Below, in pieces: positions 1-45,077 of a stretch of DNA of 45,077 nucleotides. Location of the stretch: positions 1 to 45,077 of the forward strand of contig CACYQI010000022.1 in NCBI GenBank assembly GCA_902776455.1. The letters run 5' to 3'. A program made the translations under genes and the position numbers. Under the pieces are notes generated by a model. That model saw only the letters and a list, made by a program, of their open reading frames with translations, made no database searches and was not told the DNA's origin. Numbering within the stretch: the first letter of the stretch is position 1; each line of letters opens with the position of its first letter. Source of the stretch: an uncultured Bacteroidales bacterium (GTDB lineage: Bacteria > Bacteroidota > Bacteroidia > Bacteroidales > Bacteroidaceae).

Positions 1-1
1 A

Positions 2-244
2 CAGGCAGACTTGCGCCGCTTGTTGGAGGACGAACCTAAAACCTACAAGAAAGCACTTGCTCTGATTGCAGAACTTTACGACCATCCACGCACCGGCACC
101 GGCAAGCCCGAGCAACTGAGAGGCAGTCGCCCTGGGTAGTGGAGTCGTCGCATTTCGAAGAAGCATCGTCTGGTCTATGCTATCAACGACACGGAGGTCA
201 TCGTGCTGGTTCTTACTGCATACGGGCATTACGACGACAAATGA
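2..244 (+). pseudogene. YoeB/Txe-family toxin remnant with in-frame stop
   Basis: Reading from base 2 gives a C-terminal part of a YoeB-type toxin (ribosome-dependent mRNA interferase of type II toxin-antitoxin systems). Visible family features are GTGKPEQLRG, then WSRRISKKHRLVY, and the end TAYGHYDDK. A TAG at 137-139 sits directly before WSRR, where relatives usually have Q, Y or R, so a single change such as CAG to TAG would explain it. The 5' part and any antitoxin gene lie outside the window. The frame stays open and family-like after the stop, so the break is recent or a sequencing error. Without readthrough the product would lose its catalytic C-terminus. Confidence 0.8.
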
Positions 245-270
245 GTCTCTGCCGTTAGCCGACGACTTAT

Positions 271-306
271 TCCCCTGCATTGCCCTGAGCGTTGCGGGGG
301 ATTTTC
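271..306 (+). terminator. possible hairpin terminator after the toxin remnant
   Basis: The arms CCCCTGCA and TTGCGGGG pair over 8 positions with one G-T wobble, and a short ATTTT tract follows. It lies just downstream of the YoeB-type frame. The T tract is weak, so this is a modest call. Confidence 0.35.
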
Positions 307-400
307 GTGTCTGTGTGTCGATATATGCCCAGTAGTTTTTCATCACATCGAGTTTTTCTAATTCTCTACATTTCCTTATTTTCTCTTCCGGTTCGGTCGG

Positions 401-705
401 CAAGCCGTCTCTGGCTTCATTTCCGACATTCCATGCAGCGAGGCGGAACAAAGCACGGAGAATAAGCCGACATAACGTGCAGTATCGCCCGACTCTCAAC
501 GCAGAACCCAGCTGAAATGAAAAACACTCGTCACTCGTCACCTTTGCCCCTAACAGACTGAAAATGAGTCAATAACAGGGTGACGGTACTGTCACCCACT
601 CGTCACCCACTCGTCACCTCGCATCCTATTGAATCACAATACAATAAGGGGGAAGGTGACGAGGTTACAGTAATAATTCTACGGAGCCTATGGAGCTAAA
701 GGAGA
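401..705 (+). repeat. dispersed ~300-bp repeat, copy 1
   Basis: This stretch is about 90% identical by eye to 8752-9058, in the same orientation. It contains several copies of ACTCGTCACC and the inverse GGTGACGAG. The two copies flank the 8-kb segment carrying the nucleoside hydrolase fusion and the BspA-like gene. On the minus strand both copies keep an open frame with the shared peptide LRVGRYCTLC. The differences I counted in that frame are 5 synonymous and 3 non-synonymous, too few to prove coding. No known gene is recognised. The remaining 245-400 of this gap shows no gene. Confidence 0.85.
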
Positions 706-783
706 AAAAGCACCTTCGGCGCTTATTTAGCGGTCTCCAATAATTAATTATTAGTACATACCATATATAATATGGGGCTAAAT

Positions 784-815
784 CTTGTTTTTCCCAATGA
801 TATTTCGTATCTTTG
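784..815 (+). promoter_or_regulatory. Bacteroidetes-type promoter of the nucleoside hydrolase fusion gene
   Basis: TATCTTTG at 808-815 matches the -7 box TAnnTTTG. TTG at 785-787 lies 20 bases upstream, the usual -33 spacing. The start codon at 846 is about 30 bases downstream in an A+T-rich leader without Shine-Dalgarno sequence. Confidence 0.75.
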
Positions 816-845
816 CACCATTCAATTAACTAACTATTATTAGAC

Positions 846-2798
846 ATGAAACCTACCAACGTCAACCAAATCCTGAAGCAGGCTTTTGCCTTCGCCCTTG
901 CCATAGCCTTGACCATAGGCCTAAATGGCTGTAAGACACAATCCGCCGCTGACACTCTCGCCACTTCGACTGCCTTGAAGAAGGAACCCATGAAGATGAT
1001 TCTCGACTCCGACTTCGGCAGCTCTACCGACGACCTCTTCGCCCTGATGATGCTCCACCACTACATGGACGACGGTCTGGTAGAGCTGAAAGGCGTTGTC
1101 GTGGACCGTGAAGGCGAGAAAAACGCAGCCATTGTGGATGTCTTCAACACCTACTACGGCCATCCCGACATACCCATCGGGCTGGAGCGCAACGGGGTGA
1201 AGAACCCACGCTGCTTCATCCCCTACAACGGCATCTGCGACCTGAAGGACGCACAGGGAAAGCCGCTCTTCAAGCGCACGCAGGACACCAGCCGCTGCCC
1301 CGATGGCTATAAGCTCTACCGCAAACTGCTGAGCCAGGCAGAGGACAAGTCGATTGTGGTCGTGGCCATCGGCTTCGTCACTTCGTTGGCACAGCTCTTT
1401 GAGTCGGGTGCCGACGAGTACTCGCCTCTTGCAGGCACCGACTTGTTCGGGCAAAAGGTGAAAGCCGTCTATATCCAGTCGGGACGTTTCGAGATAGGCG
1501 ACAGCCTCAGCGGCTACAACATGCGTGCCGCCTCCCGGCAGTCGGCCGTCTTCTACGACCGTTTCCCAAAGAATGTTGACCTGATTATGTCGCCCAGCAA
1601 CGTAGGCGACCAGATAGACTATCTGCCTGCTGAAGTGCTCTCCGACCTCTCCTCCACCGAACTGAACCCCATCAAGGCTGTCTATACACACTACACTTGC
1701 GACACAGGCCAGCGTATGTGGGACACCAATTGTCTGGTGCAGGCTGTCCTCGGCGACGCGGAGTACCCGCTCTCGCCGTGCGGCTGGGTGACCTTCGTTG
1801 ACCGAGGAGAGGAGTCGCTGATGCTCTTCAAGACTGATTCCCAAGGCAATGCACGCTACCAACTGCCTTCCGACAGCTATACTGCCGAGGAGAAGCTCAT
1901 GGACATCCGTCGGCACAACCGTATGAACCGCTATCCCTCGCGCTACACCATCGAAGCGCCTCAGCCACAGCTGAATGGCAAAGGAGCCGCCGAATGGGTG
2001 CGTCCCAGGATGGCCTTGCTGGTGGACAAGTACTTGGGAAGCGCGGGCAACAAGCTCGACCCGGACAATGTGCGCATGCTGTTCCGCCCCATTGGCTACT
2101 CGGGTCCCAACGTCGCCGACTATCGCGAGGCGGAGGAACTCCTGGTCGATTCCATCTACAACGCGATGCTTCAGAAGGCTTTGAACTTAGGCAAGCGCGA
2201 TGTGGTCATCGTGACAGGTCCGCCAGCCAGCGGCAAGACGACGGCCGTCAACCAAATGCAGCTGGGCAAGTCGGGCCTCATCTTCGACGCCACGCTGACC
2301 AACGGCAACCGACTGGAAAAGGCTGTGGCGAAAGCGATGGCTGCCGGCATGGAGCGGGTGAAGGTGGTGATGGTCTATAACGACGTGTTTACCTGCTATA
2401 GGAACAACATGGAGCGCGGCAGAAACATCTGGCGCTATACGGCACTCGACTATCTCGTGGAGTCGTTCCGCAACAATGCCGGACTGCTGGAGCGCCTGCA
2501 AAAGGCCTATCCCACGGTGGAAATCATCCCTGTCACGTTTGAAGGCAATCAACCCATGCAGCAGGTAAGCATCGAGGATGCCCTGAAATGGGACTACTCG
2601 GTCAGCGACAGTCAGATGCACGAACTGCTCACCTACTTGTACCAACAAGTCAACGAGGGCAACGTCGAACCCATGCTGGCTCCTCTCGCAGCAGGCAACT
2701 TGCCGGCCATTCCGGGCCTGAACGAAGAAAACCGCAACCTGGCGAGCGAAATCGACCGCAAGATAAGCAATTTAATAAAGGAAAACAAAGTCAGGTAA
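846..2798 (+). CDS. lipoprotein: nucleoside hydrolase fused to a P-loop (zeta-toxin-like) kinase domain
   Basis: The 650-residue product starts with a lipoprotein signal (lipobox LNGC, Cys29), so export and membrane anchoring are expected. Residues about 50-400 resemble inosine-uridine nucleoside hydrolases, which cleave the N-glycosidic bond of ribonucleosides. The Asp cluster is DSDFGSSTDD, a variant of DxDxGxDD with two extra residues, and RMWD near residue 300 fits the distal catalytic Asp. Residues about 450-600 form a second domain with a Walker A motif GPPASGKT (G458-T465), as in zeta-toxin/AAA_33 kinases. The two recognisable domains are complete in one uninterrupted frame. An ATP-using fold behind a lipoprotein signal is odd, because the periplasm has no ATP. 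Domain 1 is a firm call; the role of domain 2 is inference. The gene is monocistronic with its own promoter. Confidence 0.85.
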   Translation: MKPTNVNQILKQAFAFALAIALTIGLNGCKTQSAADTLATSTALKKEPMKMILDSDFGSSTDDLFALMMLHHYMDDGLVELKGVVVDREGEKNAAIVDVFNTYYGHPDIPIGLERNGVKNPRCFIPYNGICDLKDAQGKPLFKRTQDTSRCPDGYKLYRKLLSQAEDKSIVVVAIGFVTSLAQLFESGADEYSPLAGTDLFGQKVKAVYIQSGRFEIGDSLSGYNMRAASRQSAVFYDRFPKNVDLIMSPSNVGDQIDYLPAEVLSDLSSTELNPIKAVYTHYTCDTGQRMWDTNCLVQAVLGDAEYPLSPCGWVTFVDRGEESLMLFKTDSQGNARYQLPSDSYTAEEKLMDIRRHNRMNRYPSRYTIEAPQPQLNGKGAAEWVRPRMALLVDKYLGSAGNKLDPDNVRMLFRPIGYSGPNVADYREAEELLVDSIYNAMLQKALNLGKRDVVIVTGPPASGKTTAVNQMQLGKSGLIFDATLTNGNRLEKAVAKAMAAGMERVKVVMVYNDVFTCYRNNMERGRNIWRYTALDYLVESFRNNAGLLERLQKAYPTVEIIPVTFEGNQPMQQVSIEDALKWDYSVSDSQMHELLTYLYQQVNEGNVEPMLAPLAAGNLPAIPGLNEENRNLASEIDRKISNLIKENKVR

Positions 2799-3203
2799 TC
2801 CGCAGAGTTGGCCGTCCAGGAGGACTGGGGATTGAAGCTCCCGGGAGTGCTGAAGAGCGTGTAATACATTTGGAAATTAATGGGCAATTACATGGCAATT
2901 ATATGTTTAAGATAAAAGCGAATTACCATAAATGCCCCATGTTGACTTCGTCGAGCTAAAGCTTCCGCCTGCGCCTGAGGCTTGCCGAAGAATTACCATA
3001 AATTATATGTCCTTTAGTTTTCATCGAATTCACGTTATTTATTATTATTGGTGTCCGCTAAATAAGCACCTTCGGCACTCTTCTCCGGACTGCAATAAAA
3101 GGAAATATCTTTTCATGTGTTTTGGGATTACAAATCCCTATACTCCTTGCGGTCGGATTGCAAATCCGCCCGAACAGGAGCTTGAGCAGGGGCAAACGGC
3201 CCT
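2799..3203. other. gene-free stretch with fragments of dispersed repeats
   Basis: No convincing gene is seen. GAATTACCATAAAT occurs twice, at 2920-2933 and 2991-3004. A module with TAAATAAGCACC next to TTCG or GAA lies near 3058-3080 and recurs near 708-735 and 9098-9120. A partial REP-like palindrome lies at 3124-3175. Confidence 0.5.
3124..3175. repeat. REP-like palindromic element, solo copy
   Basis: GGGATT-ACA-AATCCC (3124-3138) is followed by CGGATT-GCA-AATCCG and CCCGAAC. The same order of palindromes flanks the RAYT gene at 30340-30390, so this is a solo copy of that repeat family about 26 kb from the transposase. Confidence 0.75.
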
Positions 3204-3300
3204 CTGTGGAGCGTGGCCAGTACTACCGTGGAGAAACTCCAGTACTACCACGGGAAAACTCCAGTACTACCACGGTGGTACTGGCTGCACTCCGCCGAGG
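3200..3300. repeat. 22-bp-period array A
   Basis: Cores CTGTGG (3204), CCGTGG (3226), CCACGG (3248), CCACGG (3270) and a degenerate CCGCCG (3292) are exactly 22 bp apart. Between the cores stands CCAGTACTA rather than the CATCGGC sequence of the other arrays. Period and core are therefore shared while the spacer differs. The array lies in the gap between the convergent nucleoside hydrolase and BspA genes. Confidence 0.75.
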
Positions 3301-3613
3301 CGTGATGTCCGCTCCATGAGGGAGGTCTGTTCTGGCCTGGGGAAGGAAACTCGCTTGCTAATGTCGCTCGTGCTCACGAAGAGAAGCCCTGCTACGCCCG
3401 TGTAGTTTGGTTCGATGGTCTGCCTGCTGCTGTCTGAAAGGTTCGGGGTCGCTAAAACAAGTTCGGGCGAACCATTTGGTCCGCCCGAGCGAGTTTCCCC
3501 TTTCCTTCACGGAAGAGAGGTTAGGAGTTTGAAGCTGTTACTTAATCACAACCTTGAGCTGCGCTCGAGCTCGTTCACGCTCGGTAAAGCATGAGCGAGC
3601 TCTTGCTTTACTC
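3301..3613. other. 3' flank of the BspA-like gene with hairpins, no gene
   Basis: An inverted repeat at 3463-3488 (arms TCGGGCGAACC and GGTCCGCCCGA, one mismatch, 4-base loop) is followed on the minus strand by ACTTGTTTTAG, so it may be the BspA-like gene's terminator. A second imperfect palindrome with GAGCGAGCTC and GAGCTCGTTC motifs lies at 3560-3605. No gene is seen. Confidence 0.45.
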
Positions 3614-4884
3614 TCACTTAATCACGACCTTTCTTCCGCCATTGATGTAGAGGCCGGGCTGTACGGGCTTGCCGGTGAGCTTGCGGCCGCTGAGGTCGAA
3701 CCAGCTGTCCTTAAAGTCCTTGGAGTCCCTAAGGTCCTTAAGGTCTTCCAGGCCTGTTATCAAGTCGTTGTCCTGACCTTCCTGCAGGAAGTTGATGTTG
3801 TCCACGAAGAAGCCGTCGCCTGGGGCGTCAACGCTGCCGTCCTTCGTGTATTCCCACTTGAAGGTGTGCATGCCTGCCTTGACGGGGAAGATGTAGCTGC
3901 CCCATACATCGCCGAGCGTACCGTAGCTGAACTGCTGTTCGCCGTCGATGTAGAAGATGCACTTGTCCCAGCCGCTGCCAGAGCCTTCGCCCATGCACTT
4001 CGCCATGAAGTAGATATAGCCGTTTGTGTCGAAGAGGTACATCGCCGAGATTGCGGACGAGGAGTTAGCCACGCCCTTGTTGCCGCTCCTCATGCTGAAG
4101 CTTCCGCTTTCGGCATCCTCGCCTGTGATGTCCCACGGATAGTCGCCTTCCGAGATGAAGGGAATTTGGTTCAGCTTGCCTGTCTCGAAGTCGGCCAGCG
4201 TTTCCTGAGTGGGCATGTCGTAGGGGTTGAGTTTATGGGCGGAGTGGTTGAAGGTTGCCCATTCGCTGTTGATCAGGCCATAGTCGGTGCTGGCGTTGGG
4301 CACAGTCCAAAGGAAGGCCCTGTTGGCCGTGATGCGCTTTGCCCAGAATGCCTTGTAGTTGGAACTGATGGTTGCGGGCAGTATGGGTGCATCTTTGCCG
4401 TAGCAGTTCACGCGCTTCAACTCGTAGAGTGATAATGAGGCGCGGCCGATGCTCTTCACACCTGAGCCGAGCGTCACCGTCTTGATGTGGTCGTCGGGAT
4501 GCTGGCCGTCCGACGTTCCTTCGCCTTCGTAGTAGAGGAAGTAGGGCTGTATCTCGACGTCCTTACCTGTGATGACAATCTCCTCTATCTCGCTGAGGAA
4601 GTCGATCCACTTGAAGCGATAGGCTGTTTCCGGGTCGTCGATATGGTCGGTCCTGGACGTCAGCGTAGGCATTGCGCCGTTGTAGTTCACGGTCAGCACG
4701 CCATCGACAAACGTCCAGTAGCCCTGTGTGCCCAGCGTGCCGCACTTCATCATCTCGTTTACGTCAAGGTCGGCCGCGATGTGGAAGCGGGTCGTTGCCG
4801 GGTTGGCAGCATAGTAGTAGCCGTCCGAGGTCTTCAGAATATGCAGCGTGGCATTGTTCTTGGCGGCTGCATCGAGGTCAACGA
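3614..4884 (-). pseudogene. C-terminal part of the frameshifted BspA-like protein
   Basis: This frame continues the BspA-like protein after a one-base frameshift near 4876-4890. It holds another GYWTFVDGVLTV unit, more leucine-rich-repeat-like segments, a probable jelly-roll domain (from FETGKLNQ to VDNINFLQ) and a tail WFDLSGRKL...GLYINGGRKVVIK. That tail resembles the C-terminal sorting segments of secreted Bacteroidetes proteins and recurs in two other genes here. A linker LEDLKDLRDSKDFKD just before the tail is encoded by five 9-bp repeats (3707-3751). It has no start codon of its own that makes sense; it is part of the gene starting at 8436. Confidence 0.75.
3707..3751 (-). repeat. coding 9-bp tandem repeat (5 units)
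   Basis: Five 9-bp units of the type GTCCTTAAG (plus strand) encode LED-LKD-LRD-SKD-FKD, an acidic/basic linker before the C-terminal tail. Similar 9-bp-period arrays lie at 10355-10453, 13071-13142 and 19252-19341, also at gene ends. Confidence 0.8.
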
Positions 4885-7800
4885 GAGCGACTTCTTGCCG
4901 ACGGACTTGAGGAAGCGTCCCAGCGTGACGGTCTCCACGCCTGCCGATGCGTCGGCGAAGTATTTGCCGCCGAAGAAGTTGTCGGGGATGGACTTCACGT
5001 TGTCCGTGAAGATGACTTCCTTGATGAGGCTGACCCATGCATTGAAGGTCTCGCACCAGGGCTTGCCCTCTGAATCGGTGGCCGGGATGTCGCCGCTGAC
5101 GTCAACCACGAGCGTGCCGTCCGTGCCGAGATACCATGTGCCGTTCTGGCCAATCGAGCCGCCGGTGGGCAGAGCCGGCTCTACGATTTCATTATTGCTC
5201 TCTACAATCATGTCCTTCCAGATGTTGGCAGCCTTGTAGGCAGCGACGAAGTCGGGCGGAACGATGAGATGGATGTTGCTGAGCGTGAGGTCGTCGAATG
5301 GCCAGGCTTCCTCCCATTCCATACCCACTTCACCGACATTCTTACCCCTGTAGTCCATGGGCAGGGCAGGAGGTGTAGCGCGGTTGATGTAGATGTACCT
5401 GAGGCCTGTACAGCCTTCGAAGGAATCGTAGTTGATGCTCTCCAGCTTGCTGCCCAGCCTTACTGTTTCAAGAGCCGTGCAGCCGCGGAAGAAGCCGCTG
5501 GACAGACGTGTGGCGTTGGCCGTGACAGATTTCAGGCTGCTGCATCCTGAGAAGCATCCGCCGGCATTTTCAATGTCGGCACTGCTTATGTCGATTGTCG
5601 TCAGTTTGCTGCAAGCGATGAAGGCAGCGCCGCCAAGCTTGCAGACAGGACCCAACTTCGCTTCCACCAGGTTCTTGCATCGAGCGAAGGCTCCGTTCTG
5701 AATGTCCTCTGCGTTGGTAAGGTCGAGCGTCTCGAAGGCTGCATATTCGAAGGCGTATTCTCCGATGGTATCCACGTTCTCGATATTGATGCTCTTCAGC
5801 TTCGGGCATTCTCGGAAAGCGCGGTTGCCTATCTTCTTTATCGAGGGGCAGAGCTTCACGCTTTCCAGGTTCGGGAAGTCCTCGAAGCAGTACCCGGGCA
5901 CTTCGCCCAGGTTGCCCGAGAATTCAATCCTCTTGGTGAGCATGCAGGGGTCGGTGGGGATTTGGTCGTAGCCTATTCCGAAGTCGAGTTTTCCTGCTTC
6001 TGCGCCTGTCAGGCTTCTCCCGGCAGAGATGACCATCGTGCCGTCGTCGTAGAGTATCCAGCTGCCGTCGCCGAAGTAGCCGGCCTTCGTCCATGTGCCG
6101 CGGCCGTCGGCGTAGGAGATGTGGAACTTGTTCCAGCTCGGGTCCATCAAGTACCTCGTCACGTAGGCATCGGCTACAGACAGGTCGATGGAGGCTTGTC
6201 CGTCGCTCTTGATGCTGGAGAAGGAGTATCTGGTCGTCGTGGCAGGCGTGCTTGCACGGTTCTCGATGGTTTTCAGGCTTTGGCAGTTCTTGAAGACGTA
6301 GTTGCCCACAGTGGTCAGGTTCTTGCCCAACTGGATGACTTCCAGGTTTGTGCAGCCCTCGAAGACGTTGTTGCCGAGTGTCTCAACGACGGGGGTGTTG
6401 ATTGCTATCAGTTTGGGACAGTTCTTGAAGGCCTCGTCGTGTATCTCCCTGCAGTTCAACGAAATGCTCACGTTGCCCAGATTAGGCAACTCGGAGAAGG
6501 CGTTCTTGCCTATCGTTTGACTATTTCTGAGATGGATGTACTTGATGTGCTCGCGGTACGCATCCCAGGGCTGTTCCCTGTAGTAGCTGTAGTCGGGTAT
6601 CGACGAGCAGTTGATGCTCAGCGTGCCGGAAGAGGCGAGCGTCCATGTGCCGTCCCCGACGCTGCCGTTCACGGGGAAGGTGAACTCCTTGTCCACCTTC
6701 ATCTTGCCGAACACGGGATGGTTCTCGTAGTACTGTCTGTATAGCTCAGCCTCACAGTGAAGCGTGACGTCGGAGAGCCTGTAGTCGCTGAAGATGTCGG
6801 ACGGGAAGCCGTATTTGATTGGCTCCGAGACGAAGACGTCGGTCAGGTCTGGGCAGCTGGCGAAGCAATGCGAGCCGAAATTGCAATTCATGGTTGAGCC
6901 ACCGAACGACAGTTTCACGATGTCACTGCTGGCGAAGGCATAGTCACCGACGGATTTTACATTGCTGAGGTCGAATTCCTGTATGCCGCTCATCCTGAAA
7001 GCGTTGGAGCCGATGACTTTAACCCACGAGAAGTCGAGATCGCCAAATAGATTCTGGCAGTTTTCGAAGGCGCTTTCGGGAATGTAATTTGCATTGAAGT
7101 GACCAAATTGATCATCAAGAGTGAGACTTCTACAGTTCTCGAAGGCATGGGAGCCAAGACTGTTTATATTCATTCCGAAGAGGAAGCTGAGGTTTGTACA
7201 GTCCAGGAAAGCTTTATCGCCTATTGTAACGTTCATGTTTTCATTCGCCCCATTCATAAATACATCCCAGTCATATATAGCCCCAAGCTCTTCACAGGAT
7301 AGGAATGCTTCTCTACCAATAACCAATCGATCTATATTCTTTAAATATATAGAACATATGTTACGGAGGAGTCCGCTGTTGAAACAGTAATCGGGAATGG
7401 TGAACGTTATGTCAGACTTATTACCGACGTATTCTATTATCATGTCATTCACGTAGTCGAGTACAGACTTCCATGGAGCGGCATCGCCCAAGACGTGCAA
7501 GAAAGGTGACGAATCAGTCACAGGTATGGGCTTTTCGAAGGCAGGCATCTTGTCAGTAGTCAGAACCACTCGCAGATAATTATCTTCATCTACATACCAG
7601 CCGCCGACAAGTTTGCCGTCGTCATAAATAGGTCCGCCTGGATAGATACGGCCAGTCTGACCTTTGTCCCTATTTTTACCACCACTATCATCAAGGTAAT
7701 AGCAACACATATAGCCCTTCTCTACTTCAGGGTGCTTTTTGGGATAGTAGTTGATGTAGGTATTAAGATACTCATTAGGCACAATGACAATCGAGTTTTG

Positions 7801-8436
7801 TCTCAATGGATAGTCATACATTTCACTATTAGACAAATCAGTGTGCCAAAGACGCTCCCAGTCTGGTGGTGTCGGGTTTTGTATGAAGATATACTTTGGA
7901 CCGTGCATCGACCATGCCTTCAGCATCTTCACCTTGCTACCAAGGTCTGCCATTCGGCAAACATTAGGATTAGTATTAAAGGAACAAAATTGATAGGTTT
8001 CCACCAACGGAAGAGAGATGTTCACGACCGATGCATCCTCAAAAGCACCTTCTCCCACATAGTCGCACTTGGGGAAACTGATGAGAGGAATGCCTTTGCC
8101 ATCCCGGCCGCAGTAGGCAAAAGAATACTTGGCGCATGCCTCGACGTTCTCGCCGCCCGTCACAGAGGTGACGTTTTCTAGTAAATGGAAGGCAGAGCGG
8201 CCGATGTTCGTACAGCCGGAACCGATGTGGATGGCAGTAATCCGATTACGATATTTGTACCACGGAATATCGTCAGTACTGGAGTAGTCGGCCATGTCGC
8301 CGTTGATGTTGACCGTCAGCTTGCCGCTGTCGTCAATCACCCACGAACCGTTTTTGCATGTGCCGGTAATATCGGCCCACGCTGCGCTCCCTGCCGTTAC
8401 CAACAGACAGAAGAGCAGAAGTAATTTCTTCTTCAT
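4834..8436 (-). CDS. BspA-like leucine-rich-repeat surface protein, N-terminal part (frameshifted)
   Basis: The product is a secreted BspA-family protein with many LRR_5 repeats, recognisable by recurring F..C..L..I.L and IG..AF.. units. Family members act in adhesion or host and substrate binding. A signal peptide MKKKLLLLF...SAAWA is followed by blocks that each open with a G(T/S)W.L..DG(T/K)L.V cap (near ITGTCKNGSW, GDGTWTLASS, GDGSWILYDD, GQNGTWYLGT). An ATG 10 codons upstream (8466) is possible, but it would leave only a few bases of leader after the -7 box at 8479-8486, so 8436 is preferred; a long A tract separates the two ATGs. The frame ends prematurely (LTSMQPPRTMPRCIF) because of a one-base shift near 4876-4890. 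One extra G after TCG restores KSLSVDLDAAAKN. The intact protein would be about 1600 residues. Confidence 0.85.
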   Translation of the reverse strand: MKKKLLLLFCLLVTAGSAAWADITGTCKNGSWVIDDSGKLTVNINGDMADYSSTDDIPWYKYRNRITAIHIGSGCTNIGRSAFHLLENVTSVTGGENVEACAKYSFAYCGRDGKGIPLISFPKCDYVGEGAFEDASVVNISLPLVETYQFCSFNTNPNVCRMADLGSKVKMLKAWSMHGPKYIFIQNPTPPDWERLWHTDLSNSEMYDYPLRQNSIVIVPNEYLNTYINYYPKKHPEVEKGYMCCYYLDDSGGKNRDKGQTGRIYPGGPIYDDGKLVGGWYVDEDNYLRVVLTTDKMPAFEKPIPVTDSSPFLHVLGDAAPWKSVLDYVNDMIIEYVGNKSDITFTIPDYCFNSGLLRNICSIYLKNIDRLVIGREAFLSCEELGAIYDWDVFMNGANENMNVTIGDKAFLDCTNLSFLFGMNINSLGSHAFENCRSLTLDDQFGHFNANYIPESAFENCQNLFGDLDFSWVKVIGSNAFRMSGIQEFDLSNVKSVGDYAFASSDIVKLSFGGSTMNCNFGSHCFASCPDLTDVFVSEPIKYGFPSDIFSDYRLSDVTLHCEAELYRQYYENHPVFGKMKVDKEFTFPVNGSVGDGTWTLASSGTLSINCSSIPDYSYYREQPWDAYREHIKYIHLRNSQTIGKNAFSELPNLGNVSISLNCREIHDEAFKNCPKLIAINTPVVETLGNNVFEGCTNLEVIQLGKNLTTVGNYVFKNCQSLKTIENRASTPATTTRYSFSSIKSDGQASIDLSVADAYVTRYLMDPSWNKFHISYADGRGTWTKAGYFGDGSWILYDDGTMVISAGRSLTGAEAGKLDFGIGYDQIPTDPCMLTKRIEFSGNLGEVPGYCFEDFPNLESVKLCPSIKKIGNRAFRECPKLKSINIENVDTIGEYAFEYAAFETLDLTNAEDIQNGAFARCKNLVEAKLGPVCKLGGAAFIACSKLTTIDISSADIENAGGCFSGCSSLKSVTANATRLSSGFFRGCTALETVRLGSKLESINYDSFEGCTGLRYIYINRATPPALPMDYRGKNVGEVGMEWEEAWPFDDLTLSNIHLIVPPDFVAAYKAANIWKDMIVESNNEIVEPALPTGGSIGQNGTWYLGTDGTLVVDVSGDIPATDSEGKPWCETFNAWVSLIKEVIFTDNVKSIPDNFFGGKYFADASAGVETVTLGRFLKSVGKKSLSLTSMQPPRTMPRCIF

Positions 8437-8478
8437 AGTTTTTTTTTTTTTTAATATTTTTTTCATGTTTTGCCGCTA

Positions 8479-8486
8479 CAAAGTTA
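8479..8486 (-). promoter_or_regulatory. -7 box of the BspA-like gene
   Basis: TAACTTTG on the minus strand matches TAnnTTTG. No clear TTTG stands 20 bases upstream. It is about 43 bases before the preferred ATG at 8436. Confidence 0.5.
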
Positions 8487-8523
8487 TGTTTTATTTCGCA
8501 AAGATTAATAATGTTTCTTAATC

Positions 8524-8558
8524 AAATTTCGGTATAATTTTAAGTTGTACCGAAATTT
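8524..8558. promoter_or_regulatory. perfect 11-bp inverted repeat upstream of the BspA-like gene
   Basis: Arms AAATTTCGGTA (8524-8534) and TACCGAAATTT (8548-8558) are perfect, with a 13-base A+T-rich centre. The site lies 38-80 bases upstream of the -7 box, where an activator or repressor could bind. No T tract follows, so a terminator is less likely. Confidence 0.55.
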
Positions 8559-8751
8559 TACTATTTTGATGTTTTTCATCAATTATTGATCTTTTTGTGC
8601 ATAACGAAATGATAAATCTCTGAACGAAATGAGCACTTAGAGCTGAAATTCGAGGCGAGAGGCTGTTTCCTTTGCCCTCTCAGGCGGCAAAGCACGGAGG
8701 TCAAATCCGCCAGGACTGGTTGAAGTCTCGGCAGTTCCGAAAAACGGCCTT

Positions 8752-9058
8752 GCAGGCCATCTCTGGCATCATTTTCGACATTCCACGCAGCGAGGCGGAA
8801 CAAAGCACGGAGAATAAGCCGACACAACGTGCAGTATCGCCCAACTCTCAACGCAGAATCCAGCTGAAATGAAAAACACTCGTCACTCGTCACCTTTGCC
8901 CCTAACAGAGTGAAAATGAGTCAATAACAGGGTGACGATACCGTCACCCACTCGTCACCCACTCATCACCTCGCATCCATCTGAATCACAATACAATAAG
9001 AGGGAAGGTGACGAGGTGACAGTAATAATTCTACGGAGCCAAGGAGTCAAGGGAGAAA
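8752..9058 (+). repeat. dispersed ~300-bp repeat, copy 2
   Basis: This is the second direct copy of the repeat at 401-705, with the same GGTGACGAG-type motifs. The minus-strand frame shared with copy 1 can be read here for about 104 codons from a GTG near 8893, but its 3' half has no counterpart in copy 1. I do not call a gene. The flanking 8560-8750 shows no gene. Confidence 0.85.
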
Positions 9059-9060
9059 AG

Positions 9061-9248
9061 CGGACAGCAATATATATAAAATAATATTGCTCTCCGGTAA
9101 ATAAGCACCGAAGGTGCGAAAGAACACAGACGGGGGTGCTAACCCCCGGTTCAGGAACATCAACAAAACAAAAGCCCCGAAGGGGCGACAGAACGTCCAA
9201 TTGGTTTGCAAACAGCATATTAAGAACTCTGTCGCCCCGTCGGGGCTT
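9061..9248. repeat. nested palindromic element
   Basis: Three palindromes follow one another. First, 13-bp arms with one mismatch lie at 9061-9073 and 9084-9096 (core AGCAATAT/ATATTGCT). Second, CGGGGGT-GCTA-ACCCCCG spans 9131-9148. Third, 21-bp arms with one mismatch lie at 9172-9192 and 9228-9248 (starting AAGCCCCGAAGG). The TAAATAAGCACC module lies between the first two, and GGTGTCCGG-type ends border the block. The layout resembles a MITE-like non-autonomous element. No gene is seen. Confidence 0.65.
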
Positions 9249-9293
9249 CTTTTGAGCATCAATTGAGGTGCGCATGCTTTTCCCCGGACACCA

Positions 9294-9338
9294 ATAATAA
9301 AACAAAAGGAAGCCTCCTCTTCGCAGAGTTGGCTTCCT
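9294..9338 (-). terminator. terminator of the 9454-10260 gene
   Basis: On the minus strand the stem AGGAAGCC...GGCTTCCT (9307-9314 with 9331-9338, 16-base loop) is followed by a T-rich tail TTTGTTTTATTATT. It lies about 115 bases after the stop codon of the minus-strand gene. Confidence 0.6.
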
Positions 9339-9420
9339 GCTTTCTCATTACGAGAACGAAACATTATGTATGCTTGAATATGTATTCTGTGTTCTTCGCG
9401 CTTGCGCTCGGCGAAGCAAT

Positions 9421-9441
9421 GGCATGAATGAGCTTCATGCC
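9421..9441 (-). other. short hairpin after the 9454-10260 gene
   Basis: GGCATGAA-TGAGC-TTCATGCC is a perfect 8-bp stem directly downstream of the stop codon. No T tract follows, so it may be an mRNA end-stabilising hairpin. Confidence 0.4.
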
Positions 9442-9453
9442 TGTTCTTCGCGC

Positions 9454-10260
9454 TTACTTAACCGCGAACTTGTGTCCTTTGACGACGTAGATGCCTTGAG
9501 GCAGGTTGTTCTTGGCTGCGCTGATGGTGGTGTGCGCTGCTACGAGTGTGCCCTGTGCGTTATAGACATCAACGGTGGCACCTGTGGCCTGGAGCTTGTC
9601 GATGCTTGTCTCGATGTCTTCGAGGCTAGTGACGTGCTTGATTTCAAGCTCAGAGGCGTCGCTGCTCTGCTGTTCCCATGTGAAGCCGCAGCGTGTGGGC
9701 AGGAATGCCTTGTCGCCCTCTGTGCGGATGAGGATGCTTTCCAGGATGTAGGTGTCCTGCTGGGCGGGGATGCCATAGCGTCCTTCCACTTTGAGCATCT
9801 CCCATGAGCTGCCGAAGGTGACGGTGTTGCCCATGTCGTCGCTCTTGGTGATGCTGCGGAGCTGAGTGTTGATGCCTGATGCCTGCTGTGTGTTGGCATG
9901 GAGCGTCTGGAAGGTGGGAGAGAAGATGAGGTAGGGAACACCTGCCTCGATGCCCTCGTTGGTGCAGTCGAGGAAGTACATGTTGAGTGTGTTGCCTTCC
10001 TGACGGATGGTTTCGAGTCGTTCCACCTGTACGTCCTTTGCGGCAGCTTGGAGCTGTTCAGCGCTCAGGCTCATGGGCAGGCAGATGGTGTTGTAGCCTG
10101 CGAAGAGAGTGCGGTTGAGGACTACGGGCTGTGCCTGTTCCTGCAGCACTTCGAGGTTGAGGCTTGCGGTACTGGTATAGATGTTCTTCGCCCTGTTCTG
10201 TGCAAAGGCGCTGGTGCAAACGGTGGCTGCAGCCACTAAAAGAAGAGTAATGTGTTTCAT
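9454..10260 (-). CDS. small secreted protein with sorting-type C-terminal tail, function unknown
   Basis: The 268-residue product has a signal peptide (MKHITLLLVAAATVCTSAFA, cleavage before QNRAKN). Its body recalls secreted Bacteroidetes proteins with NRTLFAGYNTICLP, FSPTF and TRCGFTW segments and has no catalytic motif I recognise. The end ATVDVYNAQGTLVAA...LPQGIYVVKGHKFAVK has the VY..QG.L....L..GIY.V form of C-terminal sorting segments (T9SS type-A-like), so it is probably secreted or surface-attached. It is a single gene with its own promoter (10289-10320) and terminator. Function cannot be assigned. Confidence 0.8.
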   Translation of the reverse strand: MKHITLLLVAAATVCTSAFAQNRAKNIYTSTASLNLEVLQEQAQPVVLNRTLFAGYNTICLPMSLSAEQLQAAAKDVQVERLETIRQEGNTLNMYFLDCTNEGIEAGVPYLIFSPTFQTLHANTQQASGINTQLRSITKSDDMGNTVTFGSSWEMLKVEGRYGIPAQQDTYILESILIRTEGDKAFLPTRCGFTWEQQSSDASELEIKHVTSLEDIETSIDKLQATGATVDVYNAQGTLVAAHTTISAAKNNLPQGIYVVKGHKFAVK

Positions 10261-10288
10261 AAAGCGTTGTTTTTATGGTTTTCTTGTG

Positions 10289-10320
10289 CAAATCTACTAT
10301 TTATTTCGGAAAGAAGCAAG
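10289..10320 (-). promoter_or_regulatory. promoter of the 9454-10260 gene
   Basis: On the minus strand TTG (10317-10319) is followed after exactly 20 bases by TAGATTTG (10289-10296), a full match to the Bacteroidetes consensus, 28 bases before the start codon. Confidence 0.8.
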
Positions 10321-10354
10321 TTTCTTGGATTATTTTTTGCTTTTTTTAAGAGTT

Positions 10355-10453
10355 ATGGGGCCTATAGGTCTTATAGGACTTATGTGACTTATAGGACATA
10401 TAGGTCTTATAGGACTTATGGGTCATATAGGACTTATAAGGCTTATGGGCATT
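10355..10453. repeat. 9-bp-period minisatellite across the mscS-family stop codon
   Basis: Eleven 9-bp units of the form ATAGGACTT / ATAGGTCTT / ATGGGTCAT run without a break in period. The last units overlap the end of the MscS-family gene, whose stop is at 10443-10445. Confidence 0.85.
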
Positions 10454-13070
10454 GCCTGAGGTGGACGTCGCGCTGGGGGAAGGGTATCTCGATGTTGTTT
10501 TTGTTCAAGGTGTTGTAGATGGCTTCCTTGATGCGTGCGGTGAGGAGAATCTTTTGTTCGACGAGCATCCATACGCCAACGAAGAGGTCCACGCTGCTGT
10601 CGCCGAAGTCGGCAAAGGAGACGCTGACGGGGATGCTGGTGTCGGCGAGCGGCTGTCCGTCGGCCGTCTGTTCGTGGCAGATGGGCGTGATAGCCTCGAT
10701 GAGCAGCTGTCGCACTTGCTCCACGTCGGTGCCGTAGGCGACTCCCACGGGCACCTTGATCAGTTCATAGCGATGGTTGCGCGTCATGTTCTTGAAGTTC
10801 TTGCTGAAGAGGGCGCTGTTGAGGAAGGCGATGACGCTGCCGTCGGCCGTGGTGATCTGGGTGCTCTGGTAGGTGATGCTCTCCACCTTGCCTGCAATGC
10901 CGTCGCACTCGATGTAGTCGCCCACGTGGATGCGTCCTGTCATGAGGCTGATGCCGTAGAAGAAGTTTTCCAGTATGCTTTGCATGGCAAAGCCGAGGCC
11001 TGTGGCAAGGCCTGCGCCGACGATGCTGATGCCGTCCTTCGGCACTTGGAAGATGACGAGCACGATGATGGCGTAGAGTCCCCAGCAGACGATGCCGAAG
11101 ACGTTGCGGGCCAAGGTTTTGTTGATGGCCTGGCTGTCGTCGGCATACTGCTTGCGATAGTGCAGGTAGAAGCTTCGCAGGGCGTAGTTGACGTAGCGGA
11201 AGATGAAGAAGAGTGCTGCCGCTAAGCATATCAGCGAGAGCGAGATGCGGATGATGTTTGTCTTGTTGACGATGTCGCGCATGAAGATTTTCTTGCAGAG
11301 GCTCGTCATCTCGAACACCTCGGCTGCCCAGTAGATGCTCACCAGGATGGAGAGCACGGCCAGGATGGGCACGATGGTGCGGCAGAAGAGGTCGTACATC
11401 CAAGTCTGATCAATGAACTCTCCCCGCTTCATGCGAACGAGCAGGGCTTTGCGCTCGCTCTTGTCGGAGACGTCGGGTGCAAGACGCTTCAGCAGATACT
11501 GTGCCTCGTACTTCTTCGTGAGGTCGTAGATGAAGGTGATGGTCATAATGGCGGCGAGCTGGAACGTCCACCATATCATCACCTGCACAGCCAGCAATGT
11601 GTAGCCCACCCAAGCGGCCAGGCAGGAGAAGAACACGGCGATGGTGGTGACGTGCGTATAGATTTTGTCGAGCATCGGCAGATACTTCTTGTGATGCTTC
11701 ACGACGAGGTATTGCCAGATGGCAAAGACGAGCAGGATGGGCGGGAAGATGAGGTTGACCAGTTGGTTGGGTATGAGCACGATGCGGAACAGTATGACGA
11801 TGAAGGCCAGTATCATCAATGGCGTGTAGATGATGGCGGCGTGCCGCATCTGACCGCTTGTGAGGCGGACATAGAGGCTCAGGAAGATGGCTTCGAGCAG
11901 CCAGGCGATGTTGATGATGAGTCCCGTGCCCATCTGTATGAAGTTGCGCTCGACGCTCGCCCTTACCACCATCACGATGATGGCAAAGAGGGCGATGCCC
12001 ACCACGTTGTTGAGCATCATCCTCCTCTCCTTGAAGTCCGGCCCGCGCCACTTCTTGGGCAAGAGCCATCGCAACACGATATAGCTGATGCCGAGCGAGA
12101 GGGCAAGGTAAAAGACAAGGAAGATGCTGATGAAGAGGACCGTTGCTCCTCGCCATTCGGAATAGAGCCGCTCGTGTCCCTCGAAGGGCTTGTATTTCAT
12201 GTCGATGGTCGATTTCACCATCATCAACTGCATGGGCAGGGAGGCGAGGATGCGGAAGTAGTTGGCGCTGCCGTTGCGGAAGATGTTCTCCTGCAGCAGC
12301 CGGTAGCGGCTCTGAGCGTATTCGTCGAGTTCCTTCACCTTCTCCCGTACGCTCTGGTAGTAGGCGTTCTCCGCTTCGATGGCTTCCAGGAAGTGCTGCA
12401 TGTTGCTGCGTATCGTGTCGGCATACAGCAGGCAGGCGTTGCGGTCCAGCTGTTGCTCTCTGGTCAGGAAGAGCGGTTCCATGCCCAGCTCCTCTTCTTC
12501 GGGAACCTTGTCGGTAGCCTTCTCAATCATCTCCACTGCGTCCTTGTCCATCGAATGTCGGCTGGCGAGGAGCGAGTCCTTCTTGGCAGCCAGCGAGTCG
12601 ATGGCCTGGAAGAGGATGCTGTCGCTGCTGCTGAGTGTGCTGTCGGCATCGATGATGGGCGGCATGCGCTTGAGCGAGCGGATGAGGTAGTCGGTGCGCT
12701 CTATCTCCTGCTTCAGGCGGACGATGAACTTGTCGTACTGCCGCATCTTGCTGTTGCGGTTGTCGAGGTCGCGCCGAAGGTTGGCGGCCTGCTGGCAAGC
12801 ATACGCCATGTCGAAGGTGTTGTCGGTGGACTGCGAGTAGAGCATCAGCCCAATCTGTTCGCACTGGTGCATGTACCAGACCAGCTGCTTGTGCTGCTGC
12901 ATGCCTTGTTGTTCGTAGTTTTGCATGAGGGCTTGCTGCATCTCGTAGTTCGTCTGCAGCTCGGCTTTGAGCACGCCAAGGGTGCGTGCCAAGTCTTTCT
13001 CCTTGAGCACGCCATGGGCAGAAGTGAAGAAGAGGAGCAGCACAGCTGCAAGGGAGAGGAACTTTTTCAT
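10443..13070 (-). CDS. MscS-family mechanosensitive channel, large type
   Basis: The product (875 residues from the ATG at 13070) is an inner-membrane mechanosensitive channel of the MscS/MscK-like class, which releases solutes on hypo-osmotic shock. A signal peptide MKKFLSLAAVLLLFFTSAHG precedes a long, partly helical periplasmic region (about 20-290) and then some eight or more hydrophobic segments. The conserved pore and beta region reads GAGLATGLGFAMQSILENFFYGI, then HVGDYIECDGIAGKVESITYQSTQI and TADGSVIAFLN. An upstream ATG (13172) would add 34 residues encoded by 9-bp repeats (ISPISLISPI); the signal peptide at 13070 makes that start unlikely. No promoter box was identified, and array B lies upstream. 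Confidence 0.9.
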   Translation of the reverse strand: MKKFLSLAAVLLLFFTSAHGVLKEKDLARTLGVLKAELQTNYEMQQALMQNYEQQGMQQHKQLVWYMHQCEQIGLMLYSQSTDNTFDMAYACQQAANLRRDLDNRNSKMRQYDKFIVRLKQEIERTDYLIRSLKRMPPIIDADSTLSSSDSILFQAIDSLAAKKDSLLASRHSMDKDAVEMIEKATDKVPEEEELGMEPLFLTREQQLDRNACLLYADTIRSNMQHFLEAIEAENAYYQSVREKVKELDEYAQSRYRLLQENIFRNGSANYFRILASLPMQLMMVKSTIDMKYKPFEGHERLYSEWRGATVLFISIFLVFYLALSLGISYIVLRWLLPKKWRGPDFKERRMMLNNVVGIALFAIIVMVVRASVERNFIQMGTGLIINIAWLLEAIFLSLYVRLTSGQMRHAAIIYTPLMILAFIVILFRIVLIPNQLVNLIFPPILLVFAIWQYLVVKHHKKYLPMLDKIYTHVTTIAVFFSCLAAWVGYTLLAVQVMIWWTFQLAAIMTITFIYDLTKKYEAQYLLKRLAPDVSDKSERKALLVRMKRGEFIDQTWMYDLFCRTIVPILAVLSILVSIYWAAEVFEMTSLCKKIFMRDIVNKTNIIRISLSLICLAAALFFIFRYVNYALRSFYLHYRKQYADDSQAINKTLARNVFGIVCWGLYAIIVLVIFQVPKDGISIVGAGLATGLGFAMQSILENFFYGISLMTGRIHVGDYIECDGIAGKVESITYQSTQITTADGSVIAFLNSALFSKNFKNMTRNHRYELIKVPVGVAYGTDVEQVRQLLIEAITPICHEQTADGQPLADTSIPVSVSFADFGDSSVDLFVGVWMLVEQKILLTARIKEAIYNTLNKNNIEIPFPQRDVHLRQCP

Positions 13071-13142
13071 GGGGATAATGAGGCTAATAGGGCTAATGGG
13101 GCTAATGAGGCTAATGGGGCTAATGAGGCCGATAGAGGCAAT
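13071..13142 (-). repeat. 9-bp-period minisatellite forming the mscS-family 5' leader
   Basis: Eight 9-bp units (GGGGCTAAT/GAGGCTAAT on the plus strand) end exactly at the start codon, so the mRNA leader consists of ATTAGCCCC-type repeats up to the ATG. The units keep frame with the gene and contain no stop. Confidence 0.85.
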
Positions 13143-13149
13143 AAACTTA

Positions 13150-13263
13150 TCCTCTACGGAGCATGGGTTCACACTCCGTGGAGTATCGGCTTACACTCCG
13201 TGGAGCATCGGCTTACACTCCGTGGAGCGTAGGCTCACACTCCACGGAGCGTCGGCCCTATCG
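13150..13263. repeat. 22-bp-period array B
   Basis: Cores CTACGG (13154), CCGTGG (13176, 13198, 13220) and CCACGG (13242) are exactly 22 bp apart, with (T/G)ATCGGCTTACACT-type sequence between. The array lies between the GH31 stop codon and the MscS-family gene, both on the minus strand. Confidence 0.9.
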
Positions 13264-13274
13264 GTTTTGAGGGT

Positions 13275-16256
13275 TTATTTTATCAGCAGCGTCTGCATGC
13301 GAAGGATGGCGTTGTACTCGTTGTCGTAGTATTCGACGCGGACGTTGTACTGCTTGCCTTTCTCGACAGAAACGGTGGCGTTGCGGCTTGTCTCAGCATG
13401 GTCGCCCCAGTCGCTGAACAGCTCCTTGCCGTCGAAGATGAAGCGGTAGGCATCGTCGCCTGTCATGATGAACATCACGTCGCCTGTTTCGGGAGCCGTA
13501 AAGGTGGCTTCTGCCGTCATGCTCCAATAGTTCTCGGGGATGCCGTTGGTCGGGCTGCCGCTGATGAAGAAGTCGAGCTTCTCCATGTGTCCCGTAGCCT
13601 TTGCATCGCCTTCGAGCTTCTTGCCCAGGAAGTAGCGGAGGTCGAAGCCGGTGCCTGCTGCTGTGGAGTAAGCTTCGGCAGGCACTTCAACAAGCATGTT
13701 GCCGTCCTCGCCCACTTGACGCAGGAAGCGGTCGAAGTTCTCGTTCTTGCCCATCTGTTCGACCAGTACGACAGGCAGCCTCTTGTAGAACTGGTGGAAG
13801 CGGTCGAGCGTCTCCTGCTGTTTCTCGGGATGATAGGAGAGGCGCAGCGGTGTGGCCTCGATGTAGCCGAAGCCCTCTGTATATACCATGTTGGCATCGT
13901 GCCGCTTGTAGTCCTGCACAGCATCCTGTATGCGATGGAACTTGCCTTTCTCGCCTTCTGCCACAGCATAGTCGGCCGAGGGGAATGTCACTTCGATGGT
14001 GACGCCCTTGCTGCAATCGATGCTGCCCAGGGCGATGCTTGCCTCGAGGTTCAGGCCGTCGTAGGTGAAAGCCCCCTCCCCGCTCCCCCTTTGGGGTAGT
14101 GCTTTGCCGTCGATTTTAATGCTGACGGGTGCCTTCTGGCAGGGCAGGGCAAGGGTGTAGTCGCGGCGTGCCGGCATGTCCTTGTAGCTGCCTTTGCGTG
14201 CGCCGATGGTAACGGTGAGCTTCTCTCCGCTACGCTGGTAGGAGAGGGGAGTGGTGGCATACTCGTTGACGTAGTTCTTGTCCTCGCCGTTGTCTTCGTA
14301 GAGTGTGAACTCGTCCTTGTCGGCACCCGGGAAGACACGAACAATGACGGGCTGCTCCGTGCCGCTCAGGTTCTTGACCTTGCCGTAGTAGGGAAGGATG
14401 CTGCCTGCCTTGACATAGACAGGGTACTCGTCCATCGTGAAGCGACGCTCATAAGCTTTGTTGCCCTGAAGCATCTGGCCGGTCTCGTATTCCAACCATT
14501 CGCCTTCGGGGAGCCACACCTTAACGGTTGCATAGCCGTCCTCCTTGTTCACTTCCTTCGTGACAGGAGCAATCAGCATGTTGTCGCCGAACATGTACTG
14601 TTCCTTCATCTCGTAGGCTTCGTTTGCCTCGGGATAGTCGTAGTACATCGGACGGCAGAGCGAGATGCCCGTCTCATAGGCCTTGCGCGCCATAGTATAT
14701 ATATAAGGTATAAGGGCATAGCGTCCGTTGATGACTGCCGTGAGGCGACGTTGCGTCATCTGGTCGAAGGCCCAAGGCTCCTTGTTGAGGCTGGGGTCCT
14801 TCGCGCTGTGGCTGCGGAGGATGGGCAGATACTGTCCCATCTGCATGGCACGCGTATAGAGTTCAGGCTCAACGCCCATGCCGTACCTCCTTACCTGATG
14901 TCCGCCGATGTCGTGACTCCAGTAGCCGTAGAGCACATTGGAGGCGGTGCTGTTGAAGTAGGGCAGGAAGCTGAGGCTTTCCCACGTGGCGTAGGAGTCG
15001 CCCGAGAAGCCAATCTGATAGCGGTGGTTGCCGAGGCCGCCCCAACGGTGATAAAGGAGGGGACGCTTCGTGCCGTTGTTCTCCATGTCCGAGAACCAGA
15101 TGTAGTTGCACCAGAAGACATTGTCGAGGTTCGTCAGTTTCCGGTCCTTCTCCCACTGCTGCCAGTCGAGCCACCAGAAGTCAACGCCTTCATCGACATA
15201 CTGGTGCAGATAGGTGTCGAAGAGAGCCTTGACGTACTTCTTGTCGCTGCCCAGCCATTCGTAGGTCTTGCCGTCGTTCTTGCCGAAGCGTTGCATGAAC
15301 TCGTTGTACTTCTTTTCGTAGGGACGCACGCCGTCGGCAGGGTGCAGGTTCATGGTAGTCTTAACGCCTTGCTCGTCGAGGTAGGCGAGGAGCTTCTTGT
15401 AGTCGGGGAAGATGGATTCGTTCCAGTCCCAGCCTGTCCAGCCGCCGCCGGTTTCCTTGGTATTGGGATGCCAGTCCATGTCGATGACCAGCACGTCGAG
15501 GGGCAGGTTCAAGCGGTGGAAATTCTCAACGAGGTCATGCAGGTCCTTGTCGCTGTAGGTCCAGTAGCGGCTCCACCAGTAGCCGAAGGTGTAGCGAGGA
15601 GGCAGAGGCACCTTGCCGGCAAACTTTGTGAAGCTCTTCAAGGCAGCCTTGTAGTCGTGGCCGTAAGCCATGAAGTACCAGTCCTGAGCACCTTCGGCGC
15701 TCGTGCGTTCTGCCACCCAGTCCCAGTCTTGTGCGCCGTCGAAGATGTAGTTCTTGGAGTCGTCGATGAGCGTCCAGCCGTCGGTGGCCAGCAGGCCGTC
15801 CTCCAGCGGCATCTCGTGCTTGGGGTTGCTGTACTGGTAGGTGCTTCCGTCGTAGCCGTCGAGCGTGCGGTACGTTCCCTTCAGGTTGCCTTTCTGCTCT
15901 GTGCCAGGCGTCCAGGTGAATTGCTTGCTGAGTGCCTTAGAGGAGACGATGCTGAGGTTCTTGGCACTCAGGGGTGCTCCGTCCTTCTTGTAGGTGAGCT
16001 TGAACTTGCTGGTAGTGATGACGACTTTGCTGCCGCCCAACGAGGCTTTGTGGGGCACGTCGCCGTACTCGCGGATGACAGCCACGAAGCTCTTGTTGTC
16101 AACGAACTTGCCGTCGGGGGCATACTCCAGACGGATGGTTCCCTCGTCGATGAGGGTGAAGCGGACGTTGTTGTCGCGATAGACCTCTTCGGCCTGTGCC
16201 GTGCTGGGCATGAAGGTTAAGGCCAGCAGGGCGAATGTAAGATGGTGTAATCTCAT
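13275..16256 (-). CDS. secreted glycoside hydrolase family 31 with C-terminal PA14-like domain
   Basis: The 993-residue enzyme has a signal peptide (to about AQA-EE, residue 22). Its order is an N-terminal GH31 beta-sandwich (about 25-215), the catalytic barrel (about 220-560; TFGYWWSRYWTY, VLVIDMDWH) and C-terminal beta domains. A PA14-like domain (about 850-985; GDVMFIMTGDDAYRFIFDG) closes the protein. The likely nucleophile is Asp364 in WWLDWQQ and the acid/base Asp420 in FSGDSYATW. GH31 enzymes hydrolyse alpha-linked sugars (alpha-glucosidase, alpha-xylosidase and others); exact specificity cannot be read here. It follows the DUF4965 gene after 6 bases, so the two form an operon. Confidence 0.93.
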   Translation of the reverse strand: MRLHHLTFALLALTFMPSTAQAEEVYRDNNVRFTLIDEGTIRLEYAPDGKFVDNKSFVAVIREYGDVPHKASLGGSKVVITTSKFKLTYKKDGAPLSAKNLSIVSSKALSKQFTWTPGTEQKGNLKGTYRTLDGYDGSTYQYSNPKHEMPLEDGLLATDGWTLIDDSKNYIFDGAQDWDWVAERTSAEGAQDWYFMAYGHDYKAALKSFTKFAGKVPLPPRYTFGYWWSRYWTYSDKDLHDLVENFHRLNLPLDVLVIDMDWHPNTKETGGGWTGWDWNESIFPDYKKLLAYLDEQGVKTTMNLHPADGVRPYEKKYNEFMQRFGKNDGKTYEWLGSDKKYVKALFDTYLHQYVDEGVDFWWLDWQQWEKDRKLTNLDNVFWCNYIWFSDMENNGTKRPLLYHRWGGLGNHRYQIGFSGDSYATWESLSFLPYFNSTASNVLYGYWSHDIGGHQVRRYGMGVEPELYTRAMQMGQYLPILRSHSAKDPSLNKEPWAFDQMTQRRLTAVINGRYALIPYIYTMARKAYETGISLCRPMYYDYPEANEAYEMKEQYMFGDNMLIAPVTKEVNKEDGYATVKVWLPEGEWLEYETGQMLQGNKAYERRFTMDEYPVYVKAGSILPYYGKVKNLSGTEQPVIVRVFPGADKDEFTLYEDNGEDKNYVNEYATTPLSYQRSGEKLTVTIGARKGSYKDMPARRDYTLALPCQKAPVSIKIDGKALPQRGSGEGAFTYDGLNLEASIALGSIDCSKGVTIEVTFPSADYAVAEGEKGKFHRIQDAVQDYKRHDANMVYTEGFGYIEATPLRLSYHPEKQQETLDRFHQFYKRLPVVLVEQMGKNENFDRFLRQVGEDGNMLVEVPAEAYSTAAGTGFDLRYFLGKKLEGDAKATGHMEKLDFFISGSPTNGIPENYWSMTAEATFTAPETGDVMFIMTGDDAYRFIFDGKELFSDWGDHAETSRNATVSVEKGKQYNVRVEYYDNEYNAILRMQTLLIK

Positions 16257-16262
16257 GATTGT

Positions 16263-18947
16263 TTATTTGATTAGATGTTTCTTTCCGTTGTTGATGTAAA
16301 TGCCTGGAGCGACGGGCTTTTCTGCCTTGCGCCCATTGAGGTCGAACCAGCCTCCTCTGAGTTTTTCGCTGAGGGGAGAGACTCCTCCCTCTTCTTGGGT
16401 TACGGTGATGGGGTTGATGGCGGTGCGGTTGGCATTGAGGAACTGCTCGACGAAGACGCGCATCCAGTAGCCTCCCACCACGCTTCGTGCCTGGAACATG
16501 GCCTGCCGTCCGCTGCTGGAATAGTGGTTGTCGCTGACGGGGACGCGCGATGTAGTCTCGTTGATGTACTTCCAGAGCGTGTTGATGAGCTTGGCGCGTT
16601 GCGTCTCAAGGTCGGCGAAGCCCATCACCCACATCTGCCAGTCGCTCTTGCAGAGGTCGCCGCGGCTGTCGAGAGGAAGGCCGAAGGAACGCATCTTGTT
16701 GCCTGTGTAGAAGCCTATCTCTGTGGTTCTGACGTCCTTCATGATGTCCCATCCCCATATCTTGTCCCATACGAGGTTGTACTTTGTGCTCCATGTTCCG
16801 CCGTCTGCTCCGAAGTTGAGGAGGTAGTGCCGGCTGCCGCTGGTGGTGAGGGCCGTCCTTTTCCAGAAGGATGCCATGTCCTGTGCCTTAGCCTTGTACG
16901 CATCGGCTCCTTCGTTGTCGCCCAGCATGCGTAGGATTTCGCTGTAGCTCATGACGCCCATGATGGCTTTGGCAGCGAGGTTGGTGTTGCGTGCGCTGTG
17001 GCCCATGAAGTCGTCGGTGCAGAGCTGGTTGGCGGGGTCTTTGCCGTTCTCTACGAGGTAGTTGGCCCATTTCGTCATGTAGGGGAGGTACTTTCGCAGG
17101 TAGTCGAGGTCGCCGTCCTGTGTGGCGATGATGGCTGCGAGCGTGAGCATGTTGCCACTCTGCTCTACGGGCATGGTGCTGCCGCTACCGTCGGCGGGAT
17201 TGCCGTAGTGGTTGCCGTTGGCCTGCGGGTAGTGGCCCAGGTCGTGGTTAGGGAAGTCGTAGTTCCATTTGCCCAGTGCGCTGTACTCGAAGACCGGGGT
17301 AATCATGGCTTTGGCCAATGCTGGGGAGTAGATCCAATAGAGCGGCTGGGAGGGATAGGTCACGTCGAGCGTGTTGATGAAGCCGCCGGAGTTGTTCTCG
17401 CGGCTCATAAACATGAGGTTGCCCTTCGTGTCGGTGAAGAGCTTGTGGGCGGCGTTGACTTGCCGATAGACGCTTGCCAGAATCTCGCCGTACTTGGCTC
17501 CGCCCACTTCGTAGCCGTCCATGTAGATGATGCGGTCTGTGTTGCGGCACTTTTCCATGATGTCGTTGTAGTTCTCATAGAGGTCGTCGAAGCGCGTGGT
17601 GATGGAGGTTCTGCCGTTGTTCGACCAGTAGCCTTTGCGGTTGCTGTTGAAGTACTGGATGGAGAACGTGTCGTCGTAGCCGAACATGGCGAAGGCGCGT
17701 TTGCCCTTCGAGTTCACGATGCCGAGGCTATCGTTGTAGATGATGCTGTAGTACGTGCCGCCGGGGCTTTCCCTGGAGCTGATGCTGCTGGTGACGGTGC
17801 CCTTGCTTGCAAACTCGCGCAGCATGTCGTCGTGCTTGCCGAGCTTGAGGTTGTGGCCCGGAGCCTTGTCGTTGAAGACGTAGATATAGCCCCAGTCGAT
17901 GAGGTCGCTGGTTTGGGAGAGGGCGTTCTGCGTCTTGTTGCCGGCCCAGAAGTACTCGTGTCCGTTGACCGTCTTACGTCGGGTTGTGGTGGTCTGGCTT
18001 GTGCTGCGTATGGCCATCTCGGCACTCGTCTGCAGGAACATGCGCACGGTGTGGAGCTTGCCGTCGTTGGGCCTTGCCTGATAGGAGATGTAGGCAATGG
18101 GGGTGGAGAAGAGCACGAGGTCGCTCATTACCTGCGGAGTGGTGAAGACCAGGTCGAGGTCTATGCCGCCGCACTTGAAGGTGTAGTAGGTGCTGGTGGC
18201 AGTGACGGAGCACGACTTCTGCTCCGCTTCCTCGAGTACACTCAGGTAGATGCCCATATCGACGTAAGCGCCGCCGGTGGTGTTGTGGCAGTGGCAGGCT
18301 ATCACATTCTCGCCTTCGCGGAGCAGGCTGCTGTCGATGCGGAGCGATGTGCCCGAGACGTCCCACGTCTCGCCCGTGGAGACGAGCTGTGTGCCATTGA
18401 CGTAGAGCTGGAAGACGTCGTCGTGCTTGTACATAATGTAGTAGATGGCATTCGGCTCCACCTTGTCGAGGTTGAACGAGCGTCGCACATAGATATCGAC
18501 GTTGCCGCCCGACCACGGCGTCTTCACCGTCTTGTTGTAGCCGTCGTCGCCGCCGCCCCAGGGGGCTTCGCCGCTCTGCCAGCTGCTGTCGTCGTAGTCA
18601 ACGGATGTCCAGGAGCCTGAGGGCTTGCTGGTGACGTACTTGCCTGTCCAGTCCTTCTCGGCTGCCAAGGGGTAGAGTCCCTCCAAGCTTTCGCCCATGA
18701 AGCGGTAGGCTTTGTTATCGACATAGATAGCGCCGTTGAGGGGTTTCTTTGTGCCGTTCCAATGCGTGACGCTGCCGTCGTAGAGGTGGTCGTACTTGCT
18801 CCAGAGGCAGAAGTACGGGTCAACGGTGATGAGCGGCACGGCAGGCAGTCGCAGCGCATTCTCGTGAACTGGGATGAAGAACTCGGGGCTTTGGGCCTTG
18901 CTCGTCAGGGATAGCAGACAGAGCAACAAGGTAAACAATCTTTTCAT
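16263..18947 (-). CDS. secreted DUF4965/glutaminase-A-like protein
   Basis: The product (894 residues from the ATG at 18947, signal peptide MKRLFTLLLCLLSLTSKAQ) belongs to the DUF4964-DUF5127-DUF4965-DUF1793 family, related to fungal glutaminase A. Visible signatures are PLITVDPYFCLWS near the start, NHDLGHYPQANG, EQSGNMLTLAAI and DNHYSSSGRQAMFQARSVVGGYWM. A jelly-roll (GH2-like sugar-binding) insert spans about residues 80-240 (SVDYDDSSWQ, VDIYVRRSF). The last residues WFDLNGRKA...GIYINNGKKHLIK form a sorting-type tail. An ATG 11 codons upstream is less likely because of the signal peptide and promoter distance. It is the first gene of an operon with GH31, which suggests joint work on a glycan or glycoconjugate (inference). 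Confidence 0.85.
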   Translation of the reverse strand: MKRLFTLLLCLLSLTSKAQSPEFFIPVHENALRLPAVPLITVDPYFCLWSKYDHLYDGSVTHWNGTKKPLNGAIYVDNKAYRFMGESLEGLYPLAAEKDWTGKYVTSKPSGSWTSVDYDDSSWQSGEAPWGGGDDGYNKTVKTPWSGGNVDIYVRRSFNLDKVEPNAIYYIMYKHDDVFQLYVNGTQLVSTGETWDVSGTSLRIDSSLLREGENVIACHCHNTTGGAYVDMGIYLSVLEEAEQKSCSVTATSTYYTFKCGGIDLDLVFTTPQVMSDLVLFSTPIAYISYQARPNDGKLHTVRMFLQTSAEMAIRSTSQTTTTRRKTVNGHEYFWAGNKTQNALSQTSDLIDWGYIYVFNDKAPGHNLKLGKHDDMLREFASKGTVTSSISSRESPGGTYYSIIYNDSLGIVNSKGKRAFAMFGYDDTFSIQYFNSNRKGYWSNNGRTSITTRFDDLYENYNDIMEKCRNTDRIIYMDGYEVGGAKYGEILASVYRQVNAAHKLFTDTKGNLMFMSRENNSGGFINTLDVTYPSQPLYWIYSPALAKAMITPVFEYSALGKWNYDFPNHDLGHYPQANGNHYGNPADGSGSTMPVEQSGNMLTLAAIIATQDGDLDYLRKYLPYMTKWANYLVENGKDPANQLCTDDFMGHSARNTNLAAKAIMGVMSYSEILRMLGDNEGADAYKAKAQDMASFWKRTALTTSGSRHYLLNFGADGGTWSTKYNLVWDKIWGWDIMKDVRTTEIGFYTGNKMRSFGLPLDSRGDLCKSDWQMWVMGFADLETQRAKLINTLWKYINETTSRVPVSDNHYSSSGRQAMFQARSVVGGYWMRVFVEQFLNANRTAINPITVTQEEGGVSPLSEKLRGGWFDLNGRKAEKPVAPGIYINNGKKHLIK

Positions 18948-18977
18948 TGAATAAAGCTGATTTATGGTTTTGCTCTG

Positions 18978-19009
18978 CAAAGGTACGAATAAGCAAGCAA
19001 AAAGCCAAA
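18978..19009 (-). promoter_or_regulatory. promoter of the DUF4965-GH31 operon
   Basis: On the minus strand TTTG (19006-19009) is followed after exactly 20 bases by TACCTTTG (18978-18985), a perfect Bacteroidetes promoter 30 bases before the ATG. Confidence 0.85.
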
Positions 19010-19056
19010 ATTATTCGTGCCTTTTTCGCAGAAAACTGCCAGGGCGTAAAAACATG

Positions 19057-19160
19057 GCACAGGGTATCGGTTCACGCTCCACGTTGCATCGGCCTACGCT
19101 CCACGGAGCATCGGCTTACGCTCCACGGAGCATCGGCCTACGCTCCACGTTGTGTAAACC
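19057..19160. repeat. 22-bp-period array C
   Basis: Cores CCACGT (19079), CCACGG (19101), CCACGG (19123) and CCACGT (19145) are exactly 22 bp apart with CATCGGC(C/T)TACGCT between; a degenerate unit may precede. The array lies upstream of the DUF4965 promoter and downstream of the RND transporter gene. The stretch 19161-19250 shows no gene. Confidence 0.9.
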
Positions 19161-19251
19161 CCTCCCTCAGCAGGGACGAAAAAAAGGGGCGCTGGTCAAA
19201 GCCAACGCCCTTGTGGGGGGAGGGTTCCCGAAAAGCCCCGGGCAGCCCGAT

Positions 19252-19341
19252 GATCTGAGTCTTCTGAATGCTCTGAGTACTCTGAAAACTCCGATTACTC
19301 CGAGTTCTCTGAATACTCAGAGCACTCCGATTATTCCGATA
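19252..19341. repeat. 9-bp-period minisatellite across the RND transporter stop codon
   Basis: Ten 9-bp units of the form ACTCCGATT / TCTCTGAAT run from the intergenic region through the stop codon (19331-19333) into the last codons. The placement is the same as at the MscS-family stop. Confidence 0.85.
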
Positions 19342-22300
19342 CCTCTGCCTGCTTTGGTTGCTTCGGCTGTTTCTTCTTTGCTTCCTCTTCCGGAGTGCTG
19401 GGCGACAGCTTCCAATAGACTACGGGCAGCACCGTTACGACGAGGATGAGGGTGCCTATGCCGCCGGCCAGGATGATGATGCCTACGGGCATCCAGAACG
19501 AGGACTGGCTGAGTATCATGGGTATGACGCCGACGGCCGTGGTGGCGGTTGTCAGGAAGATGGGCACCATGCGACGACGTCCGGCATCAAAGGCGGCGTC
19601 GTGAACCGACATGCCTTCACGTATCTTCTGGTCGGCATGCTCGAAGATGAGAATCTCGTTGCGCATGATGATACCCATGAGCGTGATGAAACCGAAGATG
19701 CTGGTCAGGCCGATGGTAATGTTGGCGATGCCCAGACCTATCATGGCTCCCGGCAGACTGAGCAGGATGGCTATCATGCAGAGGGCTGTCAGACCGAAGC
19801 GCCTGAAGTTGAAGAGCAGGAAGAAGAAAATGATGACCAGCGCAATGGCAAGGCCCGCAATGACGTCGGGCACGGTCTCCAGGTTCTGTTCCGGCTCGCC
19901 GCCAATCTGGGTGCGCACGCCGAAGGGCAACGGGAAGTCGTTGTCCAGAATGTCCTTTATCTGGCTCTGCACTTTGGCTGCCAGTACGCCGCGCTTGCCT
20001 TCGGCAGTCACCGTCACGCAACGCTCGCCGCCACGGTGCATTATCTTGCTGGGCATCCAGCGCGTCTCCACGCTTGCCACCTGTCGGAGAGGAATGCTGC
20101 TGAGGGGTTGCGACAAAGGCGTGATGTAGAGATTCTCCATGTCGCTCACCTGCATTTGCTCAGCTTGTCTGTCGCGCAGAACGATGGGCACCTCGTAGTT
20201 CCCCTCCCAGACGGTACCGATAGGCGTCTTGCCTGTCTGCATGGTAAGCTGTAGCTGGGTTGTCGTGCGGGTAACGCCAAGCTGTGCCGCTGTGACGGGG
20301 TCGAGCGTGACATCAACGATGGGCGACGGCTGGTCGTAGTCGGTATGCACCCACTCCAACTCGGGAATCTGGCGCATGCGCTCCATCAGTCGCTCCGCAG
20401 CCAACTGGATGCTGTCCAAGTCGGTGCCGTAGAAGCGGTATTCGTATGTAGGTACGGGCAGGTAGTCCATCTGCTTGAAGCGGACGTAAGCACCGGGCCA
20501 GAGGTTGCTCAGGCGGGGAGCATACTCGTTGAGCACTTCGGCAGTGGCCTGAATGCTCTTCGTGTTGACAATGAGCTGCGCAAAGTTCTTGCCTCCCAGC
20601 TGCGGCTCATACGTCACTTGGAAACGCGGCGAGCTGCAACCCATGAAGGTGGTGACGCTCGTGACGCGCTCGTCCTTCGAGAGCGAATCGCGCAGAGCCT
20701 CGGTGATGGCACGTGTCTCGTCCATTCCGGCACCTTCGGGCAGGAATACTTCGCAAGCGAACTGGTTGCGGTCGGCAAAGGGGAACTGGCGTATCTTAAG
20801 CGTGGGGAATATCAGCGCCGTCAGCACGACCAGCACGATGCTGCCGTAGATGGTAATCCACGGATGCTTGAACGTCCAACGGAGCGTCACTTCGTAGATG
20901 TCCTGCACCCAGTCGGTGATGCCTCGCTTGTCGGGATTCTTCTTCGGAGCCTTCTTGATGAGGCGCACGTTCAAGGCAGGGATGATGCATGCGGCCACGG
21001 CAAGGCTGACCATCAGACAGATGGTGATGGTGGCCGGGAAGTAGGTGATGACGTCGCGCGCTATGCCCCTCATAGTGAAGAGCACCGGGTAGAAGATGGC
21101 ACAAATGCAGACTGTTGCAAGCAGCATGGGCATGAAGTATTGCTTCACCGACTTGATGGCGGCGTCGCGACGGTCCATGCCGTTGCCAAGATACTCTAAG
21201 TAGCCGTCGATGACCACAATGCTGTTGTCCACTATCATGCCAAGCACGACGATGAGCGAAGCCAGCGTCACGATGTTCAGCGGAATGTCGAGCATGTACA
21301 TGATGCCTACGCTGATGAACGTGGAGATAGGGATGGTGATGGCTGCTACAATGGCGCTTCGCAGCGGGAAGAGTATCATCATGACCAGAATGATGACTGC
21401 CATCGACTCGAGCAGGTTGATGAGGAAGTCGTTGACGCTGGCCTCCACAACCTTCGGCTGGTCGGTGATGCGGAGCACCTCAACGTCGTCGGGCAGGTAC
21501 TCATTGCAGAAGGTGTTGATTACCTCGTTCACCTCCTTGCCGTAGTGTACGATGTTGTGGCCTTCGGTCATCTCGAGCGAAAGCAGTACGCAACGCTTTC
21601 CGCCCGATTCTATATAGCTGTCGCTCGTGTCGTATTCGCGTTTGACTTCGGCTATGTCACGCACTCGGACCACCTTTCCGCTGGCGTCGGAGTAGATGAT
21701 GTAGTCCATGATTTCCTGCTCCGAGTGGCGCGTGGTCTCCAAGTGCAGCGGTATGTTGGTAACGCCGGTGCTGACGCTGCCGCTCAGGGTAGTGAGGCCT
21801 TCGTTGGAAAGCGCGTTCAAGAGGGTGGATTGTCCGAGGCCGTAGGCTGTGAGACGCTCGCGGTTCACGTAGATGCTCAGCTGTTCTTTCTTGTTACCGA
21901 ACTGCTGCACGTTGCTCACACTCTTGATGCGGCGCAGGCGGTCTGCCAGTTCGTCGCTGTACTCCTGCAGTTCCCTGTAGGAACGGTCGTTGCTTTCCAG
22001 GGTGATGAGCAATGCCGAAGCCTGCCCGAAGTCGTCCATGACGAGGAGAGCAACCACGCCTTGCGGCAATTGCATCTTGAATTCTTTGACCCCATGCTTC
22101 ATCTTGTTCCAGACGGGCGCAAGGTCGCTCATGTCGTTGCTGAAGAAGACGCGGATGAAGCACATGCCGTTCTTGCTCTGCGTCGTCGTTTTGGCGCGGT
22201 CCACTTCCTTGTAGGTGAAGATGTATCGCTCGAGGGGACGTGCCACTTGCGCCTCTATCTCTTCGCATGTGGCGCCTGGCATGACGGCCACGATGGCACC

Positions 22301-22450
22301 CATTCGCATCTCGAAGGGCGGGAATTCGTCCTTCGGCATCTGTTCCAGTCCGTAGAATCCGAAGGCAAGCAGTATGATGGTGATGAATGCCGTGATTCTC
22401 CAATACTTGAGCGGCCAGACAGCCCAATGTTTTTTCAGTTCAGCGTTCAT
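19331..22450 (-). CDS. RND efflux inner-membrane transporter (AcrB/SwrC-like)
   Basis: The 1039-residue product is the proton-driven pump subunit of a tripartite efflux system. It has the RND layout: an N-terminal membrane helix, a large periplasmic loop, helices 2-6 (ILVMMILFPLRSAIVAAITIPIS), a second loop and helices 8-12. The helix-4 motif is LGMIVDNSIVVID, which has Asp-Asn where AcrB has Asp-Asp, as in many Bacteroidetes pumps. Other family marks are MPGATCEEIEAQV and GIIMRNEILIFEHA. It follows the membrane-fusion gene after 86 bases. No TolC-like gene is nearby, so an outer-membrane partner must come from elsewhere. Substrate unknown. Confidence 0.93.
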   Translation of the reverse strand: MNAELKKHWAVWPLKYWRITAFITIILLAFGFYGLEQMPKDEFPPFEMRMGAIVAVMPGATCEEIEAQVARPLERYIFTYKEVDRAKTTTQSKNGMCFIRVFFSNDMSDLAPVWNKMKHGVKEFKMQLPQGVVALLVMDDFGQASALLITLESNDRSYRELQEYSDELADRLRRIKSVSNVQQFGNKKEQLSIYVNRERLTAYGLGQSTLLNALSNEGLTTLSGSVSTGVTNIPLHLETTRHSEQEIMDYIIYSDASGKVVRVRDIAEVKREYDTSDSYIESGGKRCVLLSLEMTEGHNIVHYGKEVNEVINTFCNEYLPDDVEVLRITDQPKVVEASVNDFLINLLESMAVIILVMMILFPLRSAIVAAITIPISTFISVGIMYMLDIPLNIVTLASLIVVLGMIVDNSIVVIDGYLEYLGNGMDRRDAAIKSVKQYFMPMLLATVCICAIFYPVLFTMRGIARDVITYFPATITICLMVSLAVAACIIPALNVRLIKKAPKKNPDKRGITDWVQDIYEVTLRWTFKHPWITIYGSIVLVVLTALIFPTLKIRQFPFADRNQFACEVFLPEGAGMDETRAITEALRDSLSKDERVTSVTTFMGCSSPRFQVTYEPQLGGKNFAQLIVNTKSIQATAEVLNEYAPRLSNLWPGAYVRFKQMDYLPVPTYEYRFYGTDLDSIQLAAERLMERMRQIPELEWVHTDYDQPSPIVDVTLDPVTAAQLGVTRTTTQLQLTMQTGKTPIGTVWEGNYEVPIVLRDRQAEQMQVSDMENLYITPLSQPLSSIPLRQVASVETRWMPSKIMHRGGERCVTVTAEGKRGVLAAKVQSQIKDILDNDFPLPFGVRTQIGGEPEQNLETVPDVIAGLAIALVIIFFFLLFNFRRFGLTALCMIAILLSLPGAMIGLGIANITIGLTSIFGFITLMGIIMRNEILIFEHADQKIREGMSVHDAAFDAGRRRMVPIFLTTATTAVGVIPMILSQSSFWMPVGIIILAGGIGTLILVVTVLPVVYWKLSPSTPEEEAKKKQPKQPKQAEVSE

Positions 22451-22536
22451 AAATGTTTGCTAATACGTTGTTGCTAATCCTGTGTCTTGAAGTTGCTTGG
22501 CTCATGGCGTCGAGGCACGAGCCGTGGGACTTGGAA

Positions 22537-23619
22537 CTATAAACTGATTTTACTTCCTTCGCTCACCTTCTGGTAGCCTTCGACGATGACTTTGTCGCCT
22601 TCCTTCAGGCCGGAGAGGACGGTGATGCGGTTGCCTTGTGTCTGTCCTACTGTAATGGTCTGCCGTGAAGCCTTGCCGTCCTTGGCCAGCCAAACGAATT
22701 GTCGGCCGTCGCCTCCCTGCTGCACGGAGCGCACAGGAACGGTGAACGACTTCTGTCCGCTGCCGGCGCAGCCTGTTTCCATTGAGACGTTCACCACCAT
22801 CCCCGGCAATAATTCGCTCGTGGGGTTAGCGAGGATGAAGCGCACATCGTAGGTGTGGGTCATGGGGTCGCCTTGCACGCTGCGAATGAAGGAGTTGCTG
22901 TGGAAGGTCTTCCCTCCGAGGGCTTCGGCTGTGATGGTTGCGTTGATGTCGCCCGTCTGGTTGGGATTGAAGAATACAATCTCTTTTTCGGGGACGGAGA
23001 CCTTAACCTTTACTTTCGTGATATCGAGGACATAGCAGACGGGCTGCGAGGGCCTGGTGGTCATGCCGCTTTCCATCAGCTTTCCGGCTATGATGCCGTT
23101 GCAGGGAGCCACCATTTTGCAGTCGTTCAAGGCCTTCCTTGCCACTTCGTACTGTGCTCTGGCTTGGCGCACTTTCGTCTCGATGTCCACCCAGTCGATG
23201 TCGGAGATGGCTTTCGTTTCATGCAGCGGCTTGACGCGGTCGTAAGCGTCGTTTGCCTGGTCGAGCATGGCTTTCGAGGCCTGATAAGTATTCAGGAACT
23301 GTGTGGGGTCGAGTTCTGCAATGGCTTGTCCTTTAGTGACATACTGCCCGTCCTCCACATAGACTCTGAGGATGGTGCCCATGCTGATGAAGCTGAGAGG
23401 CGTGCTGCTGTCTTCCTCCACTTTGCCCACGTAGCTTTTGACGGCATTGGCTGTGTCGGCATAGACAGTCTCGGTGTTGACTCTCAAGGCTTCCACTTCG
23501 TACTTCTTCTCGTTCCTGTTGCAGGCCGTCAGCAGGGAGATGAGAAAGAAGGAGACTGAGAGGTACAGCCCTATCGACTTTACTTTCATTGAAACTTGTG
23601 TTCTTTTTCTATTTTTCAT
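22537..23619 (-). CDS. RND efflux periplasmic adaptor (membrane fusion) lipoprotein
   Basis: The 360-residue product has a lipoprotein signal (lipobox LLTAC, Cys33). The first ATG (23619) or the one at residue 11 (23589) could be used; the signal fits both. It shows the membrane-fusion order: an N-terminal beta barrel and lipoyl half (FISMGTILRVYVEDGQYVTKGQAIAELD), a short helical hairpin (about 110-165), the second lipoyl half (MVAPCNGIIAGKLMESG) and beta domains ending VLSGLKEGDKVIVEGYQKV. It bridges the pump encoded downstream to an outer-membrane channel. It is divergent from the AraC-family gene, whose product is its likely regulator. Confidence 0.92.
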   Translation of the reverse strand: MKNRKRTQVSMKVKSIGLYLSVSFFLISLLTACNRNEKKYEVEALRVNTETVYADTANAVKSYVGKVEEDSSTPLSFISMGTILRVYVEDGQYVTKGQAIAELDPTQFLNTYQASKAMLDQANDAYDRVKPLHETKAISDIDWVDIETKVRQARAQYEVARKALNDCKMVAPCNGIIAGKLMESGMTTRPSQPVCYVLDITKVKVKVSVPEKEIVFFNPNQTGDINATITAEALGGKTFHSNSFIRSVQGDPMTHTYDVRFILANPTSELLPGMVVNVSMETGCAGSGQKSFTVPVRSVQQGGDGRQFVWLAKDGKASRQTITVGQTQGNRITVLSGLKEGDKVIVEGYQKVSEGSKISL

Positions 23620-23698
23620 GTCTTATTTTTGGTGTCTAAATCCTTGTTTTTTCGCTTTGCTCCTATGGGTGGAGTTTACCTTATTTAATTTGCGGGTG

Positions 23699-23706
23699 CA
23701 AAGTAA
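23699..23706 (-). promoter_or_regulatory. probable -7 box of the RND operon
   Basis: TTACTTTG on the minus strand matches TAnnTTTG except at the second base. The leader to the first ATG is about 75 bases. TTGTTG lies about 23 bases upstream. Confidence 0.45.
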
Positions 23707-23833
23707 CAACTTTTTTTTCGAATAGAGGGCAACAAAATGGCGCAAAGCTTGTCCTATTTCTCCACTTTCCAACATTTGTTGCAAGAAATCGAAGAAAAAA
23801 GGAAAAAATCATTCGTGGTTCGGAGTAATTTCG

Positions 23834-23841
23834 TACCTTTG
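23834..23841 (+). promoter_or_regulatory. -7 box of the AraC-family gene
   Basis: TACCTTTG is a full match to the -7 consensus. The leader to the ATG at 24011 is long (about 165 bases) and holds short C/G hairpins near 23928-23970 (CCCC-TCTAT-GGGG and TCCCC-TTTA-GGGGGA). Confidence 0.65.
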
Positions 23842-24010
23842 CAGCACCAGAGAACTAAGAGTGAAGGACGAAGAGTGAAGAATAAAAGTGACAATTCAGA
23901 GGTAAAAATAAAGGTCCCCTCTGGCTTCCCCTCTATGGGGAGAAAGACCTCCTAATCCCCTTTAGGGGGAATAAAAGGTAAATGGTAAATGATTAAATAG
24001 TAAATGAGAG

Positions 24011-24889
24011 ATGGAGAAACTCGATTTTCAGGCTATCGTTGACAGCAAGCTCAACTTCCACCGCAATGACCACATCGCCATCTTCAGCGACTTTGAAGAA
24101 GTGCGCAATCTCAACATCTCGGATGTCCTGATTGAAGGCTTCCTTTTTGCTGTGGTGACGCATGGGCAAGCACAGCTCTCGGTCGATGACAAAACGTACC
24201 ATCTGACTGCGGGCGACGTCATCACTTGCAAGCCTCGCAACATCTTCGAGAAGAGCATGATGAGCATGGACTTCAACGCCCTTGTCCTGTTCCTTTCGCC
24301 CGAATACGTGGCGGAACTCTCGCAGATGGTGCGCATGGAATGGACGCACTCCATGTTCTCCTCTTCGCACAAGATTCTGCATGCCGATGAAATAGCGATG
24401 GACCGCTACCGGCTCTATTTCAGCCTGTTGCAGAACCACCTCTCCAGCCCTGACTCCCCGCACAAAGAGCTGAGCCTGCGCCTTCTCTTTGCCTCGATGG
24501 CCTACGACCTGCGCGACCTCAACAAGCCGCAGGGCGAAGAGCTGCTGCACCAGATCTACAGTTCGGGCGAGAACATCCTCCGACGCTTCATGCAGCATCT
24601 GCACGACCCGGCACAGCCATACCTCAACGTCAACGAGTATGCGAGCCTCTTCAACATAACGCCCAAGTACTTCTCGAGCGTCTGCAAGCGGCTCACCGGC
24701 AAGACTGCCAACCAGCTCATCAGCGACGAAATCATCCGCTCGTCGCAAATCTCCCTGCGCGACAGCAGCAAGAGCATCAAGCAGATTGCCGCGTTGATGG
24801 GTTTCAAGAATCAGTCTCACTTCGGACGCTTCTTCCGGCAACAGACAGGCCTCTCGCCTCAACAGTACCGCGAAGGCAAGTCTCTCTGA
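24011..24889 (+). CDS. AraC-family transcriptional regulator
   Basis: The 292-residue product has an N-terminal cupin-like sensor part (about 20-100; GQAQLSVDDKTYHLTAGDVITCKP). Its C-terminal AraC double helix-turn-helix (about 190-288) ends in IKQIAALMGFKNQSHFGRFFRQQTGLSPQQYR, the family signature. It is divergent from the RND efflux operon, so control of that pump is the simplest guess (inference). It has its own promoter box. Confidence 0.9.
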   Translation: MEKLDFQAIVDSKLNFHRNDHIAIFSDFEEVRNLNISDVLIEGFLFAVVTHGQAQLSVDDKTYHLTAGDVITCKPRNIFEKSMMSMDFNALVLFLSPEYVAELSQMVRMEWTHSMFSSSHKILHADEIAMDRYRLYFSLLQNHLSSPDSPHKELSLRLLFASMAYDLRDLNKPQGEELLHQIYSSGENILRRFMQHLHDPAQPYLNVNEYASLFNITPKYFSSVCKRLTGKTANQLISDEIIRSSQISLRDSSKSIKQIAALMGFKNQSHFGRFFRQQTGLSPQQYREGKSL

Positions 24890-24956
24890 GCTGTCTGTCA
24901 GGTAGTTAGATTCTTTCGCCGAGCCTCGTCTCCCCTTCCGCCGAGGAGGGCGGTTT

Positions 24957-25072
24957 TACGCTCCACGGAGCATCGGCTTACACTCCGTGGAGAATCGGCT
25001 CACACTCCACGGAGAATCGGCTCACACTCCACGGAGAATTGACCCACTCTCCACGGAGTATTTTTCCCTGCC
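24957..25072. repeat. 22-bp-period array D
   Basis: Cores at 24963, 24985, 25007, 25029 and 25051 (CCACGG, CCGTGG, then CCACGG three times) are exactly 22 bp apart, with (C/A)ATCGGCT(T/C)ACACT between. The left flank GAGGGCGGTTT is shared with array F. It lies 70 bases downstream of the AraC-family stop codon. Confidence 0.9.
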
Positions 25073-25400
25073 CCTCAGAGGCTCTCCCAAAGTGTCGTGT
25101 TTAGGTTGCGTTGGCTTCCGTAGTTTCCGCCTTCGGCAACCGCAGAAGATGTTGCCGTCCACCGGAAGTTTCTTCTCTTCCTTTTGGCCCTAATCCATTG
25201 GCTTTCACTCGGAAACACCACGTCAAGGCAGTCGGTAACGGCGTTCCTCTTTGTTGACCTTTCGAATATGCAAGCGATTGGCGGAAGTTGCCAAACGAAG
25301 AACTTTCCGCCGACGCGTCTGCATTCCGCTTTCCCGCCTTTTCGCCCTTTTTCTTGCGACAAGCCAAAAAAAAGTCCGACGAAAGTGCTTTACTAATGAA
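25073..25400. other. structured-looking gene-free stretch before the CotH gene
   Basis: No gene is recognised. Several overlapping frames stay open on both strands, as happens in G+C-rich conserved non-coding sequence. A hairpin with arms GGCGGAAGTT (25280-25289) and AACTTTCCGCC (25301-25311), one bulge, is present. It could be a dispersed repeat or a structured RNA; the sequence alone does not decide. Confidence 0.35.
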
Positions 25401-25408
25401 AAAAATGC

Positions 25409-25416
25409 TAACTTTG
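25409..25416 (+). promoter_or_regulatory. -7 box of the CotH-dockerin gene
   Basis: TAACTTTG is a full match to TAnnTTTG, about 58 bases before the ATG at 25475. No clear TTTG is seen 20 bases upstream. Confidence 0.6.
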
Positions 25417-25474
25417 CCCCGTTTTTGCGCCTTGTGTGTGCGCGGGCGCAGAGTTTAATTAAAGTATAAAGAGG

Positions 25475-28400
25475 ATGAAGCATCAAATACTCCGCAGGTT
25501 TTCTCTCCTGCTCTCTCTCGTGGTTGTCGCCAATATGCTCCGTGCATACGACGGAAGTACCGACCGGCTTCTTGAAGGCACGGTGATATACTCCGGTGCG
25601 GAGTCGAAGGCGCTCCTGGCCTTCGATGGTGATAACGAGACCTACTACAGTACCAATTCCGATACCTTCGGTTGGGTGGGTCTCGACCTCGGCGAACCCT
25701 GCGTCATCACCCGTGTAGGCTATACGCCAGCTCCTGGTTATCAGGGCAGTCAGCGCATGGTGCTCAGCCTCTTCGAGGGTGCCAACAGCCCCGACTTCAT
25801 GGATGCCGTACCCCTCTACCTCATCAGTTCGGAACCCGGCCGGAGTGCCTATACCACCGCCGACGTCAACGTCAGCCGTGCTTTCCGCTATGTCCGCTAC
25901 GTAGGCAATTCAGGCTCGTACGCCAACGTCGCTGAGCTGAAATTCTTCGGCCACGCCGGCGAGGGCGACGACAGCCAGTTCTATCAGATTACAAACCTGC
26001 CCACGCTCAGCGTCCACGTGCAGAACAACATCCTGCCCACCGAGCGGGGTGTGGACTTCGAGTCGCAGTCGTTGCTCATCTACGAAGGCGGCACGATGAT
26101 TCAGGACTATCCCATCCTGTTCCGCGTCCGTGGCAACTACTCTTCCACCCACGAGAACAAGGCCTTCCGCATGAAGTACAACGACGGCAAGAGCCACCAC
26201 ATGATGCGCGGCTCGGCCAACGAAGCTCCCGCCAAAGCCAAGAAGTGGGTGCTCATCAACAGCTATCGCGACAAGACGCTGATGCGCAATCCCGTGGCTT
26301 GGGCCATGTCGCGTCGGGGCGAAAAGGAGTGGACGCCGTGGAGCCAAGTAGTGGACCTCGTCGTCAACGGCTGCTATTGGGGCACCTACACGCTTGCCGA
26401 TGCCGTCAGCGTCGATAGGAACCGCATCGACATCACCGAGATGATGGAGTGGGACACGGAAGGCGAAGAACTCACCGGCGGCTACTTCGTCGAGGTCGAT
26501 AACAACGCCAGCCGCGAGCCGTACTGGTTCACTTCCCCCTATGGCAACCCTATCAGCGTACACGAACCCGACGAGGATGTCATGCAGCCCGTACAGTTCA
26601 GCTACATCCGCAATGCGTGGAACGACATGGAGAGCACCGTCTTCAGTTCCGACTATACCGACAAGGAGAAGGGACTCGCCTCGGTGCTTGACGTCGAGTC
26701 GTTCTGCCGGCACTTCCTCATCAGCGAGTTCAACGGCAACACCGACATGCTCTGCCAAGTGTTCTACTATAAGGAGCGAGGCGACGACCACTTCTACACA
26801 GGCCCCATCTGGGATGCTGATCTCGCCTTGGAGAACGACCAGACCACCTATCCCGCCAACGAGCGCATGGACTGGACCTACAAGGTGCGCGACACAGGCA
26901 ACTGGACGCAGTTCGTCGGCCGCGTCCTTTCCGACCCCTCCGTCTTCTCCAATCTGCAGATGATGTGGGCTAAGCTCCGCAAGAAAGGCAACTTCGAACC
27001 TAACGACCTTGCAGCCGACGTCGATTCGCTCAGAGAAGTAGTGCGTGCCTCGGCCAACCTCAACTTCATCCGCTGGCCTTACCTCAACCAGTGGCTCTCG
27101 CTCAATCCCGAGGTTCCCGGCTCGTGGGAAGCCGAGGTGGACCGCGTCCGCAACTTCGTCCGCGACCGCGTGGCATGGATGGACCAAATGCTTTCCTACG
27201 GCACAATCCGGCAAGTGAACGGCGTCTATCAGTTAGGCTCTCCGCTGGACCTCTGCGTCTTCAGCCAGATGTACAACGAAGGGAACATGACCAACGTCAA
27301 GGCCGTGCTCGTCAACGACATAGACATGGAGGAGTTCAACAGTGAGTTCAGTCCCATCGGAACCCTGGCTACGCCCTTCTCCGGCAACATCGACGGCAAG
27401 GGACACACCATCTTCAACCTCCGCATCAGCGGCGAGGACGGCGTAGGATTCATCGGATGTCCAGGCACTTGCACACTGAGCAATATCATCTTCGACGAGT
27501 CGTGTCACGTGGAAGGCGTAACACATGTCGGCATGCTTGCAGGCTATCTCCGCAACGGAAACGTCACTATTTCCGGCGTAGAGAACCATGGTTCTGTCAC
27601 AGCCACAGGCGAATTTGCCGCAGCCCTCGTAGGCTATGGCCGTATAATGGGCACCGTGAACGTCACCAATTGCTCCAACACCGGCTCCATCACAGCTCAG
27701 TCGGGTGCCGCAGCCCTCGTCGGCCCCTCGGCCGGAAAGGTTTCCGTGGCCAACAGCTACAATGCGGGCAACGTCACGGGTGCTGTCGAAGGCAAGGAGT
27801 TCGCCTTCGCCAACAAGAGCACCGTCGTGGAGAACTGCTGGGACTACACTTCCTTGCAGACCAACAACATGACGCCCTCTCAGGTTGACAACGGCTATCT
27901 CTGCTACCAGCTCAACTTCAACGCAGGCTACGATAGGTGGCGGCAGAACATCGACAACGGCAGGGAACACGACCTCTGGCCAGTGCTTCGCAAGAACGGA
28001 GGCATGGTCTATGAGCGAGATGGCCGTTACACCAACATCAGCTCCGAGTCGGTTAAGTTCCGCTACTACAGCCTTGTCATCACCGGTCTGCAGAGTCATA
28101 GAACCGGTGCCATGCAGTTTGCCGAGTTCGACATACTGGACGAGACCTTGAACGAAGTGCAGGCGCTGTCCGTTTACGCTGGTCCCAACGGTTACAACGA
28201 AATAGAGGACTGGAGTAGCGCCGCTGATAATGATGTCTATACGAAGTACTGCGGCCTCTTCCAAGGCAAGTCAGCCTTCTTCTTCGACGCTGGCGCTGAG
28301 GTCGATGCCTACGGCTACCGCATCTATACGGCCAACGATACCGGCACCTATCCCGAACGCAATCCCGGCTCGTGGAAGCTTTACGGCAGCAACGTGCAAC

Positions 28401-29416
28401 TCTATGACGCGGACGATGCCGGCTGGGTGCTCATCGACGAGCAAAGCGACGACATGACCCTGCAAGCCACCAGCTATGTGCCCTACGACTTCTACATCCC
28501 CCATTCCCTCAAGTCGCTCACCATCGACAAGCACGCTCTCACGCTCCTCACCGGCGAAGAGATGCAGTTGCAGGCCAGCTATCTGCCACTCTCCTTCCGT
28601 GACCTTCGGCTGCAATGGACCTCTACCGACGAGAACGTCGCCACGGTCGATGAGCAGGGACACATCGTGGCTGTCGGACTCGGAAAGGCCGACATCATCC
28701 TCTCTGCACCGAACATCAGCACCTTGCGCGACACGTGCTCCGTCGTCGTCGTGAAGGAATTGCCCATGCACCGCTACTATCAGCTCGCCATCGATGCAAT
28801 AGCAAGCGGCAATGTCATACAGCTCTCTGAGTTCGACCTCATTGACAGGTTCGGCAATGAAGTAAGGCCGCTCACCCTCTATGCCTGCACCGGCGAGTAC
28901 ATCAAAGACCATGACCAGGCCGACCTCTTCGACGACGACCTCTCCACCAAGTACTGCGGAACCATCGACGAAGGCACTACATTATATATATATATAGATG
29001 CAGGCCAGCCCGTCATGCTCTCCGGCTACCGCTTCACCACTGCTGCCGACACCCAGACCTTCCCCGGACGCAATCCCGTCACATGGTCGCTCTATGCCAG
29101 CAACACGCGTAGCGAACAGCCCGACCACAGCGACTGGATGCTCCTCGACCGTCGCGAGAACGACACGACGCTCGGAGCCGAGAACTTCAAGCCCTACGAT
29201 TTCTTCTTCAGCTACCCGAAGCCCATACCGGGTGACATCGATGGCAACGGCACAGTAGATGCAGCCGACTACGCAGCCCTCAAGCTCTACATCGTGGGAC
29301 GCAACGTCGAGGCCTTCGTTCCCGAAGCAGCCGACCTCAACGGCGACGGCAAGGTCAACGCACAGGACCTCGTACTCCTGGCCGACATGCTCAATGACGG
29401 CGGATTAGACCTCTGA
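25475..29416 (+). CDS. secreted CotH-kinase protein with discoidin-like, Ig-like and dockerin domains
   Basis: The 1313-residue product has a signal peptide (to about residue 24). Domains in order: discoidin/F5-8-like (about 30-165), CotH kinase-like (about 175-570), beta-helix GLUG-like repeats (about 590-790), discoidin-like (about 860-1005), bacterial Ig-like Big_2 (about 1008-1095), discoidin-like (about 1100-1245) and a dockerin (about 1250-1313). The CotH part shows SYRDKTLMRNPVA, VNGCYWGTYTL, GGYFVEVD and GPIWDADLALEN with its metal-binding Asp pair. The dockerin has two calcium loops, DIDGNGTVDAAD and DLNGDGKVNAQD. CotH proteins are atypical protein kinases; whether this one phosphorylates is unknown. 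Its discoidin-like domains match those of the 30764-35860 protein. There is no sorting-type tail; the dockerin occupies that place. Confidence 0.88.
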   Translation: MKHQILRRFSLLLSLVVVANMLRAYDGSTDRLLEGTVIYSGAESKALLAFDGDNETYYSTNSDTFGWVGLDLGEPCVITRVGYTPAPGYQGSQRMVLSLFEGANSPDFMDAVPLYLISSEPGRSAYTTADVNVSRAFRYVRYVGNSGSYANVAELKFFGHAGEGDDSQFYQITNLPTLSVHVQNNILPTERGVDFESQSLLIYEGGTMIQDYPILFRVRGNYSSTHENKAFRMKYNDGKSHHMMRGSANEAPAKAKKWVLINSYRDKTLMRNPVAWAMSRRGEKEWTPWSQVVDLVVNGCYWGTYTLADAVSVDRNRIDITEMMEWDTEGEELTGGYFVEVDNNASREPYWFTSPYGNPISVHEPDEDVMQPVQFSYIRNAWNDMESTVFSSDYTDKEKGLASVLDVESFCRHFLISEFNGNTDMLCQVFYYKERGDDHFYTGPIWDADLALENDQTTYPANERMDWTYKVRDTGNWTQFVGRVLSDPSVFSNLQMMWAKLRKKGNFEPNDLAADVDSLREVVRASANLNFIRWPYLNQWLSLNPEVPGSWEAEVDRVRNFVRDRVAWMDQMLSYGTIRQVNGVYQLGSPLDLCVFSQMYNEGNMTNVKAVLVNDIDMEEFNSEFSPIGTLATPFSGNIDGKGHTIFNLRISGEDGVGFIGCPGTCTLSNIIFDESCHVEGVTHVGMLAGYLRNGNVTISGVENHGSVTATGEFAAALVGYGRIMGTVNVTNCSNTGSITAQSGAAALVGPSAGKVSVANSYNAGNVTGAVEGKEFAFANKSTVVENCWDYTSLQTNNMTPSQVDNGYLCYQLNFNAGYDRWRQNIDNGREHDLWPVLRKNGGMVYERDGRYTNISSESVKFRYYSLVITGLQSHRTGAMQFAEFDILDETLNEVQALSVYAGPNGYNEIEDWSSAADNDVYTKYCGLFQGKSAFFFDAGAEVDAYGYRIYTANDTGTYPERNPGSWKLYGSNVQLYDADDAGWVLIDEQSDDMTLQATSYVPYDFYIPHSLKSLTIDKHALTLLTGEEMQLQASYLPLSFRDLRLQWTSTDENVATVDEQGHIVAVGLGKADIILSAPNISTLRDTCSVVVVKELPMHRYYQLAIDAIASGNVIQLSEFDLIDRFGNEVRPLTLYACTGEYIKDHDQADLFDDDLSTKYCGTIDEGTTLYIYIDAGQPVMLSGYRFTTAADTQTFPGRNPVTWSLYASNTRSEQPDHSDWMLLDRRENDTTLGAENFKPYDFFFSYPKPIPGDIDGNGTVDAADYAALKLYIVGRNVEAFVPEAADLNGDGKVNAQDLVLLADMLNDGGLDL

Positions 29417-29438
29417 ATGTGCCCCATTAGCATCCGTT

Positions 29439-29552
29439 CTGGCGGATTTGTAATCCGCCAGCATTGAGTGTCAGCATTTGCAATGCGCTGAATCAACAAA
29501 AATGTTTCAAGATTGCAAATCCCTGTGCTCTATGCGGGCGTACTGCAATACT
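29439..29552. repeat. REP-like palindromic repeat, left of the RAYT gene
   Basis: CTGGCGGATT-TGT-AATCCGCCAG (29439-29461) is a perfect 10-bp stem. After it, 29465-29552 is a direct repeat of 30299-30386 (GTGTCAG.ATTTG.AATGC, then ATT.CAAATCCCT and CTCTATGCGGGCG). The two copies bracket the RAYT gene. Confidence 0.85.
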
Positions 29553-29593
29553 TCCTGAACTACTGACTGAATATAACATAACGCCGCACCACT

Positions 29594-30133
29594 ATGTCAT
29601 TTGTGTTGACACGCGAGTTGTACTTCACTACGTCCACTGTCGTTGACTGGATGGATGTATTCACTCGTCCGCTGTACAAGCAAGTCGTGGTTAAATCTTT
29701 AGAGTATTGTCAGCTGCACAAAGGGCTTGATATTTATGCATGGGTGTTGATGACCAATCATTTGCACATGATTGTCGGAGTGAGAGGCACAGATTCAGTT
29801 GCTGATGTGCTCCGTGATTTCAAGAAGTTCACCAGCAAAGGCATTGTCAAAGCCATTCTGGAGAATCCTCAAGAGAGTAGGGTGAGTTGGTTGTTGGACA
29901 GATTTGAATTCCGTGCAGCTTATGACAAGAAGATAACAGGACACAAGTTTTGGCAGGATGACAATCATGTGGAACAAATCTATTCAGTTGACTTCTATCG
30001 GCAGAAACTTGAATACATACATCAGAACCCGGTAAGGCAAGAGTTCGTTTCAAGACCTGAAGACTATTTGTATAGTTCTGCTCGCAACTATGCAGGCATG
30101 AAAGGACTCTTGGATGTCATTGTGGTACGATAG
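29594..30133 (+). CDS. REP-associated tyrosine transposase (RAYT), IS200-like Y1 family
   Basis: The 179-residue product has the HUH motif (H56-L-H58 in MTNHLHMIV) and the RAYT block KLEYIHQNPVRQEFV...YLYSSARNY. Tyr141 is the candidate nucleophile. RAYTs are single-copy, domesticated-looking relatives of IS200/IS605 transposases that act on REP palindromes. It sits between two copies of a palindromic repeat (29439-29552 and 30299-30388), with a solo copy at 3124-3175, which is the expected substrate arrangement. Length and motifs look intact. No promoter box was identified. Confidence 0.92.
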   Translation: MSFVLTRELYFTTSTVVDWMDVFTRPLYKQVVVKSLEYCQLHKGLDIYAWVLMTNHLHMIVGVRGTDSVADVLRDFKKFTSKGIVKAILENPQESRVSWLLDRFEFRAAYDKKITGHKFWQDDNHVEQIYSVDFYRQKLEYIHQNPVRQEFVSRPEDYLYSSARNYAGMKGLLDVIVVR

Positions 30134-30298
30134 TCAACTTTCCAATCTTCGTACTGTCCTAAAGGTTACGTTTTGGGGCGTTCTCTATGCTGCCTGATTG
30201 CTACTCTGCCCGAACAACCGACCCTGCACTGTTGGATTTATCCTCTGACTTTGTCGCTTGAGAGTCCGTTCTGACTGATAAACAATTCGCCAGTATTG
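30134..30298. other. short gene-free stretch after the RAYT gene
   Basis: I see no gene, clear hairpin or promoter here; it joins the right REP-like repeat. Confidence 0.4.
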
Positions 30299-30390
30299 TG
30301 TGTCAGTATTTGTAATGCATTGAATCACAAACATATTATGGGATTACAAATCCCTCTACTCTATGCGGGCGGATTACAAATCCGCCCGAA
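30299..30390. repeat. REP-like palindromic repeat, right of the RAYT gene
   Basis: GGGATT-ACA-AATCCC (30340-30354) and CGGGCGGATT-ACA-AATCCGCCCG (30366-30388, perfect 10-bp arms) follow a segment homologous to 29465-29552. The stem sequence GGCGGATT is shared with the left copy. Confidence 0.88.
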
Positions 30391-30397
30391 CGGATTC

Positions 30398-30512
30398 ATA
30401 CAGCACGTTGCATCGGCTTATGCTCCACGTTGCATCGGCCTACGCTCCACGTTGCATTGGCCTACGCTCCACGTTGCATCGGCTCATGCTCCACGTTGTG
30501 TAGGGCCGTACC
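30398..30512. repeat. 22-bp-period array E
   Basis: Cores GCACGT (30403) and CCACGT (30425, 30447, 30469, 30491) are exactly 22 bp apart with TGCATCGGC-type sequence between. All units here carry ACGTTG instead of ACGGAG. It directly follows the right REP-like repeat. The rest of the gap to 30660 shows no gene. Confidence 0.9.
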
Positions 30513-30672
30513 CCTGAAGGCCTCTTTGAGACACCCTCGCAACAGCTGTCCGAGGCCTTATTTGCTCTTGCAAACAGCCCCTAATCGAAAAAACTAACAC
30601 CTGCATCGTTAAATAATGTTAACACAACTGTTTTTTGTGTCAAGGAAAGCAAAAAGGGATTGAAAAAAATTA

Positions 30673-30680
30673 TAACTTTG
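30673..30680 (+). promoter_or_regulatory. -7 box of the 1698-residue dockerin gene
   Basis: TAACTTTG is a full match to TAnnTTTG. The leader to the ATG at 30764 is about 80 bases, A+T-rich and without Shine-Dalgarno sequence, as usual for strongly expressed Bacteroidetes genes. Confidence 0.6.
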
Positions 30681-30763
30681 TACGACGTAAGGTGTAAAAA
30701 CATACATAAATTAATCTTTATTTATCAATTAACCCAATTTATTAACTTCAAAAACCAAACAAA

Positions 30764-33700
30764 ATGAAGAAACTGTTTACTTCAAGCGCTCTTTGGTCAT
30801 GCCTCTTTGCCCTGGCAATGATGATGACCTCTCAGAGCGCGTGGGCTGAGTACGTCAAGCTCACAGCACTGTCGGGTTCAAAAAGCCTAAGCGACGGTGA
30901 GGGTTGTGCCAAACTGGTCGATGCCGTGAGCACGACAAAGTGGGGCCAATCCTTCGACCCCTCTAACCCTGACCGTGCAAATGCCTGGGTTGTAGTGAAG
31001 GCCGAGAAGGCCGTAGTGCCCGACTGGTACTTCCTCCTCACCGGTAACGACACGGGCGGTGACCCCGGCCGCAACTGGAAGTCGTGGAACATCTACGGCG
31101 GCAACTTTGCCAGCGATGCCGAAGCAGTGCGCGGAAGCCTCGAAGATCCCGCAGCAGGCGGATGGACGCTTATCGACGAGCGCAACGGCGAGGCTCTCCC
31201 CCAAGCCAACTTTGCCAGTCAGAACTTCCAGTTCAACGAGGCAGACGGCACGACGGCCTATCAGTACTTCTGGATTGAAGTCCTCGAGTCTATCAAAGGC
31301 GCCGACACCTACCTGCAGATGAGCGAATGGGGCCTCGGCACCTATGGCGAGTTCGAGAAGTACCTCGATGACCTCGCCAACGTGCAGACAGGCACCGACG
31401 AGCCCATCGTCTACACCATCATCAGCGGTGACCGCAACGACGGTAGCGGCGAAGGCCTTGCCAAGCTTTTCGATGGCGACATCAGCACTAAGTGGGGTAA
31501 TGGCTTGACCGCCAAGAACTATGGTGAGACAACCAATGGTGCACACTTCATCATTAAGACTTCCCGTAAGATGGCTCCCACTTACTACAAGCTCGTGACA
31601 GGTAATGACAATGCCTCTTGGAAGCATCGTAACTGGAACACTTGGCAGATCTACGGCATTGCTAATGCCGACGTTCCTGCTGACGGCAAGCCGACCCGCA
31701 ACTCCGACAAGTGGGTGCTGCTCGACAAGAAGGACAACATCTCCGAGGATGTGCTGCCCGACAAGAACATGTTCACCGTCATGTTCGACCTCTCTGAGGA
31801 TGTCGCTGAGGAATACCAGTACTTCAAGGTCGAGATCGACCGCACCATGGCCGGCAGCGGCTACATGCAGATGGGCGAGTTCTCTTTGGGCGACCAATAT
31901 ACACTCGCTATCGACCGCAATGCCATCGTTGAAGCAGCCGAGGCTACCTACAGCCCCGACATCTTCGCAGAGAAGGCTTTGGTTGACCAGCTTGGTCAAG
32001 CCATCGAAGATACCAAGGTTTGCACCGATCCCTTCGCTCTGGGCAACCTGAACGCTACTATCGACGACCTGACTTCAAAGGTAGCTACTTCCGAGAGCCA
32101 ATATGCAGAGCTGATTACAGCTCGCAATCAGGCAATCAACCTCATCGGCGAGGATAACCTGAAACCTGCAGCCTTGGCATACGCAGAAAGTTGGATTAGC
32201 GAGACAGATGCCATCGCTCCCAGCGATGATTATCCCGTAGGTAACTTCGGCTACATCAAGGCCAACCGTCAGATTACCGGCCCCGAAGCTGTTGCCGAAG
32301 CAAAGCGCATCACCGAATACCTCGTAGCTAATGTCAAGGTAGAGGACGCTCCTATCTACGCTACATACGAAACCATCGTTGATGCAAACGGCTTTAACGA
32401 CGGTGAGATGGGTCACTCCCTCATCGACGGCGACAGGGAGAACACCAAGTGGTGCGCAAGCACTGACCACAAGCCCTGGCGCCTCATCTTCAAGAGCGAA
32501 GATCCCATCAAGCCTACATATTATGGTCTCGTAACAGGTGGTGACACCAACAGCTATCCCGACCGTAACTGGAAGTCTTGGAAGATTTGGGCTGCTAACT
32601 TCGACAGCGACGAAGAGGCTAAGAACGAAGAGTCCGACAAGTGGGTACTCATCGACGAGAAGAACAACGTCGGCACAGACATCCTCAAGACCACCAACAA
32701 GTACGAGAGCTACATCAACCTCTCCATCGGTTGTGCTAAGCCTTACCAGTACTTCAAGATTGTCGTTGAGGCTTCCGGCGGCAACCTCATTCAGATGAAC
32801 GAGTTCACCTTCTACAACCAGGGTAACCTCAAAGAATACCGCGAAGGTTTCTTGACTGAGTTTGATACTCCCGAGACCATTAAGGATTCTTATGTTGCTT
32901 ATAAGGGCTACATCGATGCCTACGAAGCAGCATACAATGTCCTCCTGGGTGCTGCCAATCCTCCCGACGTGATGAAGGCTTACAACGAACTGAAGGAAGC
33001 TCTGGAGAACCTCGATGAATCTGCTGCCCTTTATGAGGAATACCAGTTAGTTTATGAGGATGTGATGGGTCTCATCATCGATTCCGAGAGTCTGTCCGCT
33101 TGGCAGGCAGGTTACGGCAGTGAGAACGAAGGCCCTGGCAGCAAATACCTCCGCGGTACATACGAGTACATCACAACTAACCTTGCCCTCGACAATGAAG
33201 GCATCAAAGCAGAGACTGCTTACCTGAACAACATCTATGTGGCTTGCACAGAAGATATGTACATCTTGCTCGGCGGTCACACATCAGGAGAGTGGGGCGA
33301 CGGCTTCTATGGCCACCTCATCAACATCAACAAGAATGGCGAAAAGGAGGCAGGTAGCGATAACGGTGAAGTGAAGTGGGGCGGCGAGGCTGACGCCAAC
33401 GGCGACACCTACATCATCTTCCGTACGCTTGACAAGACCAACCCGTTCTTCTATACCTTGACTACAGGTAACGACACCCAAACATATACGGGTCGTAACT
33501 GGGGCACATGGTACATCTACGGCGCTAACTTCGAAGGCGACGGCGACGCTACCAAGGATGCCGAAGGTTGGGTTCTCATCGACTCTAAGGAGAACGTCGG
33601 TCAGGATCGTCTGCATCCCGTCAACAACCAGCCTTCTTACTTCGGCTTCAGCACCGAGACTACCGAGGAGTACATATATTATAAGGTAGTCGTAACGAAG

Positions 33701-35860
33701 GCATACAGCGGCAGTGCAATCCAGATGAACGAACTCCACTTCGGCACACCCGATGAGTTCGAAGCCATCAAGGATCAGTATCAGGATGCAGCTAAAGAGT
33801 TCGATACCAACATCGTTGCCGAGAAGGCTCTCCTCGATGACTATGAAGCATCTGTCGATGCCATCGACGAGTGCGTGAACATGGAGGCTCTCTTCCGTGC
33901 TAACTACAAGCTCGAGACGCTTCGCGAAGAGATTACCGTAAGTGCAAAGGCCTACGAGAAGTATATGAATGCCGTAGCCGCTGCCAACGATTATCTCGAC
34001 GCCAACCCATTGGCTGACAGCGAGGCTCTGACCATCTTCAAGGATTATCTGAATGAAGACGTTGAGCCTAACGAAGTCTTCCCCTATGGCTCTTCTCAGT
34101 GGATTATCGACGAACACGTACTGGCCGACAGCGTTGTCATCGACGAGATTGAGTTCCTCGAGTCTCTGAAGGCTGCTGCCGTTGCTGCAGGCTATGGCCC
34201 AGGCATGGATGTAAGCTCACTGATTGTGAACCGCACCTTCAAGAAGGCAGGCGAGATGCTGAAGGACGGCGAAGGCAAAGAAATCGGTCGCGAGGCTGAA
34301 GGCTGGGACGGCTACATCTACCGTACAGCAACCGATGACCCCGACAACGATATCTATGCAGCAGAACTCTGTGTAGGCAACGCCAAGTTCGACGTCAGCC
34401 AGACACTCACAGGCCTGAAGAACGGCTACTACAAGGTAACGCTCAATGCAGGCTATCGTCCCAACGGCGACGTACGCAGCTTCAACCACGCTGCTATGGC
34501 ATACGCCAACGACATGAAGACCTACGTTCCCGTTGTACGCGAATGCATGGCCGAGGATAGCCTCGATTCTTGGCAGGGCGACCACTACGACAGACCTATC
34601 TATGCTCTCGATTATCCTGATTATGAACCTACAGGCGATCCTACTATTGACTCTGTCAAGGTTGGTTATGTCATCTGGGGTTGCGAAGGTGCTGCCCATG
34701 CATTTGCACAGGGCCGCTATGCAATCACTATGGTTGCTAAGGTAACCGACGGCAAGCTGACTATCGGCGTGAAGAACGAAGGCACTAAGGGCAACGAATG
34801 GACTGGTATCGGTAACTTCGGTCTTGTATTCATTGGCGAGACAGAATCTAATGATAACAGTGGCATTGCTGCTGCTATTCGCGAAGCTGTCGGCTACAAT
34901 GAAGAGCGCATTTCGACGATTGAGGAGTTCTACAATCCTATTTGGGAGGATATGAAGGAAGGAGAAGTTTACTCCGATGCTCCTAACTTTGCTTCCGCTC
35001 AAAGGCAAGCCCTTGCAGAAAACAAGAACTTACTCACCTATGATGCATTGAAGACCGTTGGCGAGACTATGCAGGCCATCTATGAGACCAAGAAGGCATA
35101 CGCCGCTCTCTTCGAGGCTACTGACAAGGTTTACGCTAAGTGGCTTGAGTATGCTAACAATGGCGATGCAGAGGTTTCAGTCTATGAGATTCGCGACTAT
35201 CTGGATTCAGGCTACTACGATGACGCTGAAGCGGCTCTTGCAACCAAGGCAAAACTCTATGAAACCTATCCTGACTACCTGGAGGTTAAGGGTGACAAGG
35301 GTACCAACATCGATTTCGGTCGTGATGGCTTCGAACTCGACATTACCACTACAGGTAAGAATCCTTCTCTCGAGCTGACAGGTCTCTACGAGGCTCTGCA
35401 AAAGGGTAAGGCAATCCTGACGTTCGAATACACAGCCGACCAGGATGTCAACGGCGGTTACTTCTACTACGAGACTCCCAACCTGTTGACCGACATCAAG
35501 ACAGAACTTCCCGCTCTGACTACTGCTGCTGATTGGACTACTGTTTCTGTTGACTTGAGCGAGGGCGTTAAGGAGTATGGCTTCGGCTCTGCTACCGACC
35601 ACACTCTCTACTGGATTATCAGTCCTGAGGCCAGCAAGGAAGTTAGCCTCCACTTGGCAGTTCGCAACTTCCGCATCGTGGCTGAGGAAGCTATTGAGGG
35701 TGACCTCAACGGCGACGACAAGGTTGACATTGCCGACGCTGTGGCTGTGCTCGAGGTAATGGCTCGCGACGGTAACGATCCCGAGGCTGACCTCAACGGC
35801 GACGGTAAGGTTGATATTGCCGACTTCGTGGCTGTCCTCGAAATCATGGCAAAGCAGTAA
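30764..35860 (+). CDS. very large secreted protein: four discoidin-like repeats, helical linkers, CBM-like region and dockerin
   Basis: The 1698-residue product has a signal peptide (to about SAWA, residue 28). Four repeats of a discoidin/F5-8-like domain lie at about 30-195, 210-385, 528-690 and 830-1000. Each carries TGND or TGGD, then RNW..W.IYG or similar, W.LID or LLD, YQYFK and IQM.EF. Helical FIVAR-like linkers separate them (about 390-520, 695-825, 1005-1145). A region at about 1150-1360 (GLKNGYYKVTLNAGYRPNG) looks like a carbohydrate-binding beta-sandwich. The end is a dockerin with loops DLNGDDKVDIAD and DLNGDGKVDIAD. I see no catalytic domain, so a binding or scaffold role is inferred. 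Codon use tends toward highly expressed (many AAG, GGT, CGT in the second half). Confidence 0.85.
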   Translation: MKKLFTSSALWSCLFALAMMMTSQSAWAEYVKLTALSGSKSLSDGEGCAKLVDAVSTTKWGQSFDPSNPDRANAWVVVKAEKAVVPDWYFLLTGNDTGGDPGRNWKSWNIYGGNFASDAEAVRGSLEDPAAGGWTLIDERNGEALPQANFASQNFQFNEADGTTAYQYFWIEVLESIKGADTYLQMSEWGLGTYGEFEKYLDDLANVQTGTDEPIVYTIISGDRNDGSGEGLAKLFDGDISTKWGNGLTAKNYGETTNGAHFIIKTSRKMAPTYYKLVTGNDNASWKHRNWNTWQIYGIANADVPADGKPTRNSDKWVLLDKKDNISEDVLPDKNMFTVMFDLSEDVAEEYQYFKVEIDRTMAGSGYMQMGEFSLGDQYTLAIDRNAIVEAAEATYSPDIFAEKALVDQLGQAIEDTKVCTDPFALGNLNATIDDLTSKVATSESQYAELITARNQAINLIGEDNLKPAALAYAESWISETDAIAPSDDYPVGNFGYIKANRQITGPEAVAEAKRITEYLVANVKVEDAPIYATYETIVDANGFNDGEMGHSLIDGDRENTKWCASTDHKPWRLIFKSEDPIKPTYYGLVTGGDTNSYPDRNWKSWKIWAANFDSDEEAKNEESDKWVLIDEKNNVGTDILKTTNKYESYINLSIGCAKPYQYFKIVVEASGGNLIQMNEFTFYNQGNLKEYREGFLTEFDTPETIKDSYVAYKGYIDAYEAAYNVLLGAANPPDVMKAYNELKEALENLDESAALYEEYQLVYEDVMGLIIDSESLSAWQAGYGSENEGPGSKYLRGTYEYITTNLALDNEGIKAETAYLNNIYVACTEDMYILLGGHTSGEWGDGFYGHLININKNGEKEAGSDNGEVKWGGEADANGDTYIIFRTLDKTNPFFYTLTTGNDTQTYTGRNWGTWYIYGANFEGDGDATKDAEGWVLIDSKENVGQDRLHPVNNQPSYFGFSTETTEEYIYYKVVVTKAYSGSAIQMNELHFGTPDEFEAIKDQYQDAAKEFDTNIVAEKALLDDYEASVDAIDECVNMEALFRANYKLETLREEITVSAKAYEKYMNAVAAANDYLDANPLADSEALTIFKDYLNEDVEPNEVFPYGSSQWIIDEHVLADSVVIDEIEFLESLKAAAVAAGYGPGMDVSSLIVNRTFKKAGEMLKDGEGKEIGREAEGWDGYIYRTATDDPDNDIYAAELCVGNAKFDVSQTLTGLKNGYYKVTLNAGYRPNGDVRSFNHAAMAYANDMKTYVPVVRECMAEDSLDSWQGDHYDRPIYALDYPDYEPTGDPTIDSVKVGYVIWGCEGAAHAFAQGRYAITMVAKVTDGKLTIGVKNEGTKGNEWTGIGNFGLVFIGETESNDNSGIAAAIREAVGYNEERISTIEEFYNPIWEDMKEGEVYSDAPNFASAQRQALAENKNLLTYDALKTVGETMQAIYETKKAYAALFEATDKVYAKWLEYANNGDAEVSVYEIRDYLDSGYYDDAEAALATKAKLYETYPDYLEVKGDKGTNIDFGRDGFELDITTTGKNPSLELTGLYEALQKGKAILTFEYTADQDVNGGYFYYETPNLLTDIKTELPALTTAADWTTVSVDLSEGVKEYGFGSATDHTLYWIISPEASKEVSLHLAVRNFRIVAEEAIEGDLNGDDKVDIADAVAVLEVMARDGNDPEADLNGDGKVDIADFVAVLEIMAKQ

Positions 35861-35887
35861 TGTGATACACGCAGATAAACTCTCTTA

Positions 35888-35924
35888 ATTCTCTTGGCCA
35901 GGCCTCGTGCCTGGCCAAGAGAAT
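35888..35924 (+). terminator. perfect 16-bp hairpin after the large dockerin gene
   Basis: Arms ATTCTCTTGGCCAGGC and GCCTGGCCAAGAGAAT flank a 5-base loop. No real T tract follows, so it may be an incomplete terminator or a 3'-end-stabilising hairpin between the dockerin gene and the fasciclin gene 33 bases further on, for which no separate promoter is seen. Confidence 0.65.
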
Positions 35925-35957
35925 ATCTTAAATTAACACACTTAATATCTTACAACA

Positions 35958-38108
35958 ATGAGGAAGCTCATTCTTACACTTACCACCCTGCTCTTTATCA
36001 TCAGCTCTTGCAAGGAGGACATCGATACCTCTGCGCGCTATGTGTTCACAGAATATACGGTTGCCAGCTACCTTGAAGCACACGCTGAATACTCGCAGTA
36101 CGTGGAATTGACTAAGCAGGTGCCTGTGAGTATGAGAAGCAAGTCTTCCGTTTACCAGCTCCTAACGGCGCGTGGTAACTACACATGTTTCGCCCTGACC
36201 AACAAGGCCATCGACCAGTACCTGCAAGGTCTGGTGGAAGAGGGCTTGATAAGCGAACCCTCATGGGACGCTTTCACAGACGACAACAAGCGTGACTCTG
36301 TGCTTAAGGTGGTCGTGCTCAACACGGTCATCGACGGTGGTGACACAGAGGAACAGCGATACACAACCTCCCTCATCACTACATTTGGAAACGGAAAAGA
36401 GAATGCAGAGTTCCCTCTGCCCAACATATACGACCACAAGCTGACGGTCAGCACTAAGGCCAAGAACGACACTATCTTCCTCGACAAGGAGTGCCCGATG
36501 GACCCCATCAACTGCGATATACCTGCCATCAACGGCGTCCTGCACAAGTTGCACAAGGTCATTGCTCCCAAGGACGAGAGCTGTGCCCGCTATCTCCAGG
36601 TCATCCTCGACGAGAAGCGCGAGGGCTACCTGATGTTTGCCAAGGCTGTTCAGGCCTGCGGACTCCTCGACACGCTGAGCAAGGTGCGTGACGAAGTGTA
36701 CGAGACCCTCTACCAGACGGGCCAGATTCCCGACATGGACAACTACATGGACAAGGGCGGCTACGACATGACAAACATAGCGGGCGACCCGAATGCCTAT
36801 GCTCCTGAGCACCGCAAGTACGGCTTCACGCTCTTCTGCGAGACGGACGAATACTGGCAGTCGCAGGGCATCGACCCCGCCGCTTCAGGCGCTGTAGAGA
36901 AGTTGCAGGAGTGGATTGCATCGCACAACATGTATCTCAGCGACGGCGGCTATGCGGTCAACACCAACTACACCTCGCCCAAGAACATGCTCCACCAGTG
37001 GGTGGCCTATCACATCCTGCCCATGAGGATTCCTGCCAACAAGCTTGTCTATCATTGCAACGAGTTGGGCTACTCGCTCAGCTCACCAGGCAGATACACG
37101 CTGCCCGTCATGGAGTGGTATCCCGTCTATGGCGGCGACCGCCTGATTAAAATCTATGAGAGTGCCGAGAGCAACGGCATCTACCTCAACAGCTTCCCCG
37201 AGAGGAACAATGGCATCTTGGACGACGGCCACGAAGGCTACTGTGCGCCCGAAAAGCGCGGCATCCTCATCCAGACAAGCGGCCCGATGACTGTGACGAG
37301 CGACATCGTCAATGCCTGCATCTATCCCATCGACAAGCCGTTGGCCTATACCGACGTGACGCGCGACGACCTCGGCAAGGAGCGCATCCGCTTCGACCTC
37401 TTCTCCCTCTTCCCCGAGGCTATCACCAACGGCATCCGCCGTGCCGACAGTCCCCAGGGCAAGTGGCAGCACGTCTATATCCCGAAGAACTATCAGTACT
37501 TCGACAACATGAAGCTGATGAACCTGCAGACTGAGTTCATCCACTACAATGGCTACAAGGCTGCTTGGGCCAACTATTGCCAGGACGAGGACAAGGCCTT
37601 CGGGCAGTTCGACATCCGCTTCAAGCTCCCTCCCGTACCAGTCCGCAACACCTACGAGTTCCGCTACAAGCTCCTCGCCACGGCTGCTCGCGGCATTGTG
37701 CAGGTCTATTTCGGCAGCGACCCCGAGAAGCTTCCCGTGGCCGGCATTCCCATCAACATGACGTACAACGTGGAAAGGTTCTTTGGCGAAGGCGCATCAT
37801 GGGGAGACCTCTCGGACTCCGGCAAGGATGAAGACCAGATTATCGACATCGACCACAAGCTCCGCAACCACGGCCTGATGAAGGCTACGAAGCACGAGAC
37901 AGAGCTGAACTCCAGCACGGCCCGCTCCAAGAACAACTGCAGCCGCCAGATTATCGTGCGACAGACGCTCGACCCGAACGAGACCTACTACGTCCGCTTC
38001 AAGACCGTCCAGCCAGACCTTCAGCGCCCCGAACTCTATCTCGACTACTTCGAGTACTGTCCGAAGGAAATCTACGACAGCCCGGAGCGACCTGAAGACA
38101 TCTGGTAA
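35958..38108 (+). CDS. fasciclin (FAS1) domain lipoprotein
   Basis: The 716-residue product has a lipoprotein signal (lipobox ISSC, Cys18). An N-terminal FAS1-like domain (about 35-215) shows YSQYVELTKQV, SVYQLLTARGNYTCFALTNKAI and LKVVVLNTVIDGG. A second degenerate FAS1-like part spans about 220-470. The C-terminal third (about 500-710) is a beta-rich region without a recognised catalytic motif. Such lipoproteins in Bacteroidetes are usually surface-exposed adhesion or glycan-binding accessory proteins, often near SusC/SusD pairs; no such pair is present here. Its position 97 bases after the large dockerin gene suggests co-expression through the 16-bp hairpin. Confidence 0.8.
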   Translation: MRKLILTLTTLLFIISSCKEDIDTSARYVFTEYTVASYLEAHAEYSQYVELTKQVPVSMRSKSSVYQLLTARGNYTCFALTNKAIDQYLQGLVEEGLISEPSWDAFTDDNKRDSVLKVVVLNTVIDGGDTEEQRYTTSLITTFGNGKENAEFPLPNIYDHKLTVSTKAKNDTIFLDKECPMDPINCDIPAINGVLHKLHKVIAPKDESCARYLQVILDEKREGYLMFAKAVQACGLLDTLSKVRDEVYETLYQTGQIPDMDNYMDKGGYDMTNIAGDPNAYAPEHRKYGFTLFCETDEYWQSQGIDPAASGAVEKLQEWIASHNMYLSDGGYAVNTNYTSPKNMLHQWVAYHILPMRIPANKLVYHCNELGYSLSSPGRYTLPVMEWYPVYGGDRLIKIYESAESNGIYLNSFPERNNGILDDGHEGYCAPEKRGILIQTSGPMTVTSDIVNACIYPIDKPLAYTDVTRDDLGKERIRFDLFSLFPEAITNGIRRADSPQGKWQHVYIPKNYQYFDNMKLMNLQTEFIHYNGYKAAWANYCQDEDKAFGQFDIRFKLPPVPVRNTYEFRYKLLATAARGIVQVYFGSDPEKLPVAGIPINMTYNVERFFGEGASWGDLSDSGKDEDQIIDIDHKLRNHGLMKATKHETELNSSTARSKNNCSRQIIVRQTLDPNETYYVRFKTVQPDLQRPELYLDYFEYCPKEIYDSPERPEDIW

Positions 38109-38199
38109 AGCCTCTGTTTCAGCGAGTTCTTTCGTCTGCGAACAGCTTTGCAGCCCTCTTCCTTGAGGCTTGTCCCGATGAGTCGCAAGGAGGGCGGTT

Positions 38200-38312
38200 T
38201 CATGCTCCACGGAGCATCGGCTTACACTCCACGGAGCATCGGCCCACACTCCACGGAGCATCGGCCCACACTCCACGGAGTGTTGACCCATACTCCACGG
38301 AGCGTCAGACGA
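38200..38312. repeat. 22-bp-period array F
   Basis: CCACGG cores at 38207, 38229, 38251, 38273 and 38295 are exactly 22 bp apart, with CATCGGC(T/C)(T/C)ACACT between. It lies about 95 bases after the fasciclin stop codon. The left flank GAGGGCGGTTT matches array D. Confidence 0.9.
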
Positions 38313-38418
38313 CCCCCTCGGGAGCACGCTCATACCCCTCACTTGCCCCTTTTGCTCGAATAATGGCAGATAGGGCATTTTTTTTCGTGCTATGCATTGA
38401 GAATCCAGAAGATTTTCG

Positions 38419-38426
38419 TATCTTCG
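38419..38426 (+). promoter_or_regulatory. probable -7 box of the V-ATPase operon
   Basis: TATCTTCG differs from TAnnTTTG at one base and lies 35 bases before the subunit E start codon. No TTTG is seen 20 bases upstream. Confidence 0.45.
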
Positions 38427-38460
38427 TGCCGAATTTGCAAAACACACACTTAAATAGATA

Positions 38461-39048
38461 ATGGAAAAGATACAAGAACTCACTGAGAAAATCCTTCGCG
38501 AAGGCGTGGAGAAAGGTCAGGCAGAGGCCGACCGCATCATACAGCAGGCCAAGGAACAGGCAGAGAAGATTCTGCAGGATGCACGCCAGCAGGCACAGGA
38601 AATCACTGTTCAGGCTCAGAAGAAAGCCGCCGAAACGGCCGAGAACACCCGCAGCGAACTCAAGATGTACACCGGCCAGGCCATGAGCGCCCTCAAGAGC
38701 GAGGTGACAAACGTACTGACCGACGGCGTCGTCAAAGAGGCTGTGAAAGGCCTGGCTGCAAGTCCCGACTTCCTCGGACAGTTTGCTGTGGCCCTGGCAG
38801 AGAAGTGGAGTGCCGACGAACCCGTCGTCATCTCCTCGAGCGAGGCCGACAGCCTCAAGGCTTACTTTGCAGCCAAGGCAAAGGCTCTGCTAGACAAGGG
38901 CGTCACCATCAACAAGGTGAACGGCAAGGACACCCTGCTCACCATCGCCCCTGCCGACGGCAGCTACAAGGTGAACTTCGGCAAGGATGAGTTCGAAACC
39001 TACTTCAAGAACTTCCTGCGTCCGCAGCTCATAGAAATGTTATTCTGA
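38461..39048 (+). CDS. ntpE: V-type ATPase subunit E
   Basis: The 195-residue product is the peripheral-stalk subunit E of a bacterial V/A-type ATPase. The N-terminal half (about 1-75) is a long charged coiled coil (EKGQAEADRIIQQAKEQAEKI). The C-terminal domain shows the alpha/beta fold typical of E with a FLRPQLIEMLF end. It is the first gene of the cluster, as in other Bacteroidetes, and is followed by an A+T-rich repeat before DUF2764. Confidence 0.88.
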   Translation: MEKIQELTEKILREGVEKGQAEADRIIQQAKEQAEKILQDARQQAQEITVQAQKKAAETAENTRSELKMYTGQAMSALKSEVTNVLTDGVVKEAVKGLAASPDFLGQFAVALAEKWSADEPVVISSSEADSLKAYFAAKAKALLDKGVTINKVNGKDTLLTIAPADGSYKVNFGKDEFETYFKNFLRPQLIEMLF

Positions 39049-39051
39049 ATG

Positions 39052-39228
39052 CATAATTCATAATTCACAATTCATAATTTGCCTACGCTGTAATATAATT
39101 CACAATTCACAATTCATAATTCAAAATTAGGCTACGCCCTAAAGCTTGGCGAAAGAAATAATTGTGAATTGTGAATTAAGAATTAAAGAATGATTATGAA
39201 TTATGAATTAACAATTATGAATTAAATA
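39052..39228. repeat. A+T-rich inverted-repeat element without gene
   Basis: The left part has ATTCATAATTCACAATTCATAATT-type words (39055-39125) and the right part the complement, TTGTGAATTGTGAATTAAG and TATGAATTATGAATTAA (39163-39226). Between them stands GGCTACGCCCTAAAGC. It occupies nearly all of the gap between subunit E and DUF2764 and shares its ends with the element around the S23 gene. Confidence 0.75.
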
Positions 39229-39232
39229 GAAC

Positions 39233-40075
39233 ATGGCCAATTACTATTGCATGATAGCCGGCTTGCCGGACATCGACCTGCAGGACGCGAAGCCGGGCCT
39301 GAGCCTTGAGGACATGCGCGAGCAGTGCGAGGAGGTGCTGACGCCGAGGGACAAGAAGTTGCTCTTCTACTTCTTCCTCCACTTCGACTGCGTCAACCTC
39401 GTCAAGCTCCTCAAAGACCCCGAGGCCGACATCGACCAGTGGGGCAACTTCTCGCTCGAACAGCTGCGCGACCTCATCACCAGTGCCACCGAACTCAACT
39501 TCAACGTCCATCGCTACCCGGCCTTTATGAGCATCTTCGCCCGCGAATACGCCTTCAACAAGGACAAGGCAGGCTACTTCCCCGAGGACGAGATGATGTT
39601 CCAGTTCCTCGACTATGCCATCCGCACCTGCCCCTCTCGCATGATGCGCCGCTGGTACAAGCTCAACCTCGACATCACCAACATCCTCACAGCCATGCTG
39701 GCACGCAGCCAGGGCTGGAGCGTCGGCGACTTCATCAAGGGAGAAGGCGAGGTGCAGGAGATGATTCGCGAGAACAAGACCAAAGACTTCAATCTCGGAC
39801 TGGAGTTCGACTACATCCCGCAGCTCATGAAGATAGTCGACGAGGAGGACCCCGTCCGCAAGGAGAAGATGATAGACGCCTTCAAGTGGGTCTGGCTCGA
39901 CGAGCGAACCTTCTTCGAACCCTTCAGCATGGAAGCCGTCTTCGCCTACCTCTGCAAGCTCCAGATGCAGGAGCGTTGGGCAAAGCTCGACATCGAACAA
40001 GGCAAGGAAACCTTCCGGAAGATAATCGACGACCTGAGAGGCGAGGCAAAAGTCCCCGAAGAGTTCTCAATATAA
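39233..40075 (+). CDS. DUF2764 protein of the V-ATPase operon
   Basis: The 280-residue product starts MANYYCMIAGLPDI, the DUF2764 signature, and has a mostly helical body with FFLHFDCVNLVKLL and RRWYKLNLDITNILTA. In Bacteroidetes the family is encoded inside V-ATPase operons between E and A and is thought to take the place of the C/d-type subunit; this role is inference from position. No membrane helices or signal peptide are seen, so it is cytoplasmic. Confidence 0.88.
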   Translation: MANYYCMIAGLPDIDLQDAKPGLSLEDMREQCEEVLTPRDKKLLFYFFLHFDCVNLVKLLKDPEADIDQWGNFSLEQLRDLITSATELNFNVHRYPAFMSIFAREYAFNKDKAGYFPEDEMMFQFLDYAIRTCPSRMMRRWYKLNLDITNILTAMLARSQGWSVGDFIKGEGEVQEMIRENKTKDFNLGLEFDYIPQLMKIVDEEDPVRKEKMIDAFKWVWLDERTFFEPFSMEAVFAYLCKLQMQERWAKLDIEQGKETFRKIIDDLRGEAKVPEEFSI

Positions 40076-40526
40076 TTCACAATTCATAATTCACAATTCA
40101 TAATTATGAGGGATGCTGAGACTAATGCAGTACTGATGAAGAGCTTTGCTTTTGCCGTCCGCTGTGTGAATCTCAGGAAATACCTCATTAAGGAAAAAGG
40201 TGAATATGATATGTCGAAACAATTGCTACGGTGCGGCACAAGCATCGGAGCCAACATAAAGGAAGCATTGCGAGGACAGACGCGACCGGATTTCGGAACA
40301 AAGATGAATATCTCGCTGAAGGAGGCAAGTGAAAGTGAATACTGGATAGAATTGCTGCAAGCGACTGAATACTTAACCCCAGAGCAGGGAGACAATCTGC
40401 TCAAAGACTGTCGAGAGTTAATTAAGCTGCTGACGAGCATCGTCAAGACGACATTCGCCAAAGTTGAATGAGGCTGGGTGCGTAGCTTAATTATGAATTA
40501 TGAATTAAAAATTATGAATTAATATA
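40074..40526. mobile_element. A+T-rich inverted-repeat element carrying the four-helix-bundle gene
   Basis: The left end (40074-40107, built of TTCACAATTCATAA words) and the right end (40488-40523, TAATTATGAATTATGAATT words) are inverted copies of each other and bracket the S23-type gene. The element interrupts the normal DUF2764-A gene junction. The ends match those of the gene-less element at 39052-39228. No transposase is encoded, so mobility would have to be supplied in trans. Confidence 0.6.
40106..40471 (+). CDS. four-helix-bundle protein, S23/IVS type
   Basis: The 121-residue product has the family marks SFAFAVRCVNLRKYL, SKQLLRCGTSIGANIKEA, FGTKMNISLKEASESEYWIELL and a C-terminal helix. 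Relatives are encoded by intervening sequences in 23S rRNA genes of Leptospira and others and by solitary genes in Bacteroidetes; their biochemical role is unclear. Here the gene sits inside the V-ATPase cluster, bracketed by inverted A+T-rich repeats, unlike the other cluster genes. It probably travels as a cassette (inference). Confidence 0.9.
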   Translation: MRDAETNAVLMKSFAFAVRCVNLRKYLIKEKGEYDMSKQLLRCGTSIGANIKEALRGQTRPDFGTKMNISLKEASESEYWIELLQATEYLTPEQGDNLLKDCRELIKLLTSIVKTTFAKVE

Positions 40527-40529
40527 AAC

Positions 40530-42272
40530 ATGACAAAAGGAATTGTTAGTGGCGTTGTCGCCAATATGGTCACGCTCCGAGTCGACGGACCGGTGCTCCA
40601 AGGCGAGATATGCTACATCACAACTGGCGGCGACCGACTGATGGCAGAGGTCATCAAGATTCTCGGTCAAGACGTTTATGTGCAGGTCTTCGAAAGCACA
40701 CGTGGCCTGAAGGTCGGTGCCGAAGCTGAGTTCACAGGCCACATGCTCGAGATTCAGCTCGGTCCTGGCATGCTCAGCCACAACTACGACGGACTGCAGA
40801 ACGACCTCGACAAGATGGAAGGTGTCTTCCTGAAGCGTGGCGAATACACCGAGGCTCTCGATGGCGAACGCCTTTGGGACTTCGAACCGCTCGTGAAGGA
40901 AGGCGACAAGGTGCAGGCCAGCGACTGGCTCGGCAAGGTGGAGGAAAACCACCAGCCCCTGAAGATTATGGCTCCCTTCCAGATGGAGGGAACTGCTACA
41001 GTCAAGAGCATCGTGGCTAAAGGGCAGTACAAGATTCACGACGTCATTGCCGTCCTGACCGACGAGCAAGGCAACGACATTCAGGTTGACATGGTGCAGC
41101 ACTGGCCCGTGAAGTTCGCCATGACCAACTACAAAGAGAAGCCCCGTCCATTCAAGCTGCTCGAGACTGGCGTCCGCACCATCGACACGTTCAATCCCAT
41201 CGTGGAAGGCGGCACAGGCTTCATCCCTGGTCCCTTCGGTACGGGCAAGACCGTGCTGCAGCACGCCATTTCGAAGCAGGCCGAGGCCGACATCGTCATC
41301 ATCGCTGCCTGCGGTGAACGTGCCAACGAGGTTGTGGAAATCTTCACCGAGTTCCCCGAACTGGTTGACCCGCATACAGGCCGCAAGCTGATGGAGCGCA
41401 CCATCATCATCGCCAACACCTCCAACATGCCTGTTGCAGCCCGCGAGGCTTCCGTCTATACAGCCATGACCATGGCAGAGTACTACCGCTCGATGGGACT
41501 CCGCGTCCTCTTGATGGCCGACTCTACGTCGCGCTGGGCACAGGCACTTCGTGAGATGTCGAACCGCATGGAAGAGCTGCCAGGACCCGATGCCTTCCCA
41601 ATGGACCTCGGCGCCCTCATCAGCAACTTCTACGGACGTGCCGGTTATGTCTATCTCAACAACGGCGAGGTAGGCTCCGTCACCTTCTTGGGAACGGTAT
41701 CACCTGCCGGCGGTAACTTGAAGGAGCCTGTGACTGAGAATACCAAGAAGGTTGCGCGTTGCTTCTATGCACTCGAGCAGGATCGTGCCGACAAGAAGCG
41801 TTATCCTGCCGTCAACCCCATTGATTCTTACTCGAAGTACCTCGAGTATCCCGAGTTCGCAGAGTATATCAAGGAGCACATCAACGAGGAGTGGATTCCG
41901 AAGGTTCTTGCCTTGAAGACCCGCATGCAACGTGGTAAGGAGATTGCCGAGCAGATAAACATCCTGGGCGACGACGGTGTGCCCGTCGACTACCACATCG
42001 TCTTCTGGAAGTCCGAAGTGATTGACTACGTCATCCTCCAGCAGGATGCCTTCGACGAAGTGGACGCCGTGACGCCCCTCGCACGCCAGGAAGAGATTCT
42101 GAACCTTGTGACACGCATCTGCGAAAAGGACGACTACAAGTTCGACACCTTCCTCGACGTCATCGACTACTTCAAGAAGCTTATCAACCTCTGCAAGCAG
42201 ATGAACTACTCGCAATACAAGAGCGAACAGTACTACGACTACATCAAGCAAATAGAAGAGCTTATTAAATAA
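40530..42272 (+). CDS. ntpA: V-type ATPase catalytic subunit A
   Basis: The 580-residue product is the catalytic subunit of the soluble V1-type sector. It has an N-terminal beta barrel ([26 protein letters not shown]), the A-specific insert (about 100-200), the nucleotide-binding domain with P-loop GPFGTGKT (G234-T241; catalytic Lys240), [29 protein letters not shown] and a helical C-terminal part. Length fits the family. It is separated from subunit B by a 138-base gap filled with a palindromic element. Confidence 0.96.
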
Positions 42273-42400
42273 CAGACCCTCCCCTTACCCTCCCTTGTAG
42301 GGAGGGAGAGGTCACCTTTTAAGGCATGATAATAAAAAATAACCAATAGAATAAGTATCTACTCCCCTTCCTACAAGGGAGGGGCAGGGGGGTGGGTCTG
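42273..42400. mobile_element. MITE-like element with ~33-bp terminal inverted repeats
   Basis: The left end begins CAGACCCTCCCCTTACCC and contains CCCTCCCTTGTAGG. The right end contains CCTACAAGGGAGGGG and finishes GGTGGGTCTG. The two pair over about 33 positions with a few mismatches, around a 60-base A+T-rich centre. It fills almost the whole subunit A-B gap and starts directly after the stop codon of A. Confidence 0.75.
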
Positions 42401-42410
42401 ATTATAAGTT

Positions 42411-43733
42411 ATGAGTACAGCATTTCAGAAAGTATATACAAAGATAAGCCAGATAACGAAGGCTACCTGTTCGCTCAAGGCGAAAGGCGTAGGCTATAAT
42501 GAGCTGGCAACCATCAACGGCAAACTTGCACAGGTGGTGAAGATAATGGGCGACGACGTCACACTGCAGGTCTTCGAAGGCACAGGCGGCATCCCCACCA
42601 ACGCTGAGGTCGTCTTCCTCGGCAAGAGCCCGTCCCTCAAGGTCAGCGACCAGCTGGCAGGACGTTTCTTCAACGCTTACGGTCAGCCCATCGACGGCGG
42701 ACCAGAAGTTGAGGGAAAGGAAGTTGAGATTGGCGGACCTTCGGTGAACCCTGTCCGCCGCAAGCAGCCCAGCGAACTCATTGCCACGGGTATTGCCGGC
42801 ATCGACCTCAACAATACGCTCGTCTCGGGACAGAAGATTCCCTTCTTTGCCGACCCCGACCAGCCGTTCAACGAAGTGATGGCACTCGTTGCCATGCGTG
42901 CCAAGGCCGACAAGATTATCCTCGGCGGTATGGGTATGACCAACGATGACTACTATTTCTTCCGCAACACCTTCGCCAGCGCTGGTGCGCTCGACCGCAT
43001 CATCTCTTTCATCAACACCACCGAAGACCCTGCCGTGGAGCGACTCCTCATTCCCGACATGGCACTGGCTGCTGCCGAGTACTTTGCCGTGGAGAAGCAT
43101 GAGACCGTGCTCGTGCTGCTCACCGACATGACGAGCTATGCCGACTCGCTCTCCATCGTGTCGAACCGCATGGACCAAATCCCGTCGAAGGACTCCATGC
43201 CCGGCTCGCTCTATTCCGACTTGGCAAAGATTTACGAGAAAGCCGTGCAGTTCCCCGAGAGCGCAGGCGGCGGCTCCATCACCATCATCGCCGTGACGAC
43301 GCTTTCAGGTGGCGACATCACTCATGCCGTGCCCGACAACACGGGTTACATCACGGAAGGTCAGCTCTATCTGCGTCGCGATAGTGACGTGGGCAAAGTC
43401 ATCGTCGACCCGTTCCGCTCGCTCAGCCGTCTGAAGCAGCTCGTTGCAGGTAAGAAGACAAGAAAAGACCACAGCCAAGTCATGAACGCAGCCATCCGAC
43501 TCTATGCCGATGCAGCCAATGCCAAGACAAAGCTGGAGAACGGCTTCGACTTGACAGACTACGACAACCGTTGCCTCGACTTTGCCAAGGACTATGCGAG
43601 CAAGCTTCTTGCCATCGACGTCAACCTCAACACAGAAGAGATGCTCGATGTCACTTGGAGCCTCTTCCGCAAGTACTTCAAACTCGAAGAGGTGAACATC
43701 AAGAAGGAATTCACCGACATCTATTGGAAGTAA
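42411..43733 (+). CDS. ntpB: V-type ATPase subunit B
   Basis: The 440-residue product is the non-catalytic nucleotide-binding subunit. Visible marks are GRFFNAYGQPIDGGPEV, NPVRRKQPSELIATGIAGID, IPFFADPDQPFNE in place of a P-loop, VLLTDMTSYADSLSIVSNRMDQIPSKDSMPGSLYSDLA and SRLKQLVAGKKTRKDHSQVMNA. It is the last gene of the cluster here; a terminator follows within 20 bases, whereas D, I and K would normally come next. Confidence 0.96.
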   Translation: MSTAFQKVYTKISQITKATCSLKAKGVGYNELATINGKLAQVVKIMGDDVTLQVFEGTGGIPTNAEVVFLGKSPSLKVSDQLAGRFFNAYGQPIDGGPEVEGKEVEIGGPSVNPVRRKQPSELIATGIAGIDLNNTLVSGQKIPFFADPDQPFNEVMALVAMRAKADKIILGGMGMTNDDYYFFRNTFASAGALDRIISFINTTEDPAVERLLIPDMALAAAEYFAVEKHETVLVLLTDMTSYADSLSIVSNRMDQIPSKDSMPGSLYSDLAKIYEKAVQFPESAGGGSITIIAVTTLSGGDITHAVPDNTGYITEGQLYLRRDSDVGKVIVDPFRSLSRLKQLVAGKKTRKDHSQVMNAAIRLYADAANAKTKLENGFDLTDYDNRCLDFAKDYASKLLAIDVNLNTEEMLDVTWSLFRKYFKLEEVNIKKEFTDIYWK

Positions 43734-43750
43734 GAAGATTCCTAATAAGC

Positions 43751-43790
43751 AAGCGTGCCGTGTCCAACAACATGGCACGCTTTGTTTATC
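43751..43790 (+). terminator. terminator after V-ATPase subunit B
   Basis: The stem AAGCGTGCCGTG / CATGGCACGCTT (12 positions, one G-T wobble, 8-base loop) is followed by TTTGTTTATC. It lies 18 bases after the stop codon. Confidence 0.8.
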
Positions 43791-43822
43791 AACACGGCAC
43801 GCCTAGTTTTTTAATGACACAC

Positions 43823-43848
43823 GTGACGTTTACCGATGTCACGTGAGG
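43823..43848. other. CACGTGAC inverted repeat
   Basis: CACGTGAC and GTCACGTG form perfect 8-bp arms around a 10-base centre, between the two terminators of the convergent genes. It could be an operator or a third hairpin; no T tract on either side. Confidence 0.4.
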
Positions 43849-43849
43849 G

Positions 43850-43886
43850 TTATAAAAACAGCTCCTGCATCTCGCGACGCAGGAGC
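43850..43886 (-). terminator. terminator of the 43991-45016 gene
   Basis: On the minus strand GCTCCTGC-(10)-GCAGGAGC (43861-43886) is followed by TGTTTTTATAA. It lies about 105 bases after the stop codon. Confidence 0.75.
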
Positions 43887-43990
43887 AGGGTGGCGCACCG
43901 ATCTATGAAGTAAAACACTACTGTGTCCTTTTGTTATTTTTCTTCCTTTGGCTCCATGCCTTTGAAGTAGGTCTTTTTGTTGCGGTTAAC

Positions 43991-45016
43991 TTATTCTCTC
44001 CTCAGCCTTTTCATGGCGAGTCGAAGTGTGTCGCCGACGTACAAGCTATGTGCAGAGACCTTGGCTGCTACGAAGTTCAGGCGTTTGCAGCACATCTCAA
44101 TCTCGTCGTCATCGATGGGCGCATTCTTGCAAAGCTGCAGTACCAAGTTAGATGCTACCACCAACTCCTCCTTTGTCATCGACTTCGGATTGCTTCCGGT
44201 AGCATCTTCTATCTGCTGGGTGAGCAGTCCGAAGATGCGCAGCCAGTCGTCACTCTCCAGGTGTCCGATGCCATTGATAGCCTTATTCATCCACTCTTTC
44301 AGGCTCGTGCCATCGAAGGGAATGTTGGTTGAGTCAGCCATTCCTGAAACGATTCTCTGCACATTTTGCAGTTTCTGTCTCCATGCCTCGTACCTTTTCC
44401 ATGCCTCCTCGTACCTTTTCCATGCCTCTTCATTGTCTTTCGTGCTGAACAAAGCCCCCATATTAATGTCTCCATCTCGCTTCTGCACTTTCTCGCCGTA
44501 TGTGCGGACAAGTATGCCTTGGCGTATGTCCTTGTCGTCCGTGTCCCACCACTCGACGGCATAGACCGTGCGAAAGTCCTTGTTTCTGGAGTCTTGATAG
44601 ACTGCTATGGCATAGCTCGAACGTGGTCGTGCACCGATGATGATGGCATCTTTGTTGGTCTTGATGTTCCACTTCTGCCGAGTGCTGTACTCTATCGGGT
44701 TGAAGTCTGTGTAAATAGACAATAGGCGAATGTTGCTTTCGAGCGAGGTAAAGACTTCCTGAAGCTTGTCGAGGAGCTTGAAGTTGGCGCGTCCGATACG
44801 GAAGTTATGGATTTCCGTTTCCTCCAGCACCTTATCGAATGCTTTTTCGTCGCGTTCAATGTATTTGTTCACGGAGTGCTCGATGCCCTTGGCATTCGCA
44901 ATTTGCTCGAAGGCTTGCTGAATTCGCACTTCCTGACTGATGTATTCTTCCTGCGCCTTGAGACTTGAAGTGAGGACAAGCAAGAAGAGCGTCACGAGTT
45001 TTGCTGTAGTTTTCAT
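43991..45016 (-). CDS. secreted protein of unknown function
   Basis: The 341-residue product has a signal peptide (MKTTAKLVTLFLLVLTSSLKA, cleavage before QEEY). It has an N-terminal helical part, a middle beta part (IIIGARPRSSYAIAVYQDS, VYAVEWWD) and a charged C-terminal helical half (LKEWMNKAINGIG, DEIEMCCKRL). A duplicated EEAWKRY segment is encoded by short tandem repeats at 44381-44429. I recognise no catalytic motif. It follows another minus-strand frame after 19 bases, so it is probably the second gene of an operon entering from the right. Confidence 0.8.
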   Translation of the reverse strand: MKTTAKLVTLFLLVLTSSLKAQEEYISQEVRIQQAFEQIANAKGIEHSVNKYIERDEKAFDKVLEETEIHNFRIGRANFKLLDKLQEVFTSLESNIRLLSIYTDFNPIEYSTRQKWNIKTNKDAIIIGARPRSSYAIAVYQDSRNKDFRTVYAVEWWDTDDKDIRQGILVRTYGEKVQKRDGDINMGALFSTKDNEEAWKRYEEAWKRYEAWRQKLQNVQRIVSGMADSTNIPFDGTSLKEWMNKAINGIGHLESDDWLRIFGLLTQQIEDATGSNPKSMTKEELVVASNLVLQLCKNAPIDDDEIEMCCKRLNFVAAKVSAHSLYVGDTLRLAMKRLRRE

Positions 45017-45035
45017 TTCTATTTAGTTTAGGGGT

Positions 45036-45077
45036 TTATATTTCGATGGCAGTTTGTTCGCTGACTTCTATCACTTC
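45036..45077 (-). CDS. C-terminal end of an upstream minus-strand gene (partial)
   Basis: Thirteen codons (EVIEVSEQTAIEI) and a TAA stop are visible before the window edge. The 19-base gap to the next start codon is operon-like. The product cannot be named from so few residues. Confidence 0.4.
   Translation of the reverse strand, partial: EVIEVSEQTAIEI

Follow-up and report, generated by a model that had tools for sequence, protein, structure and literature searches.

Tandem arrays of 22-bp units stand in strict register throughout the genome of an uncultured Bacteroidales bacterium, are nearly all intergenic with a preference for the 3' ends of genes, and recur in related species with place and pitch kept while the sequence of the units turns over. 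We infer that these are BIME-like, sequence-flexible DNA docking arrays in transcription-termination zones, probably bound by a protein, and we put the probability of this reading, including a putative protein and its presumed function, at roughly 0.4.

Arrays, spacing and units

The window (45,077 nt, the whole stretch of DNA that was analysed) was scanned for CACG/CGTG at exact 22- or 44-bp steps with zero mismatches and chains of at least three, and this phase scan identified eight phased arrays. Six had been located in a preliminary description, and their positions and 22-bp period were confirmed (TRF scores 90, 128, 131, 140, 148, and 149); the other two (axes 8785-8829 and 43755-43843) were missing from it. 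The features of the window are as follows.

3218..3283, no strand: array A, a member of the second family (CAGTACTACCACGG[G/T]GAAACTC) with three phased CACG/CGTG cores, terminating in an inverted copy
8775..8840, no strand: degenerate array with its three cores phased at 22 bp (phase scan)
13168..13255, no strand: array B, main family, cores chiefly CTCCGTGGAG (TRF, core spacing, phase scan)
19071..19158, no strand: array C, main family, cores CTCCACGGAG and CTCCACGTTG (TRF, core spacing, phase scan)
24955..25064, no strand: array D, main family, five cores, left end motif GGCGGTTTTACG (TRF, core spacing, phase scan)
30395..30504, no strand: array E, main family, non-palindromic CTCCACGTTG core, five phased CACG (TRF, core spacing, phase scan)
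38199..38308, no strand: array F, main family, five cores (TRF, core spacing, phase scan)
43745..43854, no strand: heterogeneous-unit array in the convergent gap 3' of V-ATPase B (phase scan)
43753..43780, + strand: intrinsic-terminator-like hairpin GCGTGCCGTGT...CATGGCACGC TTTGTTT, 3' of V-ATPase B
43861..43886, - strand: inward-facing terminator-like hairpin that belongs to the convergent gene 43991-45016 (coordinates counted by hand)

The core had been described as varying (CCACGG, CCGTGG, CCACGT), and it does; the common core, however, is the CACG found inside all three. Array A, which had been singled out for its different sequence, keeps the 22-bp period but belongs to a second family, which is also present in L052, L053, and L066. 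The array at 43745..43854 has units of the CACGTG...GTTTACC type, which is common to many species, and lies between the two terminator-like hairpins of the convergent gap; the CGTG-to-CACG distance of the hairpin at 43753..43780 is 22 bp, in phase with this array.

With regard to the whole genome, the main unit pattern yielded 571 forward and 574 reverse matches with up to two mismatches, as compared to 0 and 0 for a reversed-pattern control. The spacing proved to be as constant as had been proposed; consecutive CTCC-type cores, scanned in 445 kb of the genome, were 22 bp apart in 133 cases and 44 bp apart in two, and these were the only spacings seen below 120 bp. Among lags of 15 to 40, lag 22 accounted for 59 arrays in the genome sample (runner-up lag 18, with 13) and for 38 in 39 relatives' loci (runner-up 7), and intergenic CACG/CGTG distances, tallied with no repeat finding, peak at 22, 44, and 66 (239, 168, and 116 in relatives; 201, 147, and 91 in the source genome), all of which argues for docking at a fixed pitch. 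No peak at 22 was found in coding DNA over distances of 15 to 30, nor was any CACG/CGTG distance peak found in a small outgroup sample (49 kb intergenic). Lesser side peaks of the intergenic distances at about 22 ± 2 and ± 5, with counts of up to 43, speak against docking, although those at ± 2 are ascribed to CACGTG. When only unit pairs with no more than 7 of 18 matching bases were considered, the source genome had 19 pairs at 22 bp, none at 21 bp, 2 at 23 bp, and 23 at 29 bp; relatives had 32 at 22 bp and 6 each at 21 and 23 bp, with counts at 17, 20, 24, 27, and 39 bp also high (24-39). Lag-21 counts (e.g., 19 and 9) are attributed, from inspection of TRF rows by eye, to an AT-rich repeat of 7 bp that recurs in multiples. 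Array density in the source-genome stretches (n = 20) is biased, as these were chosen with the list of unit matches in view, and loci L089, L090, L148-L150, and L151-L170 were also picked for matches; L147 duplicates the genome of L103, such that 2 of 11 genus arrays in one count are repeats, and was excluded later.

Each unit is an imperfect palindrome, in many cases built around CACG. Among 16 cluster representatives that were anchored on CACG/CGTG, such that symmetry played no part in their choice, arm pairs 3-6, 8, and 9 were complementary in 10 to 13 of 16 (expected 4 to 7), a finding that favours docking. The dyad score was 0.62 of pairs for 22-bp arrays versus 0.51 when shuffled; arrays of other periods (n = 106) also showed an excess, albeit a smaller one (0.51 versus 0.44), which tempers this support. 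An apparent spacer-centred dyad signal (0.54 versus 0.20), considered alongside a core-centred dyad, was rejected, as it was driven mainly by terminator-type CGTG...CACG pairs; with same-orientation neighbours only, the signal dropped to 0.37 versus 0.24-0.28. Several further observations count against docking. Relatives' same-orientation neighbours that differ on both arms provided no evidence for unit-level compensation, with complementarity near background (0.24-0.37); some families lack CACG (TATTTCCGTATATACGGAAATT, CCCTATAGGG); a phased CACG triple is absent in 24 of 139 genus genomes; and variable palindromic arms should be superfluous for a protein that recognises a single core. Of the 63 cluster representatives, 21 contained any CACG/CGTG, versus 9.5 in shuffles.

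Gene ends, terminators and other species

Only 1 of 71 arrays in the source genome and 1 of 97 in relatives lie within genes, consistent with docking outside coding DNA. An initial call based on open reading frames of at least 100 aa had put 23 of 59 arrays inside genes, but most such frames were judged spurious; a codon-usage gene call placed 0 of 59 inside, the single case among 71 appearing with the wider array set. Among source-genome gaps of at least 150 bp, an array was present in 16 of the 24 gaps between convergent genes, in 37 of the 80 between tandem genes, and in 7 of the 30 between divergent genes, a distribution that also favours docking; in relatives, the corresponding numbers were 18 of 46, 46 of 228, and 13 of 91, where the shortage in divergent gaps is not significant (P 0.12), which weighs against it. 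The 15 to 270 bases past a stop codon given in the preliminary description are typical but not general, as the genome sample has a median of 96 bp to the nearest stop (51 values, ranging from -61 to 611).

Terminators, called with a home-made rule, often share the register of the arrays in relatives. The two motifs of inward-facing CGTG...CACG hairpins were separated by 22 bp in 25 of 35 cases in relatives and in 10 of 11 in the source genome, and in 41 of 65 cases in relatives the phased core closest to the terminator loop lay 11 bp away from it, both in favour of docking; in the source genome, by contrast, the latter was true for 6 of 19, a weak phase that counts against it. In relatives, a terminator-like hairpin was the first unit of an array in 28 cases and lay inside an array in 13. 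Several arrays are located past the terminator, where no transcript would be expected.

The main unit sequence appears nearly confined to the source genome; one family makes up 41 of the 59 arrays sampled there and occurs in no other sampled genome, and almost no exact copy of a source-genome unit is conserved in relatives. Arrays with a 22-bp period are, on the other hand, not restricted to this strain; genus-wide, arrays of differing sequence form 63 sequence clusters from 35 source labels, which are genomes or loci, such that two labels may be one genome. One case is the slot 3' of a fasciclin-like gene, where array F lies 100 bp past the gene and ahead of the V-ATPase operon. A 22-bp array stands within about 120 bp of the end of this gene in 15 species, with unrelated units in other species, and this conservation of place supports docking (locus L039, whose array lies in a different gap another 1,759 bp along, is outside this count). 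At this slot, the window and its nearest relative share 9 of 22 unit bases, as compared to 95.2% of the V-ATPase-region DNA. The closely related L027 and L028 are set apart 3' of V-ATPase B by a single complete unit of 22 bp. The proposal that spacing is constrained more than sequence finds support across species in the lag counts, the 63 clusters, the CACG/CGTG distances, and the fasciclin slot.

Proposed protein docking and its alternatives

If the arrays are docking sites, they would act as double-stranded DNA within transcription-termination zones. An array consists of two to about ten units in strict register, each unit being an imperfect palindrome of 22 bp that in many cases has CACG at its centre; in relatives, the series often begins at the gene's own terminator hairpin. 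A dimeric and probably oligomerising candidate DNA-binding protein would dock once per unit, and neighbouring proteins would share one face of the DNA because 22 bp is about two helical turns. The resulting filament or cluster could serve as an insulator that blocks read-through, shields the next promoter or the convergent gene, or handles meeting supercoils. As the arms would matter less to the reader than the centre and the 22-bp register, they would be free to drift or to be replaced, putatively through whole-array exchange or unit conversion, and each species would therefore homogenise its own version. The earlier suggestion of binding by a protein spanning about two helical turns remains the favoured reading, but no protein was found. 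A broader version, which we consider possible but doubtful, is that some Bacteroidales carry a genome-wide geometric code at transcription ends, i.e., a platform phased in 22-bp steps for a putative oligomerising protein that chiefly reads register and palindrome centre, with place and pitch kept and letters exchanged genome-wide between sister species; by analogy, such exchange may represent a bacterial counterpart of eukaryotic satellite-library turnover.

The alternative that survives best, although we regard it as rather unlikely, is a selfish or neutral satellite that owes its spread and homogenisation to slippage, unequal exchange, and ectopic conversion and survives only where it is harmless, past stop codons; template switching at stalled forks would restore palindromy, and the 22-bp length would be inherited, unselected, from one ancestral array. 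The dominance of a single, genome-confined family, the whole-unit difference between L027 and L028, and the lack of unit-level compensation all fit such a satellite, and the 3' bias can reflect purging. However, unrelated sequences in many genomes share 22, with 23 rare and lag-21 rows resembling 7-mer multiples, terminator-type hairpins follow the same register, and the slot is kept while its letters are replaced, each of which speaks against a satellite.

An RNA element, in which read-through transcripts would fold a unit or a pair of neighbours into a hairpin that acts as a back-up terminator or a 3' mRNA stabiliser, is improbable. Compared with shuffled tandem units, the real ones fold better (mean z -0.98; below -1.5 in 19 of 63 and above 1.5 in 1), and the frequent terminator-like first units of relatives are also in line with such an element. 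Sense-strand G-U mismatches, on the other hand, were about as frequent as A-C mismatches (67 versus 67 in relatives and 97 versus 91 in the source genome), in a test of low power that gave only 55 versus 42 for terminator hairpins, and relatives show no clear strand choice (sense CACG in 16 arrays, CGTG in 14). The earlier suggestion of CTCC and GGAG arms pairing between neighbours is accordingly unsupported, with dyad pairs 7 and 9 of the main family also mostly mismatched; perfect RNA hairpins were rejected for this family, as 83% of spacers have A-C at pair 7 and only 12% are paired at position 9. The position of several arrays past the terminator argues in the same direction, and a comparison of the window with Rfam curated families gave 0 matches at gathering score. 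The main family in the source genome does show a sense-strand difference (CACG 20 versus CGTG 9, with 2 ties), which counts against docking.

Known repeats and significance

Least probable is a REP/BIME family or a transposase-moved MITE (through RAYT for REPs or an IS5-type transposase for BrickBuilt-like MITEs), even though the units match both classes in form, as extragenic palindromic high-copy units within 20-40 bp (22 bp here) and as a tandem, intergenic, dispersed minisatellite, respectively. REP/BIME elements, in the part of one account consulted (PMC3733652), are short extragenic palindromes downstream of genes, in convergent and unidirectional gaps, some species-specific and often clustered, and thus share the habitat of our arrays; here, however, units are head-to-tail and linker-free, with an exact 22-bp pitch common to unrelated sequences. 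REP tags were not enriched in the 63 cluster representatives (GTAG 3 versus 9.25 shuffled; CGTC 6 versus 9.6 shuffled). A Y1_Tnp gene does adjoin array E, but an array is found at only 1 of 3 Y1_Tnp loci in the source genome (2.4-3.2 kb each), and array richness (at least 50 matches, 32 of 139 genus genomes) showed no association with Y1_Tnp, 17 of the 32 being without a match (P 0.34), with absences soft as many genus genomes are incomplete; the reversed-pattern control of this genus scan was inflated where units hold GCACG (sum 2437 versus 6951).

BrickBuilt, in Porphyromonas gingivalis, is a minisatellite with a 23-nt unit and one sequence in 19 elements, with leader and tail, terminal inverted repeats in many copies, and terminators or polyadenylation sites flanking 10 of 19 (PMC4596501). 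It resembles our arrays in being from Bacteroidales, dispersed, always intergenic, and of near-equal unit size, but these have 22 bp, hundreds of units, and many sequences, and sister species keep the slot with different letters. No conserved leader or tail was found past about 16 bp (74 ends of 37 elements with at least three cores); 23 of the 74 ends carry a TTTTAC-like motif, and target-duplication matches of at least 7 bp were found for 10.8% of the 37 elements versus 3.8% of shuffled pairs. The same paper mentions 22-nt tandem repeats in P. gingivalis strain W83, locations not given (PMC4596501), while the portion consulted of a P. gingivalis resequencing paper (PMC5771137) has no description of such arrays. 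A literature survey on 22-bp repeats in Bacteroidetes, Bacteroidales, Prevotella, and Porphyromonas, which covered a minority of subscription journals, likewise found no description.

Tandem sites of about 22 bp that bind one protein in register are familiar from plasmid iterons and from the end sites of MuA and of Tn7 TnsB, but those are few, of fixed sequence, and confined to one origin or element end, whereas the arrays described here are genome-wide at gene ends. The stoperators of mycobacteriophage L5 are many dispersed intergenic repressor sites that are thought to block transcription; they are asymmetric, transcription-oriented single sites of one phage, in contrast to palindromic tandem units with no clear strand preference in relatives.

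Even if neutral, the dispersed arrays show concerted evolution inside a single genome, which, to our knowledge, has seldom been described on such a scale in bacteria. Should geometry prove to be what is read, the arrays would constitute a new type of chromosomal element found at the gene ends of gut bacteria and the first clear bacterial case that we know of in which place and pitch are kept while sequence is replaced, the dozens of species would provide a natural series for the rules of a DNA-binding protein, and insulation of convergent and tandem transcription in Bacteroidales would become testable.

Array structure and other repeats in the window and its genome

The six arrays of the preliminary description proved real, consisting of 22-bp units that follow one another without a linker. 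A scan for cores (CACG or CGTG; exact 22- or 44-bp steps, 0 mismatches, at least three cores) identified eight arrays in the window, i.e., these six and two others (axes 8785-8829 and 43755-43843). The main family has the unit CTCC-RY-GGAG followed by NATCGGCYYACN, while array A (about 3218-3283) represents a second family, based on CAGTACTACCACGG. In the whole assembly (3.39 Mb, 94 contigs, completeness 87%), the main unit pattern matched 571 times forward and 574 times in reverse when two mismatches or fewer were allowed, compared to 0 and 0 matches for the reversed pattern used as control. In 445 kb of this genome, consecutive CTCC-type cores were spaced 22 bp (n=133) or 44 bp (n=2) apart, with no other spacing below 120 bp. 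Among tandem repeat steps, lag 22 yielded 59 arrays and the next lag 13; other 22-bp families, e.g., one near the 22-bp palindrome TTGCTCCTACATGTAGGAGCAA and another represented by TTTCTCACNNGTGAGAAATCAA, coexist in this genome.

Other features of the window are as follows.
40106-40471: small gene between DUF2764 and V-ATPase A
39048-39225, 40072-40105, 40489-40521: AT-rich 7-bp tandem repeats (AATTCAT/AATTATG) inside the V-ATPase operon
525-618 and 8877-8970: repeat pair, CACTCGT followed at about 50-70 bp by a GTCACCCACTC repeat

The small gene, which we take to encode a four-helix 23S-intervening-type protein, is a moving passenger within the V-ATPase operon; its counterpart lies between V-ATPase A and B in two other genomes (L017 and L018), and no match to it was found in the V-ATPase operon of many relatives. 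Seven is also the commonest TRF period in relatives (60/199 rows). Occurrence of the same repeat pair at two sites suggests that this segment was duplicated or is mobile. A second minisatellite type, with 9-bp units (TATAGGACT, ATGGGGCTA, and TCTGAATAC at 10363-10446, 13069-13129, and 19250-19347, respectively), lies close to 22-bp arrays.

Distribution and spacing among genomes

The preliminary description raised the possibility that the arrays were confined to one strain; this was not the case, as the 22-bp pitch was found in relatives. It is the exact main-family sequence that is nearly private to this genome; 9 of 61 genomes, including this one, matched it, the other eight with 1 to 8 matches each. 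When a looser core pair was used, matches appeared in 12 of 139 genus genomes, 402 of them in this genome and 1 to 5 in each of the others. In 39 relatives' loci (707 kb, from named Bacteroidales MAGs with titles pointing largely to ruminant guts), lag 22 yielded 38 arrays, compared to 7 for the next best lag. Seventeen further genus genomes (306 kb) yielded 11 arrays at lag 22, two of them from an already sampled genome, and 9 at lag 21; 20 genomes from the same order but different families (273 kb) yielded one at lag 22.

The phased triple CACG-N18-CACG-N18-CACG was present in 115 of 139 genus genomes and absent in 24, with at least 10 matches in 64 and at least 50 in 32; matches totalled 6951 versus 2437 for a reversed control, whose count is raised by units containing GCACG. 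Beyond the genus, 34/295 order and 37/296 phylum genomes matched (own genome counted in both), mostly with few matches, apart from certain genomes in a sister genus and in a small number of other families. Stretches around these exceptions, selected for matches, again held 22-bp arrays, with 0 flagged in genes. Five genomes of another family (L157, L158, L161, L162, and L170; about 2.2-2.4 Mb) also carry 22-bp arrays, some of which lack CACG (e.g., TATTTCCGTATATACGGAAATT); pitch and CACG are therefore separable.

Without any repeat finding, intergenic CACG/CGTG centre distances in relatives peaked at 22 bp (n=239), 44 bp (n=168), and 66 bp (n=116), compared to about 10 for many other distances; side peaks of up to 43 occurred at plus or minus 2, which we attribute to CACGTG, and at plus or minus 5. 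Coding DNA showed no peak at 22, and none was seen in a small intergenic outgroup sample in which CACG is scarcer.

Sequence turnover, palindromy, and placement

At a threshold of at least 17/22 identical bases, 167 arrays from 35 genome or locus labels formed 63 clusters. The slot after the fasciclin-like gene holds a 22-bp array in 15 species, window included, starting -2 to 116 bp from the gene's matched end; L039 was dropped as a sixteenth species, its array lying 1,759 bp further on. Among 105 species pairs (L047 left out, as its sequence is missing), a unit family was common to 3/8 pairs at 92% identity or above and to 0/97 below; excluding L039, these numbers were 3/6 and 0/85. The window and L030, with 95.2% identity over 4.2 kb of the V-ATPase region, share only 9/22 unit bases, which is chance level. 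In L011, L018, L019, L025, and L031, the fasciclin-like gene nearly abuts the next gene and the array is absent. After V-ATPase B, several species have an array that starts at a terminator-like hairpin; if the following gene is convergent, the array finishes at that gene's inward-facing hairpin. In L067 (11596-11721), a single array passes from the CAAACTATCCACG to the CTCCACGG family with the 22-bp register kept, possibly a snapshot of array replacement.

For the 16 cluster representatives in which CACG or CGTG occurs exactly once, complementarity at arm pairs 3, 4, 5, 6, 8, and 9 was seen in 12, 12, 11, 10, 11, and 13, respectively, compared to 4.1 to 7.1 expected (p 0.0002 to 0.007 by permutation); pairs 7, 10, and 11 were not clearly over chance, and the central A-C pair is unpaired by construction. 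Best-dyad scores over 142 arrays averaged 6.8/11 pairs versus 5.6 in shuffles, and the excess in fraction of pairs was larger for 22-bp arrays (0.62 versus 0.51 shuffled) than for other periods (0.51 versus 0.44). Inside arrays, same-orientation neighbours differing on both arms showed no clear compensation; palindromy is thus demonstrated between families, not inside arrays.

With genes called by codon usage, 1/71 arrays here and 1/97 in relatives lay within genes. Gaps of at least 150 bp held arrays in 16/24 convergent, 37/80 tandem, and 7/30 divergent cases here, and in 18/46, 46/228, and 13/91, respectively, in relatives; the divergent deficit was significant here (P 0.01) but not in relatives (P 0.12). 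Intergenic CGTG...CACG hairpins had their motifs 22 bp apart in 25/35 cases in relatives (with 18 bp, due to CACGTG overlap, in 4 of the remaining 10) and in 10/11 here, array-internal units counted in. In relatives, 112/224 distances from terminator loop to phased core equalled 11 modulo 22 and none 0, with the nearest phased core at 11 bp in 41/65; the terminator is therefore often itself an array unit (first unit in 28 cases, inside the array in 13). This genome shows a weaker phase (nearest core at 11 in 6/19), with both 0 and 11 modulo 22 occurring.

Possible mode of action and known elements

The preliminary description considered binding by a protein or pairing of RNA arms. Selection on a folded transcript should leave G-U in place of A-C in the sense strand; counts in tandem gaps were 67 versus 67 in relatives and 97 versus 91 here, although this test is weak since terminator hairpins, counted in a similar way, gave just 55 versus 42. 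Sense cores were CACG versus CGTG in 16 versus 14 arrays in relatives and 20 versus 9 here (2 ties). Units fold better than shuffled tandem units, as any palindrome would, and no Rfam family matched within the window. If the arrays have a function, we thus tend to place it at the level of double-stranded DNA.

REPs, as described in PMC3733652, are likewise palindromic and occupy similar sites, but the GTAG or CGTC tags that mark them show no enrichment in the 22-bp arrays; occurrence of RAYT-type genes does not track arrays across 139 genus genomes. Palindromes of GGGATTACAAATCCC / GGCGGATTACAAATCCGCC type adjoin arrays A and E (3122-3180 and 30342-30390) and are perhaps the true REPs belonging to the Y1_Tnp gene (29594-30133); 445 kb of this genome contain 7 or 8 copies of the strict motif. 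Among described Bacteroidales elements, the nearest known to us is BrickBuilt (PMC4596501), a minisatellite of 23-nt units that has a leader, a tail, and inverted ends; the 22-bp arrays, by contrast, have no conserved leader or tail. Flanking matches of at least 7 bp, such as target duplications would leave, occurred in 10.8% of 37 elements versus 3.8% of shuffled pairs. The BrickBuilt paper also mentions 22-nt tandem repeats in strain W83, places not given, which may be kin of the arrays. No published account of the 22-bp pattern was found in the partially covered literature searched.

Overall, these are genome-wide 22-bp palindromic arrays with a gene-end bias, in which period, register, and often slot are kept while letters are swapped between sister species. 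Two turns of DNA in vivo come close to 22 bp. The main rival explanation, a selfish or neutral satellite, appears to us less likely; our favoured reading, to which we assign a probability of about 0.4, is that the arrays may be phased docking sites for a putative DNA-binding protein that would insulate gene ends.
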